This document shows positions 1 to 64,000 of a stretch of DNA of 64,000 nt, piece after piece (positions within the stretch are counted from its first letter, which is position 1; every line of letters starts with the position of its first letter). This DNA is from Streptomyces lydicus (lineage in GTDB: Bacteria; Actinomycetota; Actinomycetes; Streptomycetales; Streptomycetaceae). A program made the translations under genes and the position numbers. The stretch spans positions 1 through 64,000 of the forward strand of contig NZ_JNZA01000027.1 in assembly GCF_000717345.1 (NCBI RefSeq), in the 5' to 3' direction. Under the pieces are notes generated by a model that saw only the letters and a list, made by a program, of their open reading frames with translations, was not told the DNA's origin and made no database searches.

Positions 1-28
1 CCCCAACCCAGCCCCCCAACCCCACCCC

Positions 29-1654
29 CTACTCCTCCACCACCAGCGCCGGCGTGGCCCGGGTGAGTACCTCGCCGCGGAAGAAGGCGGGGCTCCGGCG
101 TCGCATGATCAGCATGATGACGACGCCCAGCAGGAGCAGGCCCACGCCGATGACGAAGACCGAGCCGACGCCGAAGACGGAACTGCCCGAGCCGTAGGCG
201 GGGTTCCACATGTCGGTGAGGGTCTTGCCGAAGACGGCCGCGAGGAGCAGTCCGCCCAGGAAGGGGAAGACGCCCTTGAAGAGCAGGTCGCGGGCCGAGT
301 TCCGCAGCTCGCGGCGGAAGAACCAGGCGCAGGCGAAGGCCGTGATCGAGTAGTAGAAGCAGATCATGAGGCCGAGGGCGTAGATCGTGTCGATGAGGAC
401 GTTCTCGCTCAGGATGCTCATGACGGCGTAGAAGACGCCGGTGGCGACGCCGGCGGCGATGGTGGCCCGGCCCGGGGAGCGGAACCGCGGGTGGATCTTC
501 GCGAAGGACGCCGGCAGGGCCTCGTAGGTGCTCATCGCCAGGACGGTGCGGGCGACGGGGATGAACGTGGTCTGCAGGCTGGCCGCCGCCGAGGCGAGCA
601 CCGCGACGAAGAGCAGGACGCCGAGCACGGTTCCCATGACGGGGTTGGCGAGGGCGGCGAAGACGTTGTCGGCGGTGTCCGGGTTGCCGAGCCCGGTCCC
701 CTTGTGGCCGACGCCGGAGAACATCTGCGAGGCGACGGCGGTGAGGAGGTAGGAGCCGATCAGTACGAGCATGGCCAGCAGGGCGGCGCGTCCGGGTGTC
801 TTCGCGCTGCCGGTGGTCTCCTCGTTGACGGTGAGGCAGGTGTCCCAGCCCCAGAACATGAAGATCGAGAGGGACAGTCCCGCCGTGAAGGCCGAGAAGG
901 ACCGGACGGCGAACGGGTCGAGCCAGGTCCAGGAGAAGTGCAGCGAACCCGCGAGGTCGCCGGACTGCGCCTTGGCCACGGCCATGACGACGAAGACCGC
1001 GAGGACGGCGAGTTGGAGGCCGACGAGGGTGTACTGGACGCCCTTGGTGGCCGTCATGCCGCGGTAGCTGATGGCGGTGGCGACGGCGATGAAGGCCAGG
1101 CAGGTCAGGACGTGTGCGGCCCGGTTGCCGTCGAGGTCGGCGATGGCCTGGCTGCCGGTGAGTTCGCCGAGCAGCAGGTAGAAGAACGAGGTGGCGACGC
1201 CGGCGAGGTTGGAGAGTACGATGATCGTCGCGATCACCAGTCCCCAGCCGCACATCCAGCCGACCCGCGGCCCGAATGCCTTGACCGTCCAGGTGAACGA
1301 GGTGCCGCAGTCGGGGACGGCCTTGTTGAGTTCGCGGTAGGCGAAGGCGACCAGCAGCATCGGCAGGAAGCCCGCGAGGAAGACGGCGGGCATCTGCACC
1401 CCGACCTCGCCGACCGTCGGGCCGAGGGTCGAGGTGAGGCAGTAGACGGGCGCGACGGTCGAAATGCCGATGACCGCGCTGCCGAGGAGGCCCACGGAGT
1501 TGCCACTGAGGCCCTTGCCGCGGGTGCCGTCCGCACTGCCGGTAGCCGCAACGCTCGTTACCGTGTCTCCGGCCTGGGGCCGGGGGTCAACCTGAACCAT
1601 GAACAGGACGTTAAGTGCTGCTGTATCCGTATCCGGAAGATCAAACTCCGCCAC
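29..1654 (-). CDS. APC-family amino-acid permease
   Basis: This 541-residue protein has about twelve hydrophobic segments. After a hydrophilic N-terminus of about 50 residues, its first membrane helix carries the GISTVAPVY-type stretch typical of amino acid/polyamine/organocation (APC) transporters, so it probably imports an amino acid or amine by proton symport. The substrate cannot be read from the sequence. The GTG at 1654 gives the longest form; ATG at 1600 (MVQVDPRP) is an alternative, and neither has a strong ribosome site. No copy of the regulon palindrome lies upstream, so it is probably not part of the neighbouring operon even though it follows the aldehyde dehydrogenase on the same strand. 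Confidence 0.85.
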   Translation of the reverse strand: MAEFDLPDTDTAALNVLFMVQVDPRPQAGDTVTSVAATGSADGTRGKGLSGNSVGLLGSAVIGISTVAPVYCLTSTLGPTVGEVGVQMPAVFLAGFLPMLLVAFAYRELNKAVPDCGTSFTWTVKAFGPRVGWMCGWGLVIATIIVLSNLAGVATSFFYLLLGELTGSQAIADLDGNRAAHVLTCLAFIAVATAISYRGMTATKGVQYTLVGLQLAVLAVFVVMAVAKAQSGDLAGSLHFSWTWLDPFAVRSFSAFTAGLSLSIFMFWGWDTCLTVNEETTGSAKTPGRAALLAMLVLIGSYLLTAVASQMFSGVGHKGTGLGNPDTADNVFAALANPVMGTVLGVLLFVAVLASAAASLQTTFIPVARTVLAMSTYEALPASFAKIHPRFRSPGRATIAAGVATGVFYAVMSILSENVLIDTIYALGLMICFYYSITAFACAWFFRRELRNSARDLLFKGVFPFLGGLLLAAVFGKTLTDMWNPAYGSGSSVFGVGSVFVIGVGLLLLGVVIMLIMRRRSPAFFRGEVLTRATPALVVEE

Positions 1655-1699
1655 CTAAGCCTTAGTTAGCACGGTGGAGAGCGGCCAAGGGTCAATCAA

Positions 1700-1723
1700 T
1701 CGAAACCCTCACGACCGTTTCGA
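1700..1723. promoter_or_regulatory. Inverted repeat upstream of the permease
   Basis: Perfect 7-bp arms TCGAAAC and GTTTCGA are separated by 10 bp, about 45 bp upstream of the permease start. The surroundings are AT-richer than the rest. It may be an operator for the permease; no regulator gene is adjacent and the match could be chance. Confidence 0.3.
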
Positions 1724-1866
1724 CCTTGGATTCGACCCTTTCTCCTTACATCTTTCACATTGCGAGAATCGCAGCAGCGTCCGCTTTGCCCCGATTCAAA
1801 ATTTTCCCGTCCGGATTTTGAACATCACATCCCGCCCACCGGAACCCGAAGCGCCCGCCCGCGCAC

Positions 1867-3330
1867 TCACCCCTGCCAGACGATCGCCTGCAGCTCGCTG
1901 TACGCATGCAGCGCGTACGAGCCCACGTCCCGGCCCACCCCGCTCTTCTTGAAGCCGCCGAACGGCGCCTCCATGTTGCGGCCGACCGTGTTCACCCCGA
2001 CGCCGCCGGCCCGCAGCTGCCGGGCGACCCGGAAGGCGCGCGCCACGTCGCCGGACCAGACGTAGTCGATGAGCCCGTAGTCGCTGTCGTTGGCGAGGGC
2101 CACCGCCTCGTCCTCCTCCTCGAAGGGGACGACCACGACGACCGGGCCGAAGATCTCCTCCTGTACGACGCGCATGTCGGGGGTGCAGTCGGCGAGCAGC
2201 GTCGGCGCGACGTAGAAGCCACGCTCCGGGCCCCGGGGGTGTTCGCCGCCCGTGACGAGCCGCGCGCCCTCCTTCCTGCCCAGCTCCACGTACGACGCGA
2301 CCCGGTCGCGGTGCGCCGCCGAGATCACCGGCCCGACGACCGTGCCCGGCGCCCTCGGATCGCCGACCTTCAGGTGCCCGGCGTAGCGGGCGAGCCGGTC
2401 GATCAGCGCGTCGCACACCCCCCGTTGGGCGATCACCCGGGTCGGCGCCGTACAGATCTGCCCGCTGTAGAAGGAGAACGTCGTACCGATCCCGGCGACC
2501 GCCGCGTCCAGGTCCGCGTCGTCGAAGACCACCGCGGCGCCCTTGCCGCCCAGCTCCATCAGCTGCCGTTTCATCGCGCGCCCGCAGACCTCGCCGATGC
2601 GCTGCCCGACGGCCGTGGAGCCGGTGAAGCTCACCATGTCGACGTCCGGCGCGTCGACGGCGGCCGCGCCGGCGTCCGCGGAGGCCCCGCTGACCACGTT
2701 CACCACCCCCGGCGGCACCCCTGCCTCCTCCAGGGCCGCCGCCATCCGGTAGACGGAGAGGGGGTCCTGCGGGGCCGGCTTCACGACGACGGTGTTTCCC
2801 ATGGCCAGCGCCGGCGCCACCTTGCCCGCGGGGTTCGCCCAGGGGTTGTTGTAGGAGGTGATGCAGGTGACGACGCCGACGGGCCGGCGTGCGGCGAGCG
2901 CGCCGATCACCCCCGCCCTGCCCATCGGGCCCGCCTCGTTGACCTGTGGGGGCAGTCCCTGTTCGACGGGTTCCAGGGCGCCCTTGGCGTAGCGCCGGAA
3001 GCGTGCGACGGCCACCGCCACCTGCAGGGCGCGCGCCGTGCCGGTCGTCGCGCCGCTCTCGGCCTGCGCCAGCTCGGCGTGCGCGGCGAAGTCCCGCTGG
3101 AGCACGTCCGCGGCCCGGTCGAGGATCGCGGCACGTTCCTCGGGTGCGGTACCGGACCAGGTCGCGAAGGCCGCGCGGGCCGCGGCGGCCGCCTCGTGCA
3201 CCTGCGCGCGGGTGGCCTCGGGGGCGAGCCCGACGACCGTCTCCGTCGCCGGGTCGATCACCTCGTAGTGGCCGCCGGCCGGGGCCACCCACTCCCCGCC
3301 GACGAACAACCGTCCTTCCGCCCCCGTCAC
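1867..3330 (-). CDS. NAD(P)-dependent aldehyde dehydrogenase
   Basis: This 487-residue, full-length member of the aldehyde dehydrogenase superfamily oxidises an aldehyde to the acid with NAD(P). Visible landmarks are the oxyanion Asn in YNNPW (about 161), the cofactor Lys in VVKPAP (184), FTGST (235-239), the general base Glu in MELGGKG (259) and the nucleophile Cys293 in GQICTAP. Start is GTG 3330, preceded by GGGGGAGGGG. It lies 43 bp after the N-acyl-D-amino-acid deacylase and is the last gene of the operon headed by the flavin monooxygenase at 6326, so it is expected to share control by the two palindromes at 6351 and 6415. It plausibly oxidises an aldehyde released by the pathway; the substrate is unknown. 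Confidence 0.9.
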   Translation of the reverse strand: MTGAEGRLFVGGEWVAPAGGHYEVIDPATETVVGLAPEATRAQVHEAAAAARAAFATWSGTAPEERAAILDRAADVLQRDFAAHAELAQAESGATTGTARALQVAVAVARFRRYAKGALEPVEQGLPPQVNEAGPMGRAGVIGALAARRPVGVVTCITSYNNPWANPAGKVAPALAMGNTVVVKPAPQDPLSVYRMAAALEEAGVPPGVVNVVSGASADAGAAAVDAPDVDMVSFTGSTAVGQRIGEVCGRAMKRQLMELGGKGAAVVFDDADLDAAVAGIGTTFSFYSGQICTAPTRVIAQRGVCDALIDRLARYAGHLKVGDPRAPGTVVGPVISAAHRDRVASYVELGRKEGARLVTGGEHPRGPERGFYVAPTLLADCTPDMRVVQEEIFGPVVVVVPFEEEDEAVALANDSDYGLIDYVWSGDVARAFRVARQLRAGGVGVNTVGRNMEAPFGGFKKSGVGRDVGSYALHAYSELQAIVWQG

Positions 3331-3373
3331 CGCCGCCCCTCCCCCACCGTCACCACCACCCGCGCCGACACGG

Positions 3374-5113
3374 TCACCTGGTGCTCACCGTCCTGGTGTC
3401 GCGGCCCGAGCGCAGTACCGTGCCCGGTACGGCCCCGGTCACCTCGTCGTCGCGGAGGGTCTCGACGCCGTTGACCCACACCGCGTGCACCCCGATCGCC
3501 TTGGAGTCCAGGCGGGGGCTCTCGCCCGGCAGGTCGTGGACGAGGGTCGCCTTGCCGGCGTCGACGGTCTCCGGGTCGAAGAGGACCAGGTCGGCGTGGT
3601 AGCCCTCCCGGACGCGTCCGCGCTCGCGCAGGCCGAAGAGCTGCGCCGGATCGTCGGTCAGCATCTTCACGGCCTGCTCCAGGCCCACCAGCCGCCGTCC
3701 GCGCAGGCAGTCGCCGAGGAAGCGGGTCGTGTACGGCGCTCCGCACATCCGGTCCAGGTGCGCGCCCGCGTCGGACCCGCCGAGCAGGACGTCCTCGTGC
3801 TGCCAGGTTTCGGCGCGCAGGGCCCAGGACGCCGGATCGTTGTCGGTGGGCATCGGCCAAAGGACCGTACGCAGGCGGTCGTTGGCGCAGATGTCCACCA
3901 GGCAGGTGAAGGGTTCCTGGCCGCGTTCGGCGGCGATGTCCTTGACGATCCGGCCGGTGAGGCCGTCGTTGGCGGCGCTGTAGGTGTCGCCGATGACGTA
4001 CCGGCCGAAGTCGGTCAGGCGACGGAAGACCCCGGCCTCCTTCGAGGTCGCGCGCCGCAGCATCTCGGTGCGGACGGCCGGGTCGCGCAGCCCGGCGATC
4101 CGCTCGTCGACGGGGAGGCCGAGGATGTCGCCCCAGCCGGGGATGAGGTTCAGGGCGCAGAAGGTGCCCAGGGACATGTTCATCGGGGTGAGGATCGGCA
4201 TGGTCAGTGCCACGATCCGCCCGCCGGCCTTCCGGGCGCGTTCGCTCGCGACGAGCTGGCGCGGTACGCGCTCCGGGACGGCGGCGTCGATCGTCAGCAC
4301 GTTCCAGTTGAGGGGCCGGCCGGCCGCCGCGCTCATCTCGACGAACAGCTCGATCTCGTCGTCGCTGAACTGGTCGAGGCAGCCGGCCACGATGGCCTCG
4401 ATCTGGGTGCCTTCGTGCTCGGCGACGGCCCGGGACAGGGCGAGCAGTTCGGCGGGTGTCGCGTGCCGGGAGGCGACGGGCTGCCCGTCGCCGTCCGAGT
4501 GCGTGCCGGACTGGGTGGTGGACAGGCCCCACGCCCCCGCGTCCATGGCCTCGTGGAAGAGGGCGAGCATCTGCGCCATTTGCTGCTCGGTGGGCTGCCC
4601 GCCCACCGCGTCCGGCCCCATCACGTACCGCCGCAGTGCGCAGTGGCCCACCATGAAGCCCGCGTTGACGGCGATCCGTCCGTCGAGCGCGTCCAGGTAT
4701 TCGCCGAACGAGTTCCACGACCAGGGGGCGCCCTCCTCCAGCGCCACCAGGGACATGCCCTCGACCCTGGACATCATCCGGCGGGTGTAGTCGGCGTCCT
4801 CGGGGCGGTCGGGGTGCAGGGGGGCCAGCGTGAAACCGCAGTTGCCGCCGGCCACCGTGGTCACGCCGTGGTTGAGCGAGGGCGTGGCGTAGGGGTCCCA
4901 GAAGAGCTGGGCGTCGTAGTGCGTGTGCGGATCGACGAAGCCGGGCGCGAGGATCCGGCCGTGGGCGTCCTCGCTCGTGGCGGATTCCTCGGTCACCGTG
5001 CCGGGCGCGGCGATGACGGCGATGCGCCCGCCGCGTATCCCGACATCGGCGGCGTACGCGGGTGCGCCCGTCCCGTCCACGACGGTCGCGCCCTTGATCA
5101 GATGGTCGAGCAT
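3374..5113 (-). CDS. N-acyl-D-amino-acid deacylase-like amidohydrolase
   Basis: This 579-residue protein belongs to the amidohydrolase superfamily, D-aminoacylase/D-hydantoinase branch. The metal-binding HxH lies in PGFVDPHTHYDAQ (His63, His65), followed by NCGF with Cys92 at the place of the metal-bridging Cys of D-aminoacylases. A late GGSDAGAHLDR supplies the catalytic Asp. Such enzymes hydrolyse the amide bond of N-acyl-D-amino acids or related amides with Zn. Start ATG 5113 has GGGGAGG upstream. It is the middle gene of the monooxygenase-deacylase-aldehyde dehydrogenase operon. An amide hydrolase in a CoA catabolic regulon suggests that the acid may enter as a conjugate; that is inference. 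Confidence 0.85.
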   Translation of the reverse strand: MLDHLIKGATVVDGTGAPAYAADVGIRGGRIAVIAAPGTVTEESATSEDAHGRILAPGFVDPHTHYDAQLFWDPYATPSLNHGVTTVAGGNCGFTLAPLHPDRPEDADYTRRMMSRVEGMSLVALEEGAPWSWNSFGEYLDALDGRIAVNAGFMVGHCALRRYVMGPDAVGGQPTEQQMAQMLALFHEAMDAGAWGLSTTQSGTHSDGDGQPVASRHATPAELLALSRAVAEHEGTQIEAIVAGCLDQFSDDEIELFVEMSAAAGRPLNWNVLTIDAAVPERVPRQLVASERARKAGGRIVALTMPILTPMNMSLGTFCALNLIPGWGDILGLPVDERIAGLRDPAVRTEMLRRATSKEAGVFRRLTDFGRYVIGDTYSAANDGLTGRIVKDIAAERGQEPFTCLVDICANDRLRTVLWPMPTDNDPASWALRAETWQHEDVLLGGSDAGAHLDRMCGAPYTTRFLGDCLRGRRLVGLEQAVKMLTDDPAQLFGLRERGRVREGYHADLVLFDPETVDAGKATLVHDLPGESPRLDSKAIGVHAVWVNGVETLRDDEVTGAVPGTVLRSGRDTRTVSTR

Positions 5114-5201
5114 GACGGAATGCCTCCCCTCGGGTGCTGTTGAACGCCGGCCGGTCAGCTGCCGGCCGGCTCCCTGTTCCCGGTTCTCGGCTCCCGGCCG
5201 T

Positions 5202-6326
5202 TCAGCTGCCGGCCGTCTGCCGGAACCGGGTCGTCCGGTGCACCGGATCCGTGTCGATCTTCGGGATCACGTGTTCGCCGATGAGCTTGATCGTGTTCAT
5301 GGTGTCCTCGTACGGGATCCCGATGGGCAGCCCGAAGCTGAGCTGGTCGGCGCCGGCCTGGTCCCAGCGCTTGCACTGCCGCAGCACCTCGTCCGGGTCG
5401 CCGCAGATCATCAGCTCCTCGGCGATCAGCAGCTCGATGATCTCGGTGGTGTAGTCGGGCAGCAGCTCGGGCCACTCGGGGATGCCGTCGGGTCGGGGGA
5501 AGGTGTCGTGGTAGCGGAACACCAGCGACTGGAGGTAGTTGAGCCCGCCGTTGACGGCGATCTCCACCGCTTTCTCGTGCGTCTCGGCGCAGATCGCGGT
5601 CGACGTGACCATCACGTTGTCGTTGACGAAGTCGCCCACCGGTTCGGCGTCCCGGATCGCCGTCTTGTACTGCTCCAGCACCCACTCCATGTCGGAGACC
5701 TTCTGGACGCTGAAGCCCAGCACGCCGAGCCCCTTCCTCGCCGCCATGGCGTACGAGGACGGCGACCCGGCCGCGTACCACATGGCCGGGTGCGAGGCGC
5801 CGTACGGCTTGGGGAAGATCTTGCGCGGCGGCAGCTGCCAGTGCTTGCCCTGGAACCCGACGTACTCCTCCTGGAGCCACATCTTCGGGAACTCGGCGAT
5901 GGTCTCTTCCCAGATCTCCTTGGTGTGGTTCATGTCGGTGATGCCGGGGAGGAAGCCGAGGATCTCGTGCGAGCCGGCCCCGCGCCCGCTGCCGAACTCG
6001 AAGCGTCCCTCGCTGAGGTGGTCGAGCATGGCGACCTTCTCGGCGACCTTCACGGGGTGGTTGACCTGGGCGAGCGGGTTGAAGATCCCGGATCCCAGGT
6101 GGATGCGCTCGGTGGCGTGCGCCAGGTAGCCGAGGAAGACGTCGTTGGCGGAGAGGTGGGAGTACTCCTCCAGGAAGTGGTGCTCGGAGGCCCAGGCGTA
6201 CTTGAAGCCGGAGGTGTCCGCCTGGATGACGTACTCGGTCTCCTCCATCAGCGCCTTGTGCTCGGCGAGCGGGTCGGTCTCGGCCCGCTTGCCGACGTAT
6301 CCCTGTACAAAGAGCCCGAATTCCAA
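5202..6326 (-). CDS. LLM-class flavin-dependent monooxygenase (luciferase-like)
   Basis: The 374-residue protein is a bacterial luciferase-like TIM-barrel oxidoreductase of the FMN-using alkanal-monooxygenase type. It shows the usual early [15 protein letters not shown] segment and [19 protein letters not shown]. Such enzymes hydroxylate or oxygenate a substrate with reduced FMN supplied by a separate reductase; the flavin reductase at 44983 carries the same operator and is a possible partner. The start is TTG 6326, giving [10 protein letters not shown] as in the family; the ribosome site is weak. It is the first gene of an operon with the deacylase and the aldehyde dehydrogenase. Two regulon palindromes lie 25 and 89 bp upstream. 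Confidence 0.85.
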
Positions 6327-6350
6327 GGTGGTTCACCGTCCCGAGCTATT

Positions 6351-6367
6351 TCTGACGCTCCGTCAGA
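6351..6367. promoter_or_regulatory. Regulon palindrome, perfect copy
   Basis: TCTGACG-CTC-CGTCAGA is a perfect 7-3-7 palindrome, 25 bp upstream of the flavin monooxygenase start. It is the clearest copy of the motif repeated 16 times in the window and is inferred to be a repressor operator. Confidence 0.8.
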
Positions 6368-6414
6368 TTCGATGTGTGTGCCGACTGTTCCATCGCCCAC
6401 GGGGACCGTCAATA

Positions 6415-6431
6415 GCTGACGACCGGTCAGC
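6415..6431. promoter_or_regulatory. Regulon palindrome, second upstream copy
   Basis: GCTGACG-ACC-GGTCAGC has one mismatch between its arms. Its centre lies 64 bp from that of the perfect copy, about six helical turns, in the same gap between the SDR stop and the monooxygenase start. Confidence 0.6.
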
Positions 6432-6449
6432 CACAGCGTCGTCCGGGGC

Positions 6450-7247
6450 TCACAGCACCGAGACGCCCGCGAGCCATCCGCCGTCGATCACGAACGGCTG
6501 CCCGGTGATGTACGACGAGTCCTCGCACGACAGGAAGAGCGCCAGCGCCGCGACTTCCTCCGGCCGGCCGACCCGCCCCAGCGGCACGAGCTTGCGGTAC
6601 AGCTCGTCCAGCGCCTGCGCCGCCGCCTCGGTGTCCGCTTCCGGGTCGAGCTGCGCGGGATTGCTCATGGCGGTGTCGATCGCGCCCGGGCAGACGGCGT
6701 TCACCCGGATCCCCTTCGCCGCCAGCTCAAGGGCGGCGACCCGGGTCAGCCCCACGATGGCGTGCTTGGTCGCGGTGTACGCGCCGACGTACGCCATACC
6801 GGTCACACCGGTGTACGACGCGGTGTTGACGATGGTCCCGCCGCCCGCCGCCTCGATCTCCGGCGCGACGGTCTTGATGCCGAGGAACGCACCGACCTGG
6901 TTGACCTGCACGATCTGCTGGAACTCCGCCAGCGGGGTGCTGGTCAGCTCATTGAAACGCAGGATGCCGGCGTTGTTGACCAGCCCGTCGATCTTCCCGA
7001 ACGCGTCCTTGGCGGAGGTGACGGCGGCCGCCCAGTCCTCCTCGCGGCCCACGTCCAGGTGGACGTACACGGCCCGCCCCTCCCCCGCCTCCTCCGCTAC
7101 CTCCTTGGCGAGCGCCTCCCCCTGCGCGTCGAGGACATCGGCGAGGACGACCCTCGCCCCCTCGCCGGCGAAGAGCCGCGCCTCCCGTTCACCCTGCCCG
7201 CGCGCCGCCCCGGTGATGAGGACGACGCGCCCGTCCAACTTGCCCAT
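6450..7247 (-). CDS. Short-chain dehydrogenase/reductase
   Basis: This 265-residue classical SDR oxidises or reduces a hydroxyl/keto group with NAD(H) or NADP(H). It has the cofactor motif TGAARGQG (12-19), NNAG (91-94), catalytic Ser144 and the YTATK pair Tyr157/Lys161, and ends in the usual FVIDGGW. ATG 7247 is chosen because AGGGAGG precedes it and translation gives the standard [13 protein letters not shown] opening; the frame stays open further upstream without support. It follows the F420-type oxidoreductase on the same strand and is probably co-transcribed with it from the palindromes at 8425 and 8467. It is a candidate for a beta-hydroxyacyl-CoA or ring-alcohol dehydrogenation step. 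Confidence 0.88.
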
Positions 7248-7422
7248 GAGAGCCTCCCTGGCTGCTCGGTCGAGGTGCGGATGCTCGGTACGCGCGAGGC
7301 GACCGGTGCCGCCGGACCCGCGGGGCACGCCAGGGCCCCGGGAGGGCGGGGCGACCGCCCGCCCGTACGGTCACGGCACCGGCGGACCGGCCGGCCACCC
7401 CGGCGGTGACGGCCACCGCCGC

Positions 7423-8406
7423 TCAGTTCAAACAGGGGGCGACGTCCGTCCCGAACGCCGCCATCTGATCCGTCAGCTCGGCCCGGCTTCGGCTGCGGAA
7501 CCGCACCTGGATCTGCGTCACGCCCATCGCCCCGTACTCCCGCAGCGAGGCCGCGATCCGCTCCGGGGGCCCGGTCAGGGCCCGCCGCCCGACGTCCCAC
7601 CCGGGCTCGCCGACGTACACCGGCTCGGCGATCGCGCCGATCACCGCCGGCTCCCGGACCCCGGCGGCCTCCCGCATCGCCCGCAGCCTGGCGATCTGCC
7701 CGGGCAGCGCCTCCCGCCGGTCACCCTGCGGGAGCCAGCCGTCCCCGCGCTCGGCGGCCCGGCGTACGGCGGCGGCCGAGGAACCGCCCACCCAGATCGG
7801 CGGCCGCGGCGTCTGCGCGGGCCGCGGCGCCTGCCCCAGCCCCTCGAAGGCGAACCGCTTCCCCGCGAACGCCGGGAACTCCTCACTCCCCAGCGCCGCC
7901 TTCAGCGCGTCGACGGTCTCGTCCAGCACCGCCCCGCGCTCCTCGAACCCGATCCCCAGCGCCGCGAACTCCTCCGGTACGTGCCCGGCCCCGACCCCGA
8001 GGATCAGCCGCCCGCCGGAGAGGTGGTCGAGCGTCGCGTACTGCTTGGCCGAGATCAGCGGGTGCCGGAGCCCGACCACCGCCACATGACTCAGCAGCCG
8101 CACCCGCTCCGTCGCCGCCGCCAGATACGCCAGCGTGGCGACCGGGTCGTACCAGACGGTGCTCATCGCCTCCGCCAGCCGCCGCGGAATCGCGATGTGC
8201 TCGCAGCAGCCGATGTACGCGAACCCGTACCGGTCCGCGGCCCGCGCGACCGCCACCAGATCGGCCACCCCCGCGGCGGCCTCCCACCCCTCCGCGAAGA
8301 GCACACTCTGCGACTGCACCGGCAACTGCATCCCGTACACCAGCCGCCCACCTTCGGGCCGCCACACCCCACCACCTGCGCCGTCCGTACCACCCGTGCC
8401 GTCCAC
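7423..8406 (-). CDS. LLM-class F420-type oxidoreductase
   Basis: The 327-residue protein is a luciferase-like TIM barrel of the actinobacterial F420-dependent type. It has the typical segments [47 protein letters not shown] and [23 protein letters not shown]. Such enzymes transfer hydride to or from coenzyme F420, or occasionally use FMN, so cofactor and substrate remain open. GTG 8406 has GGAGG close upstream. It heads a two-gene operon with the SDR, below two regulon palindromes. It is distant in sequence from the other luciferase-like protein at 5202, so the two probably catalyse different steps. Confidence 0.83.
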
Positions 8407-8424
8407 GCGCGCCCTCCGGCCATA

Positions 8425-8441
8425 TCTGACGATGCGTCATA
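8425..8441. promoter_or_regulatory. Regulon palindrome
   Basis: TCTGACG-ATG-CGTCATA lies 18 bp upstream of the GTG start of the F420-type oxidoreductase. The left arm is perfect and the right arm has one deviation from the core. Confidence 0.72.
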
Positions 8442-8466
8442 TAACTGCGTGCGGGACATCGTCATA

Positions 8467-8483
8467 CCTGACGGGCCATCAGG
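8467..8483. promoter_or_regulatory. Regulon palindrome, second upstream copy
   Basis: CCTGACG-GGC-CATCAGG has one arm mismatch. It lies in the intergenic region before the F420-type oxidoreductase, 42 bp centre-to-centre from the first copy, exactly four helical turns. Confidence 0.6.
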
Positions 8484-8523
8484 CAAGAGGAAGGGGAAGT
8501 GGGCAGCGCGGGCCGGCGCCGCC

Positions 8524-9756
8524 TCAGCCTCTCGGCGCCGACGGTTCCCAGAGGCCCTCAGCCGTCAGGCCCAGCAGGTCGATCGCGTTGCCGCGGACGA
8601 TGCGTTCGACGGTGGCGGGGGGCAGGTGGGCCATCTGGGACTCGCCGACCTCGCGGGATTTCGGCCAGGTGGAGTCGGAGTGCGGGTAGTCCGTCTCGTA
8701 CAGGACGTTGCCGGGGCCGATCGCGTCGAGGTTGCGCAGGCCGAAGGCGTCGTCGAAGAAGCAGCCGTAGACGTGGTCGGCGAAGAGTTCGGACGGGGGG
8801 CGGAGGACCTTGTCGGCCACGCCGCCCCAGGCGCGGTTCTCCTCCCAGACGACGTCCGCGCGCTCCAGGATGTACGGGATCCAGCCGATCTGGCCTTCCG
8901 CGTACATGATCTTCAGGCGGGGGAAGCGGTCGAAGGCGCCGCTCATCAGCCAGTCGACCATCGAGAAGCAGCAGTTGGCGAAGGTGATGGTGGAGCCGAC
9001 GGCGGGCGGGGCGTCGGCGGAGGTGGACGGCATGCGGCTGCTGGAGCCGATGTGCATAGCGATGACGGTGCCGGTCTCGTCGCAGGCGCGCAGGAAGGGG
9101 TCCCAGTGGTCGGTGTGGACGCTGGGCAGGCCCAGGCGGGGCGGGATCTCGCTGAAGCAGACCGCCCGTACGCCGCGGGCGGCGTTGCGCCGTACTTCCG
9201 CGGCGGCGAGTTCGGGGTCCCACAGGGGGATGAGGGTGAGGGGGATGAGCCGGCCGCGCGCCTGGGGGCCGCACCACTCCTCCACCATCCAGTCGTTGTA
9301 GGCGCGCACGCCGAGGAGCCCCAGCTCGCGGTCCTTGGCCTCGGTGAAGGTCTGGCCGCAGAAGCGGGGGAAGGTGGGGAAGCAGAGGGCGGACTGGACG
9401 TGGTTGACGTCCATGTCGGCCAGTCGTTCGGGGACGCTGTACGAGCCCGGCCGCATCTGTTCGTAGGTGATGCCTTCGAGCTTGATCTCGTCGCGGGAGT
9501 AGCCGACGGCGGTGTCCAGGCGGGTCAGCGGGCGGTGCAGGTCTTCGTAGATCCACCAGTCGGCTATCGGTCCGTCGTCGCCGGGGGCGCCCATCTTTGG
9601 GGCGAATTTGCCGCCGACGAAGGTCATTTCCTTCAAGGGGGCGCGGACCACCCGCGGGCCGATGTCGTGGTACTTCGACGGGAGCCGGTCCCGCCAGACG
9701 TTGGGGGGCTCCACCGTGTGGTCGTCCACCGAGATGATCTTGGGGAAGGTCTCCAT
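8524..9756 (-). CDS. Metal-dependent hydrolase, amidohydrolase-2 (ACMSD-like) family
   Basis: This 410-residue protein is of the Amidohydro_2 type, a TIM-barrel family of hydrolases and non-oxidative decarboxylases. It opens with [12 protein letters not shown], and later shows the metal-site segments [21 protein letters not shown] and the C-terminal [13 protein letters not shown] with the catalytic Asp. Homologues of this long subtype are common beside actinobacterial acyl-CoA catabolic genes, but their reaction is not established, so hydrolysis or decarboxylation of a pathway intermediate is only an inference. The frame continues upstream, but ATG 9756 gives the family-like [13 protein letters not shown] and leaves the palindrome at 9777 just outside the gene, 20 bp upstream. 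It appears monocistronic. Confidence 0.82.
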
Positions 9757-9776
9757 GCCCGTTACGGTAGCGTTGA

Positions 9777-9793
9777 TCTGACGGTCCGTCAGT
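9777..9793. promoter_or_regulatory. Regulon palindrome
   Basis: TCTGACG-GTC-CGTCAGT has perfect core arms and lies 20 bp upstream of the amidohydrolase start. It supports ATG 9756 as the start, because a longer reading frame would run through the site. Confidence 0.78.
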
Positions 9794-10015
9794 AACGGGA
9801 GGAAAATGCGCCGGGTGGAACGGGGGCGCGGAAGGCCGGCGTCCGCGCCGTTGTGGTGCGCCGCACCGCTCCCCGGCCGCTCCTCAGCCGAGGAGGCTTT
9901 GTGCACGGTCCGGACCCCTACTGACGTAAGTGGTCGCGACAAGGCAGACTGACCGTTGCGCACAGCGAGAAGGCGCATACAGCGCGGTCAATTCGGCACA
10001 GGGCAGGGGGACACC

Positions 10016-12949
10016 ATGGACGACGGTCCGGGGCGGGAGCGGCTCCGCTTCACCGTGCTCGGTCCCGTACGGGCCTGGCGCGGCGCAACGCCGCTGGCGG
10101 CGGGCTCCCCGCAGCAGCGGGCGCTGCTCGCCGCACTACTGCTGCGCGGCGGACGCACCGCCACCGCGCCCGAACTCGTCGACGCCCTGTGGGGCGACGA
10201 ACCGCCGCACGCCGCGCTCGCCGCCCTGCGGACGTACGCCTCACGGCTCCGCAAGGCACTGGGCGCGGACGCCGAGGCGCTGGTCAGCGAGTCCGGCGGC
10301 TATGCGATCCGGCCGGTGGACGGCCACCCGCTGGACCTCGACCACGACCACGCCGAGCAGTACGCCGCCGAGGCCGAGAAGGCCAAGGCGTCCGGTGACC
10401 GCGCCCGCGCCCGCGAACTGCTCGACGCGGCCCTGGACCTGTGGGACGGCGAACCGCTGGCCGGCCTCGCCGGTCCGTACGCCGAGACCCAGCGCACCCG
10501 CCTGGAGGAATGGCGGCTGTCCCTGACCGAGACCCGCCTCGAACTCGTCCTGGAGGCCGGCTGCCACGCCGACGCGGTCTCCGAGCTGACCGCGCTCACC
10601 GCCGCGCACCCGCTGCGCGAGCGGCTGCGCGAACTGCTCATGCTGGCGCTGTACCGCAGCGGCCGGCAGGCCGAGGCGCTCGCCGTCTACGCCGACACCC
10701 GGCGGCTGCTCGCCGACGAGCTGGGCGTCGACCCGTGCGCCTCACTCTCCGAGCTGCAGCAGCGGATCCTCCAGGCGGACCCGGACCTGGACGCGCCCGA
10801 CGTCAGCTTCGACACCGACCCCGCCGGCCCCGCCGTGGTGCGCCCGCAGCAACTTCCGGCCACCGTGGCCGACTTCACCGGCCGCGCCTCGTTCGTCTCC
10901 GAACTCGGCGATCAACTCGCCACGGCCGAGGGCAGCGTGATGGCCGTCTCGGCGTTGACCGGCATCGGCGGCGTGGGCAAGACCACCCTCGCCGTCCATG
11001 TCGCCCACGCCGCCCGCGACCACTTCCCCGACGGGCAGCTTTACGTCGACCTCCAGGGCGCAGGGGACAACCCGTCCGAGCCGGTGGCCGTCCTCGGTGC
11101 CTTCCTGCGCGCGCTGGGCACGCCCGACGCCTCCATCCCCGACGGCCTGGCGGAGCGCTCCGCCCTCTACCGCTCCACCCTCGCCGGCCGGCGCGTGCTG
11201 GCGCTCCTGGACAACGCCCGGGACGCCTCCCAGGTCCGGCCGCTGCTGCCCGGCATGGAGGGGTGCGCCGCCCTGGTCACCAGCCGCGCCCGCATGATCG
11301 ACCTGGCCGGCGCGCACCTCATCGACCTCGATGTGATGAGCCCGGAGGAGGCGCTCGCGCTCTTCACCCGCATCGTCGGCGAGGAGCGCGTCACCTCGGA
11401 GCGGCAGGCCGCCATGGCCGTCGTCGGGGCCTGCGGCTTCCTGCCGCTGGCCATCCGCATCGCCGCCTCCCGGCTGGCCGCCCGCCGTACGTGGACGGTC
11501 TCCATCCTGGCGACCAAGCTCGCCGACGAGCGCCGCCGCCTGGACGAACTGCGGGCCGGCGACCTCGCCGTGAAGGCCACCTTCGAACTGGGCTACAAGC
11601 AGCTGGAGCCGGCGCAGGCCCGCGCCTTCCGGCTGCTGGGTCTGGCGGACGGCCCGGACATCTCGCTCGCCGCGGCCGCCGCCGTACTCGACATGGACGT
11701 CGACGACACCGAGGAACTCCTCGAATCCCTCGTGGACACCTCCCTCCTGGAGTCCGCCGCGCCGGGGCGCTACCGCTACCACGACCTGGTACGCCTCTAC
11801 GCGCGTGCCTGCGCCGAGCGCGACGAACACCCGCCCTCGGAGCGGGATGCCGCGATGTCGCGGCTGCTGGACTTCTACCTGGCGTCGGCCGCCCGGATGT
11901 ACGCGCTGGAGCGCCCCGGTGACCGCCTGATCGTCCACATGGAGGCCACCAGCTACCCCGGCCTCGCCTTCGCCGACCGGGCGGCGGCCCTGGAGTGGCT
12001 CTTCAACGAGGCCGGGTGCCTGCTCGCCTGCGCCCGGCAGTCCAGTGGCGCCGCCACGCTGCGGCGGGCCGCCGATCTGCTGCTGCTCACCAAGGACCTG
12101 GCCGAGTCCGGTGCCGACGCGCTGCAGTACGAGCAGGCCAACGTCGCCCTGCTGACGGCCGCCCGGGAGGCTGCCGACCAGCACGCGGAGGCGCGTTTCC
12201 ACCTCGCGCTCACCTATGTGCGGACGTTGTCGGGACGGCTGGACGAGGCCGACGAGAACGCCAGGTCCGCCATGCTGCTCGGGCTCGCCTCCGAGGACCC
12301 GTACGTGGCCGCGTCCGCGCCCAACGACCGCGGCATCATCGCCAACGCCCAGCACCGGCACGCCGACGCCGAGGGCTACCTCCGCCAGGCGCTGACCGCG
12401 TTCCGCGACGACAACAACCGGCAGTCCGAGGCCAGCGCGCTGTGCAATCTCTCCCGCGTCCACCTGGACACCGGGCGGGTGGACAGCGCCATCGAACTGG
12501 CCGAGGAGGGCCTGGCGATATACCGGCAGCTCGGTGCCAAGCGCCGGCTCGCCAACGGGATGTACGCCCTCGCACTCGCGTACACCCAGGCCATGCGGCT
12601 GGACGAGGCGACCGGGCAGCTGACCGCGGCGCTGGCGATCTTCCGGGACAGCCGGCAGCGCTTCTGGGAGGGGATGACGAACTTCCGGCTCGCCGAGGTC
12701 GAGCTCGCCGCCCGCCGCCCGGCCACCGCCGCGAACCACGCCGAGCAGGCGCTGACCGCGCTGCGCGGCATCGGCGGCGACTCCTGGCGCGCGACGGTGC
12801 TGACGACGCTGGGACGTGCCCTGCACGCGCTCGGACAGACCGGCCGGGCCCGCGTGTGCTGGCAGGAGGCACTGGCGACCTTCGAGCGCCTGGGGTCCTC
12901 GGAAGGCAACGCCGTGCAGGCGCTTCTCACGCCCACCGCGGTCGCATAA
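10016..12949 (+). CDS. afsR: AfsR-type SARP global regulator with NB-ARC and TPR domains
   Basis: The 977-residue protein closely resembles AfsR of Streptomyces coelicolor (993 residues), a pleiotropic activator of secondary metabolism that AfsK phosphorylates. Domains in order are an OmpR-like winged helix (about 10-95), the bacterial transcriptional activator domain (about 100-250), an NB-ARC ATPase with Walker A GIGGVGKTT at 316-324 and the Walker B-like LALLDNA near 397, and C-terminal tetratricopeptide repeats (about 640-970). ATG 10016 is chosen because AGGGGG precedes it and MDDGPGRERLRFTVLGPVRAWRG matches the family opening; an upstream in-frame start has no site. An AfsS-type gene follows directly. 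No regulon palindrome lies in its promoter. Confidence 0.93.
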   Translation: MDDGPGRERLRFTVLGPVRAWRGATPLAAGSPQQRALLAALLLRGGRTATAPELVDALWGDEPPHAALAALRTYASRLRKALGADAEALVSESGGYAIRPVDGHPLDLDHDHAEQYAAEAEKAKASGDRARARELLDAALDLWDGEPLAGLAGPYAETQRTRLEEWRLSLTETRLELVLEAGCHADAVSELTALTAAHPLRERLRELLMLALYRSGRQAEALAVYADTRRLLADELGVDPCASLSELQQRILQADPDLDAPDVSFDTDPAGPAVVRPQQLPATVADFTGRASFVSELGDQLATAEGSVMAVSALTGIGGVGKTTLAVHVAHAARDHFPDGQLYVDLQGAGDNPSEPVAVLGAFLRALGTPDASIPDGLAERSALYRSTLAGRRVLALLDNARDASQVRPLLPGMEGCAALVTSRARMIDLAGAHLIDLDVMSPEEALALFTRIVGEERVTSERQAAMAVVGACGFLPLAIRIAASRLAARRTWTVSILATKLADERRRLDELRAGDLAVKATFELGYKQLEPAQARAFRLLGLADGPDISLAAAAAVLDMDVDDTEELLESLVDTSLLESAAPGRYRYHDLVRLYARACAERDEHPPSERDAAMSRLLDFYLASAARMYALERPGDRLIVHMEATSYPGLAFADRAAALEWLFNEAGCLLACARQSSGAATLRRAADLLLLTKDLAESGADALQYEQANVALLTAAREAADQHAEARFHLALTYVRTLSGRLDEADENARSAMLLGLASEDPYVAASAPNDRGIIANAQHRHADAEGYLRQALTAFRDDNNRQSEASALCNLSRVHLDTGRVDSAIELAEEGLAIYRQLGAKRRLANGMYALALAYTQAMRLDEATGQLTAALAIFRDSRQRFWEGMTNFRLAEVELAARRPATAANHAEQALTALRGIGGDSWRATVLTTLGRALHALGQTGRARVCWQEALATFERLGSSEGNAVQALLTPTAVA

Positions 12950-12956
12950 CGCGTCC

Positions 12957-12994
12957 GTTCATCGGGCGGCTGCGACGTTTATCGATCGTTCATC
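12957..12994 (+). promoter_or_regulatory. Direct repeats resembling an AfsR/PhoP box before afsS
   Basis: Three heptamers, GTTCATC (12957), GTTTATC (12977) and GTTCATC (12988), lie on one face between afsR and afsS. The last two are 11 bp apart, the spacing of SARP and PHO-box direct-repeat units. In S. coelicolor AfsR binds such repeats in the afsS promoter. The matching -10 hexamer is not clear here. Confidence 0.6.
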
Positions 12995-13163
12995 GCGGCG
13001 GGCCACTCTTGTCGTTATCGATCCGCCGCCTCGGGGGGCAAGCGGCTCGGTGCCCAGGCCGCAGAGCTATGGTGAGCGGCCATGCTACGCCCGTCCGGCG
13101 GCCCACGGGGGAGCCGCCGGGCGGTCGACCAAGCAGTAAGCGCCCACACAGGAGTTGATCCCA

Positions 13164-13466
13164 GTGAACGCCGACAACAAGGCACCAGCTACGGGGGAGC
13201 GGGACGTCATCCGTCCCCTGGACAATCACCAGCCCATCATCGGGGCCGGCGTCACGCCGCAGGTGCAGAAGCCGGGCGACCGGGATGTCGTCAGGCCCAT
13301 GGACAACCACCAGCCCATCATCGGGGCCGGTGTCACGCCGCAGGTGAAGCCGGCCGGGGACCGGGACATCGTGCGGCCGATGGACAACCACCAGCCGGTC
13401 GCCACGCCCAGGACCGACGACAATCACCAGCCGAGCCCGGGTAACGGCGCCGCACAGAAGGACTGA
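13164..13466 (+). CDS. afsS: AfsS-type DNHQP-repeat protein
   Basis: This 100-residue hydrophilic protein has no signal peptide and contains four DNHQP motifs (20-24, 47-51, 74-78, 86-90), the first three exactly 27 residues apart in near-identical modules. AfsS proteins are small regulators with T/DNHMP-type repeats that act downstream of AfsR to switch on antibiotic production and respond to nutrient limitation; the molecular mechanism is unknown. It lies just downstream of afsR behind AfsR-type direct repeats, as in S. coelicolor. GTG 13164 is chosen because AGGAG (13150-13154) stands at the right distance; a TTG nine bases upstream is less likely. It is longer than the 63-residue S. coelicolor AfsS because of the duplicated modules. 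Confidence 0.75.
   Translation: MNADNKAPATGERDVIRPLDNHQPIIGAGVTPQVQKPGDRDVVRPMDNHQPIIGAGVTPQVKPAGDRDIVRPMDNHQPVATPRTDDNHQPSPGNGAAQKD
13200..13406 (+). repeat. 81-bp tandem repeat inside afsS
   Basis: Two full 81-bp units (13200-13280, 13281-13361) and a partial third encode RDV(I/V)RP(L/M)DNHQP modules. The DNA copies are almost identical across the DNHQPIIGAGVTPQV part, which points to recent unit duplication. Confidence 0.8.
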
Positions 13467-13722
13467 CGCCGGCACGTCTACGAGTGGCAAAGGCCCGTAG
13501 AACCAACGGGGACCCAGAACCAACGGGGGGACGTTTTCGGGGGATCGCAGGGGCCGATTTCGGTGGCGCGGAGGGGATGCCATCGAAGCCGGTCCCTGCG
13601 GCGTATGCACGCTGCAGTCGCATTGGCGATATGTGCGCCCTTTTCCCAATGATCGAACATCTGCTCGCCATCGCCGCTAGCTTGTCCCGTGAAGAACAGC
13701 CGTACTGCTCCGAGGAGTTGGA

Positions 13723-13917
13723 ATGACCCGCACCGCAAAGGGCCTCATCGTCACCGCCGCCGCGGTGGCCGCGCTGGGCACCGCCGCACTGCCCGCCGTG
13801 GCCGACAGCCACTCGCCCACCCCGCCGCACTCGGCGATGACCCTGGACAACCACGCACCGGTGCCGCCGGCGGACAAGCACACGCCGCTCACGCCCCTGG
13901 ACAACCACATACCCTGA
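13723..13917 (+). CDS. Exported DNHxP-motif peptide (AfsS-like)
   Basis: This 64-residue protein has a clear Sec-type signal peptide: positively charged MTRTAK, a hydrophobic Ala/Val/Leu core, and a likely cleavage after ALPAVA near residue 27. The remaining 37 residues carry LDNHAP, DKHTP and LDNHIP, the same motif as the AfsS-type protein 250 bp upstream. That suggests a secreted relative of AfsS. It has GAGGAGTTGG just before ATG 13723, and a good hairpin terminator follows at 13962. The sequence offers no function. It could be a signalling or cell-surface peptide, or the motif could reflect a shared metal- or partner-binding role; both are guesses. Confidence 0.65.
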   Translation: MTRTAKGLIVTAAAVAALGTAALPAVADSHSPTPPHSAMTLDNHAPVPPADKHTPLTPLDNHIP

Positions 13918-13961
13918 GCCACCGGAGGCCGGGCACGTCCGGCACCCTCGCGAGTCGAGCC

Positions 13962-13995
13962 GGCAGCGGCGCCACGCACCCCGTGGCCCGCTGCC
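13962..13995 (+). terminator. Hairpin terminator after the DNHxP peptide gene
   Basis: Arms GGCAGCGGCGCCACG and CGTGGCCCGCTGCC pair over about 14 bp with one bulge and a 5-nt loop, 44 bp after the stop. No U-tract follows, as is usual for Streptomyces terminators. Confidence 0.6.
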
Positions 13996-14038
13996 GTCGC
14001 CGTTTCCCCCCAGGGCATCAACCCCGCACCGCACCAGA

Positions 14039-14055
14039 CCTGACGCTTCGTCAGC
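14039..14055. promoter_or_regulatory. Regulon palindrome
   Basis: CCTGACG-CTT-CGTCAGC has perfect core arms and lies 57 bp upstream of the acyl-CoA ligase at 14113, after the terminator of the preceding unit. Confidence 0.78.
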
Positions 14056-14112
14056 TCCGGTGCTACAGTCACGCGGCACACCCCCGTCCTGCCCGCAGTC
14101 AGGAGGCGCGCC

Positions 14113-15666
14113 GTGTTCGAAGCCGCTCGTGTGCAGACGCTCTGGGAACTGGTCGAGTACCGGGCGCGGGCCTCCCGCGGGGCGCCGATGTTCTTCGACG
14201 CGGACGGGCGGAGCGTCACCTTCGACGGGGTACGGGACGAGGCGCTGCGGGTGGCGGCCGGCCTGCGGGAGCTGGGGATCGGGGCCGGGAGCCGGGTGGC
14301 CTGGCAGCTGCCGAGCCGGATCGGGACGGTGCTGGTCTCGCTGGCGCTGGCCCGGCTGGGGGCCGTGCAGATCCCCGTCATCCCGCTGCACCGGGAGCGC
14401 GAAGTCGGCTTCGTCCTGGCCGAGTCGGCGGCGGAGTTCGTCCTCGTCCCGGGGGTGTGGCGGGGGTTCGACCACACCGCGATGGCGCGGAAGGTGGCGG
14501 CGGACGGGGTGCGGGTGGTGCCGGTGGAGGACGGGCTGCCGCGGGCGGATCCGGCCGGGGTGCCCGCGGTGGCGCCGGCCGAGGGGACGACCTGGATCTA
14601 CTACACGTCCGGAACGACCGCCGCCCCCAAGGGTGTCGAGCACACCGACGCCACGCTCCTCGCCGGCGGGGTGGGGCTGGCCACCGCACTGGGCATGTCC
14701 GCCCGCGACATCGGCTCGATCGCCTTTCCGTACGCGCACATCGCCGGCCCGGACTACGTCATCGCCATGCTGGTCAGCGGCTTCCCCGCGGTCATCCTCG
14801 ACAGCTTCGAACCGGGCCGGGCGGCGGACGTCTACCGGCGCCGGGGCGTCACCATGGCCGGCGGCAGCACCGCCTTCTACCAGGCGTTCCTGGACGAGTC
14901 CCGGCGCCGTCGGGCGGGGCGGCCGGGGGCCGGGCGGCTGATTCCGTCGCTGCGGCTGCTGTCCGGCGGCGGGGCGCCGCTGCCGCCGGAGCTCTGCACG
15001 GCGGCCCGGCGCGAGCTGGAGTGCGCGATCGTGCACGGGTACGGGATGACCGAGTGCCCGATGATCGCCATGGGCACGCCGTACGACAGCGACGAGCAGC
15101 TGGCCCGGACGGTGGGGAGGCCGGTGGTGGGGGCGGAGATACGGATCGTCCGGCCGGACGGGAGCGGGGCCGCGACCGGGGAGTGCGGTGAGGTGACGCT
15201 CAAGGGACCGATGCTCTTCCGCCGGTACACCGACCCGGCGCTGACCGCCGCCGCGTTCGACGCCGAGGGCTACTTCCACACCGGTGACCTGGGGCTTCTT
15301 CGTCCCGACGGCCATCTGGTGCTGACCGGGCGGCTCAAGGACATCATCATCCGCAAGGGCGAGAACATCTCGGCACAGGAGATCGAGGACCTGATCCACA
15401 CGCATCCGGCGGTGGCGGAGGCGGCGGTGATCGGGCTGCCGGACCGCGAGCGCGGGGAGCGGGTCTGCGCGGTGATCACGCCCGCCGATCCGGCCGCCCC
15501 GCCGCTCGCCCTCGACGCGCTCACCGCGCACCTGCGGGCGGCCGGGCTGATGACGCAGAAGCTGCCGGAGCAGCTGGAGAGCGTCGGGGAGCTGCCGCGC
15601 GGCGGGCCGCTGAACAAGGTGCTGAAGTCCGTACTGCGCGAGCGGTACGCGCGGGGTGCGCGGTGA
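14113..15666 (+). CDS. Acyl-CoA ligase, class I adenylate-forming (cyclohexanecarboxylate-CoA ligase-like)
   Basis: The 517-residue enzyme activates a carboxylic acid with ATP and CoA through an acyl-AMP. It shows the P-loop motif YYTSGTTAAPKG (165-174), HGYGMTECP, the hinge TGRLKDIIIRKGENISAQEIE and a C-terminal catalytic Lys in PLNKVLK (502). Its relatives are ligases for alicyclic and medium-chain acids. GTG 14113 follows a textbook AGGAGG at 14101-14106. A palindrome lies 57 bp upstream. A close paralogue with a frameshift lies at 54731, sharing the YYTSGTT/DIIIRKGENISAQEIE signatures and the same kind of operator. It may be co-transcribed with the small metal-binding protein gene at 15803. 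Confidence 0.88.
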   Translation: MFEAARVQTLWELVEYRARASRGAPMFFDADGRSVTFDGVRDEALRVAAGLRELGIGAGSRVAWQLPSRIGTVLVSLALARLGAVQIPVIPLHREREVGFVLAESAAEFVLVPGVWRGFDHTAMARKVAADGVRVVPVEDGLPRADPAGVPAVAPAEGTTWIYYTSGTTAAPKGVEHTDATLLAGGVGLATALGMSARDIGSIAFPYAHIAGPDYVIAMLVSGFPAVILDSFEPGRAADVYRRRGVTMAGGSTAFYQAFLDESRRRRAGRPGAGRLIPSLRLLSGGGAPLPPELCTAARRELECAIVHGYGMTECPMIAMGTPYDSDEQLARTVGRPVVGAEIRIVRPDGSGAATGECGEVTLKGPMLFRRYTDPALTAAAFDAEGYFHTGDLGLLRPDGHLVLTGRLKDIIIRKGENISAQEIEDLIHTHPAVAEAAVIGLPDRERGERVCAVITPADPAAPPLALDALTAHLRAAGLMTQKLPEQLESVGELPRGGPLNKVLKSVLRERYARGAR

Positions 15667-15802
15667 CCGCGCGGTAGCCGGGTGGTGCGGCGGGCCGTGG
15701 CGGTGTGGCGATGAGTTCACATCGGGGTGGGAGTCTTCACTGGGAGGGCCCGGCCGCGGTGTGCCGGCACGCCCGTACCCGTTGGACGGAAGGACCCGGA
15801 CC

Positions 15803-16396
15803 ATGACCGAGATGATCGACTTCACGGCGCAGACCCGGCTGGTGGCGCGGCTCGCGGAGCGGACGGCCGACGCGCAGCTCGATGCGCCGACCCCGTGCGG
15901 GACGTACGCGGTACGCCACCTCCTGGGCCATCTCGTGGGGCTGAGCGCCGCCTTTCAGGACGTGGCGCGCAAGGAGCTCGGCCCGACGACCAGTACCTCG
16001 CCCAACGCGTTCCGGCCGGATGTGGAGCCCGGCTGGCGGGCCGAGCTGGACCGGAACCTCGCCGGGATGGTGACGGCCTGGCGCGCCCCGGAGGCGTGGG
16101 AGGGGGAGACCCAGGCGGGCGGGGTGCCCCTGCCGGGCGCCGTCGCGGGCCGGATCGCGCTCAACGAGCTGGTGCTGCACGGCTGGGACCTGGCGCGCGC
16201 CACGGACCAGGACTACGCGCCGGACGAGGACAGCCTCGAAGTGTCGTACGCGCTGCTGTCGTCGTGGGCGGCGGCGGACGGGACGAACGGTGGGCTGTTC
16301 GGCACCGCGGTCCCGGTACCGGAGGACGCCCCGCTCCTCGACCGGGTCGTCGGACTCGGCGGTCGCCGGCCGGACTGGACTCCCTCAGCGGCGTAG
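15803..16396 (+). CDS. TIGR03086-type DinB/MDMPI-fold metal-binding protein
   Basis: The 197-residue protein looks like the maleylpyruvate isomerase N-terminal (DinB-like four-helix) family, in which three His ligands bind a divalent metal and many members use mycothiol. The conserved pieces are VRHLLGHLVGLSAAF and NELVLHGWDLARAT, each holding a candidate His ligand. ATG 15803 has GGAAGGA upstream; the frame is open further back without support. It follows the ligase by 136 bp on the same strand and faces the FadD3-like gene. It may be a thiol-transferase or isomerase of unknown substrate. Confidence 0.75.
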   Translation: MTEMIDFTAQTRLVARLAERTADAQLDAPTPCGTYAVRHLLGHLVGLSAAFQDVARKELGPTTSTSPNAFRPDVEPGWRAELDRNLAGMVTAWRAPEAWEGETQAGGVPLPGAVAGRIALNELVLHGWDLARATDQDYAPDEDSLEVSYALLSSWAAADGTNGGLFGTAVPVPEDAPLLDRVVGLGGRRPDWTPSAA

Positions 16397-16460
16397 GCCC
16401 GCCGGGTGGGCGGATCGCGCGGGAGCGGATGCACGGAGCGGGAATGAACAAATAACAGGG

Positions 16461-18053
16461 CTAGGCGCGGGCGGGGCCCGGGAGTCCCTTGCGCAGGTGG
16501 GTCTTGAGGACCTTGCCGCCCGCGTTGCGCGGCAGTTCGGTGACGAAGGCGACCTCCCGCGGCACCTTGTAGTTGGCCATCTCGCGGCGGGACCAGGCGA
16601 TCAGGTCGTCGGCGGTGAGCGAGGAGCCGGCGCGGCGGACCGCGTAGGCCCGGCCGACCTCGCCGAGGCGGGGATCGGGTATCCCGATGACGGCGGCCTC
16701 GGCGATGTCCGGGTGGCGGCACAGGAGTTGCTCTATCTCGGCCGGGTAGGCGTTGAAGCCGCCGACGATGAACATGTCCTTGATGCGGTCGGTGATCCGG
16801 AGGTTGCCGGCCGCGTCGAGGACGCCGACGTCGCCGGTGTGCAGCCAGCCGTCGGCGTCCAGGACCTGCGCGGTCTCCTCGGGGTCCTCGAAGTAGCCGC
16901 CCATCACGTGGTGGCCGCGCACCAGCACCTCGCCGGGCTCGCCGGGCGCGGCGAGGACCCGCACCTCGGTGTCCGGGATCGCCCGGCCGGAGGTCGAGGC
17001 GATGACCTCGGGGGCGTCGCCGCGGCGGCACATCGTGACGATGCCGCTGGCCTCGGAGAGGCCGTACGCCGTCAGGACCGTGCGCACGCCCAGCTCGGCG
17101 TGCAGTTGTTCCACCAGCTGGAGCGGGACCACCGCCGCACCGGTCACCACCAGGCGCAGCGCGCTCAAGTCGTGGGCGGAGCGGGCCGGGTGGTCCAGCA
17201 GGGACCGGTGCAGGGTCGGCGGGCCGGGGAGTACCGAGATCCGCTCGGCGGCGATGTTCGCCAGCGCGGTCTCCACGCTGGACACCGGCTGCGGCACCAT
17301 CACCGCGCCCCGCAGCAGGCACGCGACGATGCCCGCCTTGTAGCCGAAGGTGTGGAAGAACGGGTTGACGATCAGATAGCGGTCGCCCTCGCGCAGCCCC
17401 GCCAGCTCGCTCCACACGCCGTAGCAGCGCAGGGTCTGCGCGTGGGTGATGACCGCGCCCTTGGGCCGGCCGGTGGTGCCCGAGGTGAAGATGATGTCGG
17501 AGGGGGCTGTGGGGGCCACCGCGTCGGCGCGCCGCCGCACCTCCTCACCGGTGATGCCCTCACCGCCCGCGAGGAAGTCCTTCCAGGTCCGGTACCCCTC
17601 GGGCGCGCTGTCCGACAGCACGACCACCTGTTCCAGGTGCGGGAGGCCGGGCGCCGCACGGCGCAGCGAGGCGACGTAGGAGGTGCCGAGGAAGGTGCCG
17701 GTGACGAAGAGCAGCTTGGCGCGGGTGCGGTCCAGGACGTGGGCGGCCTCGGCGCCCTTGAAGCGGGTGTTGACGGGGACGAGGACGGCGCCGGCGGTGA
17801 CCGCCCCGAGGGCGGAGACGATCCAGTCGAGGGTGTTGGGCGCCCATACGGCGACGCGGTCGCCGGGCTCCACCCCGCCGGCCATGCAGGCGGCCGCCGC
17901 CCGCTCCACCCGCTCGCCCAGTTCGGCGTACGAGACGCGGGTGCGGCCCTCGACGACGGCCTCGCGGCTGCCGTACCGCCGGGCGGCCGCGCGCACCAGC
18001 CGGGGCAGGGTGCCGTACTCCAGGTCCGCCCGGGGGTCCTCGTCACCGTGCAT
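16461..18053 (-). CDS. FadD3-like acyl-CoA ligase
   Basis: The 530-residue adenylate-forming ligase closely resembles mycobacterial FadD3, which activates the propionate side chain left after steroid A/B-ring degradation. Shared segments include VNPFFHTFGYKAGIVACLL, SVLPGPPTLHRSLLDHPAR, TAYGLSEASG and RIKDMFIVGGFNAYPAEIE. The P-loop SGTTGRPKG is at 191-199 and the catalytic Lys of AGGKVLK is Lys514. ATG 18053 has GGGAGG upstream. It diverges from the thiolase operon across a single palindrome at 18091. The resemblance suggests a bulky alicyclic acid as substrate, but ring-cleavage genes of steroid pathways are not in the window, so the exact substrate is unknown. Confidence 0.87.
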   Translation of the reverse strand: MHGDEDPRADLEYGTLPRLVRAAARRYGSREAVVEGRTRVSYAELGERVERAAAACMAGGVEPGDRVAVWAPNTLDWIVSALGAVTAGAVLVPVNTRFKGAEAAHVLDRTRAKLLFVTGTFLGTSYVASLRRAAPGLPHLEQVVVLSDSAPEGYRTWKDFLAGGEGITGEEVRRRADAVAPTAPSDIIFTSGTTGRPKGAVITHAQTLRCYGVWSELAGLREGDRYLIVNPFFHTFGYKAGIVACLLRGAVMVPQPVSSVETALANIAAERISVLPGPPTLHRSLLDHPARSAHDLSALRLVVTGAAVVPLQLVEQLHAELGVRTVLTAYGLSEASGIVTMCRRGDAPEVIASTSGRAIPDTEVRVLAAPGEPGEVLVRGHHVMGGYFEDPEETAQVLDADGWLHTGDVGVLDAAGNLRITDRIKDMFIVGGFNAYPAEIEQLLCRHPDIAEAAVIGIPDPRLGEVGRAYAVRRAGSSLTADDLIAWSRREMANYKVPREVAFVTELPRNAGGKVLKTHLRKGLPGPARA

Positions 18054-18090
18054 CTCGACCGCCTCCCGCCGAAGAGCCGCTGAACCACTA

Positions 18091-18107
18091 GCTGACTGTC
18101 CGTCAGA
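18091..18107. promoter_or_regulatory. Regulon palindrome in a divergent promoter
   Basis: GCTGACT-GTC-CGTCAGA has one arm deviation. It lies between the divergent starts of the FadD3-like ligase (18053) and the thiolase (18161) and could control both. Confidence 0.73.
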
Positions 18108-18160
18108 TTAGCGGTAGCCTCCTCCGCTGTCAGCACTGACGACCGACCACGGAGGTGGCG

Positions 18161-19312
18161 ATGGGGGCGACCCTCAAGGACGCTACGGCGATAGCCGGCA
18201 TCGGACAGACCCCGTTCGCCAAACACCTCCCGGAATCCGAGAAGACCCTGGCCTGCCGGGCGATCGTCGCGGCGCTGGACGACGCCGGGATCGCCCCCTC
18301 GGAGGTGGACGCCTTCGCCTCGTACACCATGGAGGAGACCGACGAGGTCGAGATAGCCAAGGCCATCGGCGCCGGGGACGTCACCCACTTCTCCAAGGTC
18401 GGCTACGGCGGCGGGGGTTCCTGCGCGACGGTGGCCCATCTGGCCGCCGCCGTCGCCACCGGCCAGGCGAGCGTCGGCGTCGCCTGGCGGTCCCGCAAGC
18501 GCGGATCGGGGCCGCGCCCCTGGAAGAACACCCGGGTCCAGCTGCCGACCCCCGGGCAGTGGACCCGGCCCTTCGGGCTGCTGCGCCCGGCCGACGAGAT
18601 CGGCCTGCTCGCCCGCCGCTACATGCACGAATACGGCGCCACCCGCGACCACCTCTTCAATGTCGCGCTGGCCTGCCGCAACCGCGCCAACCAGAACCCG
18701 GCGGCGATCATGTACGAACGCCCGCTGACCCGCGAGATGTACATGACCGCACGCTGGATCAGCGAGCCGCTCTGCCTCTTCGACAACTGCCTGGAGACCG
18801 ACGGCGCGCTGGCCTGTGTCGTGGTCTCCGCCGAGCGGGCTCGCGACTGCCGGCAGCGGCCCGTCTACGTCCACTCCGCCGCCCAGGGCCTGCCCGCCCA
18901 GCACCACGGCATGGTCAACTACTGGAACGACGACCCGCTCACCGGCCCCGCCTGGACCGCCGCCCGGCACCTGTGGAAGGGCGCCGACCTCGGCCCGCAG
19001 GACGTCGACGTGGCACAGATCTATGACGCCTTCACCCCCCTGATCCCGCTGTCCCTGGAGGGCTACGGCTTCTGCGGGCGCGGCGAGGGCGCGGCCTTCA
19101 CCGAGGGCGGCGCGCTGGAGATCGGCGGCCGGCTCCCCCTCAACACCGGCGGCGGCGGCCTGTCCGAGGCGTACGTCCACGGTTTCAACCTGATCACCGA
19201 AGGCGTCAAGCAGCTGCGCGGCACCAGCACCGCGCAGGTCCCCGACGCCGCCACCTGCCTGGTCACCGCGGGCGAGGGCGTCCCCACCTCGGCCCTGCTG
19301 CTGAGGAGTTGA
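18161..19312 (+). CDS. Thiolase-fold Ltp2-like protein, probable retro-aldolase subunit
   Basis: The 383-residue thiolase-superfamily protein is of the lipid-transfer-protein type. Actinobacterial Ltp2 pairs with a DUF35 protein to cleave side-chain beta-hydroxyacyl-CoA by retro-aldol reaction, using two tyrosines 50 residues apart. Here Tyr288 (QIYDAFTP) and Tyr338 (GGGGLSEAYVHG) have exactly that spacing, and the thiolase CHP-type motif is replaced. ATG 18161 follows GGAGG at the right distance; a GTG two codons earlier overlaps the ribosome site. Seven bases downstream a DUF35 gene begins, then a crotonase, making a compact operon driven from the palindrome at 18091. Confidence 0.82.
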   Translation: MGATLKDATAIAGIGQTPFAKHLPESEKTLACRAIVAALDDAGIAPSEVDAFASYTMEETDEVEIAKAIGAGDVTHFSKVGYGGGGSCATVAHLAAAVATGQASVGVAWRSRKRGSGPRPWKNTRVQLPTPGQWTRPFGLLRPADEIGLLARRYMHEYGATRDHLFNVALACRNRANQNPAAIMYERPLTREMYMTARWISEPLCLFDNCLETDGALACVVVSAERARDCRQRPVYVHSAAQGLPAQHHGMVNYWNDDPLTGPAWTAARHLWKGADLGPQDVDVAQIYDAFTPLIPLSLEGYGFCGRGEGAAFTEGGALEIGGRLPLNTGGGGLSEAYVHGFNLITEGVKQLRGTSTAQVPDAATCLVTAGEGVPTSALLLRS

Positions 19313-19318
19313 TCCGCC

Positions 19319-19855
19319 ATGAGTGCCACCGAGTCCGTCCGTGCAGCCATGACACCCTCCGTTCCCGAGTCCTTGTCCGCAAGCGTGCCAGGCACCACTG
19401 ACAACGCTCCCGGCGACGACGCCGGCCTGCTGCTCCCCGTCCCCGACGAGGACGGCGCGCCCTTCTGGGACCACGCGGCGCGGGGCGAACTGCGCGTGCA
19501 GAGCTGCTCCGACTGCGACGAGCTGCGCTTCCCGCCCCGGCCCTGCTGCCCGCACTGCCAGTCCTTCGCCTCCCACTGGCGCAGGATGAGCGGCCGCGGC
19601 CGCATCTGGTCCTACGTCCTGCCGCACCCGCCGCTGCTGCCCGCGTACGCCGCGCTGCCCGGCTACAACGCGATCGTCGTGGAACTGGCCGAGGCCCCCC
19701 GCATCCGCCTCGTCGGCAACCTCGTCGCCGCCCCCGACGCGCCCCTCAACTCCGTCGGCCCGGCCCGGCTGCGCATCGGCGCCCCGGTGAAGGCCGTCTT
19801 CGCCAAGCTCCCCGGGGGCGTGACCGTGCCCCGCTGGCTCCTGGAGCGGCCGTGA
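19319..19855 (+). CDS. DUF35 OB-fold zinc-ribbon protein, probable Ltp partner
   Basis: The 178-residue protein has an N-terminal zinc ribbon with two CxxC pairs (CSDCDELRFPPRPCCPHC, about 62-79), followed by an OB-fold with the family's WSYVLPHPPLLPAYAALPGYNAIVVELAE segment. DUF35 proteins bind acyl-CoA and form obligate complexes with thiolase-like Ltp proteins. It lies 6 bp after the thiolase-like gene and its stop overlaps the next start by four bases (GTGA), consistent with a stable aldolase complex. About 35 extra N-terminal residues precede the conserved part; a later start cannot be excluded. Confidence 0.85.
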   Translation: MSATESVRAAMTPSVPESLSASVPGTTDNAPGDDAGLLLPVPDEDGAPFWDHAARGELRVQSCSDCDELRFPPRPCCPHCQSFASHWRRMSGRGRIWSYVLPHPPLLPAYAALPGYNAIVVELAEAPRIRLVGNLVAAPDAPLNSVGPARLRIGAPVKAVFAKLPGGVTVPRWLLERP

Positions 19856-20613
19856 CGGTCCGCACCCGGATCGCGGACGGGGTCGCGCTGGTCACCCTCG
19901 ACCGGCCCGAGCGGCACAACGCGATCGACCTCGACACCGCCGCCGAACTCGCCGCCACCTGGCGGGCGTTCCGCTTCGACGACTCCGTACGGGCCGCGGT
20001 CGTCACCGGCGCCGGCGGGCGCGCCTTCTGCACCGGCCTGGACCGCTCCGCCGACGTGCCGCAGCCGCCGTCGCCCTACTCCCTCGACGACCCGCTGCTC
20101 TCCATCGGCCCGAAGACCAACGACCTGTGGAAACCGGTCATCGCCGCGGTGGACGGGATGGCCTGCGGCGGCGCCTTCTACCTGCTGGGCGAGGCCGAGT
20201 TCATCGTCGCCTCCGAGAACTCCACCTTCTTCGACCCGCACACCACCTACGGGATGGTCAGCGCCTACGAGTCCGTCCTGATGGCCCAGCGGATGCCCCT
20301 CGGGGAGATCGCCCGGCTGTCCCTGATGGGCACCGCGGAGCGGCTGGGCGCCCGGCGCGCGTACCAGATCGGGCTGGTCTGCGAGCTGACCGCGCCCGGC
20401 GCCGCGGCCGAGGTCGCCCTGCGGCGCGCCGCCACGGTCGCCGCCCAGCCGACGAGCGCGGTGCAGGGCACCGTACGTGCCCTGTGGGCGGCGAAGGAGG
20501 CGGCCAGGACGCAGGCCCTGGCGCACGCGCCCCAGCTGATCGCGCTGGGCAACCTGCCGCCCGAACGGCAGGCCGAGCTGTTCGCGGCCCGGAAACGGGA
20601 CGGCTCCGGCTGA
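19852..20613 (+). CDS. Enoyl-CoA hydratase/isomerase (crotonase) family
   Basis: This 253-residue crotonase-fold protein has DRPERHNAIDLDTAAEL, the oxyanion-hole segments GAGGRAFCTGLDRSA and AAVDGMACGGAFYLL, and THTYG-like HTTYGMVSAYES in place of the usual acidic catalytic loop. The exact reaction (hydratase, isomerase or hydrolase) is therefore uncertain. GTG 19852 overlaps the stop of the DUF35 gene by four bases, indicating translational coupling. In the pathway it would hydrate an enoyl-CoA to give the beta-hydroxyacyl-CoA that the upstream aldolase pair could split. Confidence 0.85.
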   Translation: MTVRTRIADGVALVTLDRPERHNAIDLDTAAELAATWRAFRFDDSVRAAVVTGAGGRAFCTGLDRSADVPQPPSPYSLDDPLLSIGPKTNDLWKPVIAAVDGMACGGAFYLLGEAEFIVASENSTFFDPHTTYGMVSAYESVLMAQRMPLGEIARLSLMGTAERLGARRAYQIGLVCELTAPGAAAEVALRRAATVAAQPTSAVQGTVRALWAAKEAARTQALAHAPQLIALGNLPPERQAELFAARKRDGSG

Positions 20614-20632
20614 CCGCCCCGGCCGCCCCGGG

Positions 20633-21190
20633 TCACATCCGGGTCTTGTGCGCCCGCGTGATCTGGCAGGTGTACCAGAACTGCCCGATGGAGGACTGGT
20701 TGACCGTGTACTTGGCGGTGTAGGTCTCGGTCGCGCCGGGGCCCACCGTGATCGAGCGCTCGTGCAGCCCGTACGCCTTGCCGTCGGCCGGCTTGGCCTT
20801 CATCCAGTTGACGGCCATGTCGTAGGAGTAGGTGTCGGTCGACGACGGGTTGGTGATCGAGACCGTGTAGGTGAACTGGCGCAGCGAATTGGAGAAGTCG
20901 CAGTTGCTGCCGGAGACGTCCGCGCGCCCGTCCGGGTCGTAGGTCTCCTGCGTCGGCGACGGCGAGTACGTGGGCTCGTACGACGGCGTCGGGTAGTCGG
21001 TGCTGTAGCCGGTGGACGTCGAGGTGGGCGTCGGGTAGTAGCTCGGCGGCACCACCACCCGGGGCCGCGCGAAGGCACAGCCGCCGACCGTGGCGACCGT
21101 GGCCAGCGTCAGCCCGGCCGCGACCGCCACCCTGATGCCCTTACGGGTGCCGCCGCGGGCGCCCGTGCCTGTGCGTGCGTGGTGCTTCAT
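20633..21190 (-). CDS. Lipoprotein with Ser/Thr/Tyr/Pro-rich linker
   Basis: This 185-residue exported protein has a charged N-terminus, a hydrophobic stretch and a lipobox-like TVGGC with Cys38, so it is probably lipid-anchored. Residues 45-90 form a low-complexity Pro/Ser/Thr/Tyr linker. The C-terminal domain (about 95-180) holds two Cys and looks like a beta-sandwich of the kind that extends surface proteins (SLRQFTYTVSITNPSSTDTYSYDM). Function is unknown. It is convergent with the crotonase gene and carries no regulon site, so it is unlikely to belong to the catabolic set. Confidence 0.7.
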   Translation of the reverse strand: MKHHARTGTGARGGTRKGIRVAVAAGLTLATVATVGGCAFARPRVVVPPSYYPTPTSTSTGYSTDYPTPSYEPTYSPSPTQETYDPDGRADVSGSNCDFSNSLRQFTYTVSITNPSSTDTYSYDMAVNWMKAKPADGKAYGLHERSITVGPGATETYTAKYTVNQSSIGQFWYTCQITRAHKTRM

Positions 21191-21385
21191 ACGAACCCGT
21201 CCCCCGTGGAAATTTCAGAGCGCCACCCTCAGGATTGACGCGTGCACGGCACCCTAGCAAGCACCGGTGACACCCCGTACGGGCCCTGGCAACGCGTGTG
21301 GACGTACTTGTCTAGCGGGTGCAGACGGGCAGGCGTAGCGTCGGTCACGGAGGACGACCGGACGACTCGAAGCGAGGCGACGCCC

Positions 21386-22474
<1,089 letters not shown>

Positions 22475-22492
22475 CGGTGCCGGCGCCGGCCG

Positions 22493-25096
22493 TCAGGCCC
22501 GGCGCGCCTGCCCCGTCCCCTTGGCCGCGTCCAGTGCGTAGACGCAACGGTCCTTGCTGCAGGCGTAGACGACCCCGCCGACCGCCACCGGCGAGCCGGT
22601 GATCTCCCCGCCGGTCGCCAGCTTCCAGCGCAGCTGCCCGCCCATCGCGTCGAGCGTGTACAGGCAGTGGTCGGCCGAGCCGAAGTGCACCCGGCCCTCC
22701 GCGACGACCGGGGCGCCGACGACTTCGGCAGCCGCCTGGAAGCGCCAGCGCGGGGTGCCGGTGACCGCGTCCAGGGTGTAGAGCGCCTTGCCGCTGCCCA
22801 GGTGGACCGCGCCGTGCGCGACCAGGACCGGTTCGGTGGACTGCCGGGCCTCGGTCGCGATCCGCCAGCGGTCGCGGCCGTCCGCGGTGTCCAGGGCGTA
22901 GACCGTGCCCAGGTAGTCGGCCAGGTAGAGGCCGCCACCGGTGACCGCGGGGCCGGGCGCGAAGGCCGGCGGGCTCAGGAAGACCGCGGGCGCCTCGAAG
23001 TGCCAGCGCACGTCGCCGCGCGCGATGTCGATCGCCAGCACCCGGGTGCCGGCCACCACGTAGACCACACCGTCCGACGCGGGCAGCAGCCGCATCGGCA
23101 CCCCACCGCAGGCCGCCGCGTCACCGACCGGGTACGACCAGCGCTCGGCGCCGGTCCGCGCCTCCAGCGCCTTCAGCCGCGCGTCGGCCCAGACGAACAC
23201 CGTGCCCTCGTGCACCGCGGGCCCGGCCTCGGCGGTCTCGAAGTCGGTCTGCGCGCCGGCGGTCTCCCACAGCAGCTCGCCGGTGGCGGCCTCCCACGCC
23301 TGGACGCCGCCGCCACGCGTACTGGTGACGACCGTGCCGCGGTCGGCCTTCAGGGCGTAGACCCAGCCGTCGGTGTTCAGCCGCCAGCGCTCGGTGCCGT
23401 CCTCGGCGTCCAGCGCGTACAGGCTCGGGCCGTCCGAGGCGTGGATCCGGCCGTCCGCGACCGCCATCGCCCAGGCGACGTCGCGGGTCTTGAATTTGCG
23501 CCGGCCGCTGGCCACATCGAGCGCGTGCACCTCGAAGGAGGTGACGTAGAGCAGGTCGTCGGCGACGACCGGGGTGCCCCAGACGTCGTTGGACATCCGG
23601 AACCGCCAGGGGCGCCAGCGGCCCGGTTCGGCGGGCGGCGGCTCGGGCGGTGCGGCCGGCGGCGCGGGGGCGGCCTCGGGCAGCGGGGCGGCCGCGCCCT
23701 GCTGCGGCACCCCGGCCGTGGGCGCACCGGCGGGCGGCCGTACCCAGTTCGTGGCGGCGGCCTGCCCGCGCGGCTGCGGGTCCCGGACGTCGGCGCGCGG
23801 CCCGGGCCCTATCGGGGCGGCCGAGCCGCCGAGGTGGACGGGGCCGGCGGCGCCGTCGGCGGACGGTGCGGACAGCACGGCGGCCCGGTCCGGCGCGACG
23901 GCGGGCGGGGCCGCGGAGACCGGCGTCGCCCGGGGCGCCCCGGCGTCCGGGCCGAGCGACGCGGGCTGCGGCATCGGACCGGGGTGGCCGCCGCGCGGGT
24001 CACCGCGGTGCGCGCCGGGGCCGATCCGGCCGGGCCAGCCGGACCCGTCGCCGGCCGGGGCGTTCTCGGGCCGCGGCGGGGCCTGGACGGGCTGGGGCGC
24101 GGGCATCGGCGGGACGGCCGGGGGTGCGGGCGGACGGCTGGCGCCACGGCCGGCGGCGGCCCGCTGGGCGCCGTCCCGGGGCACCGCGGTGCGACCGCCG
24201 CGCCGGCTCTCGATGAGCCCCACCGCGCCGGGCGGCAGCCAGGCCGAGGCGGTGCCGCTGTCGTCGCTGCCGGAGCCGAAGAGGTGCGGGGCGAGCTGGG
24301 ACTGCAGATCGGCGGGGGACGGCCGGTGGCCGGCCTCCATCTGCATGCAGGACTCCATCAGCGGGCGCAGCTCGTCGGGCAGCCCGGCCAGGTCGGGGCC
24401 CTCGCGCAGCAGCATGAAGACGGTCTCGACGGGGTTGGCGCCGTGGAAGGGCGCGTGCCCGGTGGCGGCGAATACCAGGGTCGAGCCGAGCGAGAAGACG
24501 TCGCTCGCGCCCGTGACGCTGCGCGAGTCCCGGGCCTGCTCGGGTGACATGTAGGCGGGCGTGCCGACGGCCACATTGGTCATCGTCAGACGGGTGTTGG
24601 ACACCCCGGAGGCGATACCGAAGTCGATCACCCGGGGGCCGTCCTCGACGACCAGGACGTTGGACGGCTTGAGGTCGCGGTGGACCAGGCCGGCGCCGTG
24701 GATGGACTGCAGCGCCTCGGCGATCCCGGCGGCCAGCCAGCGCACCGCCTGGGCCGGCAGCGGCCCGCACTCATTGACTATTTCTTCCAGGGAGGGCGCG
24801 GGGACGTAGGCGGTCGCGAGCCACGGCACCGCGGCGCGCGGGTCGGCGTCGACCACCGCGGCGGTGTAGAAACCGCTGACCGCGCGGGCCGCCTCGACCT
24901 CGCGCGTGAAGCGGACCCGGAACAGCTGGTCCTCGGCGAGCTCGGTACGCACCGTCTTGATCGCCACCCGCCGGCCGGACGCCGAGCGCGCCAGATAGAC
25001 CAGTCCCATGCCGCCGGCCCCGAGACGGCCGAGCACCTCGAACGGCCCGATCCGCCGGGGATCGTGCTGCGTCAGCGCCTTCAGCTGCTCCACCAC
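22493..25096 (-). CDS. afsK: AfsK Ser/Thr protein kinase with PQQ-type beta-propeller
   Basis: The 867-residue protein is clearly AfsK, the kinase that phosphorylates AfsR and, in S. coelicolor, also affects polar growth. The N-terminal kinase domain has GAGGMG, Lys48 (VAIK), HRDLKPSN with Asp141, DFG with Asp158 and an activation loop RLTMT. Thr171 aligns with the activating Thr168 of S. coelicolor AfsK, given three extra N-terminal residues here. A Pro/Ala-rich linker (about 280-510) leads to repeated PQQ-like blades such as [29 protein letters not shown] and [14 protein letters not shown]. There is no membrane helix. GTG 25096 gives MVEQL, like the known protein, behind GGGGAGG. Confidence 0.95.
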
Positions 25097-25941
25097 TTGC
25101 CTGCCACCTCCCCGTGGGGCGTAGAAAAGAGACTCTCACTAGCCACGAGCCGCCGAGAGCCACTGCCCCGTGCAGCATCCCCCCGCCTACGGCGAGGACT
25201 GTCGATACGGCCGTACGCGAGCTGATTCTTCCTGGCCGGGCCGACGGTTGCGAACCCGGGGCCCGTCCGTCGTGTCATGGCATACCCCCCGTGCCCCGCG
25301 GCGGGTCCGTTACCCGACGTAACCCAACCCCGCCTGACGTGCTCCGATACGTCCGTTGACGGGTGGGTACCCCCGGGGTTACCCGCGGGTTGCGGTGCTC
25401 TTCGGGCGCGACCCCGCCCGAGGGTACGGGCCCTCACCACTGCGCCGCGCCGGCCTGCCGGCCCTGCCCCCTGTCGCCGTCCCGGACCTGACGGCCCAAT
25501 TCTGCGTCGGCGCGGGCCACTTCGTCGCGCTCATACGGCGCGTGGCGCCGTGCTCGGCGTCCGGGCAGCCCACAGCGCCGGCCGCCTTCGTGGCCATATA
25601 TCCACGTTAGCCCCGCTTCGTGCGGCGCGCGCGCAGAGCAATCGAACACGGGGGCGGCACTGATCGATTCCGGGCGACCGGGCAGCGGCGGGCGACGGGC
25701 GGGCCCGGGGACCAACTGGCGGCACTCCTTGCGCATTTCGCGCACGGACGGTGACCGATTGTCCACCGAAGTTGTCCACAGCCTGTTGATAAGACCATTC
25801 ACCAGTTCGGACCAGGCCGGGAACCGGGATCCGCACCCCCGGCCGGAGCCACCAACCGTGCACCGACGGTGACCGCGCACCCCGAATTTCCCCATCCCCA
25901 TTTGCAGGCAGCCAAATCGCGCTCCGATCACCCCTCGGTAA
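25097..25941. other. Long intergenic region between divergent afsK and tetR
   Basis: About 850 bp contain no convincing gene; short frames on both strands have poor codon bias and no ribosome sites. The afsK side is rich in GGGTAAC/GTTACCC-like elements (25308-25395). The tetR side is AT-richer and holds two DnaA-box-like 9-mers. It presumably holds the promoters for both divergent genes, but no clear -35/-10 pair was identified. Confidence 0.5.
25759..25780 (+). promoter_or_regulatory. Two DnaA-box-like 9-mers
   Basis: TTGTCCACC (25759-25767) and TTGTCCACA (25772-25780) lie 13 bp apart in the same orientation. The second equals the Streptomyces DnaA-box consensus. There is no dnaA/dnaN context, so this is not the origin; it may be a DnaA-binding regulatory site. 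Confidence 0.4.
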
Positions 25942-25958
25942 GCTGACGGCATGACAGG
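25942..25958. promoter_or_regulatory. Degenerate regulon palindrome over the tetR start codon
   Basis: GCTGACG-GCA-TGACAGG has a perfect left arm and a right arm matching four of six core positions. It overlaps the ATG at 25951 and might mediate autoregulation. Confidence 0.35.
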
Positions 25959-26598
25959 ACAAGTTCGAACCGTTGACGGCAGAGTTGCCGGCCGCCGCGG
26001 GCAGGCGACGCGGCAGAAGCTTCTCGACTGCCTCAGTGAAATGCTCAGTTCGTCCCCCTATCGGGACGTCAAGGTCATCGATGTGGCCCGAAAAGCGGGG
26101 ACTTCACCCGCAACGTTCTACCAGTACTTCCCGGACGTCGAGGGTGCCGTCCTCGAAATCGCCGAGGAGATGGCCAAAGAAGGCACCACTCTGACCGATC
26201 TTGTCGCCGGACGCTCCTGGGTGGGCAAGTCCGGCTGGCAGACGGCGGAGGAACTGGTCGAAGGCTTCCTTTCCTTCTGGCGCAAGCACGACGCGATTCT
26301 GCGCGTCATCGACCTGGGTGCCGCCGAGGGCGACAAGCGGTTCTACAAGATCCGCATGAAGATCCTCAACGCCGTCACCAACTCGCTCACGGAGTCCGTC
26401 CAGGAACTCCAGAGCAAGGGCAAGGTCGACAAGGACGTGAGCCCCGCGGCCGTCGCCGGCTCGCTCGTCGCGATGCTGGCAGCGGTTGCCGCACACCAGA
26501 AGGGCTTCCAGAGCTGGGGCGTCAAGCAGGCCGAGCTCAAGCCGAATCTGGCACTGCTGGTGCACCTCGGCGTCACCGGCCGTAAGCCCACGAGGTGA
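25951..26598 (+). CDS. TetR-family transcriptional regulator, candidate controller of the palindrome regulon
   Basis: The 215-residue protein has a TetR DNA-binding domain with the helix-turn-helix VIDVARKAGTSPATFYQYF (about 42-60), followed by an all-helical ligand domain of normal size. TetR dimers bind palindromes of this length and usually repress until an effector, often an acyl-CoA, releases them. It is the only TetR-type gene in the window and lies in the middle of the 16 palindromes, with a degenerate copy over its own start. That makes it the best local candidate, although the true regulator could lie outside. ATG 25951 has only a weak site (GGTAAG). A terminator hairpin follows at 26744. 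Confidence 0.9.
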   Translation: MTGQVRTVDGRVAGRRGQATRQKLLDCLSEMLSSSPYRDVKVIDVARKAGTSPATFYQYFPDVEGAVLEIAEEMAKEGTTLTDLVAGRSWVGKSGWQTAEELVEGFLSFWRKHDAILRVIDLGAAEGDKRFYKIRMKILNAVTNSLTESVQELQSKGKVDKDVSPAAVAGSLVAMLAAVAAHQKGFQSWGVKQAELKPNLALLVHLGVTGRKPTR

Positions 26599-26743
26599 GG
26601 TCCACCGGCAAAACCAGCGAGTAACCGAGCCAGCAGCCGAGGAAGCGGCCGAGCAACAGCCGCGCCTCCAAGTCCCGGTCTTCCCGGGCCGGTTCGTGAG
26701 TGGTCCTGTGTCCGTCCTGCCATAGCTGTACCGCACACTCAGC

Positions 26744-26779
26744 GGGTGCCGGCGCCCCTCAGGGGCGCCCCGGGCACCC
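26744..26779. terminator. Hairpin between convergent tetR and the Ddn-like gene
   Basis: GGGTGCCGGCGCCCCT and AGGGGCGCCCCGGGCACCC form a long GC-rich stem with a very small loop and a short internal mismatch. It lies between two convergent genes and could serve both directions. Confidence 0.6.
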
Positions 26780-26830
26780 GTTGCGCATGTCCGGCCCCAC
26801 GCGGCGCCGGCCCTCGAACGCAGCGGCCGG

Positions 26831-27304
26831 TCAGCGCCGCTCCAGGCGGAACAGCCGGATCTCCCGCTCCACCCGCGCCTGATAGGCGGCGTACGGCGGC
26901 CAGAGCGCCAGCGCCGCCCGCCACGCCCGTGCCCGCTCCTCCCCGGTCAGCAGCCGCGCCCGTACGGGTATGTCCTTCCCCTGCCAATTGACCTCCGCCT
27001 CCGGGTTCTTGAGGAGGTTGCCGGTCCAGGCCGGGTGCCCCGGCCGCCCGAAATTGCTGCCGATCAGCAGCCAGCCGCCGTCCTCCTCCGGCAGGCAGGC
27101 CAGCGGCGTGCGCCGCGGACGGCCGCTTCTCGCGCCGGTCGCGGTGAGGATCACCCCGGGCAGCATCCGGGCGCTGAGCAGCACCTTTCCCCGGGTCAGC
27201 CGGTGCACCGCACGGTCCAGCGCGGGAATGCAGTGCGGTGCGACCCGGGCGAAGACGCGGGTCGCGGAGACCTTCTGCAGTAGCCGCTCGCCTGCGGATG
27301 TCAC
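26831..27304 (-). CDS. Nitroreductase-family deazaflavin (F420)-dependent oxidoreductase, Ddn-like
   Basis: This 157-residue split-barrel protein is of the actinobacterial Ddn/FDOR family, which reduces substrates with F420H2. The family segments are ILTATGARSGRPRRTPL, GWLLIGSNFGRPGHPAWTGNLLKNPEAEV and RARAWRAALALWPPYAAYQARV. The GTG at 27304 overlaps the stop of the acyl-CoA dehydrogenase by four bases (GTGA), so the two are probably translated as a coupled pair from the promoter carrying the palindrome at 28694. It may reduce an enone or nitro-like group in a pathway intermediate; the substrate is unknown. Confidence 0.82.
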   Translation of the reverse strand: MTSAGERLLQKVSATRVFARVAPHCIPALDRAVHRLTRGKVLLSARMLPGVILTATGARSGRPRRTPLACLPEEDGGWLLIGSNFGRPGHPAWTGNLLKNPEAEVNWQGKDIPVRARLLTGEERARAWRAALALWPPYAAYQARVEREIRLFRLERR

Positions 27305-28632
27305 GCACCGGCCCCCTCTCGGGTACGGAGGGCCACCGCCGGCCCGCCGCCGGACCCGGCGCCGGTGTCCTGCGGAAACAGTCCCGCCTCCTCGGCGGCC
27401 CGGGCCCGCAGCCGGTGCACCGGCCCCAGCAGCAGTTCGTCGCAGGCCGCCCGCTTGAAGTACAGATGCGCCGCGTGCTCCCAGGTGAAGCCGATGCCGC
27501 CGTGCAGCTGCACGGCCTCCGCCGCCACCGCACGCAGCGTCTCCAGCGCCTGGGCGAGTGCCAGCCCGCCCACGCCCGGTTCGGGCGTCCCGTACGCAGC
27601 GGGGTCCGCGCCGCCCCCGGACGGCTCGCGTCCGGCCGACCACGCCGCGTAGTACGCCGCCGAGCGCGCCGCCTGCAGCGTCACGTACAGGTCGGCGAGC
27701 CGGTGCTGCACCGCCTGGAAGGACCCGATGGGCCGGCCGAACTGTTCGCGCTCCCGGACGTGGCCGACGGTGCGGGCCAGCGCCGTGTCGGCCACCCCGA
27801 CCGCCTCGGCGGCCAGTGCCGCCGCGGCCTGCGCCCCGGTCGCGGCCAGCGCCGCGGCGACCGCCGCCGCGTCGCCGTCCTCCTCCCCCAGCAACTCGGC
27901 CGGCACGTCGCGCAGTTCGATCCTGGCCTGCGGCCGGGTCTCGTCCATCGCGGTCTGCCGGACCCGCAGCAGACCGGGCGGGCCGGCCGGCCCGCCGCCG
28001 TCCGCCCGCACGAGGAACAGCCGGGTGCGGCTGCGCGCGAAGCCGCCGGTGTGCGCGGCCACCACCAGCAGCTGCGCGGTGTGCCCGTTCAGCACCTGCC
28101 CGGCCTCGCCGTACAGCCGCCAGCGGCCCGTCGCCGGTCCGCCGCCGTCCGGTGCCGGCTGCCGGGCCTGGATCCCGCCGGCCCGGCCGCCGCCCGCCCA
28201 GTCGCCGTCGTTCGGGCCGGTCAGCGCGAGCGCGGTGGCCAGCCGCCCGTCCGGTACGACCAGCGTCGCGGTCAGCTCACCGGCGGCGAGGGCCGGCAGC
28301 AGCGTGCTGCGCTGCCGTTCGCTGCCGAGGGCGAGGATCAGCGGGGCGGCCAGCGCGGCGGTGGCGATCAGCGGTGAGGGCAGCACGACGCGGCCGGTTT
28401 CCTCACAGACCAGGGCGAGTTCGGTGGGCCCGCAGCCGACCCCGCCGTACGCGGTGGGCAGCGCCAGACCCGGCAGCCCGAGACGGGCGGCGAGCTGGTG
28501 CCACAGCTGCTCGTCGTAGCCCGGCGGGGTGCGTACCGCCGCCTTGACCTCGTCCGGACCGCTGCGCTTGTGCAGCAGCTCGCGCAGGGTACGGCGGATT
28601 GCGTGCTGCTCCTCGGTGAACGCGGCATCCAT
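27301..28632 (-). CDS. Acyl-CoA dehydrogenase
   Basis: The 443-residue FAD enzyme introduces a C=C bond alpha-beta to a CoA thioester. It has the N-terminal LPTAYGGVGCGPTELALVCEETGR, the C-terminal REQFGRPIGSFQAVQHRLADLYV and HGGIGFTWEHAAHLYFKRA, where the Glu of TWEH is the probable catalytic base. Two Gly/Pro-rich insertions lengthen the middle domain. It is of the type found as one half of heteromeric actinobacterial dehydrogenases for steroid-like CoA esters, but no partner gene is adjacent here. ATG 28632 lies 61 bp downstream of a palindrome, and the gene overlaps the Ddn-like reductase by 4 bp. Confidence 0.88.
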   Translation of the reverse strand: MDAAFTEEQHAIRRTLRELLHKRSGPDEVKAAVRTPPGYDEQLWHQLAARLGLPGLALPTAYGGVGCGPTELALVCEETGRVVLPSPLIATAALAAPLILALGSERQRSTLLPALAAGELTATLVVPDGRLATALALTGPNDGDWAGGGRAGGIQARQPAPDGGGPATGRWRLYGEAGQVLNGHTAQLLVVAAHTGGFARSRTRLFLVRADGGGPAGPPGLLRVRQTAMDETRPQARIELRDVPAELLGEEDGDAAAVAAALAATGAQAAAALAAEAVGVADTALARTVGHVREREQFGRPIGSFQAVQHRLADLYVTLQAARSAAYYAAWSAGREPSGGGADPAAYGTPEPGVGGLALAQALETLRAVAAEAVQLHGGIGFTWEHAAHLYFKRAACDELLLGPVHRLRARAAEEAGLFPQDTGAGSGGGPAVALRTREGAGA

Positions 28633-28693
28633 CGGCGGGCTCCTCCCGACCGTGCGACCACGCCCGCCCGGTGCGGGCGGGCCCCGGCAGCGA

Positions 28694-28710
28694 TCTGACG
28701 GTGCGTCATA
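28694..28710. promoter_or_regulatory. Regulon palindrome
   Basis: TCTGACG-GTG-CGTCATA lies 61 bp upstream of the acyl-CoA dehydrogenase start. It differs from the 8425 copy only in the middle spacer. Confidence 0.75.
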
Positions 28711-28761
28711 GTAGGGACGGTCGGTGCACTTTCCTAGGGCGGCCCCGCAAAGTCGTCGGAT

Positions 28762-28789
28762 GGCCGGGCCACGTCACCGTGGCCCGGCC
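28762..28789 (-). terminator. Perfect 12-bp hairpin after the secreted barrel protein gene
   Basis: GGCCGGGCCACG and CGTGGCCCGGCC pair perfectly around a TCAC loop, 29 bp beyond the stop of the gene at 28819. It would insulate the acyl-CoA dehydrogenase promoter from that gene. Confidence 0.7.
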
Positions 28790-28818
28790 CGCAGGTGCCG
28801 TTGCGCCTTTCCGCCGGG

Positions 28819-29319
28819 TCAGCGGATGAGATGGACGGTGAGCTGGGTGTCCGCGGCGCTGAGGTTGACGGCGCGGACGAAGCCGTGGGCCGTGCGGTAG
28901 CGCCCGGTGCCGCCGGTGATCGCCATGTCGATGCCCCCGGTGCCGGCCGCGGTGACGGTGAAGCGGCCCTGGATGGTGAGTTGCCCCGGAGCCAGGGAGA
29001 GGTCGCCCGCGCACTGGAGGTCGAACTCGTCGGCGGGGGCGGTCCGGGTCAGCGTGCAGATCTGGCTGTAGTCGCCGACCTTGGTGGTGCCGCGGAGCAG
29101 GTCACCGGTGATGACGATCTCGTCCCCCTGGGTGGGCCCGGCCCCGTCCAGATCGATCGAGTTGATCTGGGTCTGGTGCGCGATCAGCTGGAAGACCTCC
29201 TCTCCCTGCGGCCAGGGCCCGTCGCCCGCAGCGGTGGCGGCCGACGCCGCGGGAGGGCAGAAAAGGAGGGCCGCCAGTCCGGCGAACGCACTCACGGCGA
29301 CGTGCTTGAAATGACGCAT
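28819..29319 (-). CDS. Secreted allene-oxide-cyclase-barrel-like protein
   Basis: The 166-residue protein starts with a Sec signal peptide (MRHFKHVAVSAFAGLAALLF, cleavage probably after ASAATA near 28). The mature part resembles the small beta-barrel of dirigent/allene oxide cyclase-like proteins found in Streptomyces: VITGDLLRGTTKVGDYSQICTLTR, LTIQGRFTV and ITGGTGRYRTAHGFVRAVNL. The two Cys residues could form a disulphide. The biochemical role of the bacterial members is unknown. It has its own terminator and no regulon palindrome upstream. Confidence 0.72.
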   Translation of the reverse strand: MRHFKHVAVSAFAGLAALLFCPPAASAATAAGDGPWPQGEEVFQLIAHQTQINSIDLDGAGPTQGDEIVITGDLLRGTTKVGDYSQICTLTRTAPADEFDLQCAGDLSLAPGQLTIQGRFTVTAAGTGGIDMAITGGTGRYRTAHGFVRAVNLSAADTQLTVHLIR

Positions 29320-29855
29320 GACTTTTTCTCCTGTGGGACTGGAAGGAAGGTGCCCTGACGATGCGCACGGGGAAATGCACTGACCCCGGTACGCGGTGCC
29401 GGATCGGCGCCGAAGGTTCAGGGACGGGGGCGGCGGCGATCACGGAAAAGGCGTGCGAAACCTGTCGGGCGACTGCACAGCCGCAGGTGAAAGGCGGTTG
29501 GCCGGTGGGGCGCGGGCGCCGTCCGGCGCGCGGGCCGCTATTCCCTTACGGTCACCGGCAATTGCGCTGCAAAGGTGAACATGACACTCCCCAGGCTCGG
29601 CGGGACGACGTGTCCCGCACACGGAAATGTCTGCTCCACCGCATGGGCAACAGCGAGCAGGCGCCCGGCCACAGAAAGGGGCCGGTTTGCACACAGCACG
29701 TCGAGAATACCGGCGCCGGGAAATCCTTCAATACCCGTTCCATAACTCGGATTCTCCGATAATCGCCCGCACTTTCCTTATCGGAAACGGGACCACCGGC
29801 GCACGCCTACCCCTCGCGCGACCCCACCGGACCACCCCCTCCCCGCCCCTCCCGA
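29320..29855. other. Gene-free stretch before the second thiolase
   Basis: About 535 bp without a credible gene. Base composition is lower in GC than the flanks and short frames lack codon bias and ribosome sites. No palindrome of the regulon type is seen until 29856. It may hold remnants of a lost gene, but nothing is recognisable. Confidence 0.45.
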
Positions 29856-29872
29856 TCTGATGTACCGTCAGA
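29856..29872. promoter_or_regulatory. Regulon palindrome abutting the thiolase start
   Basis: TCTGATG-TAC-CGTCAGA has one arm change. It ends 3 bp before the ATG at 29876, leaving no room for a ribosome site, which suggests a leaderless or downstream-started message. Confidence 0.75.
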
Positions 29873-29875
29873 TTC

Positions 29876-31066
29876 ATGTCTTCAGCGACTACCGCGACTT
29901 CGGGGAAGCGCAGGGTCGCCGTGGCCGGCGTCGCCCTGTCCGACTGCGGCCGGGTGGACGAGGCCACCCCGTACGCGCTGCACGCACAGGCCGCCCGCCG
30001 GGCGCTCGCCGACAGCGGACTGGACCGCTCGGTGGTCGACGGCTTCGCCTCCGCCGGCCTCGGCACCCTCGCCCCCGTCGAGGTCGCCGAGTACCTGGGA
30101 CTGCGCCCCACCTGGGTCGATTCCACCGCGGTCGGCGGCGCCACCTGGGAGGTGATGGCCGCCCACGCCGCGGACGCGATCGCCGCCGGCCACGCCGACG
30201 CGGTCCTTCTCGTCTACGGCTCCACCGCCCGCGCCGACCTCAAGGCCCGCCGCCGCACCGCGAACCTCTCCTTCGGCGCGCGCGGCCCGCTCCAGTTCGA
30301 GGTCCCCTACGGGCACACCCTGATCGCCAAGTACGCGATGGCCGCCCGCCGCCACATGCATCAGTACGGCACCACACTGGAACAGCTGGCCCACATAGCG
30401 GTGCAGGCGCGGGCCAACGCGGCGGCCAATCCGGACGCGCTGTACCGCGAGCCGATCACCGTCGACGACGTGCTCGCCGGCCCGATGATCGCCGATCCGT
30501 TCACCAAGCTGCACTGCTGCGTGCGCTCCGACGGCGGCTGCGCGGTCCTGCTGGCCGCCGAGGACTACGTCCCCGACCTCGCCAAGCCTCCGGTGTGGGT
30601 GCTGGGTTCGGGCACCGCGGTCTCGCACTCCACGATGTCCGAGTGGGAGGACTTCACCGTCTCGCCCGCGGCGGTCTCCGGGCGCCTGGCCTTCCAGCGC
30701 GCCGGGGTCCGCCCCGAGGAGATCGACCTGGCGGAGCTCTACGACGCCTTCACCTACATGACCCTGGTGACGCTGGAGGACCTGGGCTTCTGCGCCAAGG
30801 GCGAGGGCGGCGCGTTCGTCGAGCAGGGCCGGTTGCTGCGGGACGGCGCGCTGCCGGTCAACACCGACGGCGGCGGACTGGCCGCCTGCCACCCCGGTAT
30901 GCGGGGCCTGTTCCTGCTGGTCGAGGCGGTGCGCCAGCTCCGCGGCGAGGCGGGCCCGGACCGCCAGGTCCGCAAGGCCGGCGGCAGGCTGCCGCAGCTC
31001 GCGGTCGCCTCGGGCACGGGCGGCTGGTTCTGCTCGTCGGGGACGGTGGTGCTGGGGCGGGAGTGA
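29876..31066 (+). CDS. Thiolase-superfamily (SCP2/lipid-transfer type) protein
   Basis: The 396-residue protein contains GVALSDCGRVDEATPYALHAQAARRALADSGLDRS, LHCCVRSDGGCAVLL, ELYDAFTYMTLVTLEDLGFCAKGEGGAFVEQG and NTDGGGLAACHPG. Unlike the paralogue at 18161 it keeps a CH motif where Ltp2 has its second Tyr, so a true thiolytic or another Claisen activity is possible. No ribosome site precedes ATG 29876, because the regulon palindrome ends 3 bp before it; GTG 29919 is an alternative start. No DUF35 gene is adjacent; the unlinked DUF35 gene at 39492 is a candidate partner. A terminator hairpin follows at 31096. Confidence 0.85.
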   Translation: MSSATTATSGKRRVAVAGVALSDCGRVDEATPYALHAQAARRALADSGLDRSVVDGFASAGLGTLAPVEVAEYLGLRPTWVDSTAVGGATWEVMAAHAADAIAAGHADAVLLVYGSTARADLKARRRTANLSFGARGPLQFEVPYGHTLIAKYAMAARRHMHQYGTTLEQLAHIAVQARANAAANPDALYREPITVDDVLAGPMIADPFTKLHCCVRSDGGCAVLLAAEDYVPDLAKPPVWVLGSGTAVSHSTMSEWEDFTVSPAAVSGRLAFQRAGVRPEEIDLAELYDAFTYMTLVTLEDLGFCAKGEGGAFVEQGRLLRDGALPVNTDGGGLAACHPGMRGLFLLVEAVRQLRGEAGPDRQVRKAGGRLPQLAVASGTGGWFCSSGTVVLGRE

Positions 31067-31095
31067 CGGGGCGCGGGGCGGCGCGCGCGGAGGGA

Positions 31096-31127
31096 CCGGG
31101 CCGGTGCCCGCGCGGACACCGGCCCGG
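31096..31127. terminator. Perfect 11-bp hairpin between convergent genes
   Basis: CCGGGCCGGTG and CACCGGCCCGG pair around a 10-nt loop, between the stops of the thiolase and of the convergent glycosyltransferase. It could act for both. Confidence 0.65.
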
Positions 31128-31144
31128 CTCCGACGCCCCGGACC

Positions 31145-32320
31145 TCAGCCCAGCCGCGCCTCCAGGAGATCCGCGGCCCGGCGGGCGCCGCCCTCCGCAC
31201 GCACCTCGGCGCGCAGCTCGGCCGAGCGCGCGGCCACCCGCGGATCGGCGGTGAGCTCCGTCAGGGCCGTACGCAGCGCCTCGGCCGTGGCGTCCGCGGT
31301 GTCGAGGCGGCGGGCGACCCCCAGCTCGACCAGCCGGTCGGCGTTGAAGAACTGCTCGGCGCCCTGCGGGACCGCGATCATCGGTACACCGGCGTACAGC
31401 CCCTCGCTGCTGCCGCCCATCCCGGCGTGCGTCACGAACGCGTCCGCCTGCTCAAGGATGGCCAACTGCGGTACGCACGACCGGACTTCGATGTTCGCCG
31501 GCAGCGTGCTGCCCAGCTCCGCCGGGTCGATGTAGCGGCCGATCTGGAGCACCACGTGCCACCCCGGCAGGTCCCCGAAGGCCGCCACGCACTGCCGGTA
31601 GAACTCCGGCCGGCGGGTGTACGCCGAGCCCAGTGACACCAGCAGCACCCGCTCGGCGCCGGCCGGCCGCGTCCAGCCGCCCTGCTCCGCGCGGTCGCCG
31701 AGGCACGGCCCGACGAACGTCACCGCGTCGGCGTCGACCCGGTCCGCGTGCGGCTGCATGGCCCGGGGAATCGTCGCCAGCGCCCGGCGCGGCCGGCCGG
31801 AGAACTCCGCCACGTCCGTGGTGCGCGCGCCGCACCCGGCCAGCCAGGCGGCGAACCGCGCCTGGTACTCCTCGGCGCCCGGCAGCCCGGCGAACGCCGC
31901 GGCGATCTCCGCCTCGGCACCGTCCCAGCCCACGAACGTCGGTGACAGCTGGACGATGTCCCGGCCCTGCGCCTCGGCCAGTGCGCGGGCGGCGTAGGCG
32001 CCGACGTCGTAGAGGTAGAGATCGGCGGGGTCGTCGTCGTAGGCGGCGTGCAGCTGCGGCAGCAGGGCGATCGCGTCGTCGAGGAAGAGCGAGGAGGCGG
32101 CGACCGGATCCTGCGGCCAGGCGTTGTCGACGACCGGCAGGGTGGTGGTGCAGCGGACGAACTCGGCGCCGGTGGGGGCGATCAGCGCGGCGGCGGGTTC
32201 GGCGTTGGCGTACGTCACGCGGTGGCCGCGGGAGACCAGCTCACGGATGATCTCCAGGCTGGGCAGGACGTGGCTGACCATGGGCGTGCCGACCATGGCG
32301 ATATGGGTGGTGCGGGGCAC
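31145..32320 (-). CDS. MGT/OleD-type glycosyltransferase
   Basis: The 391-residue GT-B glycosyltransferase is of the family that includes macrolide-inactivating OleD and OleI. It starts with HIAMVGTPMVSHVLPSLEIIRELVSRGHRVTYAN and ends with the UDP-sugar binding block THAGMGGSSEGLYAGVPMIAVPQGAEQFFNADRLVELGVARRL. Such enzymes transfer glucose from UDP-glucose to macrolides and many flavonoid-like acceptors, giving self-protection or detoxification. GTG 32320 has AAGGAAG upstream. It stands alone, convergent with the thiolase, without a regulon palindrome. Confidence 0.87.
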   Translation of the reverse strand: MPRTTHIAMVGTPMVSHVLPSLEIIRELVSRGHRVTYANAEPAAALIAPTGAEFVRCTTTLPVVDNAWPQDPVAASSLFLDDAIALLPQLHAAYDDDPADLYLYDVGAYAARALAEAQGRDIVQLSPTFVGWDGAEAEIAAAFAGLPGAEEYQARFAAWLAGCGARTTDVAEFSGRPRRALATIPRAMQPHADRVDADAVTFVGPCLGDRAEQGGWTRPAGAERVLLVSLGSAYTRRPEFYRQCVAAFGDLPGWHVVLQIGRYIDPAELGSTLPANIEVRSCVPQLAILEQADAFVTHAGMGGSSEGLYAGVPMIAVPQGAEQFFNADRLVELGVARRLDTADATAEALRTALTELTADPRVAARSAELRAEVRAEGGARRAADLLEARLG

Positions 32321-32635
32321 GGGAACACTTCCTTCGATGCAGAGCTACGGCTGGCAACAGGGAAGCCCGACGGACCGCGCGGCACCGCGCGGCGTCGGCC
32401 GGGAAGGCCGGCCGCCGCCCTTCGCGGTGCGGACGCGGGCGGGCACGGGCGGACGAGACCGCCCCGAGCCGTGTCAGCCGTACATCTGGAGGAAGGAATG
32501 CATGCGACGAGGGTAGGCCGGAGGACTGCGCCGGGCGAACGGTTTTTCCGCGGGTGCCACGGAAGCCTCTTCTGCCGCTCCTGACCTGCCCGTTGGTCTC
32601 CCGGACCCAGGGAGATCACGGCAGCGCCGGGTGTC

Positions 32636-33001
32636 TCAGCTCAGCACCTTCTCGATGGCCTCGAAGATGTCGGCGTCGGTCTCCTGCTGCCAGGACGGGA
32701 GGTCAGGCCAGTCGGCCACGTAGCCGGGCTTCGGGTCCTCGAAGTGCTTGAACATCTGGGCCGTCCAGCACGTCGCGACGAAGCGGCTCTTCTGCTCGCG
32801 GGACAGCCGCGCTGTGGAACCGCCGCTGCTCTCGATGAATTGCCGGACCTGCTCGTAGACGGCACCCGCGGCCTCCCGCTCCCACTGCGGGGTGGCGTCC
32901 CACGGCGTGACATAGCCGGCCTTCGGCTCTCCCGGGAAGTGCCGGTGGACTCCCGCGATCCAAGCTTCCCGGAACACTCGTGCACCCTCGGTCTGCGACA
33001 T
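32636..33001 (-). CDS. Small protein with two tandem WxxxHF/GYVxxW modules
   Basis: The 121-residue hydrophilic protein is built from two related halves of about 47 residues. FREAWIAGVHRHFPGEPKAGYV-TPWDATPQWERE is followed by FVATCWTAQMFKHFEDPKPGYV-ADWPDLPSWQQE. Conserved positions are an early Trp, HF, PK.GYV, W and P.W..E. The function is unknown; no catalytic signature is apparent. ATG 33001 has GAGAGGGGTAGG upstream. It is divergent from the Nudix gene. Confidence 0.65.
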   Translation of the reverse strand: MSQTEGARVFREAWIAGVHRHFPGEPKAGYVTPWDATPQWEREAAGAVYEQVRQFIESSGGSTARLSREQKSRFVATCWTAQMFKHFEDPKPGYVADWPDLPSWQQETDADIFEAIEKVLS

Positions 33002-33150
33002 GCCTACCCCTCTCGTCACGGCGCGCTCAGCGCGGCGATGTCCGCCGGCCTGCACCTGGTCCGTCTGCAGTAAGGACAATCCGCCTTCAACTCGGTCCCC
33101 CTTCATGGATGCTCTGCGATGCTGGAGACCAGTCGAGAGGGGCGGCAGCG

Positions 33151-33684
33151 ATGCGGTGGAAGATCCACGGGGAACGTCCGATCTACGAGAACAGCTGGGT
33201 GAACCTCTGGCTCACCGACGTCGAGACGCCGGACGGAAACCGCTGGGAGCACCACGTCGTCAAGCTCCGGCACCTGGCCGTGGCCGCCGTGGTCAATGAG
33301 CGGCACGAGGTTCTGATGATGTGGCGGCACCGCTTCATCACGAACGCCTGGGCGTGGGAGCTGCCCATGGGCCTGGTCGAGGAGGGCGAGACGCCGGCCG
33401 ACGCAGCGGCCCGCGAGGTCCTGGAGGAGACCGGCTGGCGCCCCGGTCCCCTCAAGCCGCTGATCTACGCCGAGCCGGCCAACGGCATCACCGACTCCCA
33501 GCACCACGTCTTCCGGGCCGACGGAGCGACATACGAAGGACCGCCGACCGAGAAGAACGAGTCGGACCGGATCGAGTGGGTCCCGCTGGAGAACGTGCGG
33601 GGCATGATCGACCGGCGCGAGGTCGTCAGCAGCGGCTCGCTCGTCGGGCTGCTCTACGTGCTCATGGACGAAGCGATCCGCTGA
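33151..33684 (+). CDS. Nudix hydrolase
   Basis: The 177-residue protein has a complete Nudix box GLVEEGETPADAAAREVLEETGW (GX5EX7REUXEEXGU), and the context WRHRFITNAWAWELPMGLVEEGE resembles ADP-ribose/ADP-sugar pyrophosphatases. It hydrolyses nucleoside diphosphates linked to another moiety; the exact substrate is unknown. ATG 33151 has GAGAGGGG upstream. Its end overlaps the convergent XRE-type regulator gene by 23 bp, an arrangement that may produce antisense interference. Confidence 0.85.
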   Translation: MRWKIHGERPIYENSWVNLWLTDVETPDGNRWEHHVVKLRHLAVAAVVNERHEVLMMWRHRFITNAWAWELPMGLVEEGETPADAAAREVLEETGWRPGPLKPLIYAEPANGITDSQHHVFRADGATYEGPPTEKNESDRIEWVPLENVRGMIDRREVVSSGSLVGLLYVLMDEAIR

Positions 33685-35008
33685 CCTGGCGGGGCAGCAC
33701 TTCCCGGAGCCGGGACTCGAACGCCACCGCGGCCGGCTCCCGCCGGAAGGGCTCCAACTGCTCATAGAACTCCCGGAGGTGACCCGCGACCCGTCGCGAG
33801 CTGACGGCCACAGCCGGAGCCAGGGCGCCCATCGCCGTGTGGCACGCCTCATCGAGCTTGCCTCGCTGGAGTTGGGTGCGGGCGAGCCAGAAGCTGTGGA
33901 AAGCGCGGCCTCGATGGTTCGATCGGTGTTCACGGCACAGGGCATCCGCGATAAGAGGTTCGGCGAGGGCGCCTTCACCCAGGCGGCCGTGCGCGATGCC
34001 GGTGTCCACGATTAGCTTTGGCTCGTCGAAGTAGGCCACCCAGGCCGGATCTGGATCGTCGGCACTGATCCGTCCGAAGTGGGTGTGGGCCTGCGAGATC
34101 GCGCTGTGGGTCGCGCTGTGGTTCCCGAGGACGGCGTGGGCGAAGGCTTCTCTTATGGCGAGCATGGCCAGCACACGAGACGTTGTCCCAATGGCGGTTC
34201 GAGCCTGGTCCTGGGCCGCGGTGACGAGTGCGAGGGCGTCACCGGGCTTGTCCTGGTAGGTGGCCTGGAGGCTCATGCAAGCGAGGACGTTGGCCATGAA
34301 CTGGCGGTCCTCAATGGCCTTGGCCAGACCGAGGGCTTCGGTGAAGTAGGCACGTGCCTGGTTGTACTGGCGCGCGTCGAAGTACGTCCAACCGGTGAGC
34401 CGGGCCAGTTCGGCCGCGATGCTGTGCAGGCCGTCCCGCATCGGGGCGGGTCGCTGCTCCTTGAGGAGATCGACGACGTAGCGGAGCTGACCGACGACCG
34501 CCGGCCGTAAGGTCTCGCCGCCGTGCGTGTCGTCCCGGCGCCAGTAGTCCGCGATCGAGGAGTGCAGCGCGTCCAGCGTCGACGGGCCGAGCTCCCGCTC
34601 GGCCGCCAGGGCGAGGATGCTGTCCACGTCGGCCCCAGGCAGCCCCGCGGTCAGCAACTCCACTGCTGGGGCCGATTCCCCGGCCGGTTCTCGGGATGTG
34701 GCCGCCAGACTCTGTGGGGTCTCCCACGAGCGCCGAGCAAGACCGAGCATGTGTCCGGGGATGCGCAGCCCATCAGAGATCCGCTCGATCACGTCCATGT
34801 GCAGCAGCTGCCGGTGCCCGGCGATCACCTCGCCGACGCGGCTCGGAGTGAGGTCGCAGCGTCGCGCGATCATCGACGGGTAGACGCCTGCTCGCGCTTT
34901 GACCAGCTGAAAGATGCGGCCGAAGTCCCTGGCCCCGCATGCCTCGATCATCAAAGGGTCCGCGAGCAGGCGGGCCGGGAGTTCTTTCGGGCGGGGTGGC
35001 TCGGGCAT
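33662..35008 (-). CDS. XRE-type helix-turn-helix regulator with TPR-like C-terminal domain
   Basis: The 448-residue protein has an N-terminal HTH (about 25-80, IARRCDLTPSRVGEVIAGHRQLLHMDVIERISDGLRIPGHMLG). A helical C-terminal region of tetratricopeptide type follows (FDARQYNQARAYFTEALGLAKAIEDRQFMANVLACMSLQATYQ). It is a typical Streptomyces regulator that may sense a peptide or small ligand through its repeats. ATG 35008 is chosen because the upstream continuation of the frame is unlike protein sequence. Its codon usage is slightly less GC3-extreme than its neighbours. It is convergent with the Nudix gene. Confidence 0.8.
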   Translation of the reverse strand: MPEPPRPKELPARLLADPLMIEACGARDFGRIFQLVKARAGVYPSMIARRCDLTPSRVGEVIAGHRQLLHMDVIERISDGLRIPGHMLGLARRSWETPQSLAATSREPAGESAPAVELLTAGLPGADVDSILALAAERELGPSTLDALHSSIADYWRRDDTHGGETLRPAVVGQLRYVVDLLKEQRPAPMRDGLHSIAAELARLTGWTYFDARQYNQARAYFTEALGLAKAIEDRQFMANVLACMSLQATYQDKPGDALALVTAAQDQARTAIGTTSRVLAMLAIREAFAHAVLGNHSATHSAISQAHTHFGRISADDPDPAWVAYFDEPKLIVDTGIAHGRLGEGALAEPLIADALCREHRSNHRGRAFHSFWLARTQLQRGKLDEACHTAMGALAPAVAVSSRRVAGHLREFYEQLEPFRREPAAVAFESRLREVLPRQVSGSLRP

Positions 35009-35119
35009 CGGGCACGCTCCGGCAGTAAGACCACGGATCGCTACTGTTCGGCAACCGATAGTGATGTTACCCAAGCTGGGTAATCCACTTGGCCTTTCTG
35101 GTCGAGCCTGTGGATCGCG

Positions 35120-35326
35120 ATGCTCCTGACCATGACGAACGGACAGGACGAGGTACGGATGACGCTGCGGGTCTCGCGCGACTCCGGCCGGACGTGGGGA
35201 CCTCTCACCGAGGCACGCGTGGGCGACAGCCCGGTGCTCCCGAACGGCCCCGGCGGCCTCCCGCCGTGCACGTGCCGCCGGTGCGCGGAGCGGAACGCCG
35301 TCGATTCTCTGCGGAGGGAGTCGTGA
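35120..35326 (+). CDS. Small CxCxxC-containing protein, unknown
   Basis: This 68-residue hydrophilic protein (MTNGQDEVRMTLRVSRDSGRTW) ends in PPCTCRRCAERNAVDSL, with a CxCxxC that could bind zinc. ATG 35120 or 35132 could be the start. Its stop overlaps the ATG of the following small frame (TGATG), suggesting coupled translation. No family is recognised. The gene lies upstream of and divergent from the XRE-type regulator, a common place for small accessory genes in Streptomyces. Confidence 0.4.
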   Translation: MLLTMTNGQDEVRMTLRVSRDSGRTWGPLTEARVGDSPVLPNGPGGLPPCTCRRCAERNAVDSLRRES

Positions 35327-35658
35327 TGCGGTGCACGCACTGGCGCCGGGTGCCGCTGGACCTGGTGCGGGAAGCGCGGGAGAGGTCGGCCGCGGAGTGC
35401 GTCGACCGGGCCGTGTAGTGCCAGTTGGCCTCACACGACGACGGTGAGCACTGCGGCCTCCTCGGCGGCGACCTCGACGAGTACGGGACCGCCCTGTGGC
35501 TCCGCTGGCTCGGGGGGACCGAGGTGGAGCTGGTCGTACTGCCGGACTGCCCGGTGGTCGCCCCGGGACCCGACGGGGAGGGCTGCTGTCTGTTCGCCGG
35601 TCACGCCGGCCGGCACACCTGGGACGGCACCGCAGAGGAGGCCCCGTGCACCGGTTGA
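35326..35658 (+). pseudogene. Small gene interrupted by an in-frame TAG
   Basis: A 30-codon frame starting at ATG 35326 (MRCTHWRRVPLDLVREARER) ends at TAG 35416-35418. The same frame then continues without interruption to 35658 with a coherent sequence (LASHDDGEHCGLLGGDLDEYGTALWLRWLGG and CCLFAGHAGRHTWDG). The codon context is GTG-TAG-TGC-CAG; a single change from TGG would create it, restoring a protein of about 110 residues. It is therefore either a recent nonsense mutation or two unrelated short frames; the second half has only a TTG start. Function is unknown. Confidence 0.4.
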
Positions 35659-35679
35659 ACACGAGCCCGCCGGCCGTTC

Positions 35680-36456
35680 CTACCGCGCGTTCGGCCGGCG
35701 CGTGATGACGCTGAAGGACGTGCCGAAGGGGTCGGTGAGGGCGGCCATCCTGCCGTACGGGGTCTCCTGCGGGGGCTCGGCCGTGCCGCCCGCGGCGACG
35801 GCTCGGGCCACGGCCTCGTCCGTGTCCGCGACTTCGAAGACCGTGTGCCAACGGGAGGCGGCGGCCGTCGGGGAGCCGAAGACACCGCCGATCTCATGGC
35901 CGTCGGGGCGGCGCAGGAACGTGAAGTCGAGGTGCGGGAGGTCGTCGTTGCCGTCGAGAGAGAAGTCGAAGACCCCGGTGTAGAAGCGGCGGGCGGGCCC
36001 GGGTTCCGGGGAGATGAGGTCGTTGCGGACCAGCGCGTCCGGCTCGTTGACCAGTTCGCAGCCCGGCAGCGTCCGGCCCTGCCAGAGGCTGAAGCGGGCG
36101 CCGACGGCGTCCGCGACGACGGCGGTACGGCCGAGGCCGGCCACGTCCGACGGCGGTACGAGCAACTCCCCTCCGGCGCCGGTGATCCGCTTGGCCGTAC
36201 CGTCGCAGTCGTCGGTGGCGAGATACACGTGCCACCAGGACTCGCCCGCGACATCGGCCCCGGCGACGGGCCGCAGCGCCGCCACCCGCCGGCCGCGCAG
36301 CAGACACAGGGTGAACGGGCCGCTCGCCGCGGACGGCTCCTGGAACTCCCAGCCGAACAGCGCGCCGTAGAACGCCTTGGCACGGTCGAGGTCCGCGACC
36401 CCGAGATCGATCCAAGTGGGCGTACCGAGCGGCTGGTTGACCTTGATCTCGCTCAT
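35680..36456 (-). CDS. VOC (glyoxalase/dioxygenase superfamily) protein, two-module
   Basis: The 258-residue protein contains two vicinal-oxygen-chelate modules: TPTWIDLGVADLDRAKAFYGALFGWEF (first) and GPARRFYTGVFDFSL with HTVFEVADTDEAVARAVAAGG (second). Paired VOC proteins of this type include hydroxylase-like and antibiotic-resistance members; the substrate is unknown. ATG 36456 has AAGGAGCAG upstream. It is divergent from the FAD monooxygenase gene at 36735, and the shared 280-bp region holds a strong promoter with flanking inverted repeats, so both may respond to the same regulator. Confidence 0.83.
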   Translation of the reverse strand: MSEIKVNQPLGTPTWIDLGVADLDRAKAFYGALFGWEFQEPSAASGPFTLCLLRGRRVAALRPVAGADVAGESWWHVYLATDDCDGTAKRITGAGGELLVPPSDVAGLGRTAVVADAVGARFSLWQGRTLPGCELVNEPDALVRNDLISPEPGPARRFYTGVFDFSLDGNDDLPHLDFTFLRRPDGHEIGGVFGSPTAAASRWHTVFEVADTDEAVARAVAAGGTAEPPQETPYGRMAALTDPFGTSFSVITRRPNAR

Positions 36457-36593
36457 TGTCTGCTCCTTCTCGGTGGTGCGGTGACGTGGGTGGCGCGGGG
36501 ACGCGGTGACGGGCTGGCTACCGACGGGACGACGCTAACGGGCATGGAGGACGGAGCCTGTCCTAGTTGGTTCGGGCGTCGAGACCTCTCGAT

Positions 36594-36636
36594 CTATACG
36601 CTCGTCATAGACAAGCGTTTAAGACGCTCGTATAGT
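36594..36636 (+). promoter_or_regulatory. Strong -35/-10 promoter flanked by an inverted repeat
   Basis: TAGACA (36608-36613) and TATAGT (36631-36636) are 17 bp apart, close to the consensus vegetative promoter. They are embedded between imperfect arms CTATACGCTCGTC (36594-36606) and GACGCTCGTATAG (36623-36635), matching at 11 of 13 positions. It probably drives the FAD monooxygenase under a repressor. Confidence 0.6.
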
Positions 36637-36734
36637 CAGGGGTGCCGGTCAACGCGTGCACCACGACCGAACGGCGCCGGTACGACGCGCCGCAGTCCAC
36701 CCCAGGAGCAGCACCTCCCGAAGGGAACCCCGTC

Positions 36735-38069
36735 ATGCCCGGTACCACCGCCCCCGCCCGCCCCACCTCCGTACTGATCTCCGGTGCGAGCATCGCCGGC
36801 CCGGCGCTCGCCTACTGGCTGCACCGCCACGGCTTCGCGGTGACCGTCGTCGAGCGTGCCCCCGCCCTGCGCACCGGCGGCTACAAGGTCGACATCCGTG
36901 GCGCGGCGGTCGACGTCGCCGAACGGATGGGGATCCTGGAGGCCGTGCAACGCGCCAGCACGGACATGCGGACCGGCGCGTACGTCGACGAGGACGGCAA
37001 GCGGATCGCCACCCTCCCCGCGGACATCTTCGGCGCCCGGACCGGCCGCGACGACGAGATCATGCGCGGCGATCTGGCCCGCATCCTGTACGAGCGGACC
37101 CGGGAGGAAGTCGAGTACGTCTTCGGCGACTCGATCGCCTCGCTCACCCCGGTCGAGCGGCACGCAAGCGGGGACGGCGACCCGGGGGTCGAGGTCACCT
37201 TCGAGCGCGGCGCTCCCCGCCGCTTCGACCTCGTCGTCGGCGCCGACGGCCTGCACTCGACCGTCCGGCGGCTGGCCTTCGGCCCGGAGGAGCAGTTCGT
37301 ACGGCACCTCGGGGCATACATCTCGGCCTTCTCCATGCCGAACGAACTGGGCCTGGACCGCGAGGAGTTGTACCACGCCGTGCCCGGCAGGCTGATCTGC
37401 GCCTACAGCTCGGCCGGGGATCCGGCGGCCAAGGGCCTGCTGTGCTTCCGTTCGCCGCGGCTGCCCTACGACCACCGCGACACCCGGGCGCAACTGGCCC
37501 TGCTGGAGGACGCGTTCGAAGGCGTCGGCTGGCAGACCCCGCGCATGCTGCGCGCCGCCCGGGAGGCGGATGACTTCTACTTCGACGGGCTCCAGCTGGT
37601 CGAGGCGGACCGCTGGTCCCGGGGGCGCGTGGTGCTGCTCGGCGACGCCGCGCACTGCCCCTCCCCGGCGTCGGGCCAGGGCACCGGGATGGCGCTGGTC
37701 GGCGCGTACGTCCTGGCCGGTGAGCTCGCGGCGGCCGGCGGCGCGCCCGAGACGGCCTTCGCGCGCTACGAGCGGGAGATGCGTGGCTACGTCGAGGTCA
37801 ATCACGCGCTGGCGCGGAAGTTCGCGCAGGAGATGACGGTGGACTCGCGGTGGCAGATCCGCCTGCGGCACCTGATGATGCGGATCCTGCCGTACATGCC
37901 CTGGAAGAACCTCGTCGCCAGGAAGATCGCCGAGGACGTGCAGCGGGCCGCCTGCGCGATCACGCTCAAGGACTACCCGCAGCCGGGTCCGGTGGCGGGG
38001 CGCGCGGAGGTTGCGGGGCCGGGTGCCGTCGGTGCGCCGGGCGTCCCGCACCCCCCGTACGCTGCCTGA
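36735..38069 (+). CDS. FAD-dependent monooxygenase (aromatic hydroxylase/TetX-like)
   Basis: The 444-residue group A flavin monooxygenase carries the FAD dinucleotide motif VLISGASIAGPALAYWLHRHG (17-22 core), VVGADGLHSTVRR and the second FAD motif GDAAHCPSPASGQGTGMAL (near 303-320). Such enzymes hydroxylate aromatic or polyketide-like compounds with NAD(P)H and O2; some inactivate tetracyclines or rifamycins. ATG 36735 has GAAGGGAA upstream. The PNPOx-like gene begins one base after its stop, so they form an operon. It carries no regulon palindrome; its own promoter at 36594-36636 points to separate, inducible control. Confidence 0.85.
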   Translation: MPGTTAPARPTSVLISGASIAGPALAYWLHRHGFAVTVVERAPALRTGGYKVDIRGAAVDVAERMGILEAVQRASTDMRTGAYVDEDGKRIATLPADIFGARTGRDDEIMRGDLARILYERTREEVEYVFGDSIASLTPVERHASGDGDPGVEVTFERGAPRRFDLVVGADGLHSTVRRLAFGPEEQFVRHLGAYISAFSMPNELGLDREELYHAVPGRLICAYSSAGDPAAKGLLCFRSPRLPYDHRDTRAQLALLEDAFEGVGWQTPRMLRAAREADDFYFDGLQLVEADRWSRGRVVLLGDAAHCPSPASGQGTGMALVGAYVLAGELAAAGGAPETAFARYEREMRGYVEVNHALARKFAQEMTVDSRWQIRLRHLMMRILPYMPWKNLVARKIAEDVQRAACAITLKDYPQPGPVAGRAEVAGPGAVGAPGVPHPPYAA

Positions 38070-38070
38070 C

Positions 38071-38811
38071 ATGAGCGAGCACCCCGCGCCCCAGCACCCG
38101 CCGGCCACCGGCCCCGACGGCGCCGCGCCGGAGCACGGCGCCGAGGCCGACCCGGCCGCCCGCGCCTTCCGTGACCTGCTGCGCGGCCTGCGGGTCTGGG
38201 ATCACGACCTGCCGTCGTTCGATCCGGCGGCGGCCCCGGACGAGCCGCTGCCGCTGTTCCGGCAGTGGCTGCGGGAGGCCGCCGAGGCCGGCCAGCCGGA
38301 GCCGCAGACCATGACACTCGCCACCGCCGACGCGGCCGGGGACCCGAACGTACGGACCGTGATGCTGCACGACGCGGATGAGCGCGGCTGGCACTTCGCC
38401 ACCCACCGCGGCAGCCGCAAGGGCCGTGAACTGGCCGAACGGCCGCGAGCGGCGCTCGGGTTCTACTGGCCGGCGGTCGGCCGCCAGGTGCGGGTCCGGG
38501 GGTCGGTGACCGAGGCGGGCCCCGCGGAGAGCGCGGCCGATCTGCACCGCCGTTCCCCGGGGGCGCTGGCCGCGGCGCTGGTCGGCCGGCAGAGCGAGGT
38601 GCTCGGCTCGGTCGAGGAGCTGGCCCGCGCCTCGGACGCGGCCTGGGAGCGCGCCCGGCAGGAACCGGACGCACCCGTGCCGAGCTGGACGCTGTACGTG
38701 CTGCGGCCCGAGGAGGTGGAGTTCTTCCAGGGGGACGCCCGGCGCCGCCACGTCCGCCTCGACTACCGCCGGGAGGACGGGCGGTGGACGCGGGACCTGC
38801 TGTGGCCGTGA
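38071..38811 (+). CDS. Pyridoxamine 5'-phosphate oxidase-like (PdxH family) protein
   Basis: This 246-residue FMN split-barrel protein closely follows the PdxH pattern: QTMTLATADAAGDPNVRTVMLHDADERGWHFATHRGSRKGRELAERPRAALGFYWPAVGRQVRVRG. It has a C-terminal dimerisation segment ending VRLDYRREDGRWTRDLLWP. PdxH oxidises pyridoxine or pyridoxamine phosphate to pyridoxal phosphate. The C-terminal RxxxW-type end differs from the canonical LAP ending, so a different substrate is possible. ATG 38071 starts one base after the monooxygenase stop, suggesting co-transcription and perhaps FMN-related teamwork with that enzyme. Confidence 0.8.
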   Translation: MSEHPAPQHPPATGPDGAAPEHGAEADPAARAFRDLLRGLRVWDHDLPSFDPAAAPDEPLPLFRQWLREAAEAGQPEPQTMTLATADAAGDPNVRTVMLHDADERGWHFATHRGSRKGRELAERPRAALGFYWPAVGRQVRVRGSVTEAGPAESAADLHRRSPGALAAALVGRQSEVLGSVEELARASDAAWERARQEPDAPVPSWTLYVLRPEEVEFFQGDARRRHVRLDYRREDGRWTRDLLWP

Positions 38812-38859
38812 ACCACCGGGTGCCCCGCCGGGCGTCCGCTCACGGCCGCCGGCCGGCGC

Positions 38860-39372
38860 TCACAACTGCTGGTACATGATGTGCAGCCCCACATAGCCCT
38901 TGGTGGGGTGCCGGAAGCCCTCGGGGAGCGTCGTCATGATCGCGAAGCCGAGGGACTCCCAGAGGGCGACTGCGCCGGTGTTGGTCTCCACGACGGCGTT
39001 GAACTGCATCGCCCGGTAGCCCTCGGCGCGGGCCCAGGCCAGGACGTGTTCGCCCAGGGCCCGGCCGACTCCGCGCCTGCCCCGGCGCGGGTCGACCATG
39101 AAGCTGGCACTGGCGATGTGCGCGGCGCCGCCCATGTGGTTGGGGTTCATCTTGGCCGTGCCCAGCACCGTGCCGGACTCGTCGACGGCGACGACCGTAC
39201 GCCCGGGCGGGGCGAGCAGCCACATCTCGCGACCGGTCGTCTCGTCGAGGTCGCGGGGGTAGGTGTAGGTCTCCCCGGCTGCCACGATCTCGTGGAAGAA
39301 GGGCCAGATGGCGGGCCAGTCGGCCTCGGTCGCCTCGCGTATCAGCACCTCTTCAGCATGCCGCCGATCCAC
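38860..39372 (-). CDS. GNAT-family N-acetyltransferase
   Basis: The 170-residue GNAT protein has the acetyl-CoA binding motif A region RRGRRGVGRALGEHVLAWARAEGYRAMQFNAVVETNTGAVALWESLGFAIMTTLPEGF. Relatives acetylate amino groups of small molecules, including phosphinothricin-type compounds. GTG 39372 gives the longest form; a GTG eight codons later (LIREATEADWP) matches the usual GNAT opening and may be the real start. It is convergent with the PNPOx-like gene. Confidence 0.8.
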   Translation of the reverse strand: MDRRHAEEVLIREATEADWPAIWPFFHEIVAAGETYTYPRDLDETTGREMWLLAPPGRTVVAVDESGTVLGTAKMNPNHMGGAAHIASASFMVDPRRGRRGVGRALGEHVLAWARAEGYRAMQFNAVVETNTGAVALWESLGFAIMTTLPEGFRHPTKGYVGLHIMYQQL

Positions 39373-39491
39373 GGCGAACCGCTACCGGGAATTGTCCCGT
39401 CCGGCCGCCGCCACCGGGGGCCCGGGCCTGCGCCGCGGGTCGCCACCGGGGCCTGCATCGCGTGGCCGCGCCGCGGCTCGGCGGCCGATCC

Positions 39492-40010
39492 TCACGCGGG
39501 GGCGAAGACGGGGACGACGTATCCCGCGCCGCCCGCTCCGGCACCGCCCTGCCGGCCGTCACCGCCTTGCCTGCCGTCACCGTCCTGCCGGAACCGCACC
39601 ACCAGCGGCATCCCGATCCGCAGCGCGTCCGCCGGGCAGTCGATGATCTCGGTCATCATCCGGGGCCCCTCGGCCAGCTCGACCACCGCCGCGACATACG
39701 GCACCCGGTCGCCGAACGGCGGGAGGTCGTTGCGGTGCACGACGGACCAGGTGTAGAGGGTGGCGCGGCCGGTGGCCTGCTCCCAGACGACGTCCTCGCT
39801 CCAGCAGGACGGGCAGAACTCGCGCGGGTAGTGGTGAGTCACCCCGCACCCAGCGGCCCGGCAGCGGCGCAGCAGCAACCGCCCCTCGGCCGCCGCGTCC
39901 CAGTAAGGCCGGGTGAAGGCGTCCACCTCCGGCACGTCGAACCGCGGCGCCCCGGCCGGGGCCCCGGCCCCGGTCCTGCCGTCGGCACTCTTCCCGGCAC
40001 CGGCCGTCAC
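39492..40010 (-). CDS. DUF35 OB-fold zinc-ribbon protein (second copy)
   Basis: The 172-residue protein has an N-terminal zinc ribbon with ligands RRCRAAGCG and CPSC, followed by an OB fold (TLYTWSVVHRNDLPPFGDRVPYVAAVVELAEGPRMMTEIIDC). It resembles the DUF35 partners of thiolase-like Ltp proteins, binding acyl-CoA. No thiolase lies next to it, so the orphan thiolase at 29876, which has the same operator, is a candidate partner. The frame runs upstream through the palindrome at 40069; GTG 40010, preceded by GGTGGGGGTGAT, is the more credible start and leaves the palindrome 58 bp upstream. A low-complexity Ala/Gly segment joins the start to the fold. Confidence 0.8.
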   Translation of the reverse strand: MTAGAGKSADGRTGAGAPAGAPRFDVPEVDAFTRPYWDAAAEGRLLLRRCRAAGCGVTHHYPREFCPSCWSEDVVWEQATGRATLYTWSVVHRNDLPPFGDRVPYVAAVVELAEGPRMMTEIIDCPADALRIGMPLVVRFRQDGDGRQGGDGRQGGAGAGGAGYVVPVFAPA

Positions 40011-40068
40011 CGGATCACCCCCACCGCCGCGTCGGCCGACCACGTCCGCCGACTCACCCCTGATGACT

Positions 40069-40085
40069 TCTGACGGTACGTCAGT
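40069..40085. promoter_or_regulatory. Regulon palindrome for the DUF35 gene
   Basis: TCTGACG-GTA-CGTCAGT has perfect core arms. It lies 58 bp upstream of the DUF35 start and 135 bp, centre to centre, from the nearest copy serving the divergent acyl-CoA synthetase. Confidence 0.78.
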
Positions 40086-40203
40086 TAGGCCCGCGAGGGA
40101 ACGGGTCGGCAAGAGCCCGGACCCAGGGCGGCCCGGGTTTCGCACCCCGAAGAGTGCGACCGGGCGGGATCGACTCCCGGACCTTTTCCTGCGCCGGACC
40201 ATT

Positions 40204-40220
40204 CCTGACGTGTCGTCAGT
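40204..40220. promoter_or_regulatory. Regulon palindrome, distal copy for the acyl-CoA synthetase
   Basis: CCTGACG-TGT-CGTCAGT has perfect core arms and lies about 83 bp upstream of ATG 40304. Confidence 0.76.
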
Positions 40221-40228
40221 TCAAGTAA

Positions 40229-40245
40229 ACTGACAGAGCGTCAGC
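40229..40245. promoter_or_regulatory. Regulon palindrome, proximal copy for the acyl-CoA synthetase
   Basis: ACTGACA-GAG-CGTCAGC has one arm deviation. It lies 25 bp centre-to-centre from the distal copy and about 58 bp upstream of ATG 40304. Confidence 0.7.
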
Positions 40246-40303
40246 TAGCGCACAGTGCAGCGTGCAGGTAATGAGAGCCGTCACACAGGAGCGGGCGTTT
40301 GCG

Positions 40304-42562
40304 ATGCTTGGATCGACTCACGGCACCCTCACCACGCACTCCCGGCCGGCCCGTGTCGTGGCCTGCGGGGAGCAACCACCCCACACCGTCCACGGTATGA
40401 GCGCACCGCAGCGCGACGGCGACGGCCAGGGCGCCGGGGCCCCGGTCGACCGGGACGTCAGCGGCCGCCCGCTGCACGCCCCGGTGCCCGACCTGGACCG
40501 GTTCTTCCGGCCCGGCTCGGTGGCCGTGATCGGCGCCTCGGACACCGAAGGCCGGCCCCACACCGGCATCACCCGCCAGCTGATCGCCTGGGCGGAACGG
40601 GTCGGCGCCCGGCTGTATCCCGTCAATCCGGGGCGCACCCAGGTGTTCGGGCTGCCCTGCCACGCCGCCGTCGCCGACCTGCCCGAGCCTGTCGACCTCG
40701 CCGCGATACTGGTCGCCGACCCGCTGCCGGTCGTCAAGGAACTCGCCGCGGCCAAGGTGAGGTTCGCGGTGGCCTTCGCCTCCGGCTTCGCCGAGACCGG
40801 CGCGGACGGGGCGGCCGCCCAGGCCCGGCTCGCCGAGGCCGTGGAGCGCTCCGGTCTGCGACTGCTGGGCCCCAACACCAACCTCAACGCCTTCGAGACC
40901 TTCCGCGAGGACCTCGACGGGCCGGCCATCGCCCTGATCACCCAGTCGGGCCACCAGGGCCGGCCGGTCTTCACGCTGCAGGAACTGGGCATCCGCCTCT
41001 CCCACTGGGCCCCCACCGGCAACGAGGCCGACCTGGAGACCGCCGACTTCCTCTCCTACTTCGCCACCCGTCCCGAGGTCGGCGCCATCGCCGCGTATGT
41101 GGAAGGGCTCAAGGACGGCCGCAGCTTCCTGCTCGCCGCCGACCGCGCGGCCCGCAACAAGGTGCCGGTCGTCGCCGTCAAGGTCGGCCGCACCGAGGCC
41201 GGCGCCCGGACGGCCGCCTCGCACACCGGCAAGCTCACCGGCGCGGACGAGGTCGTCGACGCCGCGATGCGGCAGTTCGGCGTGATCCGGGTGGACGGGC
41301 TCGACGAGTTGCAGGACACCGCGGCGCTGCTGGCCCGCGCCAGGAAGCCGGTCGCGGAGGGCGTCGCGGTCTGTTCGATCTCCGGCGGCACCGGCGCGCA
41401 CTTCGCCGACCTGGCGACCGCGGCGGGGCTGCGGCTGCCCACCCTCGACGAGGCCAAGCAGGCCGAACTGCACCAGTGGATACCGGACTACCTCAACGTC
41501 GCCAATCCGGTCGACAACGGCGGTCACCCGGTCGGCGACTGGCGCGGCCGCAAGATCATCGACGCGATCCTGGCCGACCCGTCCGTCGGCGTCCTGATCT
41601 GCCCGATCACCGGCCCCTTCCCGCCGATGAGCGACAAGCTCGCCCAGGACCTGGTGGACGCGGCGGAGCAGACGGACAAGCTGGTGTGCGTGATCTGGGG
41701 GTCGCCGGTCGGCACGGAGGACGCCTACCGCCGCACCCTGCTCGGCTCCTCGCGGGTGGCCACCTTCCGCACCTTCGCCAACTGCATCACGGCCGTACGC
41801 GCCTTCCTCGACCACCACCGCTTCACCGCCGGCTACCGCTCGCCCTTCGACGACGCCCCCCGCACGGCGTCGCCCTCCGCACGCAAGGCGCGGGCACTGA
41901 TGCGCCCGGGCGAGCAGCTCAGCGAACACGCGGCGAAGCAGCTGCTGCGCGCCTACGGCATCCGCGTCCCGCGCGAACAGCTGGTGACCAGCGCGGCGGC
42001 GGCCGTACGGGCGGCGAGCCTGGTCGGCTACCCCGTCGTCATGAAGGCGTCCGGGCCGCAGCTGGCGCACAAGACCGAACTGGGCCTGGTCAAGGTCGGT
42101 CTGACCTCCGCCAGCCAGGTCAGGGACGCCTACCGGGAACTCACCGACATCGCCCGCTACGAGGACGTCCCGCTGGACGGCGTCCTGGTCTGCCAGATGA
42201 TCGAGCGGGGCGTCGAGATGGTCGTCGGCGTCACCCACGACAGCCTCTTCGGGCCGACCGTGACCGTCGGCCTCGGCGGCGTCCTCGTCGAGGTCCTGCG
42301 GGACGTCGCGGTGGGCGTACCGCCCTTCGGGGAGGACCGGGCCCGCGCGATGCTGGACGAACTGCGCGGCCGCGCCCTGCTGGACGGCGTACGGGGCGCG
42401 CCGCCCGCGGACGTCGACGCGCTCGTCGAGGTCGTGCTGCGCGTCCAGCGGATGGCGCTGGAACTGGGCGGCGACCTGGCCGAGCTGGACATCAATCCGC
42501 TGGTGGTGCTGGAGCGTGGACAGGGCGCGGTGGCCCTCGACGCGCTCGCCGTGTGCCACTGA
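40304..42562 (+). CDS. NDP-forming acyl-CoA (acetate-CoA ligase-like) synthetase
   Basis: The 752-residue single-chain protein fuses the alpha and beta parts of ADP-forming acyl-CoA synthetases. It has an N-terminal CoA-binding domain (RPGSVAVIGASDTEGRPHTGI), succinyl-CoA-ligase-like domains with SHTGKLTGADEV, whose His is the probable phosphorylated residue, and a C-terminal ATP-grasp domain (YPVVMKASGPQLAHKTELGLVKVGL and GGVLVEVLRDVAVGVPP). It interconverts acyl-CoA plus ADP or GDP with acid plus ATP or GTP. ATG 40304 (MLGSTHGTL) follows AGGAG; upstream in-frame starts at 40262 and 40271 are possible. Two palindromes lie upstream and a crotonase gene follows in the same operon. Confidence 0.87.
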   Translation: MLGSTHGTLTTHSRPARVVACGEQPPHTVHGMSAPQRDGDGQGAGAPVDRDVSGRPLHAPVPDLDRFFRPGSVAVIGASDTEGRPHTGITRQLIAWAERVGARLYPVNPGRTQVFGLPCHAAVADLPEPVDLAAILVADPLPVVKELAAAKVRFAVAFASGFAETGADGAAAQARLAEAVERSGLRLLGPNTNLNAFETFREDLDGPAIALITQSGHQGRPVFTLQELGIRLSHWAPTGNEADLETADFLSYFATRPEVGAIAAYVEGLKDGRSFLLAADRAARNKVPVVAVKVGRTEAGARTAASHTGKLTGADEVVDAAMRQFGVIRVDGLDELQDTAALLARARKPVAEGVAVCSISGGTGAHFADLATAAGLRLPTLDEAKQAELHQWIPDYLNVANPVDNGGHPVGDWRGRKIIDAILADPSVGVLICPITGPFPPMSDKLAQDLVDAAEQTDKLVCVIWGSPVGTEDAYRRTLLGSSRVATFRTFANCITAVRAFLDHHRFTAGYRSPFDDAPRTASPSARKARALMRPGEQLSEHAAKQLLRAYGIRVPREQLVTSAAAAVRAASLVGYPVVMKASGPQLAHKTELGLVKVGLTSASQVRDAYRELTDIARYEDVPLDGVLVCQMIERGVEMVVGVTHDSLFGPTVTVGLGGVLVEVLRDVAVGVPPFGEDRARAMLDELRGRALLDGVRGAPPADVDALVEVVLRVQRMALELGGDLAELDINPLVVLERGQGAVALDALAVCH

Positions 42563-42641
42563 ACCCCGAACCGGCCCCGCCCGCACCCGGCCCGGCACCA
42601 CTCGTGAGCATCCCGCCCGCACTCCCTGGAGCCGCTCCCCC

Positions 42642-43493
42642 ATGACGTCCTCCCCGTCCCCCGGCACCGTCCCCCCGGCCGGGCCCGGCAACGCCGCCGC
42701 GCCCGTCGATTCCTTGATACTGCACACCACTGACAACGGCGTCTCGTGGCTCACCCTCAACCGCCCGGAGGCGCTCAACGCCCTCACCCGGGACCAGCGC
42801 GAGCGCCTCATCGACCGGCTCGCCGACGCCTCGGCCGACCCGGACGTCCGCGCCGTCGTCCTGACCGCGACCGGCAAGGGCTTCTGCGCCGGCGCCGACC
42901 TGCGCGGTGCGCCGCCGGCCGGCGAACGGGTCGCCGGCGACGTCGCCCGGATGATCCGGCACGGCGCCCAGCGGCTCATCGCGGCGGTGCAGGACTGCGA
43001 GAAACCCGTGATCGCCGCGGTCAACGGCACCGCCGCCGGGCTCGGCGCCCATCTCGCGCTCGCCTGCGACCTGGTGCTGGCCGCCGCATCGGCGCGCTTC
43101 ATCGAGGTGTTCGTCCGCCGCGGCCTGGTCCCGGACGGCGGCGGCGCCTATCTGCTGCCCCGGCTGATCGGCCCGCAACGCGCCAAGGAGCTGATGTTCT
43201 TCGGGGACGCGCTACCGGCCGCGGAGGCCGAACGGCTGGGGCTGGTCAACCGGGTCGTCCCGGACGACGCGTTGACCACCACCGCCCGGGAGTGGGCCGA
43301 GCGGCTGGCGGCCGGCCCCACCCGTGCGCTCACCCTGACGAAGCAGCTGGTCAACGCCTCGTTGGAGAGTGACAGGGCGACCGCCTTCGCCGCCGAGGCC
43401 ACCGCCCAGGAGATCAACATGACAACGGCGGACGCGCGGGAAGGGGTGGCCTCTTTCGTGGAGCGCCGCGACCCGACGTACCGAGGACGGTGA
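42642..43493 (+). CDS. Enoyl-CoA hydratase/isomerase (crotonase) family, second copy
   Basis: The 283-residue crotonase has WLTLNRPEALNALTRDQRERL, the oxyanion hole VLTATGKGFCAGADLRG and AAVNGTAAGLGAHLALACDLV, and FVRRGLVPDGGGAYLLPRLIG near the catalytic loop. It is a more typical hydratase/isomerase than the copy at 19852. ATG 42642 follows a GGAG at some distance and gives a Ser/Pro-rich N-terminal leader of about 30 residues before the fold. It lies 79 bp after the acyl-CoA synthetase and is expected to share its operator-controlled promoter. Confidence 0.87.
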   Translation: MTSSPSPGTVPPAGPGNAAAPVDSLILHTTDNGVSWLTLNRPEALNALTRDQRERLIDRLADASADPDVRAVVLTATGKGFCAGADLRGAPPAGERVAGDVARMIRHGAQRLIAAVQDCEKPVIAAVNGTAAGLGAHLALACDLVLAAASARFIEVFVRRGLVPDGGGAYLLPRLIGPQRAKELMFFGDALPAAEAERLGLVNRVVPDDALTTTAREWAERLAAGPTRALTLTKQLVNASLESDRATAFAAEATAQEINMTTADAREGVASFVERRDPTYRGR

Positions 43494-43558
43494 CCCCCGG
43501 CCCAGCGGTCCCCCGGTCCACCGGCCCACCGATCCGCCGGCCCACCGGCCGCGTGCCG

Positions 43559-44218
43559 CTACTTGCGTCCCTCGGGACACACCGGCACCTCATGGGTGTT
43601 CCGCGTCCGCACTCCCGGCAGCCAGCCCTCCACCCCCTGCCCGTTGGTGACCAGGTACCAGCGGGTGGAGGTGAGGCCCGCCTCGTCGCGGACCAGCCGG
43701 CCGTCCGTGACCACGCAGCGCGCGGCCAGCACGTCGCCGTGCCAGACCCGGCCGGCGGAGTTGTCGCGCGCGGCGTACGGGGCGTGCGGATCCTTGGCCA
43801 GCCGCAGGGCGCACTCCTGCAACCGGCCGCCGCGGCACGCCGTTTCGCTGTTGTGGACCGTGAGGCGCACGGTCGGCGGCGGCCCCGCCGGCCGCACGTC
43901 GACGGGCCCCGGCCGCACCAGCCACCACACGCCCAGTGCCACCGCCGCCACCGCCGCCGCGACCACCAGGACCAGGGCGTACGGCCGTCGGCGGGGCCGG
44001 GCGGCCGCGGGCTCCCGTGCGCCGCCGGTCTCCCTGACCCGGTCCCACAGGCCCGGCGGGGTCTCGATCTGTTCGTCCGCGCGCCGCAGCCGGGCGCGCA
44101 GCAGCGCCTCGGCGTCGTCCCCGAATCCGCCCCGGCCACCGCCCGGGGCCGGACCGTCGCCGCCCGTACCGCCCACGCCGCCGTCGTACCGTGATCCCAC
44201 GCCCACCGCGCCGCTCAC
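43559..44218 (-). CDS. Single-pass membrane protein with SH3-like domain, next to a sigma factor
   Basis: The 219-residue protein has a cytoplasmic N-terminus of about 80 residues (LLRARLRRADEQIETPPGLWDRVRET), one membrane helix (PYALVLVVAAAVAAVALGVWWLV) and an external domain with four Cys and an SH3-like RWYLVTNGQGVEGWLPG segment. Its GTG start overlaps the stop of the sigma-factor gene by four bases, so it is translationally coupled. That position and topology suit a membrane anti-sigma factor or sensor, although no zinc anti-sigma motif is present. Confidence 0.72.
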   Translation of the reverse strand: MSGAVGVGSRYDGGVGGTGGDGPAPGGGRGGFGDDAEALLRARLRRADEQIETPPGLWDRVRETGGAREPAAARPRRRPYALVLVVAAAVAAVALGVWWLVRPGPVDVRPAGPPPTVRLTVHNSETACRGGRLQECALRLAKDPHAPYAARDNSAGRVWHGDVLAARCVVTDGRLVRDEAGLTSTRWYLVTNGQGVEGWLPGVRTRNTHEVPVCPEGRK

Positions 44219-44781
44219 CTCCCGGCCTGCCCGTGTTCGGATTCGACTAGGTGGGCGCGCAGCCTGTCCAGCGCCCGGGCCCGGTGCCGGGCGGCGGTGC
44301 CGCGGTGCACCTTCATGATCTTCGCGGCCTGGTCAATGGTGTAGCCGTCCAGGTCGACGAGGATGACGATGCCGGCCTGCCGGTGCGACAGCAGCCCCAG
44401 CAGGCGGACCGCTTCGATCTCGGCGTGCCGGCGCTCCACCCCGCCGTCCCAGCCGCCGGGCCCCGCCGCCCCCGGTTCACCGCCCTCCTCCAGCCCGTCC
44501 AACCGGTCCACCAGGACCTGGCGCCGCTCCTTGCGCCGGGCGTCGCGGGCGACGTTGAGCACCGCGGTGAAGGCATAGGCGTACGGCTCCGGGTGGGCGA
44601 GGAAGCGCTGCGGGCGGGCGGCGAGTCTGAGGTACGCCTCGTGCACCACGTCCTCCGCCGACTGCCGTGAACCGGCCAGCATCACCGCTCTTCGGTAGAG
44701 CCGGGGCAGCAGCCCGCAGAAGACCTCGTCGAAGGCGGGTGACGCGCCGGACGACGCTGAGGGTGGTGTCGCATCGGCCAT
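44215..44781 (-). CDS. ECF/SigE-like RNA polymerase sigma factor
   Basis: The 188-residue sigma-70 family protein has region 2 (LPRLYRRAVMLAGSRQSAEDVVHEAYLRLAARPQRF) and region 4 (LLGLLSHRQAGIVILVDLDGYTIDQAAKIMKVHRGTAARHRARALDRLRAHL), separated by a Gly/Glu-rich linker. Proteins of this type direct polymerase to stress or envelope promoters. ATG 44781 lies 12 codons before region 2. The downstream membrane-protein gene overlaps by 4 bp and is a likely regulator of its activity. The gene is divergent from the flavin reductase, but the palindrome at 44954 is close to that gene and far (173 bp) from this one. Confidence 0.83.
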   Translation of the reverse strand: MADATPPSASSGASPAFDEVFCGLLPRLYRRAVMLAGSRQSAEDVVHEAYLRLAARPQRFLAHPEPYAYAFTAVLNVARDARRKERRQVLVDRLDGLEEGGEPGAAGPGGWDGGVERRHAEIEAVRLLGLLSHRQAGIVILVDLDGYTIDQAAKIMKVHRGTAARHRARALDRLRAHLVESEHGQAGR

Positions 44782-44953
44782 GTACCGGAACTCCCCCGTG
44801 CTCGGCTACGGACGCGGCCGAGGCGACCGCTCCCCCGCGGACGACACGCAAGCGGGAATCCGCCCTCCCAATTTCCCCCGGAATCCCCCGGCATCCCGGC
44901 GGTCGGCGGGCAAACCACGCGTCCGGGTGGCCGTCACCTCCTCCGCCTTCACA

Positions 44954-44970
44954 ACTGACGCTCCATCAGA
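44954..44970. promoter_or_regulatory. Regulon palindrome before the flavin reductase
   Basis: ACTGACG-CTC-CATCAGA has one arm mismatch and ends 12 bp before the ATG at 44983. Confidence 0.7.
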
Positions 44971-44982
44971 TTCAATGCAGGC

Positions 44983-45612
44983 ATGATGGGACACGCCGGA
45001 ATGGCGGCCACGGCCGTGCGATACCTGCGCTCCGTCGGCGCACCGACCTCGGCCGCGGCACCGGCCACCCCCGCCGCGCCCGTCCCACGCCCGGCCCTGC
45101 GCGCCGTGCGCGAGGACGAGCGCGCCCCGCTGGACGCGGCCGAATTCCGCGCCGCCCTGGGGCACTTCGCCAGCGGCGTCACGATCATCACGGCCCCCGG
45201 GGAGCCCGGCCCGGCCGGCTTCGCCTGCCAGTCCTTCACTTCCCTGTCCCTGGACCCGCCGCTGGTGGCGTTCATGGTGGCGCGCACGTCGACGACCTGG
45301 CCGCGGATCGCCCGCGCCGGGGTGTTCTGCGTCAATGTCCTCGGCGCGGGCCACGGCGCGCTGTGCCGTGCCTTCGCGGTCAGCGGCGCCGACAAGTTCG
45401 CCGGCGTCCGCCACGTGCCGGCCCCGGCGACCGGCTCGCCGCGCCTGGCGGACGTCCCGGCGTGGATCGACTGCACGATCCACGCCGTGCACACCGGCGG
45501 CGACCACCTGATCGTGGTCGGCCGGGTCGACGCCCTCGGTACCGATCCGCGCGCCGCCGCGGCCGGCCCGCTCCTCTTCCACCGGGGCGCCTTCGGGCAG
45601 TTCAGCCCGTGA
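44983..45612 (+). CDS. Flavin reductase-like (HsaB type) component
   Basis: The 209-residue flavin-reductase-domain protein is of the type that supplies FMNH2 or FADH2 to two-component monooxygenases such as HsaAB. It shows FRAALGHFASGVTIIT, GFACQSFTSLSLDPPLVAFMVARTSTTWPRI, GVFCVNVLGAGHGALCRAFAVSGADKF and LLFHRGAFGQF. An Ala/Pro-rich leader of about 50 residues precedes the domain; ATG 44983, 44986 or 45001 are alternatives and no strong ribosome site is seen. It carries the regulon palindrome, but no monooxygenase gene is adjacent, so the luciferase-like enzyme at 5202 is a candidate partner. Its end overlaps the convergent MFS gene by 11 bp. Confidence 0.84.
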   Translation: MMGHAGMAATAVRYLRSVGAPTSAAAPATPAAPVPRPALRAVREDERAPLDAAEFRAALGHFASGVTIITAPGEPGPAGFACQSFTSLSLDPPLVAFMVARTSTTWPRIARAGVFCVNVLGAGHGALCRAFAVSGADKFAGVRHVPAPATGSPRLADVPAWIDCTIHAVHTGGDHLIVVGRVDALGTDPRAAAAGPLLFHRGAFGQFSP

Positions 45613-46927
45613 GCGCCACCGCCCGCACCCCGCCCCGCCGCTCGCGGATGACCAGGGCCATCAGGGCCGCCAGGGCGCACAGCGCCCCCGCGGTGTACCA
45701 GACCGGGTTGTACGTACCGAACGCGTCGCGCGCCAGGCCCCCCAGGAAGGCGATCAGCGCGGCACCCACCTGGTGCGCGGCCAGCACCCAGCCGAAGACG
45801 ATCGCGGCGTCCTCGCCGTAGTGCTCGCGGCACAGGGCGAGGGTCGGCGGTACGGTCGCCACCCAGTCCAGACCGTAGAAGACGATGAAGAAGACCATCG
45901 GCGGGTGGACGGTGTCGGCCAGCAGCAGCGGCAGGAACATCAGGGACAGGCCGCGCAGTCCGTAGTAGACGGCGAGCAGCCGGCGGGCGCTGAAGCGGTC
46001 GGTGAACCAGCCGGAGGCGACGGTTCCGGCGATGTCGAAGACGCCGATCACCGCGAGCAGCGACGCGGCCGCCGTCATCGGCATGCCGTGGTCGTGCGCC
46101 GCCGGCACGAAGTGGGTCTTGACCAGGCCGTTCGTCGTCGCACCGCAGATCGCGAAGGTGCCCGCCAGCAGCCAGAAGGGGCCCGTGCCGGCCGCCGAGA
46201 CGAGCGCCCGCACCGCGCGCCGGGCGGCCCCGCGCTGCGGAGGCGGCCTGGGGACGAACTCCGCCGCCCCGTACGGCGCGAGGCCCACGTCCGCCGGGTG
46301 GTCGCGCAGCAGCAGCCACACCAGGGGGACGACGGCGAGCGCGGCCAGTGCGACGGTCACCGCGGCCGGCCGCCAGCCGTGCCGCTCGACGACCACGGAG
46401 AGCGCCGGCAGGAAGATCAGCTGGCCGGACGCGCCGGCCGCGGTGAGGATGCCGGTGACCAGCCCGCGCCGCGCGGTGAACCACCGGCCGGTGACCGTCG
46501 CGGCGAAGGCCAGCGCCATCGAACCGCTGCCCAGCCCCACCAACACGCCCCAGTACAGGACCAGTTGCCAGCTCGACGTCATGAAGCAGGTCAGGCCGGC
46601 GCCGGCCGCGATCACCGTCAGCGCGCCGGCGACCACCCGCCGGATGCCGAACCGGTCCATCAGGGCCGCGGCGAACGGCGCCGTCAGCCCGTAGAGCGCC
46701 AGGTTCACCGAGACCGCGAAGCCGATCGTGCCGCGCGACCAGTGGAACTCGGCGTGCAGCGGCTCGATGAGCAGACCGGGGAGGGAGGCGAAGCCGGCCG
46801 CGCCGATGAGGGTGAGGAAGGTGACGGCGGCGACGGACCAGGCACGGTGCGGCCGCCGGCGACGGGGCGGGGCCGCCGGGCCCGCAACCTGTGCGCGGGC
46901 GGGCAGTTCGGAGGGGGTGAGGGTCAC
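45602..46927 (-). CDS. MFS transporter (monocarboxylate/oxalate-formate antiporter type)
   Basis: The 441-residue protein has twelve predicted membrane helices. The MFS pattern is visible in FHWSRGTIGFAVSVNLALYGLTAPFAAALMDRFGIRRVV and ASGWFTDRFSARRLLAVYYGLRGLSL. The family usually moves carboxylates. GTG 46927 has GAAGGTGG upstream and gives VTLTPSELP; an earlier in-frame start lacks support. It sits between the flavin reductase and the alcohol dehydrogenase operon and could import the pathway substrate, but no regulon palindrome lies in its promoter region. Confidence 0.83.
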   Translation of the reverse strand: MTLTPSELPARAQVAGPAAPPRRRRPHRAWSVAAVTFLTLIGAAGFASLPGLLIEPLHAEFHWSRGTIGFAVSVNLALYGLTAPFAAALMDRFGIRRVVAGALTVIAAGAGLTCFMTSSWQLVLYWGVLVGLGSGSMALAFAATVTGRWFTARRGLVTGILTAAGASGQLIFLPALSVVVERHGWRPAAVTVALAALAVVPLVWLLLRDHPADVGLAPYGAAEFVPRPPPQRGAARRAVRALVSAAGTGPFWLLAGTFAICGATTNGLVKTHFVPAAHDHGMPMTAAASLLAVIGVFDIAGTVASGWFTDRFSARRLLAVYYGLRGLSLMFLPLLLADTVHPPMVFFIVFYGLDWVATVPPTLALCREHYGEDAAIVFGWVLAAHQVGAALIAFLGGLARDAFGTYNPVWYTAGALCALAALMALVIRERRGGVRAVALTG

Positions 46928-46999
46928 CCGACCACCTTCGCCCGGCACCCCCGCACACAACGAGTGGCCGGAAGGCCATGGTTCATCAGGATCGGGCCA

Positions 47000-48067
47000 C
47001 TAGAACGTCAGCACCGCCCGCGCCACCCGCCCGTGGTGCGCGTCGTCCGCCGCCTTCGCGAAGTCCTCCACCGGGTACGTCCTCGTCACCAGCTCGTCCA
47101 GCAGCAGCCGCCCCTCGCGGTACAGCCGGGCGTACAGCGCGATGTCCCGCTGCGGCCGCGACGAGCCGTACCGGCACCCCAGGATCGACTTGTCCAGATA
47201 CATCGACGACACCGGGAACGACGCCTCCGCACCGGCCGGTGGCACCCCGAGCAGCACCGCCTGGCCGTGCCGGTCCAGCAGCTCGACCGCCTGCCGGATC
47301 AGCCGGGTGCTGCCCACGCACTCGAAGGCGTGGTCGGCACCGGTCGGCAGGATCTCCTTCACGGCCTTGACGCCGTCCGCCACCGCCGACGCGTCCACGA
47401 AGTGCGTCGCCCCGAACTGCCGGGCCATCGCCTCCTTCGCCGGGTTGGCGTCCACCGCGACGATCGTCGACGCCCCGGCGATCCGCGCCCCCTGGAGCAC
47501 ATTGAGCCCGACGCCGCCGGCCCCGATCACCACCACCGACTCACCGCGGTCCACCCGCGCGCGGTTCAGCACCGCCCCCACCCCGGTCAGCACCGCACAC
47601 CCGATCAGCGCGGCCGAGGTCAGCGGGATCTCCTTGCCGATCTTCACCGCCTGCACCGCCTTGACGACCGTACGCTCCGCGAACGCCGAGTTCGAGGCGA
47701 AGTTGAACAGCTCGGCCGCCCCGCGCCGGAACGGCTTCCCCGGCATGCCGATCGCCGTACGGCACATCGTCGGCCGCCCCCGGTCGCACTCCGCGCACGC
47801 CCCGCAGTTGGCCAGCGTCGACAGCGCGACGTGATCGCCGGGCGCCACGTGCCCGACGCCCGCGCCCACGGCTTCGACCACCCCCGCCCCCTCGTGTCCC
47901 AGCACCACCGGCACCGGAAACGGAATCGTCCCGTCGACCACCGACAGGTCGCTGTGGCACAGCCCGGCCGCCCGGATGCCGACCAGCACCTCGCCCGGCC
48001 CCGGATCCCGCACCGTCAGGTCGTCCACGACCCGGGGCCGCTCACCGTCGAATATGACGCCTTTCAT
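47000..48067 (-). CDS. Zinc-dependent alcohol dehydrogenase (MDR family)
   Basis: The 355-residue medium-chain dehydrogenase has catalytic zinc ligands Cys37 (GLCHSD) and His58-Glu59 (GHEGAG), structural zinc ligands Cys88/91/94/102 (NCGACAECDRGRPTMC) and the Rossmann motif VIGAGGVGLNVLQG. It oxidises an alcohol to aldehyde or ketone with NAD(P). Its ATG overlaps the stop of the acyl-CoA dehydrogenase by one base, and it is the last gene of the SDR/acyl-CoA dehydrogenase/alcohol dehydrogenase operon starting at 50191 beside a palindrome. With the aldehyde dehydrogenase at 1867 it could convert an alcohol to an acid for CoA activation. Confidence 0.88.
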   Translation of the reverse strand: MKGVIFDGERPRVVDDLTVRDPGPGEVLVGIRAAGLCHSDLSVVDGTIPFPVPVVLGHEGAGVVEAVGAGVGHVAPGDHVALSTLANCGACAECDRGRPTMCRTAIGMPGKPFRRGAAELFNFASNSAFAERTVVKAVQAVKIGKEIPLTSAALIGCAVLTGVGAVLNRARVDRGESVVVIGAGGVGLNVLQGARIAGASTIVAVDANPAKEAMARQFGATHFVDASAVADGVKAVKEILPTGADHAFECVGSTRLIRQAVELLDRHGQAVLLGVPPAGAEASFPVSSMYLDKSILGCRYGSSRPQRDIALYARLYREGRLLLDELVTRTYPVEDFAKAADDAHHGRVARAVLTF

Positions 48068-49263
48068 CACCGCTCCACTCTGGGCAGGCCGAGCACGCGC
48101 TCGGCGATGATGGTGCGCTGGATCTCGTCCGAGCCGCCGTACAGCGTGTCGGCCCGGCTGAACAGGAACAGCCGCTGCAGCGCGTCCAGTTCGTACGGCG
48201 CCTGCGCGGTCCAGTCGAGGGGCCCCAGTGCGGCCGCGGCGCCCCGCACCCGCATCGCCAGTTCCCCGAGCCGCTGGTGCCAGCCGCCCCACAGCAGCTT
48301 CGCCACGCTCGGCGCGCCCGCGTCCCCGGCCGCCCCCAGGGTCCGCAGCGCGTTCCACCGCATCACCCGCAACTCGGCCCACTGCCGTACGAGTTGCTCG
48401 CGCAGCACCGGGTCGCGGAGCGCGCCGCAACGCACCGCCGCCGCGACCACCTCGCCCAGCTCCGCAGCGAACCCGATCTGCTGGACGAGCGTCGAGACCC
48501 CCCGCTCCAGCGCCAGCAGCCCCATCGCCACCCGCCAGCCGGCCCCCTCCCCGCCCACCACGTGCCCGGCCCGCGCCACCGCCCCGTCGAAGAACACCTC
48601 GTTGAACTCTGCCGTCCCCGACATCTGCCGGATCGGCCGCACCTCGATCCGCCCCGGCTGGTCCATCGGCACCAGCAGGAACGACAGCCCCCGGTGCCGC
48701 CGCTCACCCGGATCCGTCCGCGCGAGCACGAAGCACCAGTCGGCCTCCTTGGCCAGTGAGGTCCAGATCTTCTGCCCGCTGATCCGGTAGCCGGCCCCGT
48801 CCCGCACCGCCACCGTCCGCAGCCCCGCCAGGTCCGACCCCGCGTCCGGCTCGCTGTAGCCCTGGCACCACAGCTCCTCGCCCCGCGCGACGGCCGGCAG
48901 GAACCGCCGCCGCTGCGCCTCGTCCCCGTACGCGAGCAGCGTCGGCGCCAGCAGGTTCTCCCCGATGTGCCCGACCCGCCCGGGCGCCCTGGCCCGCGCG
49001 TACTCCTCGGCCCACACCACCTGCTGCGTCAGGCTCGCCGCGCGGTTGCCGTACGCACCGTGCGCGCGGTCCCACCCGAGCCCGATCCAGCCACCGGCCC
49101 CGAGCTCGCGCTCCCACGCCCGGCGCGCCACGGCCCCCTCGTGCTCACTCCCCGGCCCGCCACGGCCCGCCAACTCCGCGTACGGGCCCACGAGATGCCC
49201 CGCCAGCCACTCCCGGGCCGCCGCCCGGAACCCCTCGTCCGCACTCCCGAACGCAAAGTCCAC
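48067..49263 (-). CDS. Acyl-CoA dehydrogenase (FadE-type)
   Basis: The 398-residue FAD enzyme has the motifs WCQGYSEPDAGSDLAGLRTVAVRDG, KIWTSLAKEADWCFVLARTDP, RQMSGTAEFNEVFFDGAVA and the C-terminal GGSDEIQRTIIAERVLGLPR. It introduces an alpha-beta double bond into an acyl-CoA. GTG 49263 has GGGAGGG upstream; the frame is open further back but Arg-rich and unconvincing. It lies 34 bp after the SDR gene and overlaps the alcohol dehydrogenase start, so it is the middle of a three-gene operon. No catalytic Glu of the canonical C-terminal type is seen, consistent with variants of actinobacterial catabolic dehydrogenases. Confidence 0.87.
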   Translation of the reverse strand: MDFAFGSADEGFRAAAREWLAGHLVGPYAELAGRGGPGSEHEGAVARRAWERELGAGGWIGLGWDRAHGAYGNRAASLTQQVVWAEEYARARAPGRVGHIGENLLAPTLLAYGDEAQRRRFLPAVARGEELWCQGYSEPDAGSDLAGLRTVAVRDGAGYRISGQKIWTSLAKEADWCFVLARTDPGERRHRGLSFLLVPMDQPGRIEVRPIRQMSGTAEFNEVFFDGAVARAGHVVGGEGAGWRVAMGLLALERGVSTLVQQIGFAAELGEVVAAAVRCGALRDPVLREQLVRQWAELRVMRWNALRTLGAAGDAGAPSVAKLLWGGWHQRLGELAMRVRGAAAALGPLDWTAQAPYELDALQRLFLFSRADTLYGGSDEIQRTIIAERVLGLPRVER

Positions 49264-49297
49264 AACGCCCTCCCGGCCCGCACGTGCACGACAGGCC

Positions 49298-50191
49298 CTA
49301 CCGCTTCGCCGCCGCCTCCGCCATCGCCTCCAGCTGCGCCAGCATCGGCATGGGGTCGACGCCCACGGCACCCGGCACCACCTCGGCCACCCGTTCCGGT
49401 GTCCACCCGCCCTCGCCGGCGTACACGGAGCGCAGCTCCGCGGGCTGGGCCCACACCGCGATCTTCGGACCGGCCACCGTGTAGACCTGCCCGGTGACCT
49501 CGCGGGCCCGCTCGCTGAGCAGGTAGACGACGAACGCCGCCACGTCCTCCGGCTCGCCGATCTCCTTGAGTTCCATCGGCACCTTCGCCGACATCCGCGT
49601 CCGGGCGACGGGCGCCACCGCGTTGGCAGTCACCCCGTACTTGTGCAGGCCAAGCGCGGCGCTGCGCACCAGCGAGATGATCCCGCCCTTCGCGGACGCG
49701 TAGTTGGCCTGCGACACCGACCCCTGGTGGTTGCCGCTGGTGAAGCCCACCAGCGTCCCGGAGCCCTGGCGCCGCATGACCGCGGCCGCGGCCCGGAACA
49801 CCGTGAAGGTGCCCTTGAGGTGGGTGGCGACCACCGGGTCCCACTCCTCCTCGGACATGTTGAAGAGCATCCGCTCGCGCAGGATCCCGGCCACGCACAC
49901 CACGCCGTCGATCCGCCCGTACTGCGCCAGCGCGGTGTCCACGATCCGCTGCCCGCCGGCCATCGTGGAGACGTCGTCGGCGACCGCGGTGGCGACCCCG
50001 CCCGCCGCCTCGATCTCCTTCACCACCGAGTCGGCGATCCCGCTGCTCGGTTCGGCACCGTCGAGGGCGACTCCGAAGTCGTTGACGACGACCTTCGCCC
50101 CTTCGTGTGCGCAGGCCAGCGCCACCGCCCGCCCGATGCCGCGCCCGGCCCCCGTGACGGCGACCACCTTGCCGGCCAGGAAGTTCCCCAT
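49298..50191 (-). CDS. SDR, 17beta-HSD4-like hydroxyacyl-CoA dehydrogenase
   Basis: The 297-residue SDR has the cofactor motif TGAGRGIG (13-20), VNDFGVALDGAEPSSGIADSVVKEIEAAGG as in peroxisomal multifunctional enzyme-type (3R)-hydroxyacyl-CoA dehydrogenases, and catalytic Tyr164/Lys168 (NYASAK). The NNAG motif is changed to CVAG. It probably oxidises a beta-hydroxyacyl-CoA to the ketoacyl-CoA. ATG 50191 lies 21 bp from the palindrome at 50213. It is the first gene of the operon with the acyl-CoA dehydrogenase and the alcohol dehydrogenase, divergent from the cyclase-family gene. Confidence 0.88.
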   Translation of the reverse strand: MGNFLAGKVVAVTGAGRGIGRAVALACAHEGAKVVVNDFGVALDGAEPSSGIADSVVKEIEAAGGVATAVADDVSTMAGGQRIVDTALAQYGRIDGVVCVAGILRERMLFNMSEEEWDPVVATHLKGTFTVFRAAAAVMRRQGSGTLVGFTSGNHQGSVSQANYASAKGGIISLVRSAALGLHKYGVTANAVAPVARTRMSAKVPMELKEIGEPEDVAAFVVYLLSERAREVTGQVYTVAGPKIAVWAQPAELRSVYAGEGGWTPERVAEVVPGAVGVDPMPMLAQLEAMAEAAAKR

Positions 50192-50212
50192 GCCGCACCC
50201 CTTCCACCCGTT

Positions 50213-50229
50213 TCTGACGGACCGTTAGA
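50213..50229. promoter_or_regulatory. Regulon palindrome in a divergent promoter
   Basis: TCTGACG-GAC-CGTTAGA has one arm change. It lies 21 bp upstream of the SDR start and 71 bp upstream of the cyclase-family gene, so it may control both. Confidence 0.73.
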
Positions 50230-50300
50230 TTTTTGAGCAGACGCAGTGCGAACACAAGACCCCGGCCCGAACCGGACCGACCCGCCCCGAGGAGGCCGTC

Positions 50301-51227
50301 ATGCCCCTGCCGCAGGAGTTCCACGACATCGCCGCACGCGTGAACAACTGGGGGCGCTGGGGGGCGGACGACGAGATCGGCACCCTCAACCTGATCACCG
50401 ACGAGGTGGTGCGCGCGGCCGCCGCCACCGTCCGCAGCGGCCGCCGCATCCCCCTCGCCCTCCCTCTCCGGCAGGACGGCGTGCAGACCGGGATGATCCC
50501 CGGCCGGGTCAATCCGCTGCACACCATGACCGCCATCAATCAGGAGATCTTCGGGCCCGGCACGGTCGCGACCTCGGACGACGCGGTCACCATGGGCCTG
50601 CAGGCGGCCACCCACTGGGACGGCCTCACCCATGTCTCGCACTCCGGGCGGCTCTACAACAACCGCCCGGCCGACGCGGTCACCGCGCACGCCGGCGCCA
50701 CCGTCCTCGGCATCGAGAAGGCCACCCCGATCACCTCGCGCGGCGTCCTGCTGGACGTGGCCCGCGCGCACGGCACCGACCTGCTGTCCGGCGGGCACGC
50801 CGTCACGCCGGAGGACCTGGACGCCGCCGAGGAGCTGGCCGGAACGACGGTCCGGGCCGGCGACATCGTCCTCGTACGGACCGGGCAGCTGCGGCACTAC
50901 CTCGCCGGCGACCGGCAGGCGTACGCGTTCCCCTCCCCCGGGCTGTCGCTGCGCACCCCGGAGTGGTTCCACGCCCGCGACGTGGCGGCGGTCGCCAACG
51001 ACACCCTGACCTTCGAGATCTTCCCGCCGGAGATCGAGGACCTGTGGATGCCGGTGCACGCGCTCCACCTCGTCGAGATGGGCATGCTCCAGGGCCAGAA
51101 CTGGAATCTGGAGGAGCTGGCGGCGGCCTGCGCGGAGGAGGGCCGCTACAGCTTCTTCCTGTCCGCCATGGCGGAGCCGTTCGTCGGCGGCTCCGGTACA
51201 CCGGTCGCGCCGGTGGCCGTCCTCTGA
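50301..51227 (+). CDS. Cyclase-family (kynurenine formamidase-like) metal hydrolase
   Basis: The 308-residue protein belongs to the cyclase family PF04199, which includes kynurenine formamidase, isatin hydrolase and some polyketide cyclases. Metal ligands are expected in ATHWDGLTHVSHSGRLYN (THxD..TH pattern, about 102-112) and a later His-rich MPVHALHLVEMG. It hydrolyses an amide or lactone-like bond, or opens a ring. ATG 50301 follows AGGAGG. The gene has no same-strand partner and is divergent from the SDR operon across one palindrome. Ring opening of an alicyclic diketone or lactone would fit the regulon but is inference. Confidence 0.85.
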   Translation: MPLPQEFHDIAARVNNWGRWGADDEIGTLNLITDEVVRAAAATVRSGRRIPLALPLRQDGVQTGMIPGRVNPLHTMTAINQEIFGPGTVATSDDAVTMGLQAATHWDGLTHVSHSGRLYNNRPADAVTAHAGATVLGIEKATPITSRGVLLDVARAHGTDLLSGGHAVTPEDLDAAEELAGTTVRAGDIVLVRTGQLRHYLAGDRQAYAFPSPGLSLRTPEWFHARDVAAVANDTLTFEIFPPEIEDLWMPVHALHLVEMGMLQGQNWNLEELAAACAEEGRYSFFLSAMAEPFVGGSGTPVAPVAVL

Positions 51228-51505
51228 GGGCACCCGGCGGGCCAGGTGGCGGTGCGCTCATGCGCGCCCCGAGCACGGCACCGCGCGCCGCCACCTCCCC
51301 GGCCACCGCCGGGGGCCCAACCAGGCCGCGATCCACACTCGTCGAGGTCAGGACCGGGTCGGCACCCGATTCCCCCCACATCCTCGGCGTCCCCTCGCGG
51401 CGAATCGCACCACCCAAGAGTGATCAACTGAGCACGCCACGTCAACACCTGGTCTGGACTAATTTCGTGACACCCGCTGCACCATTGGGCGTTATGCCCG
51501 AATTG

Positions 51506-51964
51506 TCAGGGTGTAAGGGAGCTCAGTTGGCCGCGCTCGGCGCCGGCCGCCATCAACAGCGGCCGCCCGCGGTCCACCTCGCACCAGATCCGCTTGCCGG
51601 CACCCTCCGGCTGCCAGCCCCAGCGGTCCGCCAGACCGTCGACCAGCTCCAGGCCGCGGCCGTTGGTGTCGTCCCCGTCGGCGTGCCGCGGGCGCGGCGG
51701 GCGGGCGCTGGCGTCCACCACCTCCACGCGGACCGTCCCCACGACGGCACCGGACCCGGAGAAGCACATCCGCAGCTCGGCCGCCGCACCGGTGTGCACC
51801 ACGGCGTTGGTGACGAGCTCGGAAATCAGCAGGATCAGGGTCTCGGCAAGCGGCTCGTCGGGCCCTATGCCGGATCCCACGAGCCGCGAACGGGCCCATC
51901 GCCTGGCCCGCCCCACTTCCGCGGGATCGGGCCGTACGTCCAACTGCACCTGAAGCACCTGCAC
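51506..51964 (-). CDS. HATPase-domain protein (anti-sigma kinase-like)
   Basis: The 152-residue protein has a GHKL ATP-binding fold with LILLISELVTNAVVHT (N box), VEVVDASARPPRPR (G1-like) and DDTNGRGLELVDGLADRWGW (G2). Streptomyces encodes many such SpoIIAB/RsbW-like proteins, often regulating sigma factors or anti-anti-sigma partners. No partner gene is adjacent. GTG 51964 gives MQVLQVQLDVRPD. A 19-bp perfect inverted repeat lies upstream at 52100. Confidence 0.8.
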   Translation of the reverse strand: MQVLQVQLDVRPDPAEVGRARRWARSRLVGSGIGPDEPLAETLILLISELVTNAVVHTGAAAELRMCFSGSGAVVGTVRVEVVDASARPPRPRHADGDDTNGRGLELVDGLADRWGWQPEGAGKRIWCEVDRGRPLLMAAGAERGQLSSLTP

Positions 51965-52437
51965 CGCTCACACCATCCGAACCGGCGGAAACATCGCCTC
52001 GCGCCTCCACGGGGTCACGGTGCGTGACCCCGGCGAAGCACAGCATGGTTGACGTTCAGTCACCCCAACAAGCGCTTCGGGCATATTCCAGCGCAAGGGA
52101 GTATGCGTGCTGCATACTGTGCGACGCACTTTGCGGGGAGTCGAACATGGGGGATTGTCGGGCTCTGGCCCAAGGCGGGCGGCGCGCAGTCCGTACCCCG
52201 GAGCCGTCGGAAGGACGACGCCGGGTTCGTTGCGCCACAGAACCACTCGCACCCAACGGAGCGTACCTGAGCGGAGCGCCGACTCCCCCCTGTGACGAGT
52301 CACGCCTAGGACACAACCCGATATCGACACTCCGTGACCACTTCTGTGTGGCGAGTCCGACATTTCGCACACAGGTTGCCTGAGTCTGACATCGCCGGTC
52401 ATCGGTCACCGCCCCTACGGCCTCGGCGCGACCCTGG
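51965..52437. other. Gene-free stretch upstream of the HATPase gene
   Basis: About 470 bp without a credible gene; frames on both strands have poor codon bias. The composition is locally AT-richer. The only clear structure is the 19-bp inverted repeat at 52100-52118. XRE-type regulator genes often accompany such HATPase genes in Streptomyces, but none is present here. Confidence 0.45.
52100..52118. promoter_or_regulatory. Perfect 19-bp inverted repeat
   Basis: AGTATGC-GTGCT-GCATACT has 7-bp arms and a 5-bp spacer, about 135 bp upstream of the HATPase gene. It is a candidate operator for an unidentified regulator. Confidence 0.45.
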
Positions 52438-53415
52438 TCAGCCGAGCAGGTCCGCGGCCAGCGCTTCTTCCGCCTCGGCCGCGACGCCCCAGCACGCGGC
52501 CCGCAACCAGGCCCGCTTGAGATGCAGATGCACATCGGCCTCCCAGGTGAAGCCCATCCCGCCGTGGACCTGCAGACAGTCCCGCGCGTTGCGCACCGCG
52601 GCCTCGTCGGCCAGCAGCTTGGCGCCCGTCACATCCATGGCACCCTCCGTGACCGCCGCCGCATAGACGGCACTTCGGGCTATTTCTGCACGTACGAGCA
52701 TCTGGGCGCACAGATGCTTGACCGCCTGGAAGGAGCCGATGGGCGCACCGAACTGGGTGCGCTCACGGGCATGGGCGACCGCCGTCTCGACCGTGCGGAC
52801 CGCGCTGCCCACCTGCTGCGCCGCGGTCAGCAGCGCGGCCTCGCGCCGCAGCCGGGACGGGTCGGGGCCGGCGAGGGGCGCGCCGCGCGGGAAGTCCGTG
52901 ACGCGGGCGAGCGGGGTGAGCGGGTCGACGGAGGTGAGCGGGGCACACGCCACCCGGTCCGGCGCACTCCGGTACACACCCGCCGCGCGCCCGGGTGCGC
53001 CCGCGGCGTCCCGCCCGCCCCCCTCCACCAAGATCAACTCATCGCAGTCGGCCGGGTGTTCCCACAGCACCGCCTCCGCCGAGCCGTCGCACAGCCCGGC
53101 GGTCCGTTCGCCGGCCGCCACCCCGTCGACCACCCCGGCCAGCAGTTCGCACGCCACCAGCGGCCCCGGCAGCAGCGCCCGGCCGACCTCCTCGAAGACC
53201 AGCACCGCCTCCGGCAGTCCGAGCCCCACCCCGCCGGCCTCCTCGGGCAGGCGCAGCGCGAAGAACCCGGCCGCGCCCAGCTCCCGCCACAGCGCACGGT
53301 CCAGGGCCGGTTCGTCGACCGCCGCCCGCAGCCGGTCCCGGCCGAACCGGCCGTCCAGCAGCTTCCGCGTCCCGTCCCGCAACGCCCGCTGTTCGTCGGT
53401 GAGTTGGAAGTGCAC
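52438..53415 (-). CDS. Acyl-CoA dehydrogenase, short subunit with catalytic-Glu motif
   Basis: This 325-residue acyl-CoA dehydrogenase is shorter than usual (about 380), with a reduced middle domain. It keeps LPEEAGGVGLGLPEAVLVFEEVGRALLPGPLVA and the C-terminal RTQFGAPIGSFQAVKHLCAQMLVRAE and HGGMGFTWEADVHLHLKRA, with the catalytic Glu in TWEA. Its GTG lies 7 bp after the stop of the companion dehydrogenase, so the pair probably forms a heteromeric alpha2beta2 enzyme of the kind known for actinobacterial steroid side-chain degradation (ChsE1-ChsE2). Both are below the palindrome at 54617. Confidence 0.86.
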   Translation of the reverse strand: MHFQLTDEQRALRDGTRKLLDGRFGRDRLRAAVDEPALDRALWRELGAAGFFALRLPEEAGGVGLGLPEAVLVFEEVGRALLPGPLVACELLAGVVDGVAAGERTAGLCDGSAEAVLWEHPADCDELILVEGGGRDAAGAPGRAAGVYRSAPDRVACAPLTSVDPLTPLARVTDFPRGAPLAGPDPSRLRREAALLTAAQQVGSAVRTVETAVAHARERTQFGAPIGSFQAVKHLCAQMLVRAEIARSAVYAAAVTEGAMDVTGAKLLADEAAVRNARDCLQVHGGMGFTWEADVHLHLKRAWLRAACWGVAAEAEEALAADLLG

Positions 53416-53422
53416 CGGCCGC

Positions 53423-54595
53423 TCACCGCCCCTTCGGCAGGCCGAGTATCCGCTCGGCGACGATGTTCTGCTGGATCTGCGAGGTGCCGGCGGCGATGGT
53501 GTACGAGAGGGAGGAGAGCCGGTCGGCGACCCACTCGTGTCCGGCGTCCAGCGCCCCGGCGCCCAGCACCTCCGCGGCCGCGTCGTACAGCTCCTGGCGG
53601 GCGTGCGAGTAGCGCAGCTTGAACACCGAGCCGCCGGTCCCGGGGACGCCGCCGCCCTTCCCCGGAGCGGCCGACGCCCCTCGGCCGGCCGGAGCCGCCC
53701 CGGCCTCGCTGACGTTCCACTGGATCAGCCGCCACAGCGCCGCGAAGTCCGCGTTCAGCCGGCCGAGTCTGCGGCGCAGCACGGCATCGTCCCAGCGGCC
53801 GTTGGCGCGGGCGGCGCGGGCCAGCGCGCCGAGCACCCGCCGGCAGGCCACCACCTCGCCGACGAAGGCGGTGCCGCGCTCGAAGGAGAGCGTCACCATC
53901 GTCACCCGCCAGCCGTCGTTCTCCGCCCCGACGCGGTTGCCGGCCGGTACCCGCACCTCGTCGAGGAACACCTCGGCGAACTCGGCCGTCCCGGCCAGCG
54001 TCCGCAGCGGGCGGACGGTGACGCCGGGTGCGTCCATCGGCATCGCGAGCCAGGTGAGGCCCCGGTGCCGCGGCGCGTCCGGGTCCGTCCGCACCAGCAG
54101 CTCGCACCAGTCGGCGACCTCGGCGTGCGAGGTCCAGATCTTGGCGCCGGTCACGACGTAGTCGTCGCCGTCGCGCACCGCCCGGGTCCGCAGCGACGCC
54201 AGGTCCGAGCCGGCGTCCGGTTCGCTGAAGCCCTGGCACCACACCTCGTCGCCGCGCAGGACGGGCGGCAGCCAGCGCTGCCGCTGCGCCGGGGTGCCCT
54301 CCACCGCGATCGTCGGGCCCGCGTGCAGCAACCCGACGAAGTTCGCCCCCACATAAGGGGCCCCGGCCCGCTCGGTCTCCTCCAGGAAGATCAGCCGGAT
54401 GGTCGGGGCGGCGTCCCAGTGCACGTCGGCATACCCGGCGTCGTGGAGCATCCGCTGCCAGGCGGTGTCGTACGCCCGCCGGGCCGGCCAGTCGCGCGGG
54501 TCGGGCCGGGCGGGCAGCGTCGGCAGCACCGAGGCGAGCCAGTCCCGCAGCCGCACCCGGAAGGCCCGCTCCTCCTCGGTGTACGCGAGGTCCAT
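53423..54595 (-). CDS. Acyl-CoA dehydrogenase, large subunit of a probable heteromeric pair
   Basis: The 390-residue dehydrogenase has WCQGFSEPDAGSDLASLRTRAVRDG, KIWTSHAEVADWCELLVRTDP, RTLAGTAEFAEVFLDEVRVP and the C-terminal AGTSQIQQNIVAERILGLPKGR, but lacks the GGxGFTWE segment that the neighbour supplies. That complementarity is the hallmark of heteromeric actinobacterial enzymes acting on bulky CoA thioesters. A Gly/Ala/Pro-rich insertion lies near residue 310-325. ATG 54595 is 22 bp from the palindrome at 54617. It is first in the operon and divergent from the frameshifted ligase. Confidence 0.87.
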   Translation of the reverse strand: MDLAYTEEERAFRVRLRDWLASVLPTLPARPDPRDWPARRAYDTAWQRMLHDAGYADVHWDAAPTIRLIFLEETERAGAPYVGANFVGLLHAGPTIAVEGTPAQRQRWLPPVLRGDEVWCQGFSEPDAGSDLASLRTRAVRDGDDYVVTGAKIWTSHAEVADWCELLVRTDPDAPRHRGLTWLAMPMDAPGVTVRPLRTLAGTAEFAEVFLDEVRVPAGNRVGAENDGWRVTMVTLSFERGTAFVGEVVACRRVLGALARAARANGRWDDAVLRRRLGRLNADFAALWRLIQWNVSEAGAAPAGRGASAAPGKGGGVPGTGGSVFKLRYSHARQELYDAAAEVLGAGALDAGHEWVADRLSSLSYTIAAGTSQIQQNIVAERILGLPKGR

Positions 54596-54616
54596 CCCGC
54601 TGCCCCCTCACCCACT

Positions 54617-54633
54617 TCTGATGCTCCGTCAGA
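54617..54633. promoter_or_regulatory. Regulon palindrome before the dehydrogenase pair
   Basis: TCTGATG-CTC-CGTCAGA has one arm change and lies 22 bp upstream of the acyl-CoA dehydrogenase start. Confidence 0.76.
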
Positions 54634-54693
54634 TTCAGGCTAACCGCCGCCCCGTGGACCGACAAGGCATGCCGCCGTACGCTCGGACGAGAA

Positions 54694-54710
54694 ACTGACG
54701 TAACGTCAGA
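54694..54710. promoter_or_regulatory. Regulon palindrome before the frameshifted ligase
   Basis: ACTGACG-TAA-CGTCAGA has perfect core arms and lies 20 bp upstream of ATG 54731, 77 bp centre-to-centre from the copy facing the dehydrogenase pair. Confidence 0.78.
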
Positions 54711-54730
54711 TCACGTCGACGGAGGCCGGT

Positions 54731-56247
54731 ATGGACTGCGGGACACTGTGGGACCTGGTGGCCGGGCGTGCCGCCCGCAGCCCGGACGTGACCGCGCTCA
54801 TCCAGGCGGGCGACACCGCCGCGGACGACCGCCGGCTCACCTTCGGCGCGCTGCGCACCCGCGCCGAACGCGTCGCCGCCGGGCTGTACGGGCTCGGCGT
54901 ACGCCCCGGCAGCCGGGTCGTCTGGCAGCTGCCCACCCGCCTCGAGACCGTGCTGCTCAGCCTGGCGCTGGCCCGCCTCGGCGCCGTGCAGAGCCCGATC
55001 GTCCCCGCCTGCCGCGACCACGAGACCGCGCACGTCCTGCGCCGCACCGCGGCGGACCTCTTCATCGTCCCCGGCACCTGGCGCGGCTTCGACCACGCCG
55101 CCATGGCGCGCCGGCTCGCCGCCCGGCTGCCCCGCCCGCCTGCCGTCCTGGCCGCGTACCGCACGCTGCCCGACGGCGATCCGGCCGTCCTGCCGCCGCC
55201 GCCCGCGGAGGGCGAGGCGGTCCGCTGGATCTACTGGACCTCGGGCACCACCGCGGCCCCCAAGGGCGTCCTGCACTGCGACCGTGCGCTGCTGACCGCC
55301 GGCACGGACCTGGGGCGGGCGCTGCGCCTGCCCCGTCCGACATCGGCTCGATGGCCTTCCCCTACGCACACGTCGCCGGGCCCGACTACACCGTGCTGCT
55401 GCTGCGGCACGGCATTCCGGCCGTCCTCTTCGAGCACTTCGCGCTCCCCGCGGCGCTGGACGCCTACCGCCGGCACGGCGTCACCCTCGCCGGCGGGTCG
55501 ACGGCCTTCTACGCCCTCTTCCTCGCCGAGCAGCGCAAACAGCCGGGCCGCCCGCTCCTGCCCGCCCTCCGCCTGCTGGCGGGCGGCGGCGCGCCCAAGC
55601 CGCCCGGCCTGTACCACGACGTGGTGCGCGAGCTGGGCTGCGCGCTCACCCACGGGTACGCGCTGACCGAGGCGCCCATGGTCACCATGGGCGATCCGCG
55701 GGACAGCCACGAGCACCTGGCCACGCGGGACGGTCGGCCACCGGCGGGGATGGAGATCCGGATCGCCGACGACGGCGGGATACGGCTGCGCGGGCCCGCC
55801 GTCTGCCGCGGCTACCTCGGCGAGCCCGACCCCTTCGACGCGGACGGCTTCCTGCCCACCGGCGACCTCGGGCACCTCACCCCTACCGGCCACCTCGTGG
55901 TCACCGGCCGCCTCAAGGACATCATCATCCGCAAGGGCGAGAACATCTCCGCCCAGGAGATCGAGGAACTGCTCCACCGGCACCCGGACATCGCCGAGGC
56001 CGCGGTCATCGGCCTGCCGGACGCCGAGCGCGGCGAGCTGGTCTGCGCGGTGATCGAACAGCCGCCGGGCGCACGGGAGTTGACGCTCGGCGCGGTCACC
56101 GCACACCTGCTCGCCCAGGGCCTGGCCCGGCACAAGCTCCCCGAGCGGCTGGAGGTGCTGGCCGCCCTGCCGCGCGGGGCGACCCTGGGCAAGGTGCGCA
56201 AACCGGAGCTGAGAGAACGGTTCGGGGGCGGCGCCGCGCGGGTGTAG
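54731..56247 (+). pseudogene. Acyl-CoA ligase with a single-base frameshift at a C run
   Basis: This is a paralogue of the ligase at 14113. The frame starting at ATG 54731 encodes the N-terminal half through WIYWTSGTTAAPKGVLHCDRALLTAG. The rest, from SDIGSMAFPYAHVAGPDY through DIIIRKGENISAQEIEELL to the C-terminus, lies in another frame ending at 56247. The switch falls at the CCCC run 55331-55334: adding one C gives a continuous protein that aligns residue for residue with the paralogue (LGMSARDIGS). Both halves keep intact motifs, so the break is either recent or a sequencing error. The upstream operator is intact. If functional, it would activate the same kind of acid. Confidence 0.75.
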
Positions 56248-56284
56248 GACGACCGCTGTCCTACCGGACCCGTACGGTCACCCC

Positions 56285-57475
56285 ATGGACGCCCGACCCC
56301 GTATCGACACCGCCGCGCGCCGCGCCCGCCTCGGGCGGCGGCACCTGCTCGCCCCCGCCCACCGGGCGGCCCGCACCGAACAGGCCGCCGACGCGGTCGT
56401 CGGACTGCACGCCAGCGACCCGGCGACCGTCCACCTGGCGGCCTGCGCCCGGCTGGCCGTCCCGGACCCCGCGGACGTCGAGCGCGCGCTCTACGACGAC
56501 CACACGCTGGTCCGGCTGCTGTGCATGCGCCGCACCCTCTTCGCGGTCGGCGCCGGTATCGCCCCGGTCGTCTCCTCCTCCACGGGGCGGGCGATCGCCG
56601 CCAAGGAGCGGGCCGGGATGGTCAGATGGATCACGGAGGGCGCCCCGGGCTGGGACGAGCGACGGATCACCGAGGTCGAGGCGCAGACACTGGCCGCGCT
56701 CGCCGGGCGCGGTACGGCGACCGCGGCCGAGCTGGCCACCGACGTCCCCGGACTGCGCGAGACGATCGTGGTCTCCCCCGGCAAGCCGTACGAGGCCACG
56801 GTGAGCGTCTCCAACCGGATCCTGCGGGTGCTGGCAGCCGAGGGACGCATCCGGCGCGGCCGCCCCCGCGGCAGCTGGACCAGCAGCTCCTTCCGCTGGA
56901 CGCCCGGCACCCCGTTCGCCGAACTGGACGCCCCGCCGGCCCCCGAGGCGCGCGCCGCGCTCGCCCGCCGCTGGCTCGCCGCCTACGGCCCGGCGACCGT
57001 CGAGGACCTCAAGTGGTGGACGGGCTGGACGCTGACCGACACCCGGCGGGCGGTGGCCGCCACCGGAGCCGTCGAGGTGACCCTCGACGGCGGCGTCACC
57101 GGCCTCGCCCTGCCCGACGACCTCGCACCGCTCCCCGAGCCCGAGCCCGAGCCCTGGGCCGCCCTCCTGCCCGCCCTCGACCCCACCGCGATGGGCTGGA
57201 AGGCCCGCGACTGGTACCTCGACCCGGACCACGTACCGCACCTCTTCGACCGCAGCGGCAACATCGGCCCCACGGTGTGGTGGAACGGCCGGATCGTCGG
57301 CGGCTGGGCCCAGCGCCCGGACGGTGAGATCGTCTGGCGGCTGCTGACCGGCGAGGGCGGCAGTACGGCCGCCGCCGCGGTGGAGTCCGAGGCGGCCCGG
57401 CTGGCCTCCTGGATCGGCCCGGTCCGCGTCACGCCACGCTTCCGGACGCCGCTGGAACGGGAGTTGAGCGCGTAG
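56285..57475 (+). CDS. Winged-helix AlkZ/YcaQ-like protein (HTH_42 family)
   Basis: The 396-residue protein is of the HTH_42 (DUF1006) family, whose characterised members AlkZ and YcaQ are DNA glycosylases that repair interstrand crosslinks or bulky alkyl adducts; some protect producers of DNA-damaging natural products. Recognisable pieces are VVGLHASDPATVHLAACARL, RTLFAVGAGIAPVV, ALARRWLAAYGPATVEDLKWWTGW and ALDPTAMGWKARDWYLDPDHVPHLFDRSGNIGPTVWWNGRIVGGWAQRPDGEI. It stands alone, without a regulon palindrome. Confidence 0.83.
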   Translation: MDARPRIDTAARRARLGRRHLLAPAHRAARTEQAADAVVGLHASDPATVHLAACARLAVPDPADVERALYDDHTLVRLLCMRRTLFAVGAGIAPVVSSSTGRAIAAKERAGMVRWITEGAPGWDERRITEVEAQTLAALAGRGTATAAELATDVPGLRETIVVSPGKPYEATVSVSNRILRVLAAEGRIRRGRPRGSWTSSSFRWTPGTPFAELDAPPAPEARAALARRWLAAYGPATVEDLKWWTGWTLTDTRRAVAATGAVEVTLDGGVTGLALPDDLAPLPEPEPEPWAALLPALDPTAMGWKARDWYLDPDHVPHLFDRSGNIGPTVWWNGRIVGGWAQRPDGEIVWRLLTGEGGSTAAAAVESEAARLASWIGPVRVTPRFRTPLERELSA

Positions 57476-57484
57476 CGGGCCCCC

Positions 57485-57982
57485 CTAGGGGTGGTACAGC
57501 GCGTGGGCGCGGGCCGGGTCGGCCGGGCCGTCGGCGGGGATCGGCAGGAAGTGCCGCACCTGCCACTCCTGGGTGGCGCGGGCCTGCCGGCTGGTCGTCG
57601 TCACCCACGGCGGGTAGACGCGGAACCCCCGCTTCCCGCCGACGCCGCCGCGCGCGACGACGCCCCGCTCGGCCAGCACCTCGCGCGGGAAGACGAAGTG
57701 CCCGAAGCCGTCCGCGTCGCGGGAGCTGATGACGAACAGGTCAACGGGATCCGCGACGTCGAAGGGCCGGATCGGCCCGCCCTCGTGCCGCTGCCACACC
57801 GTGACGAACTGACCCACCTTCGTCGGCGTGGTCTTCCCCACCCGGAACCGCACGGCACGGTCGTCCAGGGTGAAGGAGTGGGCCCCGTACTCGGCGCTCT
57901 CCGCCTCGGGCACCGGCGGCGAGCAGACGAAGCCGCACGGGTCGTACACCGCGGACCGGGCCGCGGTCAGTTCGTCGTGCAT
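57485..57982 (-). CDS. MepB-family protein
   Basis: The 165-residue protein fits the MepB family, named after a Staphylococcus protein next to the MepA efflux pump but of unknown biochemical function. Shared features are FRVGKTTPTKVGQFVTVWQR, GPIRPFDVADPVDLFVI, GHFVFPREVLAERGVV and KRGFRVYPPWVTTTSRQARATQEWQVRHFLP. ATG 57982 is the natural start. It is convergent with the AlkZ-like gene and adjacent to the receptor-like pseudokinase. Confidence 0.8.
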   Translation of the reverse strand: MHDELTAARSAVYDPCGFVCSPPVPEAESAEYGAHSFTLDDRAVRFRVGKTTPTKVGQFVTVWQRHEGGPIRPFDVADPVDLFVISSRDADGFGHFVFPREVLAERGVVARGGVGGKRGFRVYPPWVTTTSRQARATQEWQVRHFLPIPADGPADPARAHALYHP

Positions 57983-58003
57983 GCCGTCATCGTCCCACGG
58001 CGG

Positions 58004-60238
58004 TCAGCCGGTCCGGTACGAGCTGGACGCCTGCTCGTAGAGGCGGTCCACCTCGCGCCGCCCGCTGTCCGGGCCGATGACCAGGACCAGGTGGTAGCGG
58101 CCGTTCTGGATCATCGCGAGGTTGCGCACATAGACCTCGCGGCCGCTGCTGTCACGCCAGCTGAAGGTGCCCTCCGCCATCGCCGTCCGGCCGACGTCGA
58201 TCCGCCGCAGACCGGACGCCGAGGCCCAGCTGGCGGAGCGGTACGGAGCCAGCTCCGGCTCCTTGTTCTGGAGGTAGGCCATCGGGTCCGCGCCGAACGC
58301 CGCCGTACGGTCCCGGCCGGGCACCACCAGCAGCTCGTAGTCGCCGCCGACGTACCGCACCTGGCCCTGGCCGGTGACGCCGCGGCGCTGCCAGCCGTCG
58401 CGGACCGCGATCCGGAAGCCCTTGGGGTCGGTGCGCAGCGCGAAGCCCTTGGCGACCTCCGGGGGCGCCGCGCTTTGCGGGTCCGCGGTGCCGGCCGCGC
58501 CGCCGGCCCCCGCCCCGTCCCGGCCGCCGGTCGGGGTGGGGCTGCCGCCGGGTGCCGCGCCCGACGTCGCGGTGTGCTCCGCGCCGCGCCGCCCGGCCTT
58601 GGAGTCCTGCCCGGCCTTCGGCATGAACGCCACCGCGTAGACGACCGCGCAGACCAGGAGCAGCAGGATCGCGGTGAGCAGCAGCTGGCCGAGGTTGCGC
58701 GGGCCACCGCGCGACGGGCGGGCCGGGCCCGGCGCGAGGTCGATGCCGACCTGGCCCAGCATCTGCTGCTCGTACAGCTCCCGGTCCGGCGTCGGCGCCC
58801 GCCCCGCCGGCTGCCTGGCGGGCCGGGCCGCACGGGGCTGCCGCAGCGGCTTGGGCTGCTTCGGGGGGCGCGGCAGGCGGGCCGGCGGGGCGGGGCGTCC
58901 CCCCTGCTCCCTTGAGCTCGGGAGAGGGAAGGTCTCCTCGGCGGGCGCGGTCCACCGGCCCGCCTCCGGTGTCCGCGGGGCGGGCGGCACCGGCGCGGCG
59001 GCGGGCGCCTGCGCCGCGGGTGCCGGCTGCGCGGCCCGGGACCGCCGCGGCGGCCGGCTCTTCTTGTGCCGCCCCCGGTGGACGAGTTCGCCGCGGCGCC
59101 GCAGGATCGGCAGCCGCCGCGGGTCGCCGCCCCGCTCCAGCGCCGGCATCGTCACCGCGCGGCTGCCCGTCTCCGGCTCCGGCGCCGTCCGCACCAGGGA
59201 GCGCAGCCAGCCGCGCAGCTCCTCGAAATCCGGCCGGTCGGCGGGGTCCTGACGCAGCAGCGACTCGACGACCGGACGCAGCGCCCCGCACTCCTCGGCG
59301 ACCGCGGGCGGCTCGGAGCAGACCAGCTGGGCCAGTTCGGCGGCGCTCTCCTCGGGGAACGGCGGATGCCCCTGCACGCAGCGGAACAGCAGCGCGCCGA
59401 CCGCCCACAGGTCGGTGGCCGGGCCGACCGGCGGCGCCAGCTGCCAGTTCTCGTGCACCGGGCCGGCCTGCTCCGGCGCCCAGCGCTCGGTGACCGGGCC
59501 GACGACGGTCAGCCGCGCCTGCCGGGCCCGTTCGGCGGCCAGGGCGCCGGTGGGCCGGCCGTACCCGGGCGCGGTGGCGGTACCGGCCCCGGCCCGCCCC
59601 TCCGACGGTGCCTTGGTCAGCGAGACCGCGGCCTCCGCCGGCGCGTCGTACCCGCACAGCGCCTCCTGCGCCGCGCCCACCGCCAGGCCGGTCAGGACGG
59701 CCCGGCCGTCGTCACAGACCAGGACCGTGCGGGCGGTGATGTTGTGGTGCAGCCGCCCGTCGGCGTGCAGCACCCGCAGCGCGGCGAGCAGATCGGATCC
59801 GATCTCCGCGGCACGGTGCGGGGACAGCGGCCGCTCGGCGAGCAGCGCGGACAGCGGGCGGGCGGTGAGGAGTTCGCCGACGACCCAGAGGCTGCCGTCC
59901 TGCACGAAGACGTCGAAGACCTGCTCCAGCCGGGGGTGGTCGGGCAGCTGCGCCACGGTCGTGGCGGCGTCCAGCGCGCGCCGCACGGTCGGGTCCCGGG
60001 GATCGCGGTCGGCCTTTCCCGCCGCCCGGCCGCCGACGGGATGCCCCTCCGCGAAGCGGGCCGCACCGTCCCCGACGACCTCCGCCTCGACGACCTCCGG
60101 CAGCGGCACCTGACGGACCAGCACCTCCTGCCCGCTGTAGGTGTCGAAGGCGCGGGTCTCGGGGAAGTCGTCATCGCCGAGCGGCCGCACGGGCAGGCGG
60201 TAGCGCTCGGCGAGCACTCTTCCTGCGTACTCGTCCAC
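58004..60238 (-). CDS. Receptor-like Ser/Thr pseudokinase
   Basis: The 744-residue protein has a kinase-like N-terminal domain, a Pro/Arg-rich linker, one membrane helix (near 508-530) and an external domain of about 200 residues. The kinase signature is degenerate: the ATP Lys position is Arg42 (VLVRQV), the catalytic HRD is HHN (164-166) and DFG is TGL (183-185). It is therefore probably a pseudokinase that binds rather than phosphorylates. The lobe structure is otherwise retained (DLWAVGALLFRCVQGHPPF). GTG 60238 has GGGGAGG upstream. It is next to an intact membrane kinase on the same strand with a related external domain (FALRTDPKGFRIAVRDGWQR versus GRFHFRMAMPKGFRQTD), which suggests a partnership. 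Confidence 0.83.
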   Translation of the reverse strand: MDEYAGRVLAERYRLPVRPLGDDDFPETRAFDTYSGQEVLVRQVPLPEVVEAEVVGDGAARFAEGHPVGGRAAGKADRDPRDPTVRRALDAATTVAQLPDHPRLEQVFDVFVQDGSLWVVGELLTARPLSALLAERPLSPHRAAEIGSDLLAALRVLHADGRLHHNITARTVLVCDDGRAVLTGLAVGAAQEALCGYDAPAEAAVSLTKAPSEGRAGAGTATAPGYGRPTGALAAERARQARLTVVGPVTERWAPEQAGPVHENWQLAPPVGPATDLWAVGALLFRCVQGHPPFPEESAAELAQLVCSEPPAVAEECGALRPVVESLLRQDPADRPDFEELRGWLRSLVRTAPEPETGSRAVTMPALERGGDPRRLPILRRRGELVHRGRHKKSRPPRRSRAAQPAPAAQAPAAAPVPPAPRTPEAGRWTAPAEETFPLPSSREQGGRPAPPARLPRPPKQPKPLRQPRAARPARQPAGRAPTPDRELYEQQMLGQVGIDLAPGPARPSRGGPRNLGQLLLTAILLLLVCAVVYAVAFMPKAGQDSKAGRRGAEHTATSGAAPGGSPTPTGGRDGAGAGGAAGTADPQSAAPPEVAKGFALRTDPKGFRIAVRDGWQRRGVTGQGQVRYVGGDYELLVVPGRDRTAAFGADPMAYLQNKEPELAPYRSASWASASGLRRIDVGRTAMAEGTFSWRDSSGREVYVRNLAMIQNGRYHLVLVIGPDSGRREVDRLYEQASSSYRTG

Positions 60239-60354
60239 GACGCCTCCCCGCAGCGCGCGCTGTGTCTACCGTCGCGCCGGAGCCGCCCTCCGGCACCGAC
60301 GCCGTTGGTCACTTCCGGTCGCGTTCCCGCCGATTGCGGATGCGTACGGTCCTT

Positions 60355-60372
60355 GATGTCTCAGATGTCTCA
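60355..60372 (+). repeat. 9-bp direct repeat between the kinase genes
   Basis: GATGTCTCA occurs twice in tandem, about 120 bp upstream of the pseudokinase start. It may be part of a promoter or be chance. Confidence 0.3.
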
Positions 60373-60477
60373 CGATACGTGTCCGCACCGACAGTCGGGG
60401 CCCGGTCGGCCGAACGACGCGCGCCGTCTCGCTCCGGCACCGGGGTCTCCGGGGTCAGCTGCCCGCCCGCGCCCGGC

Positions 60478-62568
60478 TCAGTCCTTCACCGCGAAGGTCT
60501 TGAACGCGGTCGTGACCACGTTCTGGCATTCCTTGTCGGACCAGGTGTCCGCCTTGCAGGTGATCATGATGGCGTAGCCGTGGTCGTCGTCCGCCCGGAA
60601 GCCGCGGTTGAGGACCCGCACCTTCTCGCCGTCCTGCTTGCGCGTGAACGACCAGTCGGCGACGGTCGGGTAGTTCCGCCACTTCACCGACTTGATGCCG
60701 AGGAGGTGGTAGTCGGTGCTGGAGCCGCGCACGCTCGGCTCCAGGCTGCGCCAGGCGGCCGCCGCGTCCTTGCCGGGCTCGGCGTTGTAGTCGACCTGGA
60801 CGCGCGGGAAGCCGCCCGAGGCGCTGTAGATCGCGCCGGAGTTCTGCCCCGCGGTGTCGGTCTGCCGGAAGCCCTTGGGCATCGCCATACGGAAGTGGAA
60901 ACGGCCGTTGGAGAGCTCGGCGAAGCCGTCCGGAACGCCCTTGCCGTCCTTGCCGCCCTTGTCGTCCTTGCCGCCCTTGTCCTCGACCGGGGCGGCGTCC
61001 GGCGTCTGGCCGCCCGGCGTGCCGGGACCGTTCGTCGCGCCGTCACCCTTCGCGCCGGCCGGGTCCGTGGCGGGCTTGTCCCGGCCTGCGGACGGCGTGG
61101 TGTCGCTCTTGCCGGACGCCTTGCCGCCCTTCGGCGAGGAGTCGTCGCCGCTCAGCGCGAGCGCCAGGACCGTGCCCAGCACGGCGAGGGCGACGACCAC
61201 GGCCACCACGATCAGCGTGCGGCGCGGGACGACGTCGGTCAGCGAGGCCCGCGCGGCGGACGGACGGCTCCCGTCGCCAGGTCTGGACTCGGCACGGGCC
61301 GCGGCGGCGGCCGCCGCCGCGTTGCGCACGGACTGCAGGGCGCCGCGCATCCGCTGCTTGGCGGCCTCGGTGTCGAAGCCGGTACGCGACGAGGGACGGT
61401 CCACCGTCCGGCTGCCCGCGTCCGCCGCGGCGGGAGCGGCGGGGCGCCCGGCGCTCTTCCTGGGGCGCTCCGGCGCGCTCGCCGGCGTGGCCACGGCCCG
61501 CTCGGTGCCGGCCTTCGCTTCCTTCGCCTTGCCCGCCCCGGCCTTCGCGGCCCGCTCACCGGCCGCCGGCCCGGCCACCGGAGCGGCCGGCTGCTTCGCC
61601 TTGGGGCCCCGCGGCTTGGGGGCGGCGGTCTTCTTGGACGTGCCCTTGGGCTTGGCAGCCCGCTCCGCGGGCACCGTCGGCAGCGCCATCGCCCGCGTCG
61701 CGTCCATCGGCGGCTCGGGCGCCTTCTCCGGGGTGTGCACGACGTCCAGCAGCAGCGCCCGCGCGCCCGCGTCGTCCAGCCGTGCGTCGGGGTCCTTCAC
61801 CAGCAGGCCGTAGATGACCTCTTCCAGCGCGCCGGCGCTCTTCGGCGGCTCGACCGGCTCGGTCATCACCGCCGTCAGCGTGGCGATCGCCGAGCCCTTG
61901 TCGTACGGCGGCACGCCCTCGACGCAGGCGTACAGCAGCCCGCCGAGCGACCACATGTCGGCCGGCGGTCCCGGCTTCTGACCGCGGGCGCGCTCGGGGG
62001 AGATGTAGGAGGGGGCGCCGACCAGCATGCCGGTCGAGGTCACCGAGGGGTCGCCCTCGACCTGCGCGATACCGAAGTCGGTCAGCACGACCCGGCCGTC
62101 GTCGGACATCAGGACGTTGGACGGCTTCACATCGCGGTGCAGGATGCCCTCGCTGTGTGCGGCGCGCAGCACGTCGAGCACCGCCAGGCCCACCTCGGCG
62201 GCGCGGCGCGGGGTGAGCGGGCCGTCGTCGCGCACGACTTCGGCCAGCGAGCGGCCCTCGACCAGCTCCATCACGATCCACGGCCGGTCGTCCTCGTCGA
62301 CCACGTCGTAGACCGTCACCGCGCCGTTGTTGCGGATCCGGGCGATCGCCTTGGCCTCGCGCAGCGTACGGGTGATCAGACGACGCTTCTCGTCCTCCTC
62401 GACCCCGCCCGGGAAGCGCAGTTCCTTCACTGCGACCGTACGGCCCAGCACCTCGTCGCGTGCCCGCCAGACGGTGCCCATGCCACCCCGGCCGAGAACA
62501 TCGGCGAGCCGGTACCGGCCGGCGAGCAGCCTGCCGCCCTTGCCGTCCATCTCGACCTCGTCGCCCAC
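60478..62568 (-). CDS. Membrane Ser/Thr protein kinase (PknB-like)
   Basis: The 696-residue protein has an intact N-terminal kinase domain: GRGGMGTVW, Lys48 in VAVKELR, HRDVKPSNVL, TDFGIAQ and SPERA. An Ala/Lys/Pro-rich linker, one membrane helix (near 447-472, RRTLIVVAVVVALAVLGTVL), a Gly/Asp/Lys-rich stalk and an extracellular domain with two Cys follow. It phosphorylates Ser/Thr on unknown targets in response to an external cue. GTG 62568 has AGGGGA upstream; the frame opens earlier without support. It lies 239 bp upstream of the pseudokinase on the same strand and is divergent from the serine hydrolase. Confidence 0.88.
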   Translation of the reverse strand: MGDEVEMDGKGGRLLAGRYRLADVLGRGGMGTVWRARDEVLGRTVAVKELRFPGGVEEDEKRRLITRTLREAKAIARIRNNGAVTVYDVVDEDDRPWIVMELVEGRSLAEVVRDDGPLTPRRAAEVGLAVLDVLRAAHSEGILHRDVKPSNVLMSDDGRVVLTDFGIAQVEGDPSVTSTGMLVGAPSYISPERARGQKPGPPADMWSLGGLLYACVEGVPPYDKGSAIATLTAVMTEPVEPPKSAGALEEVIYGLLVKDPDARLDDAGARALLLDVVHTPEKAPEPPMDATRAMALPTVPAERAAKPKGTSKKTAAPKPRGPKAKQPAAPVAGPAAGERAAKAGAGKAKEAKAGTERAVATPASAPERPRKSAGRPAAPAAADAGSRTVDRPSSRTGFDTEAAKQRMRGALQSVRNAAAAAAAARAESRPGDGSRPSAARASLTDVVPRRTLIVVAVVVALAVLGTVLALALSGDDSSPKGGKASGKSDTTPSAGRDKPATDPAGAKGDGATNGPGTPGGQTPDAAPVEDKGGKDDKGGKDGKGVPDGFAELSNGRFHFRMAMPKGFRQTDTAGQNSGAIYSASGGFPRVQVDYNAEPGKDAAAAWRSLEPSVRGSSTDYHLLGIKSVKWRNYPTVADWSFTRKQDGEKVRVLNRGFRADDDHGYAIMITCKADTWSDKECQNVVTTAFKTFAVKD

Positions 62569-62757
62569 TGAATCCCCTCGGCAATCCAGCCGAGTTGGCA
62601 GTTGTGACGTCTCATCGATCGTCAAACTGACTCAACTCGGACAACCCACCCTGGCAGAGCCTTCATTCTCTCTCATCCGCGGCCGTGCGGAAGGCCCGGG
62701 TCGGTGCCGGACGGCACCACCCGCCCGTCATGATGGCCCCGACGAACGGGAGTCCCG

Positions 62758-63942
62758 ATGACGATGCGCTCGCGCCGGCCGGCCGCCGTGGCGGTCGTGC
62801 TGGCCGCCCTCGCCGCCCCGGCCCTGACGGCCTGCGCCCCGGCGCCGCCCGCCGCCCGCGTCCCGCCGGTCGGCACCGTCACGCGGCCACCGGCCGCCAC
62901 CGTGCCCGCACTGCGCCGGCTGGTCGAGGACGGCGCGCCGGGCGCGGCCTCCCTCGTCACCCGCGACGGCCGCTTCCACGCCTCGCGCTTCGCCACCGTC
63001 GGCGTCGCCGACCTGCGCAACGGCCGCAGGATGGGCGCACGGGACCACTTCCGGGCCGGCAGCCTGACCAAGACCCTGGTCGCGACGGTGATCCTCCAGC
63101 TGGTCGCCGAGGGCCGGCTCGCCCTGGACGGCACCGCGGCCGCGCACCTCCCCCCGGGCGTACCGGCCACCGGCGGCGGCGACGGCAGCGACCTGCGCAA
63201 GGTGACGGTGCGCCAGCTGCTGGACCACACGAGCGGTTTGTTCAACTACACCGAAGACCGCCGGCTCTCCCGGCAGCTCTACGGCAACGGCTTCGGCGCC
63301 CACCGCTACGACCGCCACACCCCGGCCGAGCTGCTGCGGATCGCGCTGGGCCACCCGCCGGCCGCGGCCCCGGGCGCCCGCTACAGCTACTCCAACACCA
63401 ACTATCTGGTGCTCGGCCTGATCATCAAGGCGGTCACCGGGCACCCGTACGCCACCGAGATCCGCCGCCGCATCCTCGTCCCCGCCCGGCTCGACGACAC
63501 CTCCTTCCCCGGCACCGACCCGACGCTGCCGGCGCCGCACGGCCGCGCGTACTCCCGCATCGGCGACCGTCGGGTGGACGCGACGTCCCTGGACCCCAGC
63601 CGGGCCGGGGCGGCCGGCGAGATGGTCACCACCCTCGGCGACCTCAACCGCTTCTTCTCCGCGCTGCTCGCCGGCGCGTTCCTGCCGCCGCGCCAAATGG
63701 CCGAGATACGCAGCGAGAAACGCACCGGCGGCACCTACGGCCTCGGCCTCTACGCGACGAAGCTGCCCTGCGGCGTCACGGTCTGGGGCCACAACGGCGA
63801 CATCAACGGCTCCTTCGCGCAGACCGCGGGCACCGCCGACGGCCGGCACGTCGTCAGCTACCGGGTCAACACCGACGCGGCCGACCGGGCACACGGCACG
63901 GACGTCCTGACCGCGGAGTTCTGCCGGGCACCGCGCGCCTAG
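62758..63942 (+). CDS. Serine hydrolase lipoprotein, class C beta-lactamase/DD-peptidase family
   Basis: The 394-residue protein starts with a lipoprotein signal (lipobox LTAC, Cys26). The penicillin-binding fold has the SxxK motif SLTK (Ser102, Lys105), YSN in RYSYSNTNYL and HNG in VWGHNGDING. Such enzymes are D-alanyl-D-alanine carboxypeptidases, esterases or class C-like beta-lactamases acting outside the membrane. ATG 62758 has GGGAG upstream. It is divergent from the membrane kinase and convergent with a gene cut by the window edge. Confidence 0.87.
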   Translation: MTMRSRRPAAVAVVLAALAAPALTACAPAPPAARVPPVGTVTRPPAATVPALRRLVEDGAPGAASLVTRDGRFHASRFATVGVADLRNGRRMGARDHFRAGSLTKTLVATVILQLVAEGRLALDGTAAAHLPPGVPATGGGDGSDLRKVTVRQLLDHTSGLFNYTEDRRLSRQLYGNGFGAHRYDRHTPAELLRIALGHPPAAAPGARYSYSNTNYLVLGLIIKAVTGHPYATEIRRRILVPARLDDTSFPGTDPTLPAPHGRAYSRIGDRRVDATSLDPSRAGAAGEMVTTLGDLNRFFSALLAGAFLPPRQMAEIRSEKRTGGTYGLGLYATKLPCGVTVWGHNGDINGSFAQTAGTADGRHVVSYRVNTDAADRAHGTDVLTAEFCRAPRA

Positions 63943-64000
63943 AGCGGCACGATGTCCGGGGCGCCGAGCCGCGCCGCGTCCGCCGTCAGGTCGTCCGGCT
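63939..64000 (-). CDS. 3' end of a gene cut by the window edge
   Basis: The minus strand carries the in-frame end PDDLTADAARLGAPDIVPL followed by TAG at 63939-63941, overlapping the stop of the serine hydrolase by 3 bp. Only the last residues are present, so no function can be named. Confidence 0.45.
   Translation of the reverse strand, partial: PDDLTADAARLGAPDIVPL

Follow-up and report, generated by a model that had tools for sequence, protein, structure and literature searches.

KstR and KstR2 are TetR repressors of mycobacterial cholesterol catabolism, and their dispersed operators lie at sterol and acyl-CoA catabolic genes, according to the part of PMC6593523 that concerns them. That paper (PMC6593523) also describes another mycobacterial TetR protein, Rv0767c / G155_05115, whose palindromic "motif X" occurs both at genes induced by phytosterol and close to the start of its own gene; ChIP regions enriched in GAC and GTC are described in PMC10312376. 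In Streptomyces coelicolor, the TetR protein SCO4421 is expressed in spore chains and its deletion strain shows no overt phenotype, as stated in the section of PMC3878966 dealing with this gene; no target, operator or ligand of SCO4421 was found in that section, and no other paper in the open-licence literature searched named the gene.

The window analysed here is a 64,000-nucleotide stretch of Streptomyces lydicus DNA that carries dispersed copies of one palindrome beside catabolic genes. It is very probable that these palindromes are the operators of a single TetR-family repressor, which would most likely be the protein encoded at 25951-26598. The computed evidence comprises the sites, their conservation, the promoter geometry, the co-occurrence of motif and regulator gene, and an invariant recognition helix.

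Putative palindromic operators in the window

The initial annotation had listed 16 copies of a 17-bp palindrome. All of them were found, six perfect and ten with one arm mismatch, the 15-bp core beginning one base downstream of each coordinate given there, and the conserved operator is actually 19 bp long, with an A at position -1 and a T at position +17 (ANCTGACGNNNCGTCAGNT). Two features were missing from that annotation, the TetR gene and, over its start (25943-25957), a site with two mismatches. The putative operators are the following (no strand is assigned except where given):

6352-6366, operator, perfect
6416-6430, operator, 1 mismatch
8426-8440, operator, 1 mismatch
8468-8482, operator, 1 mismatch
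9778-9792, operator in the amidohydrolase/afsR intergenic region, perfect
14040-14054, operator, perfect
18092-18106, operator common to the divergent FadD3-like and Ltp promoters, 1 mismatch
25943-25957, + strand, candidate autoregulatory operator CTGACGGCATGACAG, 2 mismatches, overlapping both the start codon of tetR and the last bases of a -10-like box (TAAGCT)
28695-28709, operator of an acyl-CoA dehydrogenase promoter, 1 mismatch
29857-29871, operator of the thiolase promoter, 1 mismatch
40070-40084, operator, perfect
40205-40219, operator in tandem with 40230-40244, perfect
40230-40244, operator in tandem with 40205-40219, 1 mismatch
44955-44969, operator in the ECF sigma gene/flavin reductase intergenic region, 1 mismatch
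50214-50228, operator between the divergent SDR and cyclase genes, 1 mismatch
54618-54632, operator of an acyl-CoA dehydrogenase promoter, 1 mismatch
54695-54709, operator 5' of the AMP-ligase ORF 54748-56247, perfect

A chance origin is ruled out by 60 Markov-1 simulations of the window, where sites with at most one mismatch numbered 0.52 on average (maximum 2) against 16 real ones, and perfect copies 0.03 (maximum 1) against six. With up to three mismatches, 67 sites are found and 70.6 are expected by shuffle, a count that is uninformative on close matches. Also, the spacer is constant as claimed: when arm spacings of 0-10 bp were scanned, the 16 sites with at most one mismatch had 3 bp, and the only others were two sites at 10 bp, each with one mismatch.

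The centres of all 16 sites are intergenic, with 9229 of the 64000 bases of the window being intergenic in the gene calls. The site at 54695 runs into one end of a weak minus-strand ORF (54706-55104), which conflicts with the AMP-ligase ORF and is taken as spurious. Other details of placement needed correction. The sites had been placed mostly within 90 bp of a start, which applies to about half of them (8/16 by called starts, nine if the ligase starts at 54748), and the statement that no site neighbours afsR or the sigma factor does not hold strictly, 9778 and 44955 being in intergenic regions shared with those genes (at 231 bp from the called start of afsR and at 277 bp from the ECF sigma gene, respectively). 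Furthermore, 15 transcription units were counted by eye rather than the 12 proposed, the number of genes (25) being in agreement.

Proposed target units and conservation of their sites

The units assigned to these operators, with the fraction of usable orthologs in 80 named loci that carry a site upstream, are:

1867-6326, - strand, luciferase-like monooxygenase, amidohydrolase 3 and aldehyde dehydrogenase unit, without usable orthologs among the named loci
6450-8340, - strand, luciferase-like monooxygenase 2 and SDR unit, without usable orthologs among the named loci
8524-9756, - strand, amidohydrolase 2, with DitZ (8uyr) as the nearest solved chain, 1/1
14131-15666, + strand, AMP-binding acyl-CoA ligase, 1/1
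16461-18053, - strand, FadD3-family acyl-CoA ligase, 54/54
18155-20613, + strand, Ltp (lipid-transfer/thiolase), DUF35 (ChsH2-like) and crotonase unit, 53/54 for Ltp
26831-28632, - strand, acyl-CoA dehydrogenase and F420H2-dependent quinone reductase-like unit, 65/65
29876-31066, + strand, thiolase-domain protein, operator 4 nt before the ATG, 71/71
39492-39935, - strand, DUF35 OB-fold protein (DUF35b), 19/46
40397-43493, + strand, ATP-grasp acyl-CoA synthetase and crotonase unit, 33/34 for the synthetase
45106-45612, + strand, flavin reductase, 4/11
47000-50191, - strand, SDR, acyl-CoA dehydrogenase and zinc alcohol dehydrogenase unit, no usable ortholog
50301-51227, + strand, PF04199 cyclase, no usable ortholog
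52438-54595, - strand, two acyl-CoA dehydrogenase subunits in one unit, 1/1 for the first gene
54748-56247, + strand, AMP-binding ligase, start from the ORF list (the GC-frame gene call started late, at 55351)

The MFS transporter at 45602-46927 may belong to the unit 47000-50191. Taken together, the enzyme set suggests a steroid- or terpenoid-like acyl-CoA catabolism. These ortholog counts omit proteins below 55% identity, alignments starting past residue 40 and genes with less than 200 bp upstream, and the named loci reach at most 10 kb either side of the TetR gene, so that orthologs of genes at the window ends are mostly out of reach. Within this range the sites are kept in front of the core genes, and these orthologous promoters in other Streptomyces support the proposal of one catabolic regulon with binding sites. 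No site was found upstream of the afsK (0/66) or afsR (0/4) orthologs in the named loci. The UGT orthologs have a site upstream in two of three cases, an observation that counts against the proposed regulon. As for spacing, the 80 named loci contain 54 perfect and 253 one-mismatch sites at 3 bp, versus no perfect and 3-15 one-mismatch sites at each of the ten other spacings within 0-10; the S. griseus locus, a laboratory Streptomyces that retains the cluster, has four sites.

In the whole genome, 17 perfect sites (control, 1) and 147 with at most one mismatch (control, 24) are found, of which six and 16, respectively, fall in the window, which is less than 0.8% of the genome. Ten of the 11 perfect sites outside the window are centred between genes and one lies in a gene; five overlap a stop codon, and six sit 5' of a called start. 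Of the genes downstream of these six, three fit the regulon (LLM monooxygenase, AMP-ligase and zinc alcohol dehydrogenase) and three do not (LPMO, DUF5685 protein and fumarase-type lyase). The scan of site-adjacent genes covered ten chosen by hand, and of the 147 sites a hand-picked part was inspected. Then, the motif is not restricted to acyl-CoA genes as had been predicted, either outside the window in this genome or in Sporichthya polymorpha. A motif lying equally often inside genes or next to unrelated functions had been named in the initial annotation as refuting the regulon, and these results show part of that pattern, outside the window.

The TetR protein and its association with the motif

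The proposed regulator is encoded within the window:

25951-26598, + strand, TetR-family protein, 215 aa, PF19352 TetR_C_38 (6e-70) in the C-terminal part

This protein is 88-94% identical across the 80 named loci, and both PF00440 and PF19352 are precomputed for its close relatives. Its assignment to the TetR fold is supported by the PF19352 match above cut-off and by an all-helical model with a pLDDT of 91.7, whose best-matching solved folds are TetR proteins, EthR being the first among the 50 matches listed. Also, the recognition-helix residues T51, S52 and A54-F60 are invariant across 19 hand-picked aligned sequences. The genome has seven other TetR-like matches, none above 35% identity and each covering a partial stretch.

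The tetR-start site carries two mismatches in 80/80 orthologs, with TAAGCTGACG in 80/80, a conservation that is weak evidence alone because the site is partly coding. Outside the genus, a site with at most one mismatch lies within 400 bp upstream of the TetR gene in 13 of 20 loci, where about 1.35 would be expected from site density; perfect sites upstream of tetR are found at -42 in genome G070 and at -45 in G130. In five Sporichthyaceae the tetR-start site has two to three mismatches.

Among 296 genomes, at least five perfect sites were found in 36 of 53 TetR-positive genomes versus 2 of 243 TetR-negative ones, the positive cases being 21/28 within the genus and 15/25 outside it. Carriers with fewer than five perfect sites are 7/28 in the genus (none in G277, one each in G153 and G234) and 10/25 outside (none in G031 and G022). 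The two TetR-negative exceptions, G150 with ten sites (68% complete) and G152 with five (93% complete), both come from families with TetR carriers. Because the genomes with both TetR and motif come from a small number of families, the independent events behind this association are few.

It is unlikely that a different conserved regulator encoded elsewhere recognises the palindromes, the TetR gene being merely linked to afsK and some of the genes. The two mismatches of the Streptomyces tetR-start site, the retention of TetR in Streptomyces with few sites and the lack of overt phenotype reported for the SCO4421 deletion in that section of PMC3878966 would agree with such a regulator, whereas the class-wide co-occurrence of TetR and motif, the sites 5' of TetR genes in other families, the invariant recognition-helix residues and the partial, low-identity character of the seven other TetR-like matches argue for the protein at 25951-26598.

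Promoter geometry and proposed mechanism

In the conserved target promoters, TANNNT starts at operator offset -4 for the acyl-CoA dehydrogenase (59/65), FadD3 (54/54) and the synthetase (32/33), at +6 for the thiolase (62/71) and at +23 for Ltp (45/53), these being raw counts from sequence, with the final T belonging to the operator at -4. At four of five such promoters, and at tetR too, the operator and a -10-like hexamer overlap; at the fifth, the operator lies just upstream of the hexamer. The overlapping hexamer is mostly TANNCT, and its final CT also begins the operator. Operators overlapping core promoter elements are typical of TetR-type repressor regulons, and the overlap, read from TANNNT in the sequence only, would correspond to a geometry as in repression.

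Some TetR proteins act as activators, but at 4/5 promoters the -10-like hexamer overlaps the operator or sits inside it, where an activator would block polymerase, and activation is considered very unlikely here. That the palindromes are transcription terminators or other RNA hairpins is hardly credible and was rejected: the arms of each perfect copy could form a 6-bp stem closed by a 3-base loop and five of the 11 perfect sites outside the window overlap a stop codon, but the window sites lie 5' of genes with 3 bp as the sole spacing, the conserved A and T extend outside the stem, and no T tract follows the sites in the sequences inspected.

For the TetR repressor, a dimer would bind the 19-bp palindrome ANCTGACG-N3-CGTCAGNT and, since the operator lies over or just upstream of the -10-like hexamer, should block RNA polymerase at the promoters. 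A metabolite of the pathway, with an acyl-CoA thioester as a plausible candidate, would release the repressor, and about 15 transcription units with 25 genes would then be expressed. These would serve an acyl-CoA degradation route akin to the breakdown of steroid or terpenoid side chains and rings; the repressor gene would probably be switched on as well.

A different site distribution in Sporichthyaceae

Unexpectedly, all five Sporichthyaceae genomes examined contain 109-218 perfect sites each. Of 19 perfect sites sampled in Sporichthya polymorpha, 11 lie within genes; the arms are kept between two species, and 35 of 45 spacer bases are identical in Sporichthya. For ten of the 26 sites near a called start the adjacent gene was scanned, and these genes are mostly of unrelated function and do not look catabolic (two DUF222, and one each of hydrolase, histidine kinase, succinyl-CoA-ligase type, transaldolase, gyrase A, ketopantoate hydroxymethyltransferase, reductase and a protein without family); the sites are not promoter-directed. 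A mobile repeat was ruled out, the flanks varying between sites. No clear depletion of sites was detected opposite the presumed origin, whose position was assumed from the gyrase A gene (of eight bins, the most distant one contains 11 sites, with about 17 expected).

A tentative and rather doubtful possibility is that this actinobacterial TetR family keeps its 19-bp operator and changes its role, from pathway repressor in Streptomyces and relatives to a chromosome-wide nucleoid-organising or cell-cycle protein, SlmA-like, in Sporichthyaceae, where it would bind hundreds of sites, many of them intragenic, in place of controlling single genes. If true, a family of pathway repressors would have turned into chromosome-wide binding proteins; the open-licence literature searched yielded nothing on a Sporichthya TetR with palindromes.

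Comparison with known systems

The TetR-family nucleoid occlusion factor SlmA has sites at many places on the chromosome, some of them within genes. The likeness, many sites including intragenic ones, applies to the Sporichthyaceae pattern only, and differs in that no site depletion was clear opposite the presumed origin. Against the NCBIfam SlmA model, the window protein scored 29.1 bits, below the cut-off of 120.

The Rv0767c / G155_05115 system resembles that of the window by description only (a TetR protein with a palindromic motif). In the nine genomes of family f4, presumed to be Mycobacteriaceae, a close relative of the window TetR is present in G031 only, and the other eight have background TetR matches (best 1.1e-12); PF19352 rings were found in 0/14 control genomes.

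The TetR at 25951-26598 is presumed to be the counterpart of SCO4421, by its position beside afsK and without alignment; both share the TetR family and the afsK neighbourhood. A description of this regulon was not found in the open-licence literature searched. The conserved regulator gene next to afsK in Streptomyces would gain a concrete operator, a target list and a candidate ligand class, and a dispersed acyl-CoA regulon is marked around a classic antibiotic-regulation locus.

Finally, the operators of KstR and KstR2 probably differ from that of the window, and KstR is not named among the 50 fold matches listed for its TetR protein. The proposed regulon is like the KstR and KstR2 systems in its organisation, with a TetR repressor whose operators would be dispersed at catabolic genes.

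Palindromes in the window and the genome

The palindromes constitute a real, conserved and dispersed operator set, at which binding is predicted. The 16 copies claimed in the initial annotation all exist, six being perfect and ten having one mismatch among the 12 arm bases, whereas 60 Markov-1 simulations of the window give a mean of 0.52 and a maximum of two at up to one mismatch. Also as claimed, the 16 are intergenic by site centre, with 9229 of the 64,000 bases lying between genes according to GC-frame gene calls (one site touches the end of a weak ORF, which is taken as spurious), and the arm spacing is 3 bp throughout; other spacings from 0 to 10 bp yield only two one-mismatch pairs in the window, at 10 bp. 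On the other hand, the placement of most copies within 90 bp of a start holds for about half, the count being 8 of 16 from called starts.

In the whole genome, 17 perfect palindromes and 147 sites with at most one mismatch are found, compared with 1 and 24 for the reversed-pattern control. The window holds 6 and 16 of them, respectively, far above its 64-kb share. The 11 perfect sites outside the window are, by centre, intergenic in 10 cases and intragenic in one. Within the window, the motif had been said to lie beside catabolic genes. Among ten scanned neighbours of perfect and one-mismatch sites elsewhere in the genome, four fit such functions (LLM monooxygenase, AMP-ligase, amidohydrolase 2 and zinc alcohol dehydrogenase), an LPMO, a DUF5685 protein and a fumarase-type lyase do not, and three gave no family match; some of these outside sites may be background. 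Five of the 11 perfect outside sites overlap the stop codon of an adjacent gene (compared loci L001, L002, L006, L008 and L015, each at 1501-1515), the L002 palindrome (1501-1515) covering two convergent stops.

Proposed regulon genes and conservation of their promoters

Genes of the comparison include the following:

25951-26598 (+), TetR gene adjoining afsK, PF19352 match
16461-18053, ligase of the FadD3 family, NCBIfam 792 bits against a cut-off of 657
18155-19312, Ltp, lipid-transfer proteins PRK07855, 580 against a cut-off of 469
27301-28632, acyl-CoA dehydrogenase, closest solved chain by sequence Tcur3481 (6wy8)
at 8524, amidohydrolase, closest solved chain by sequence DitZ (8uyr)

For Ltp, the closest solved chain by sequence is the lipid-transfer protein 6ok1; both 6ok1 and 6wy8 have a link to steroid degradation. 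The proposed regulon further contains two luciferase-like monooxygenases, an F420H2-dependent reductase-like protein, ChsH2-like DUF35 proteins, crotonases and several acyl-CoA dehydrogenases. Judged by these family matches, the gene set looks like one for the breakdown of a cyclic isoprenoid acid, and the predicted route would perhaps include retro-aldol side-chain cleavage.

Conservation of the sites in orthologous promoters, expected in the initial annotation, is observed for the core genes in 80 named loci, regions centred on TetR orthologs. Upstream sites with at most one mismatch are present for 71/71 thiolase, 65/65 acyl-CoA dehydrogenase, 54/54 FadD3-like ligase, 53/54 Ltp (the divergent site being common to Ltp and FadD3) and 33/34 ATP-grasp synthetase orthologs. 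The counts cover genes with orthologs that could be used in the 10 kb around TetR, which is not the case for many genes at the window ends. The site is rarer for DUF35b (19/46) and flavin reductase (4/11). No such site was found in these loci upstream of the orthologs of afsK (0/66), afsR (0/4) or the PNPOx gene (0/61), and the non-regulon genes having one are the UGT (2/3), the FAD-binding gene at 36735 (1/8) and the gene at 43559 (1/3). At 43559-44685 lies an ECF sigma factor gene with an overlapping downstream gene that has no Pfam match and perhaps encodes its anti-sigma factor; 33662-34663 of the window encodes a TPR regulatory protein of the NsdA family, which aligns with the C-terminal portion of the family model at 305 bits. 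In seven of the 80 loci (L054, L055, L074, L079, L080, L096 and L099, four of them contigs of 3-5 kb), TetR and its start site are kept with no further site of at most one mismatch in the sequence available, so there the TetR may have another role.

The comparison also corrects the motif length, 17 bp being too short. Of 307 sites in the 80 loci, nearly all from Streptomyces, 219 have A at -1 and 260 have T at +17, which makes the conserved palindrome one of 19 bp, ANCTGACGNNNCGTCAGNT. In the window, these outer bases are A in 11/16 and T in 12/16, against base frequencies of about 13-14%.

Moreover, with promoter start sites inferred from sequence, a TANNNT hexamer starts 4 bases before the operator in 59/65 acyl-CoA dehydrogenase, 54/54 FadD3 and 32/33 synthetase promoters. 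At this offset the end of the hexamer and the beginning of the operator share two bases, the final T of TANNNT included. In thiolase promoters the hexamer starts within the operator in 62/71, with ATG or GTG a few bases on in 63/71, and in Ltp promoters it starts 8 bp past the operator in 45/53. This geometry is that expected of a repressor, and repression would be the predicted mode of action.

TetR as the candidate regulator

The TetR gene was not named in the initial annotation. Its product is 88-94% identical across the 80 loci, and the window protein is 95% identical to one from S. nigrescens. Its position beside afsK makes it the counterpart of SCO4421 of S. coelicolor, which PMC3878966 describes as a TetR gene close to afsK that is expressed in spore chains and whose deletion mutant showed no phenotype.

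In 80/80 named loci, a self-site with two mismatches, CTGACG-N3-TGACAG, lies over the tetR start, being weak and partly coding in Streptomyces. In other families, 13/20 TetR loci have, in the 400 bp before the approximate start, a site with at most one mismatch, compared with about 1.35 expected from site density. For the six loci of family f18, sites lie 229-364 bp upstream of the aligned TetR start; judging by their open frames of 292-304 aa, these proteins may have an N-terminal extension, in which case the sites would be at the true start. The five Sporichthyaceae TetR starts have a site with two mismatches in four cases and three in one, and no self-site was found at the TetR loci of genomes G031 and G022.

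Also, in 296 genomes of the class, at least five perfect sites occur in 36/53 TetR carriers (relative at E 1e-20 or better) versus 2/243 other genomes, the carriers being 21/28 in the genus, the window's own genome included, and 15/25 outside it. The two site-rich TetR-negative genomes come from families otherwise having TetR, and their assemblies are 68% and 93% complete. In family f14, seven carriers have 6-14 sites, and non-carriers 0, 0, 0, 1 and 10. The p value of this co-occurrence, 5e-13, overstates independence because of phylogenetic clustering. Moreover, recognition-helix residues T51, S52 and A54-F60 do not vary among 19 aligned sequences, the most distant of which is 41% identical to the window TetR. 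Nonetheless, 7/28 carriers in the genus and 10/25 outside have fewer than five perfect sites, and carriers G277, G031 and G022 have none. Taken together, self-sites, co-occurrence and the invariant helix link TetR to the palindromes, and the evidence for the protein encoded at 25951-26598 as regulator of the operator set is good but indirect. At L144, from G031, a genome without perfect sites, the TetR relative adjoins DUF35, Ltp and ATP-grasp synthetase homologs and carries T instead of P at position 53, in the recognition helix.

Sites throughout Sporichthyaceae chromosomes

The most surprising result is a chromosome-wide site pattern in one family, Sporichthyaceae. All five genomes analysed (G012, Sporichthya polymorpha; G035, S. 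brevicatena; G053, G069 and G085; loci examined L133-L137, L153-L192 and L226-L241) have TetR, and the perfect sites number, in ascending order, 109, 113, 119, 135 and 218, with 0-1 in controls. An evenly spread 800-kb sample of S. polymorpha has 19 perfect and 75 one-mismatch sites at 3-bp spacing; spacings 2 and 4 give 5 and 2 one-mismatch sites and no perfect one. The sites are enriched between genes (34/94 versus 13%), with 11/19 perfect ones within genes, and are not enriched near starts in this sample (26/94 versus 22%, p 0.14). Of ten adjacent genes that were scanned, most are not catabolic. The gaps between the 135 perfect sites of this genome are exponential-like (KS p 0.79), and their distribution is somewhat uneven (chi-square p 0.014), chiefly owing to one denser stretch at 3.25-3.5 Mb. 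Upstream of two S. polymorpha DUF222 genes (L155:18286-19647 and L163:522-1937), the palindrome is followed by similar sequence.

The one-mismatch sites have an outer A in 32/75 and an outer T in 28/75, against a 14% background, and the perfect ones in 5/19 and 7/19; this enrichment makes the Sporichthya sites look like the same 19-bp operator. In 93 kb of alignment, S. polymorpha and S. brevicatena share about 90% identity; 15/25 sites are alignable, and 12 of these 15 remain at one mismatch or fewer. Arm bases are identical in 173/180 and spacer bases in 35/45 (Fisher p 0.0003). Of 101 lone half-sites 57% are kept in full, compared with 84% of the 19 that belong to palindromes (one-sided p 0.02). 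Given these differences, the Sporichthya sites appear to be under selection.

Comparison with known TetR systems

In mycobacteria, PMC6593523 reports for a TetR (Rv0767c and G155_05115) a palindromic motif that lies close to its own start as well as at genes induced by phytosterol. PMC10312376 reports GAC- and GTC-rich ChIP regions for Rv0767c, and PMC4482099 gives a motif logo for it. Among the nine genomes of family f4, presumed Mycobacteriaceae, a close relative of the window TetR was found in G031 only, and a common origin with the Rv0767c system is a lead, not a result. TetR regulons of acyl-CoA genes are a known class, and the operator set with its probable TetR regulator is a new addition to it.
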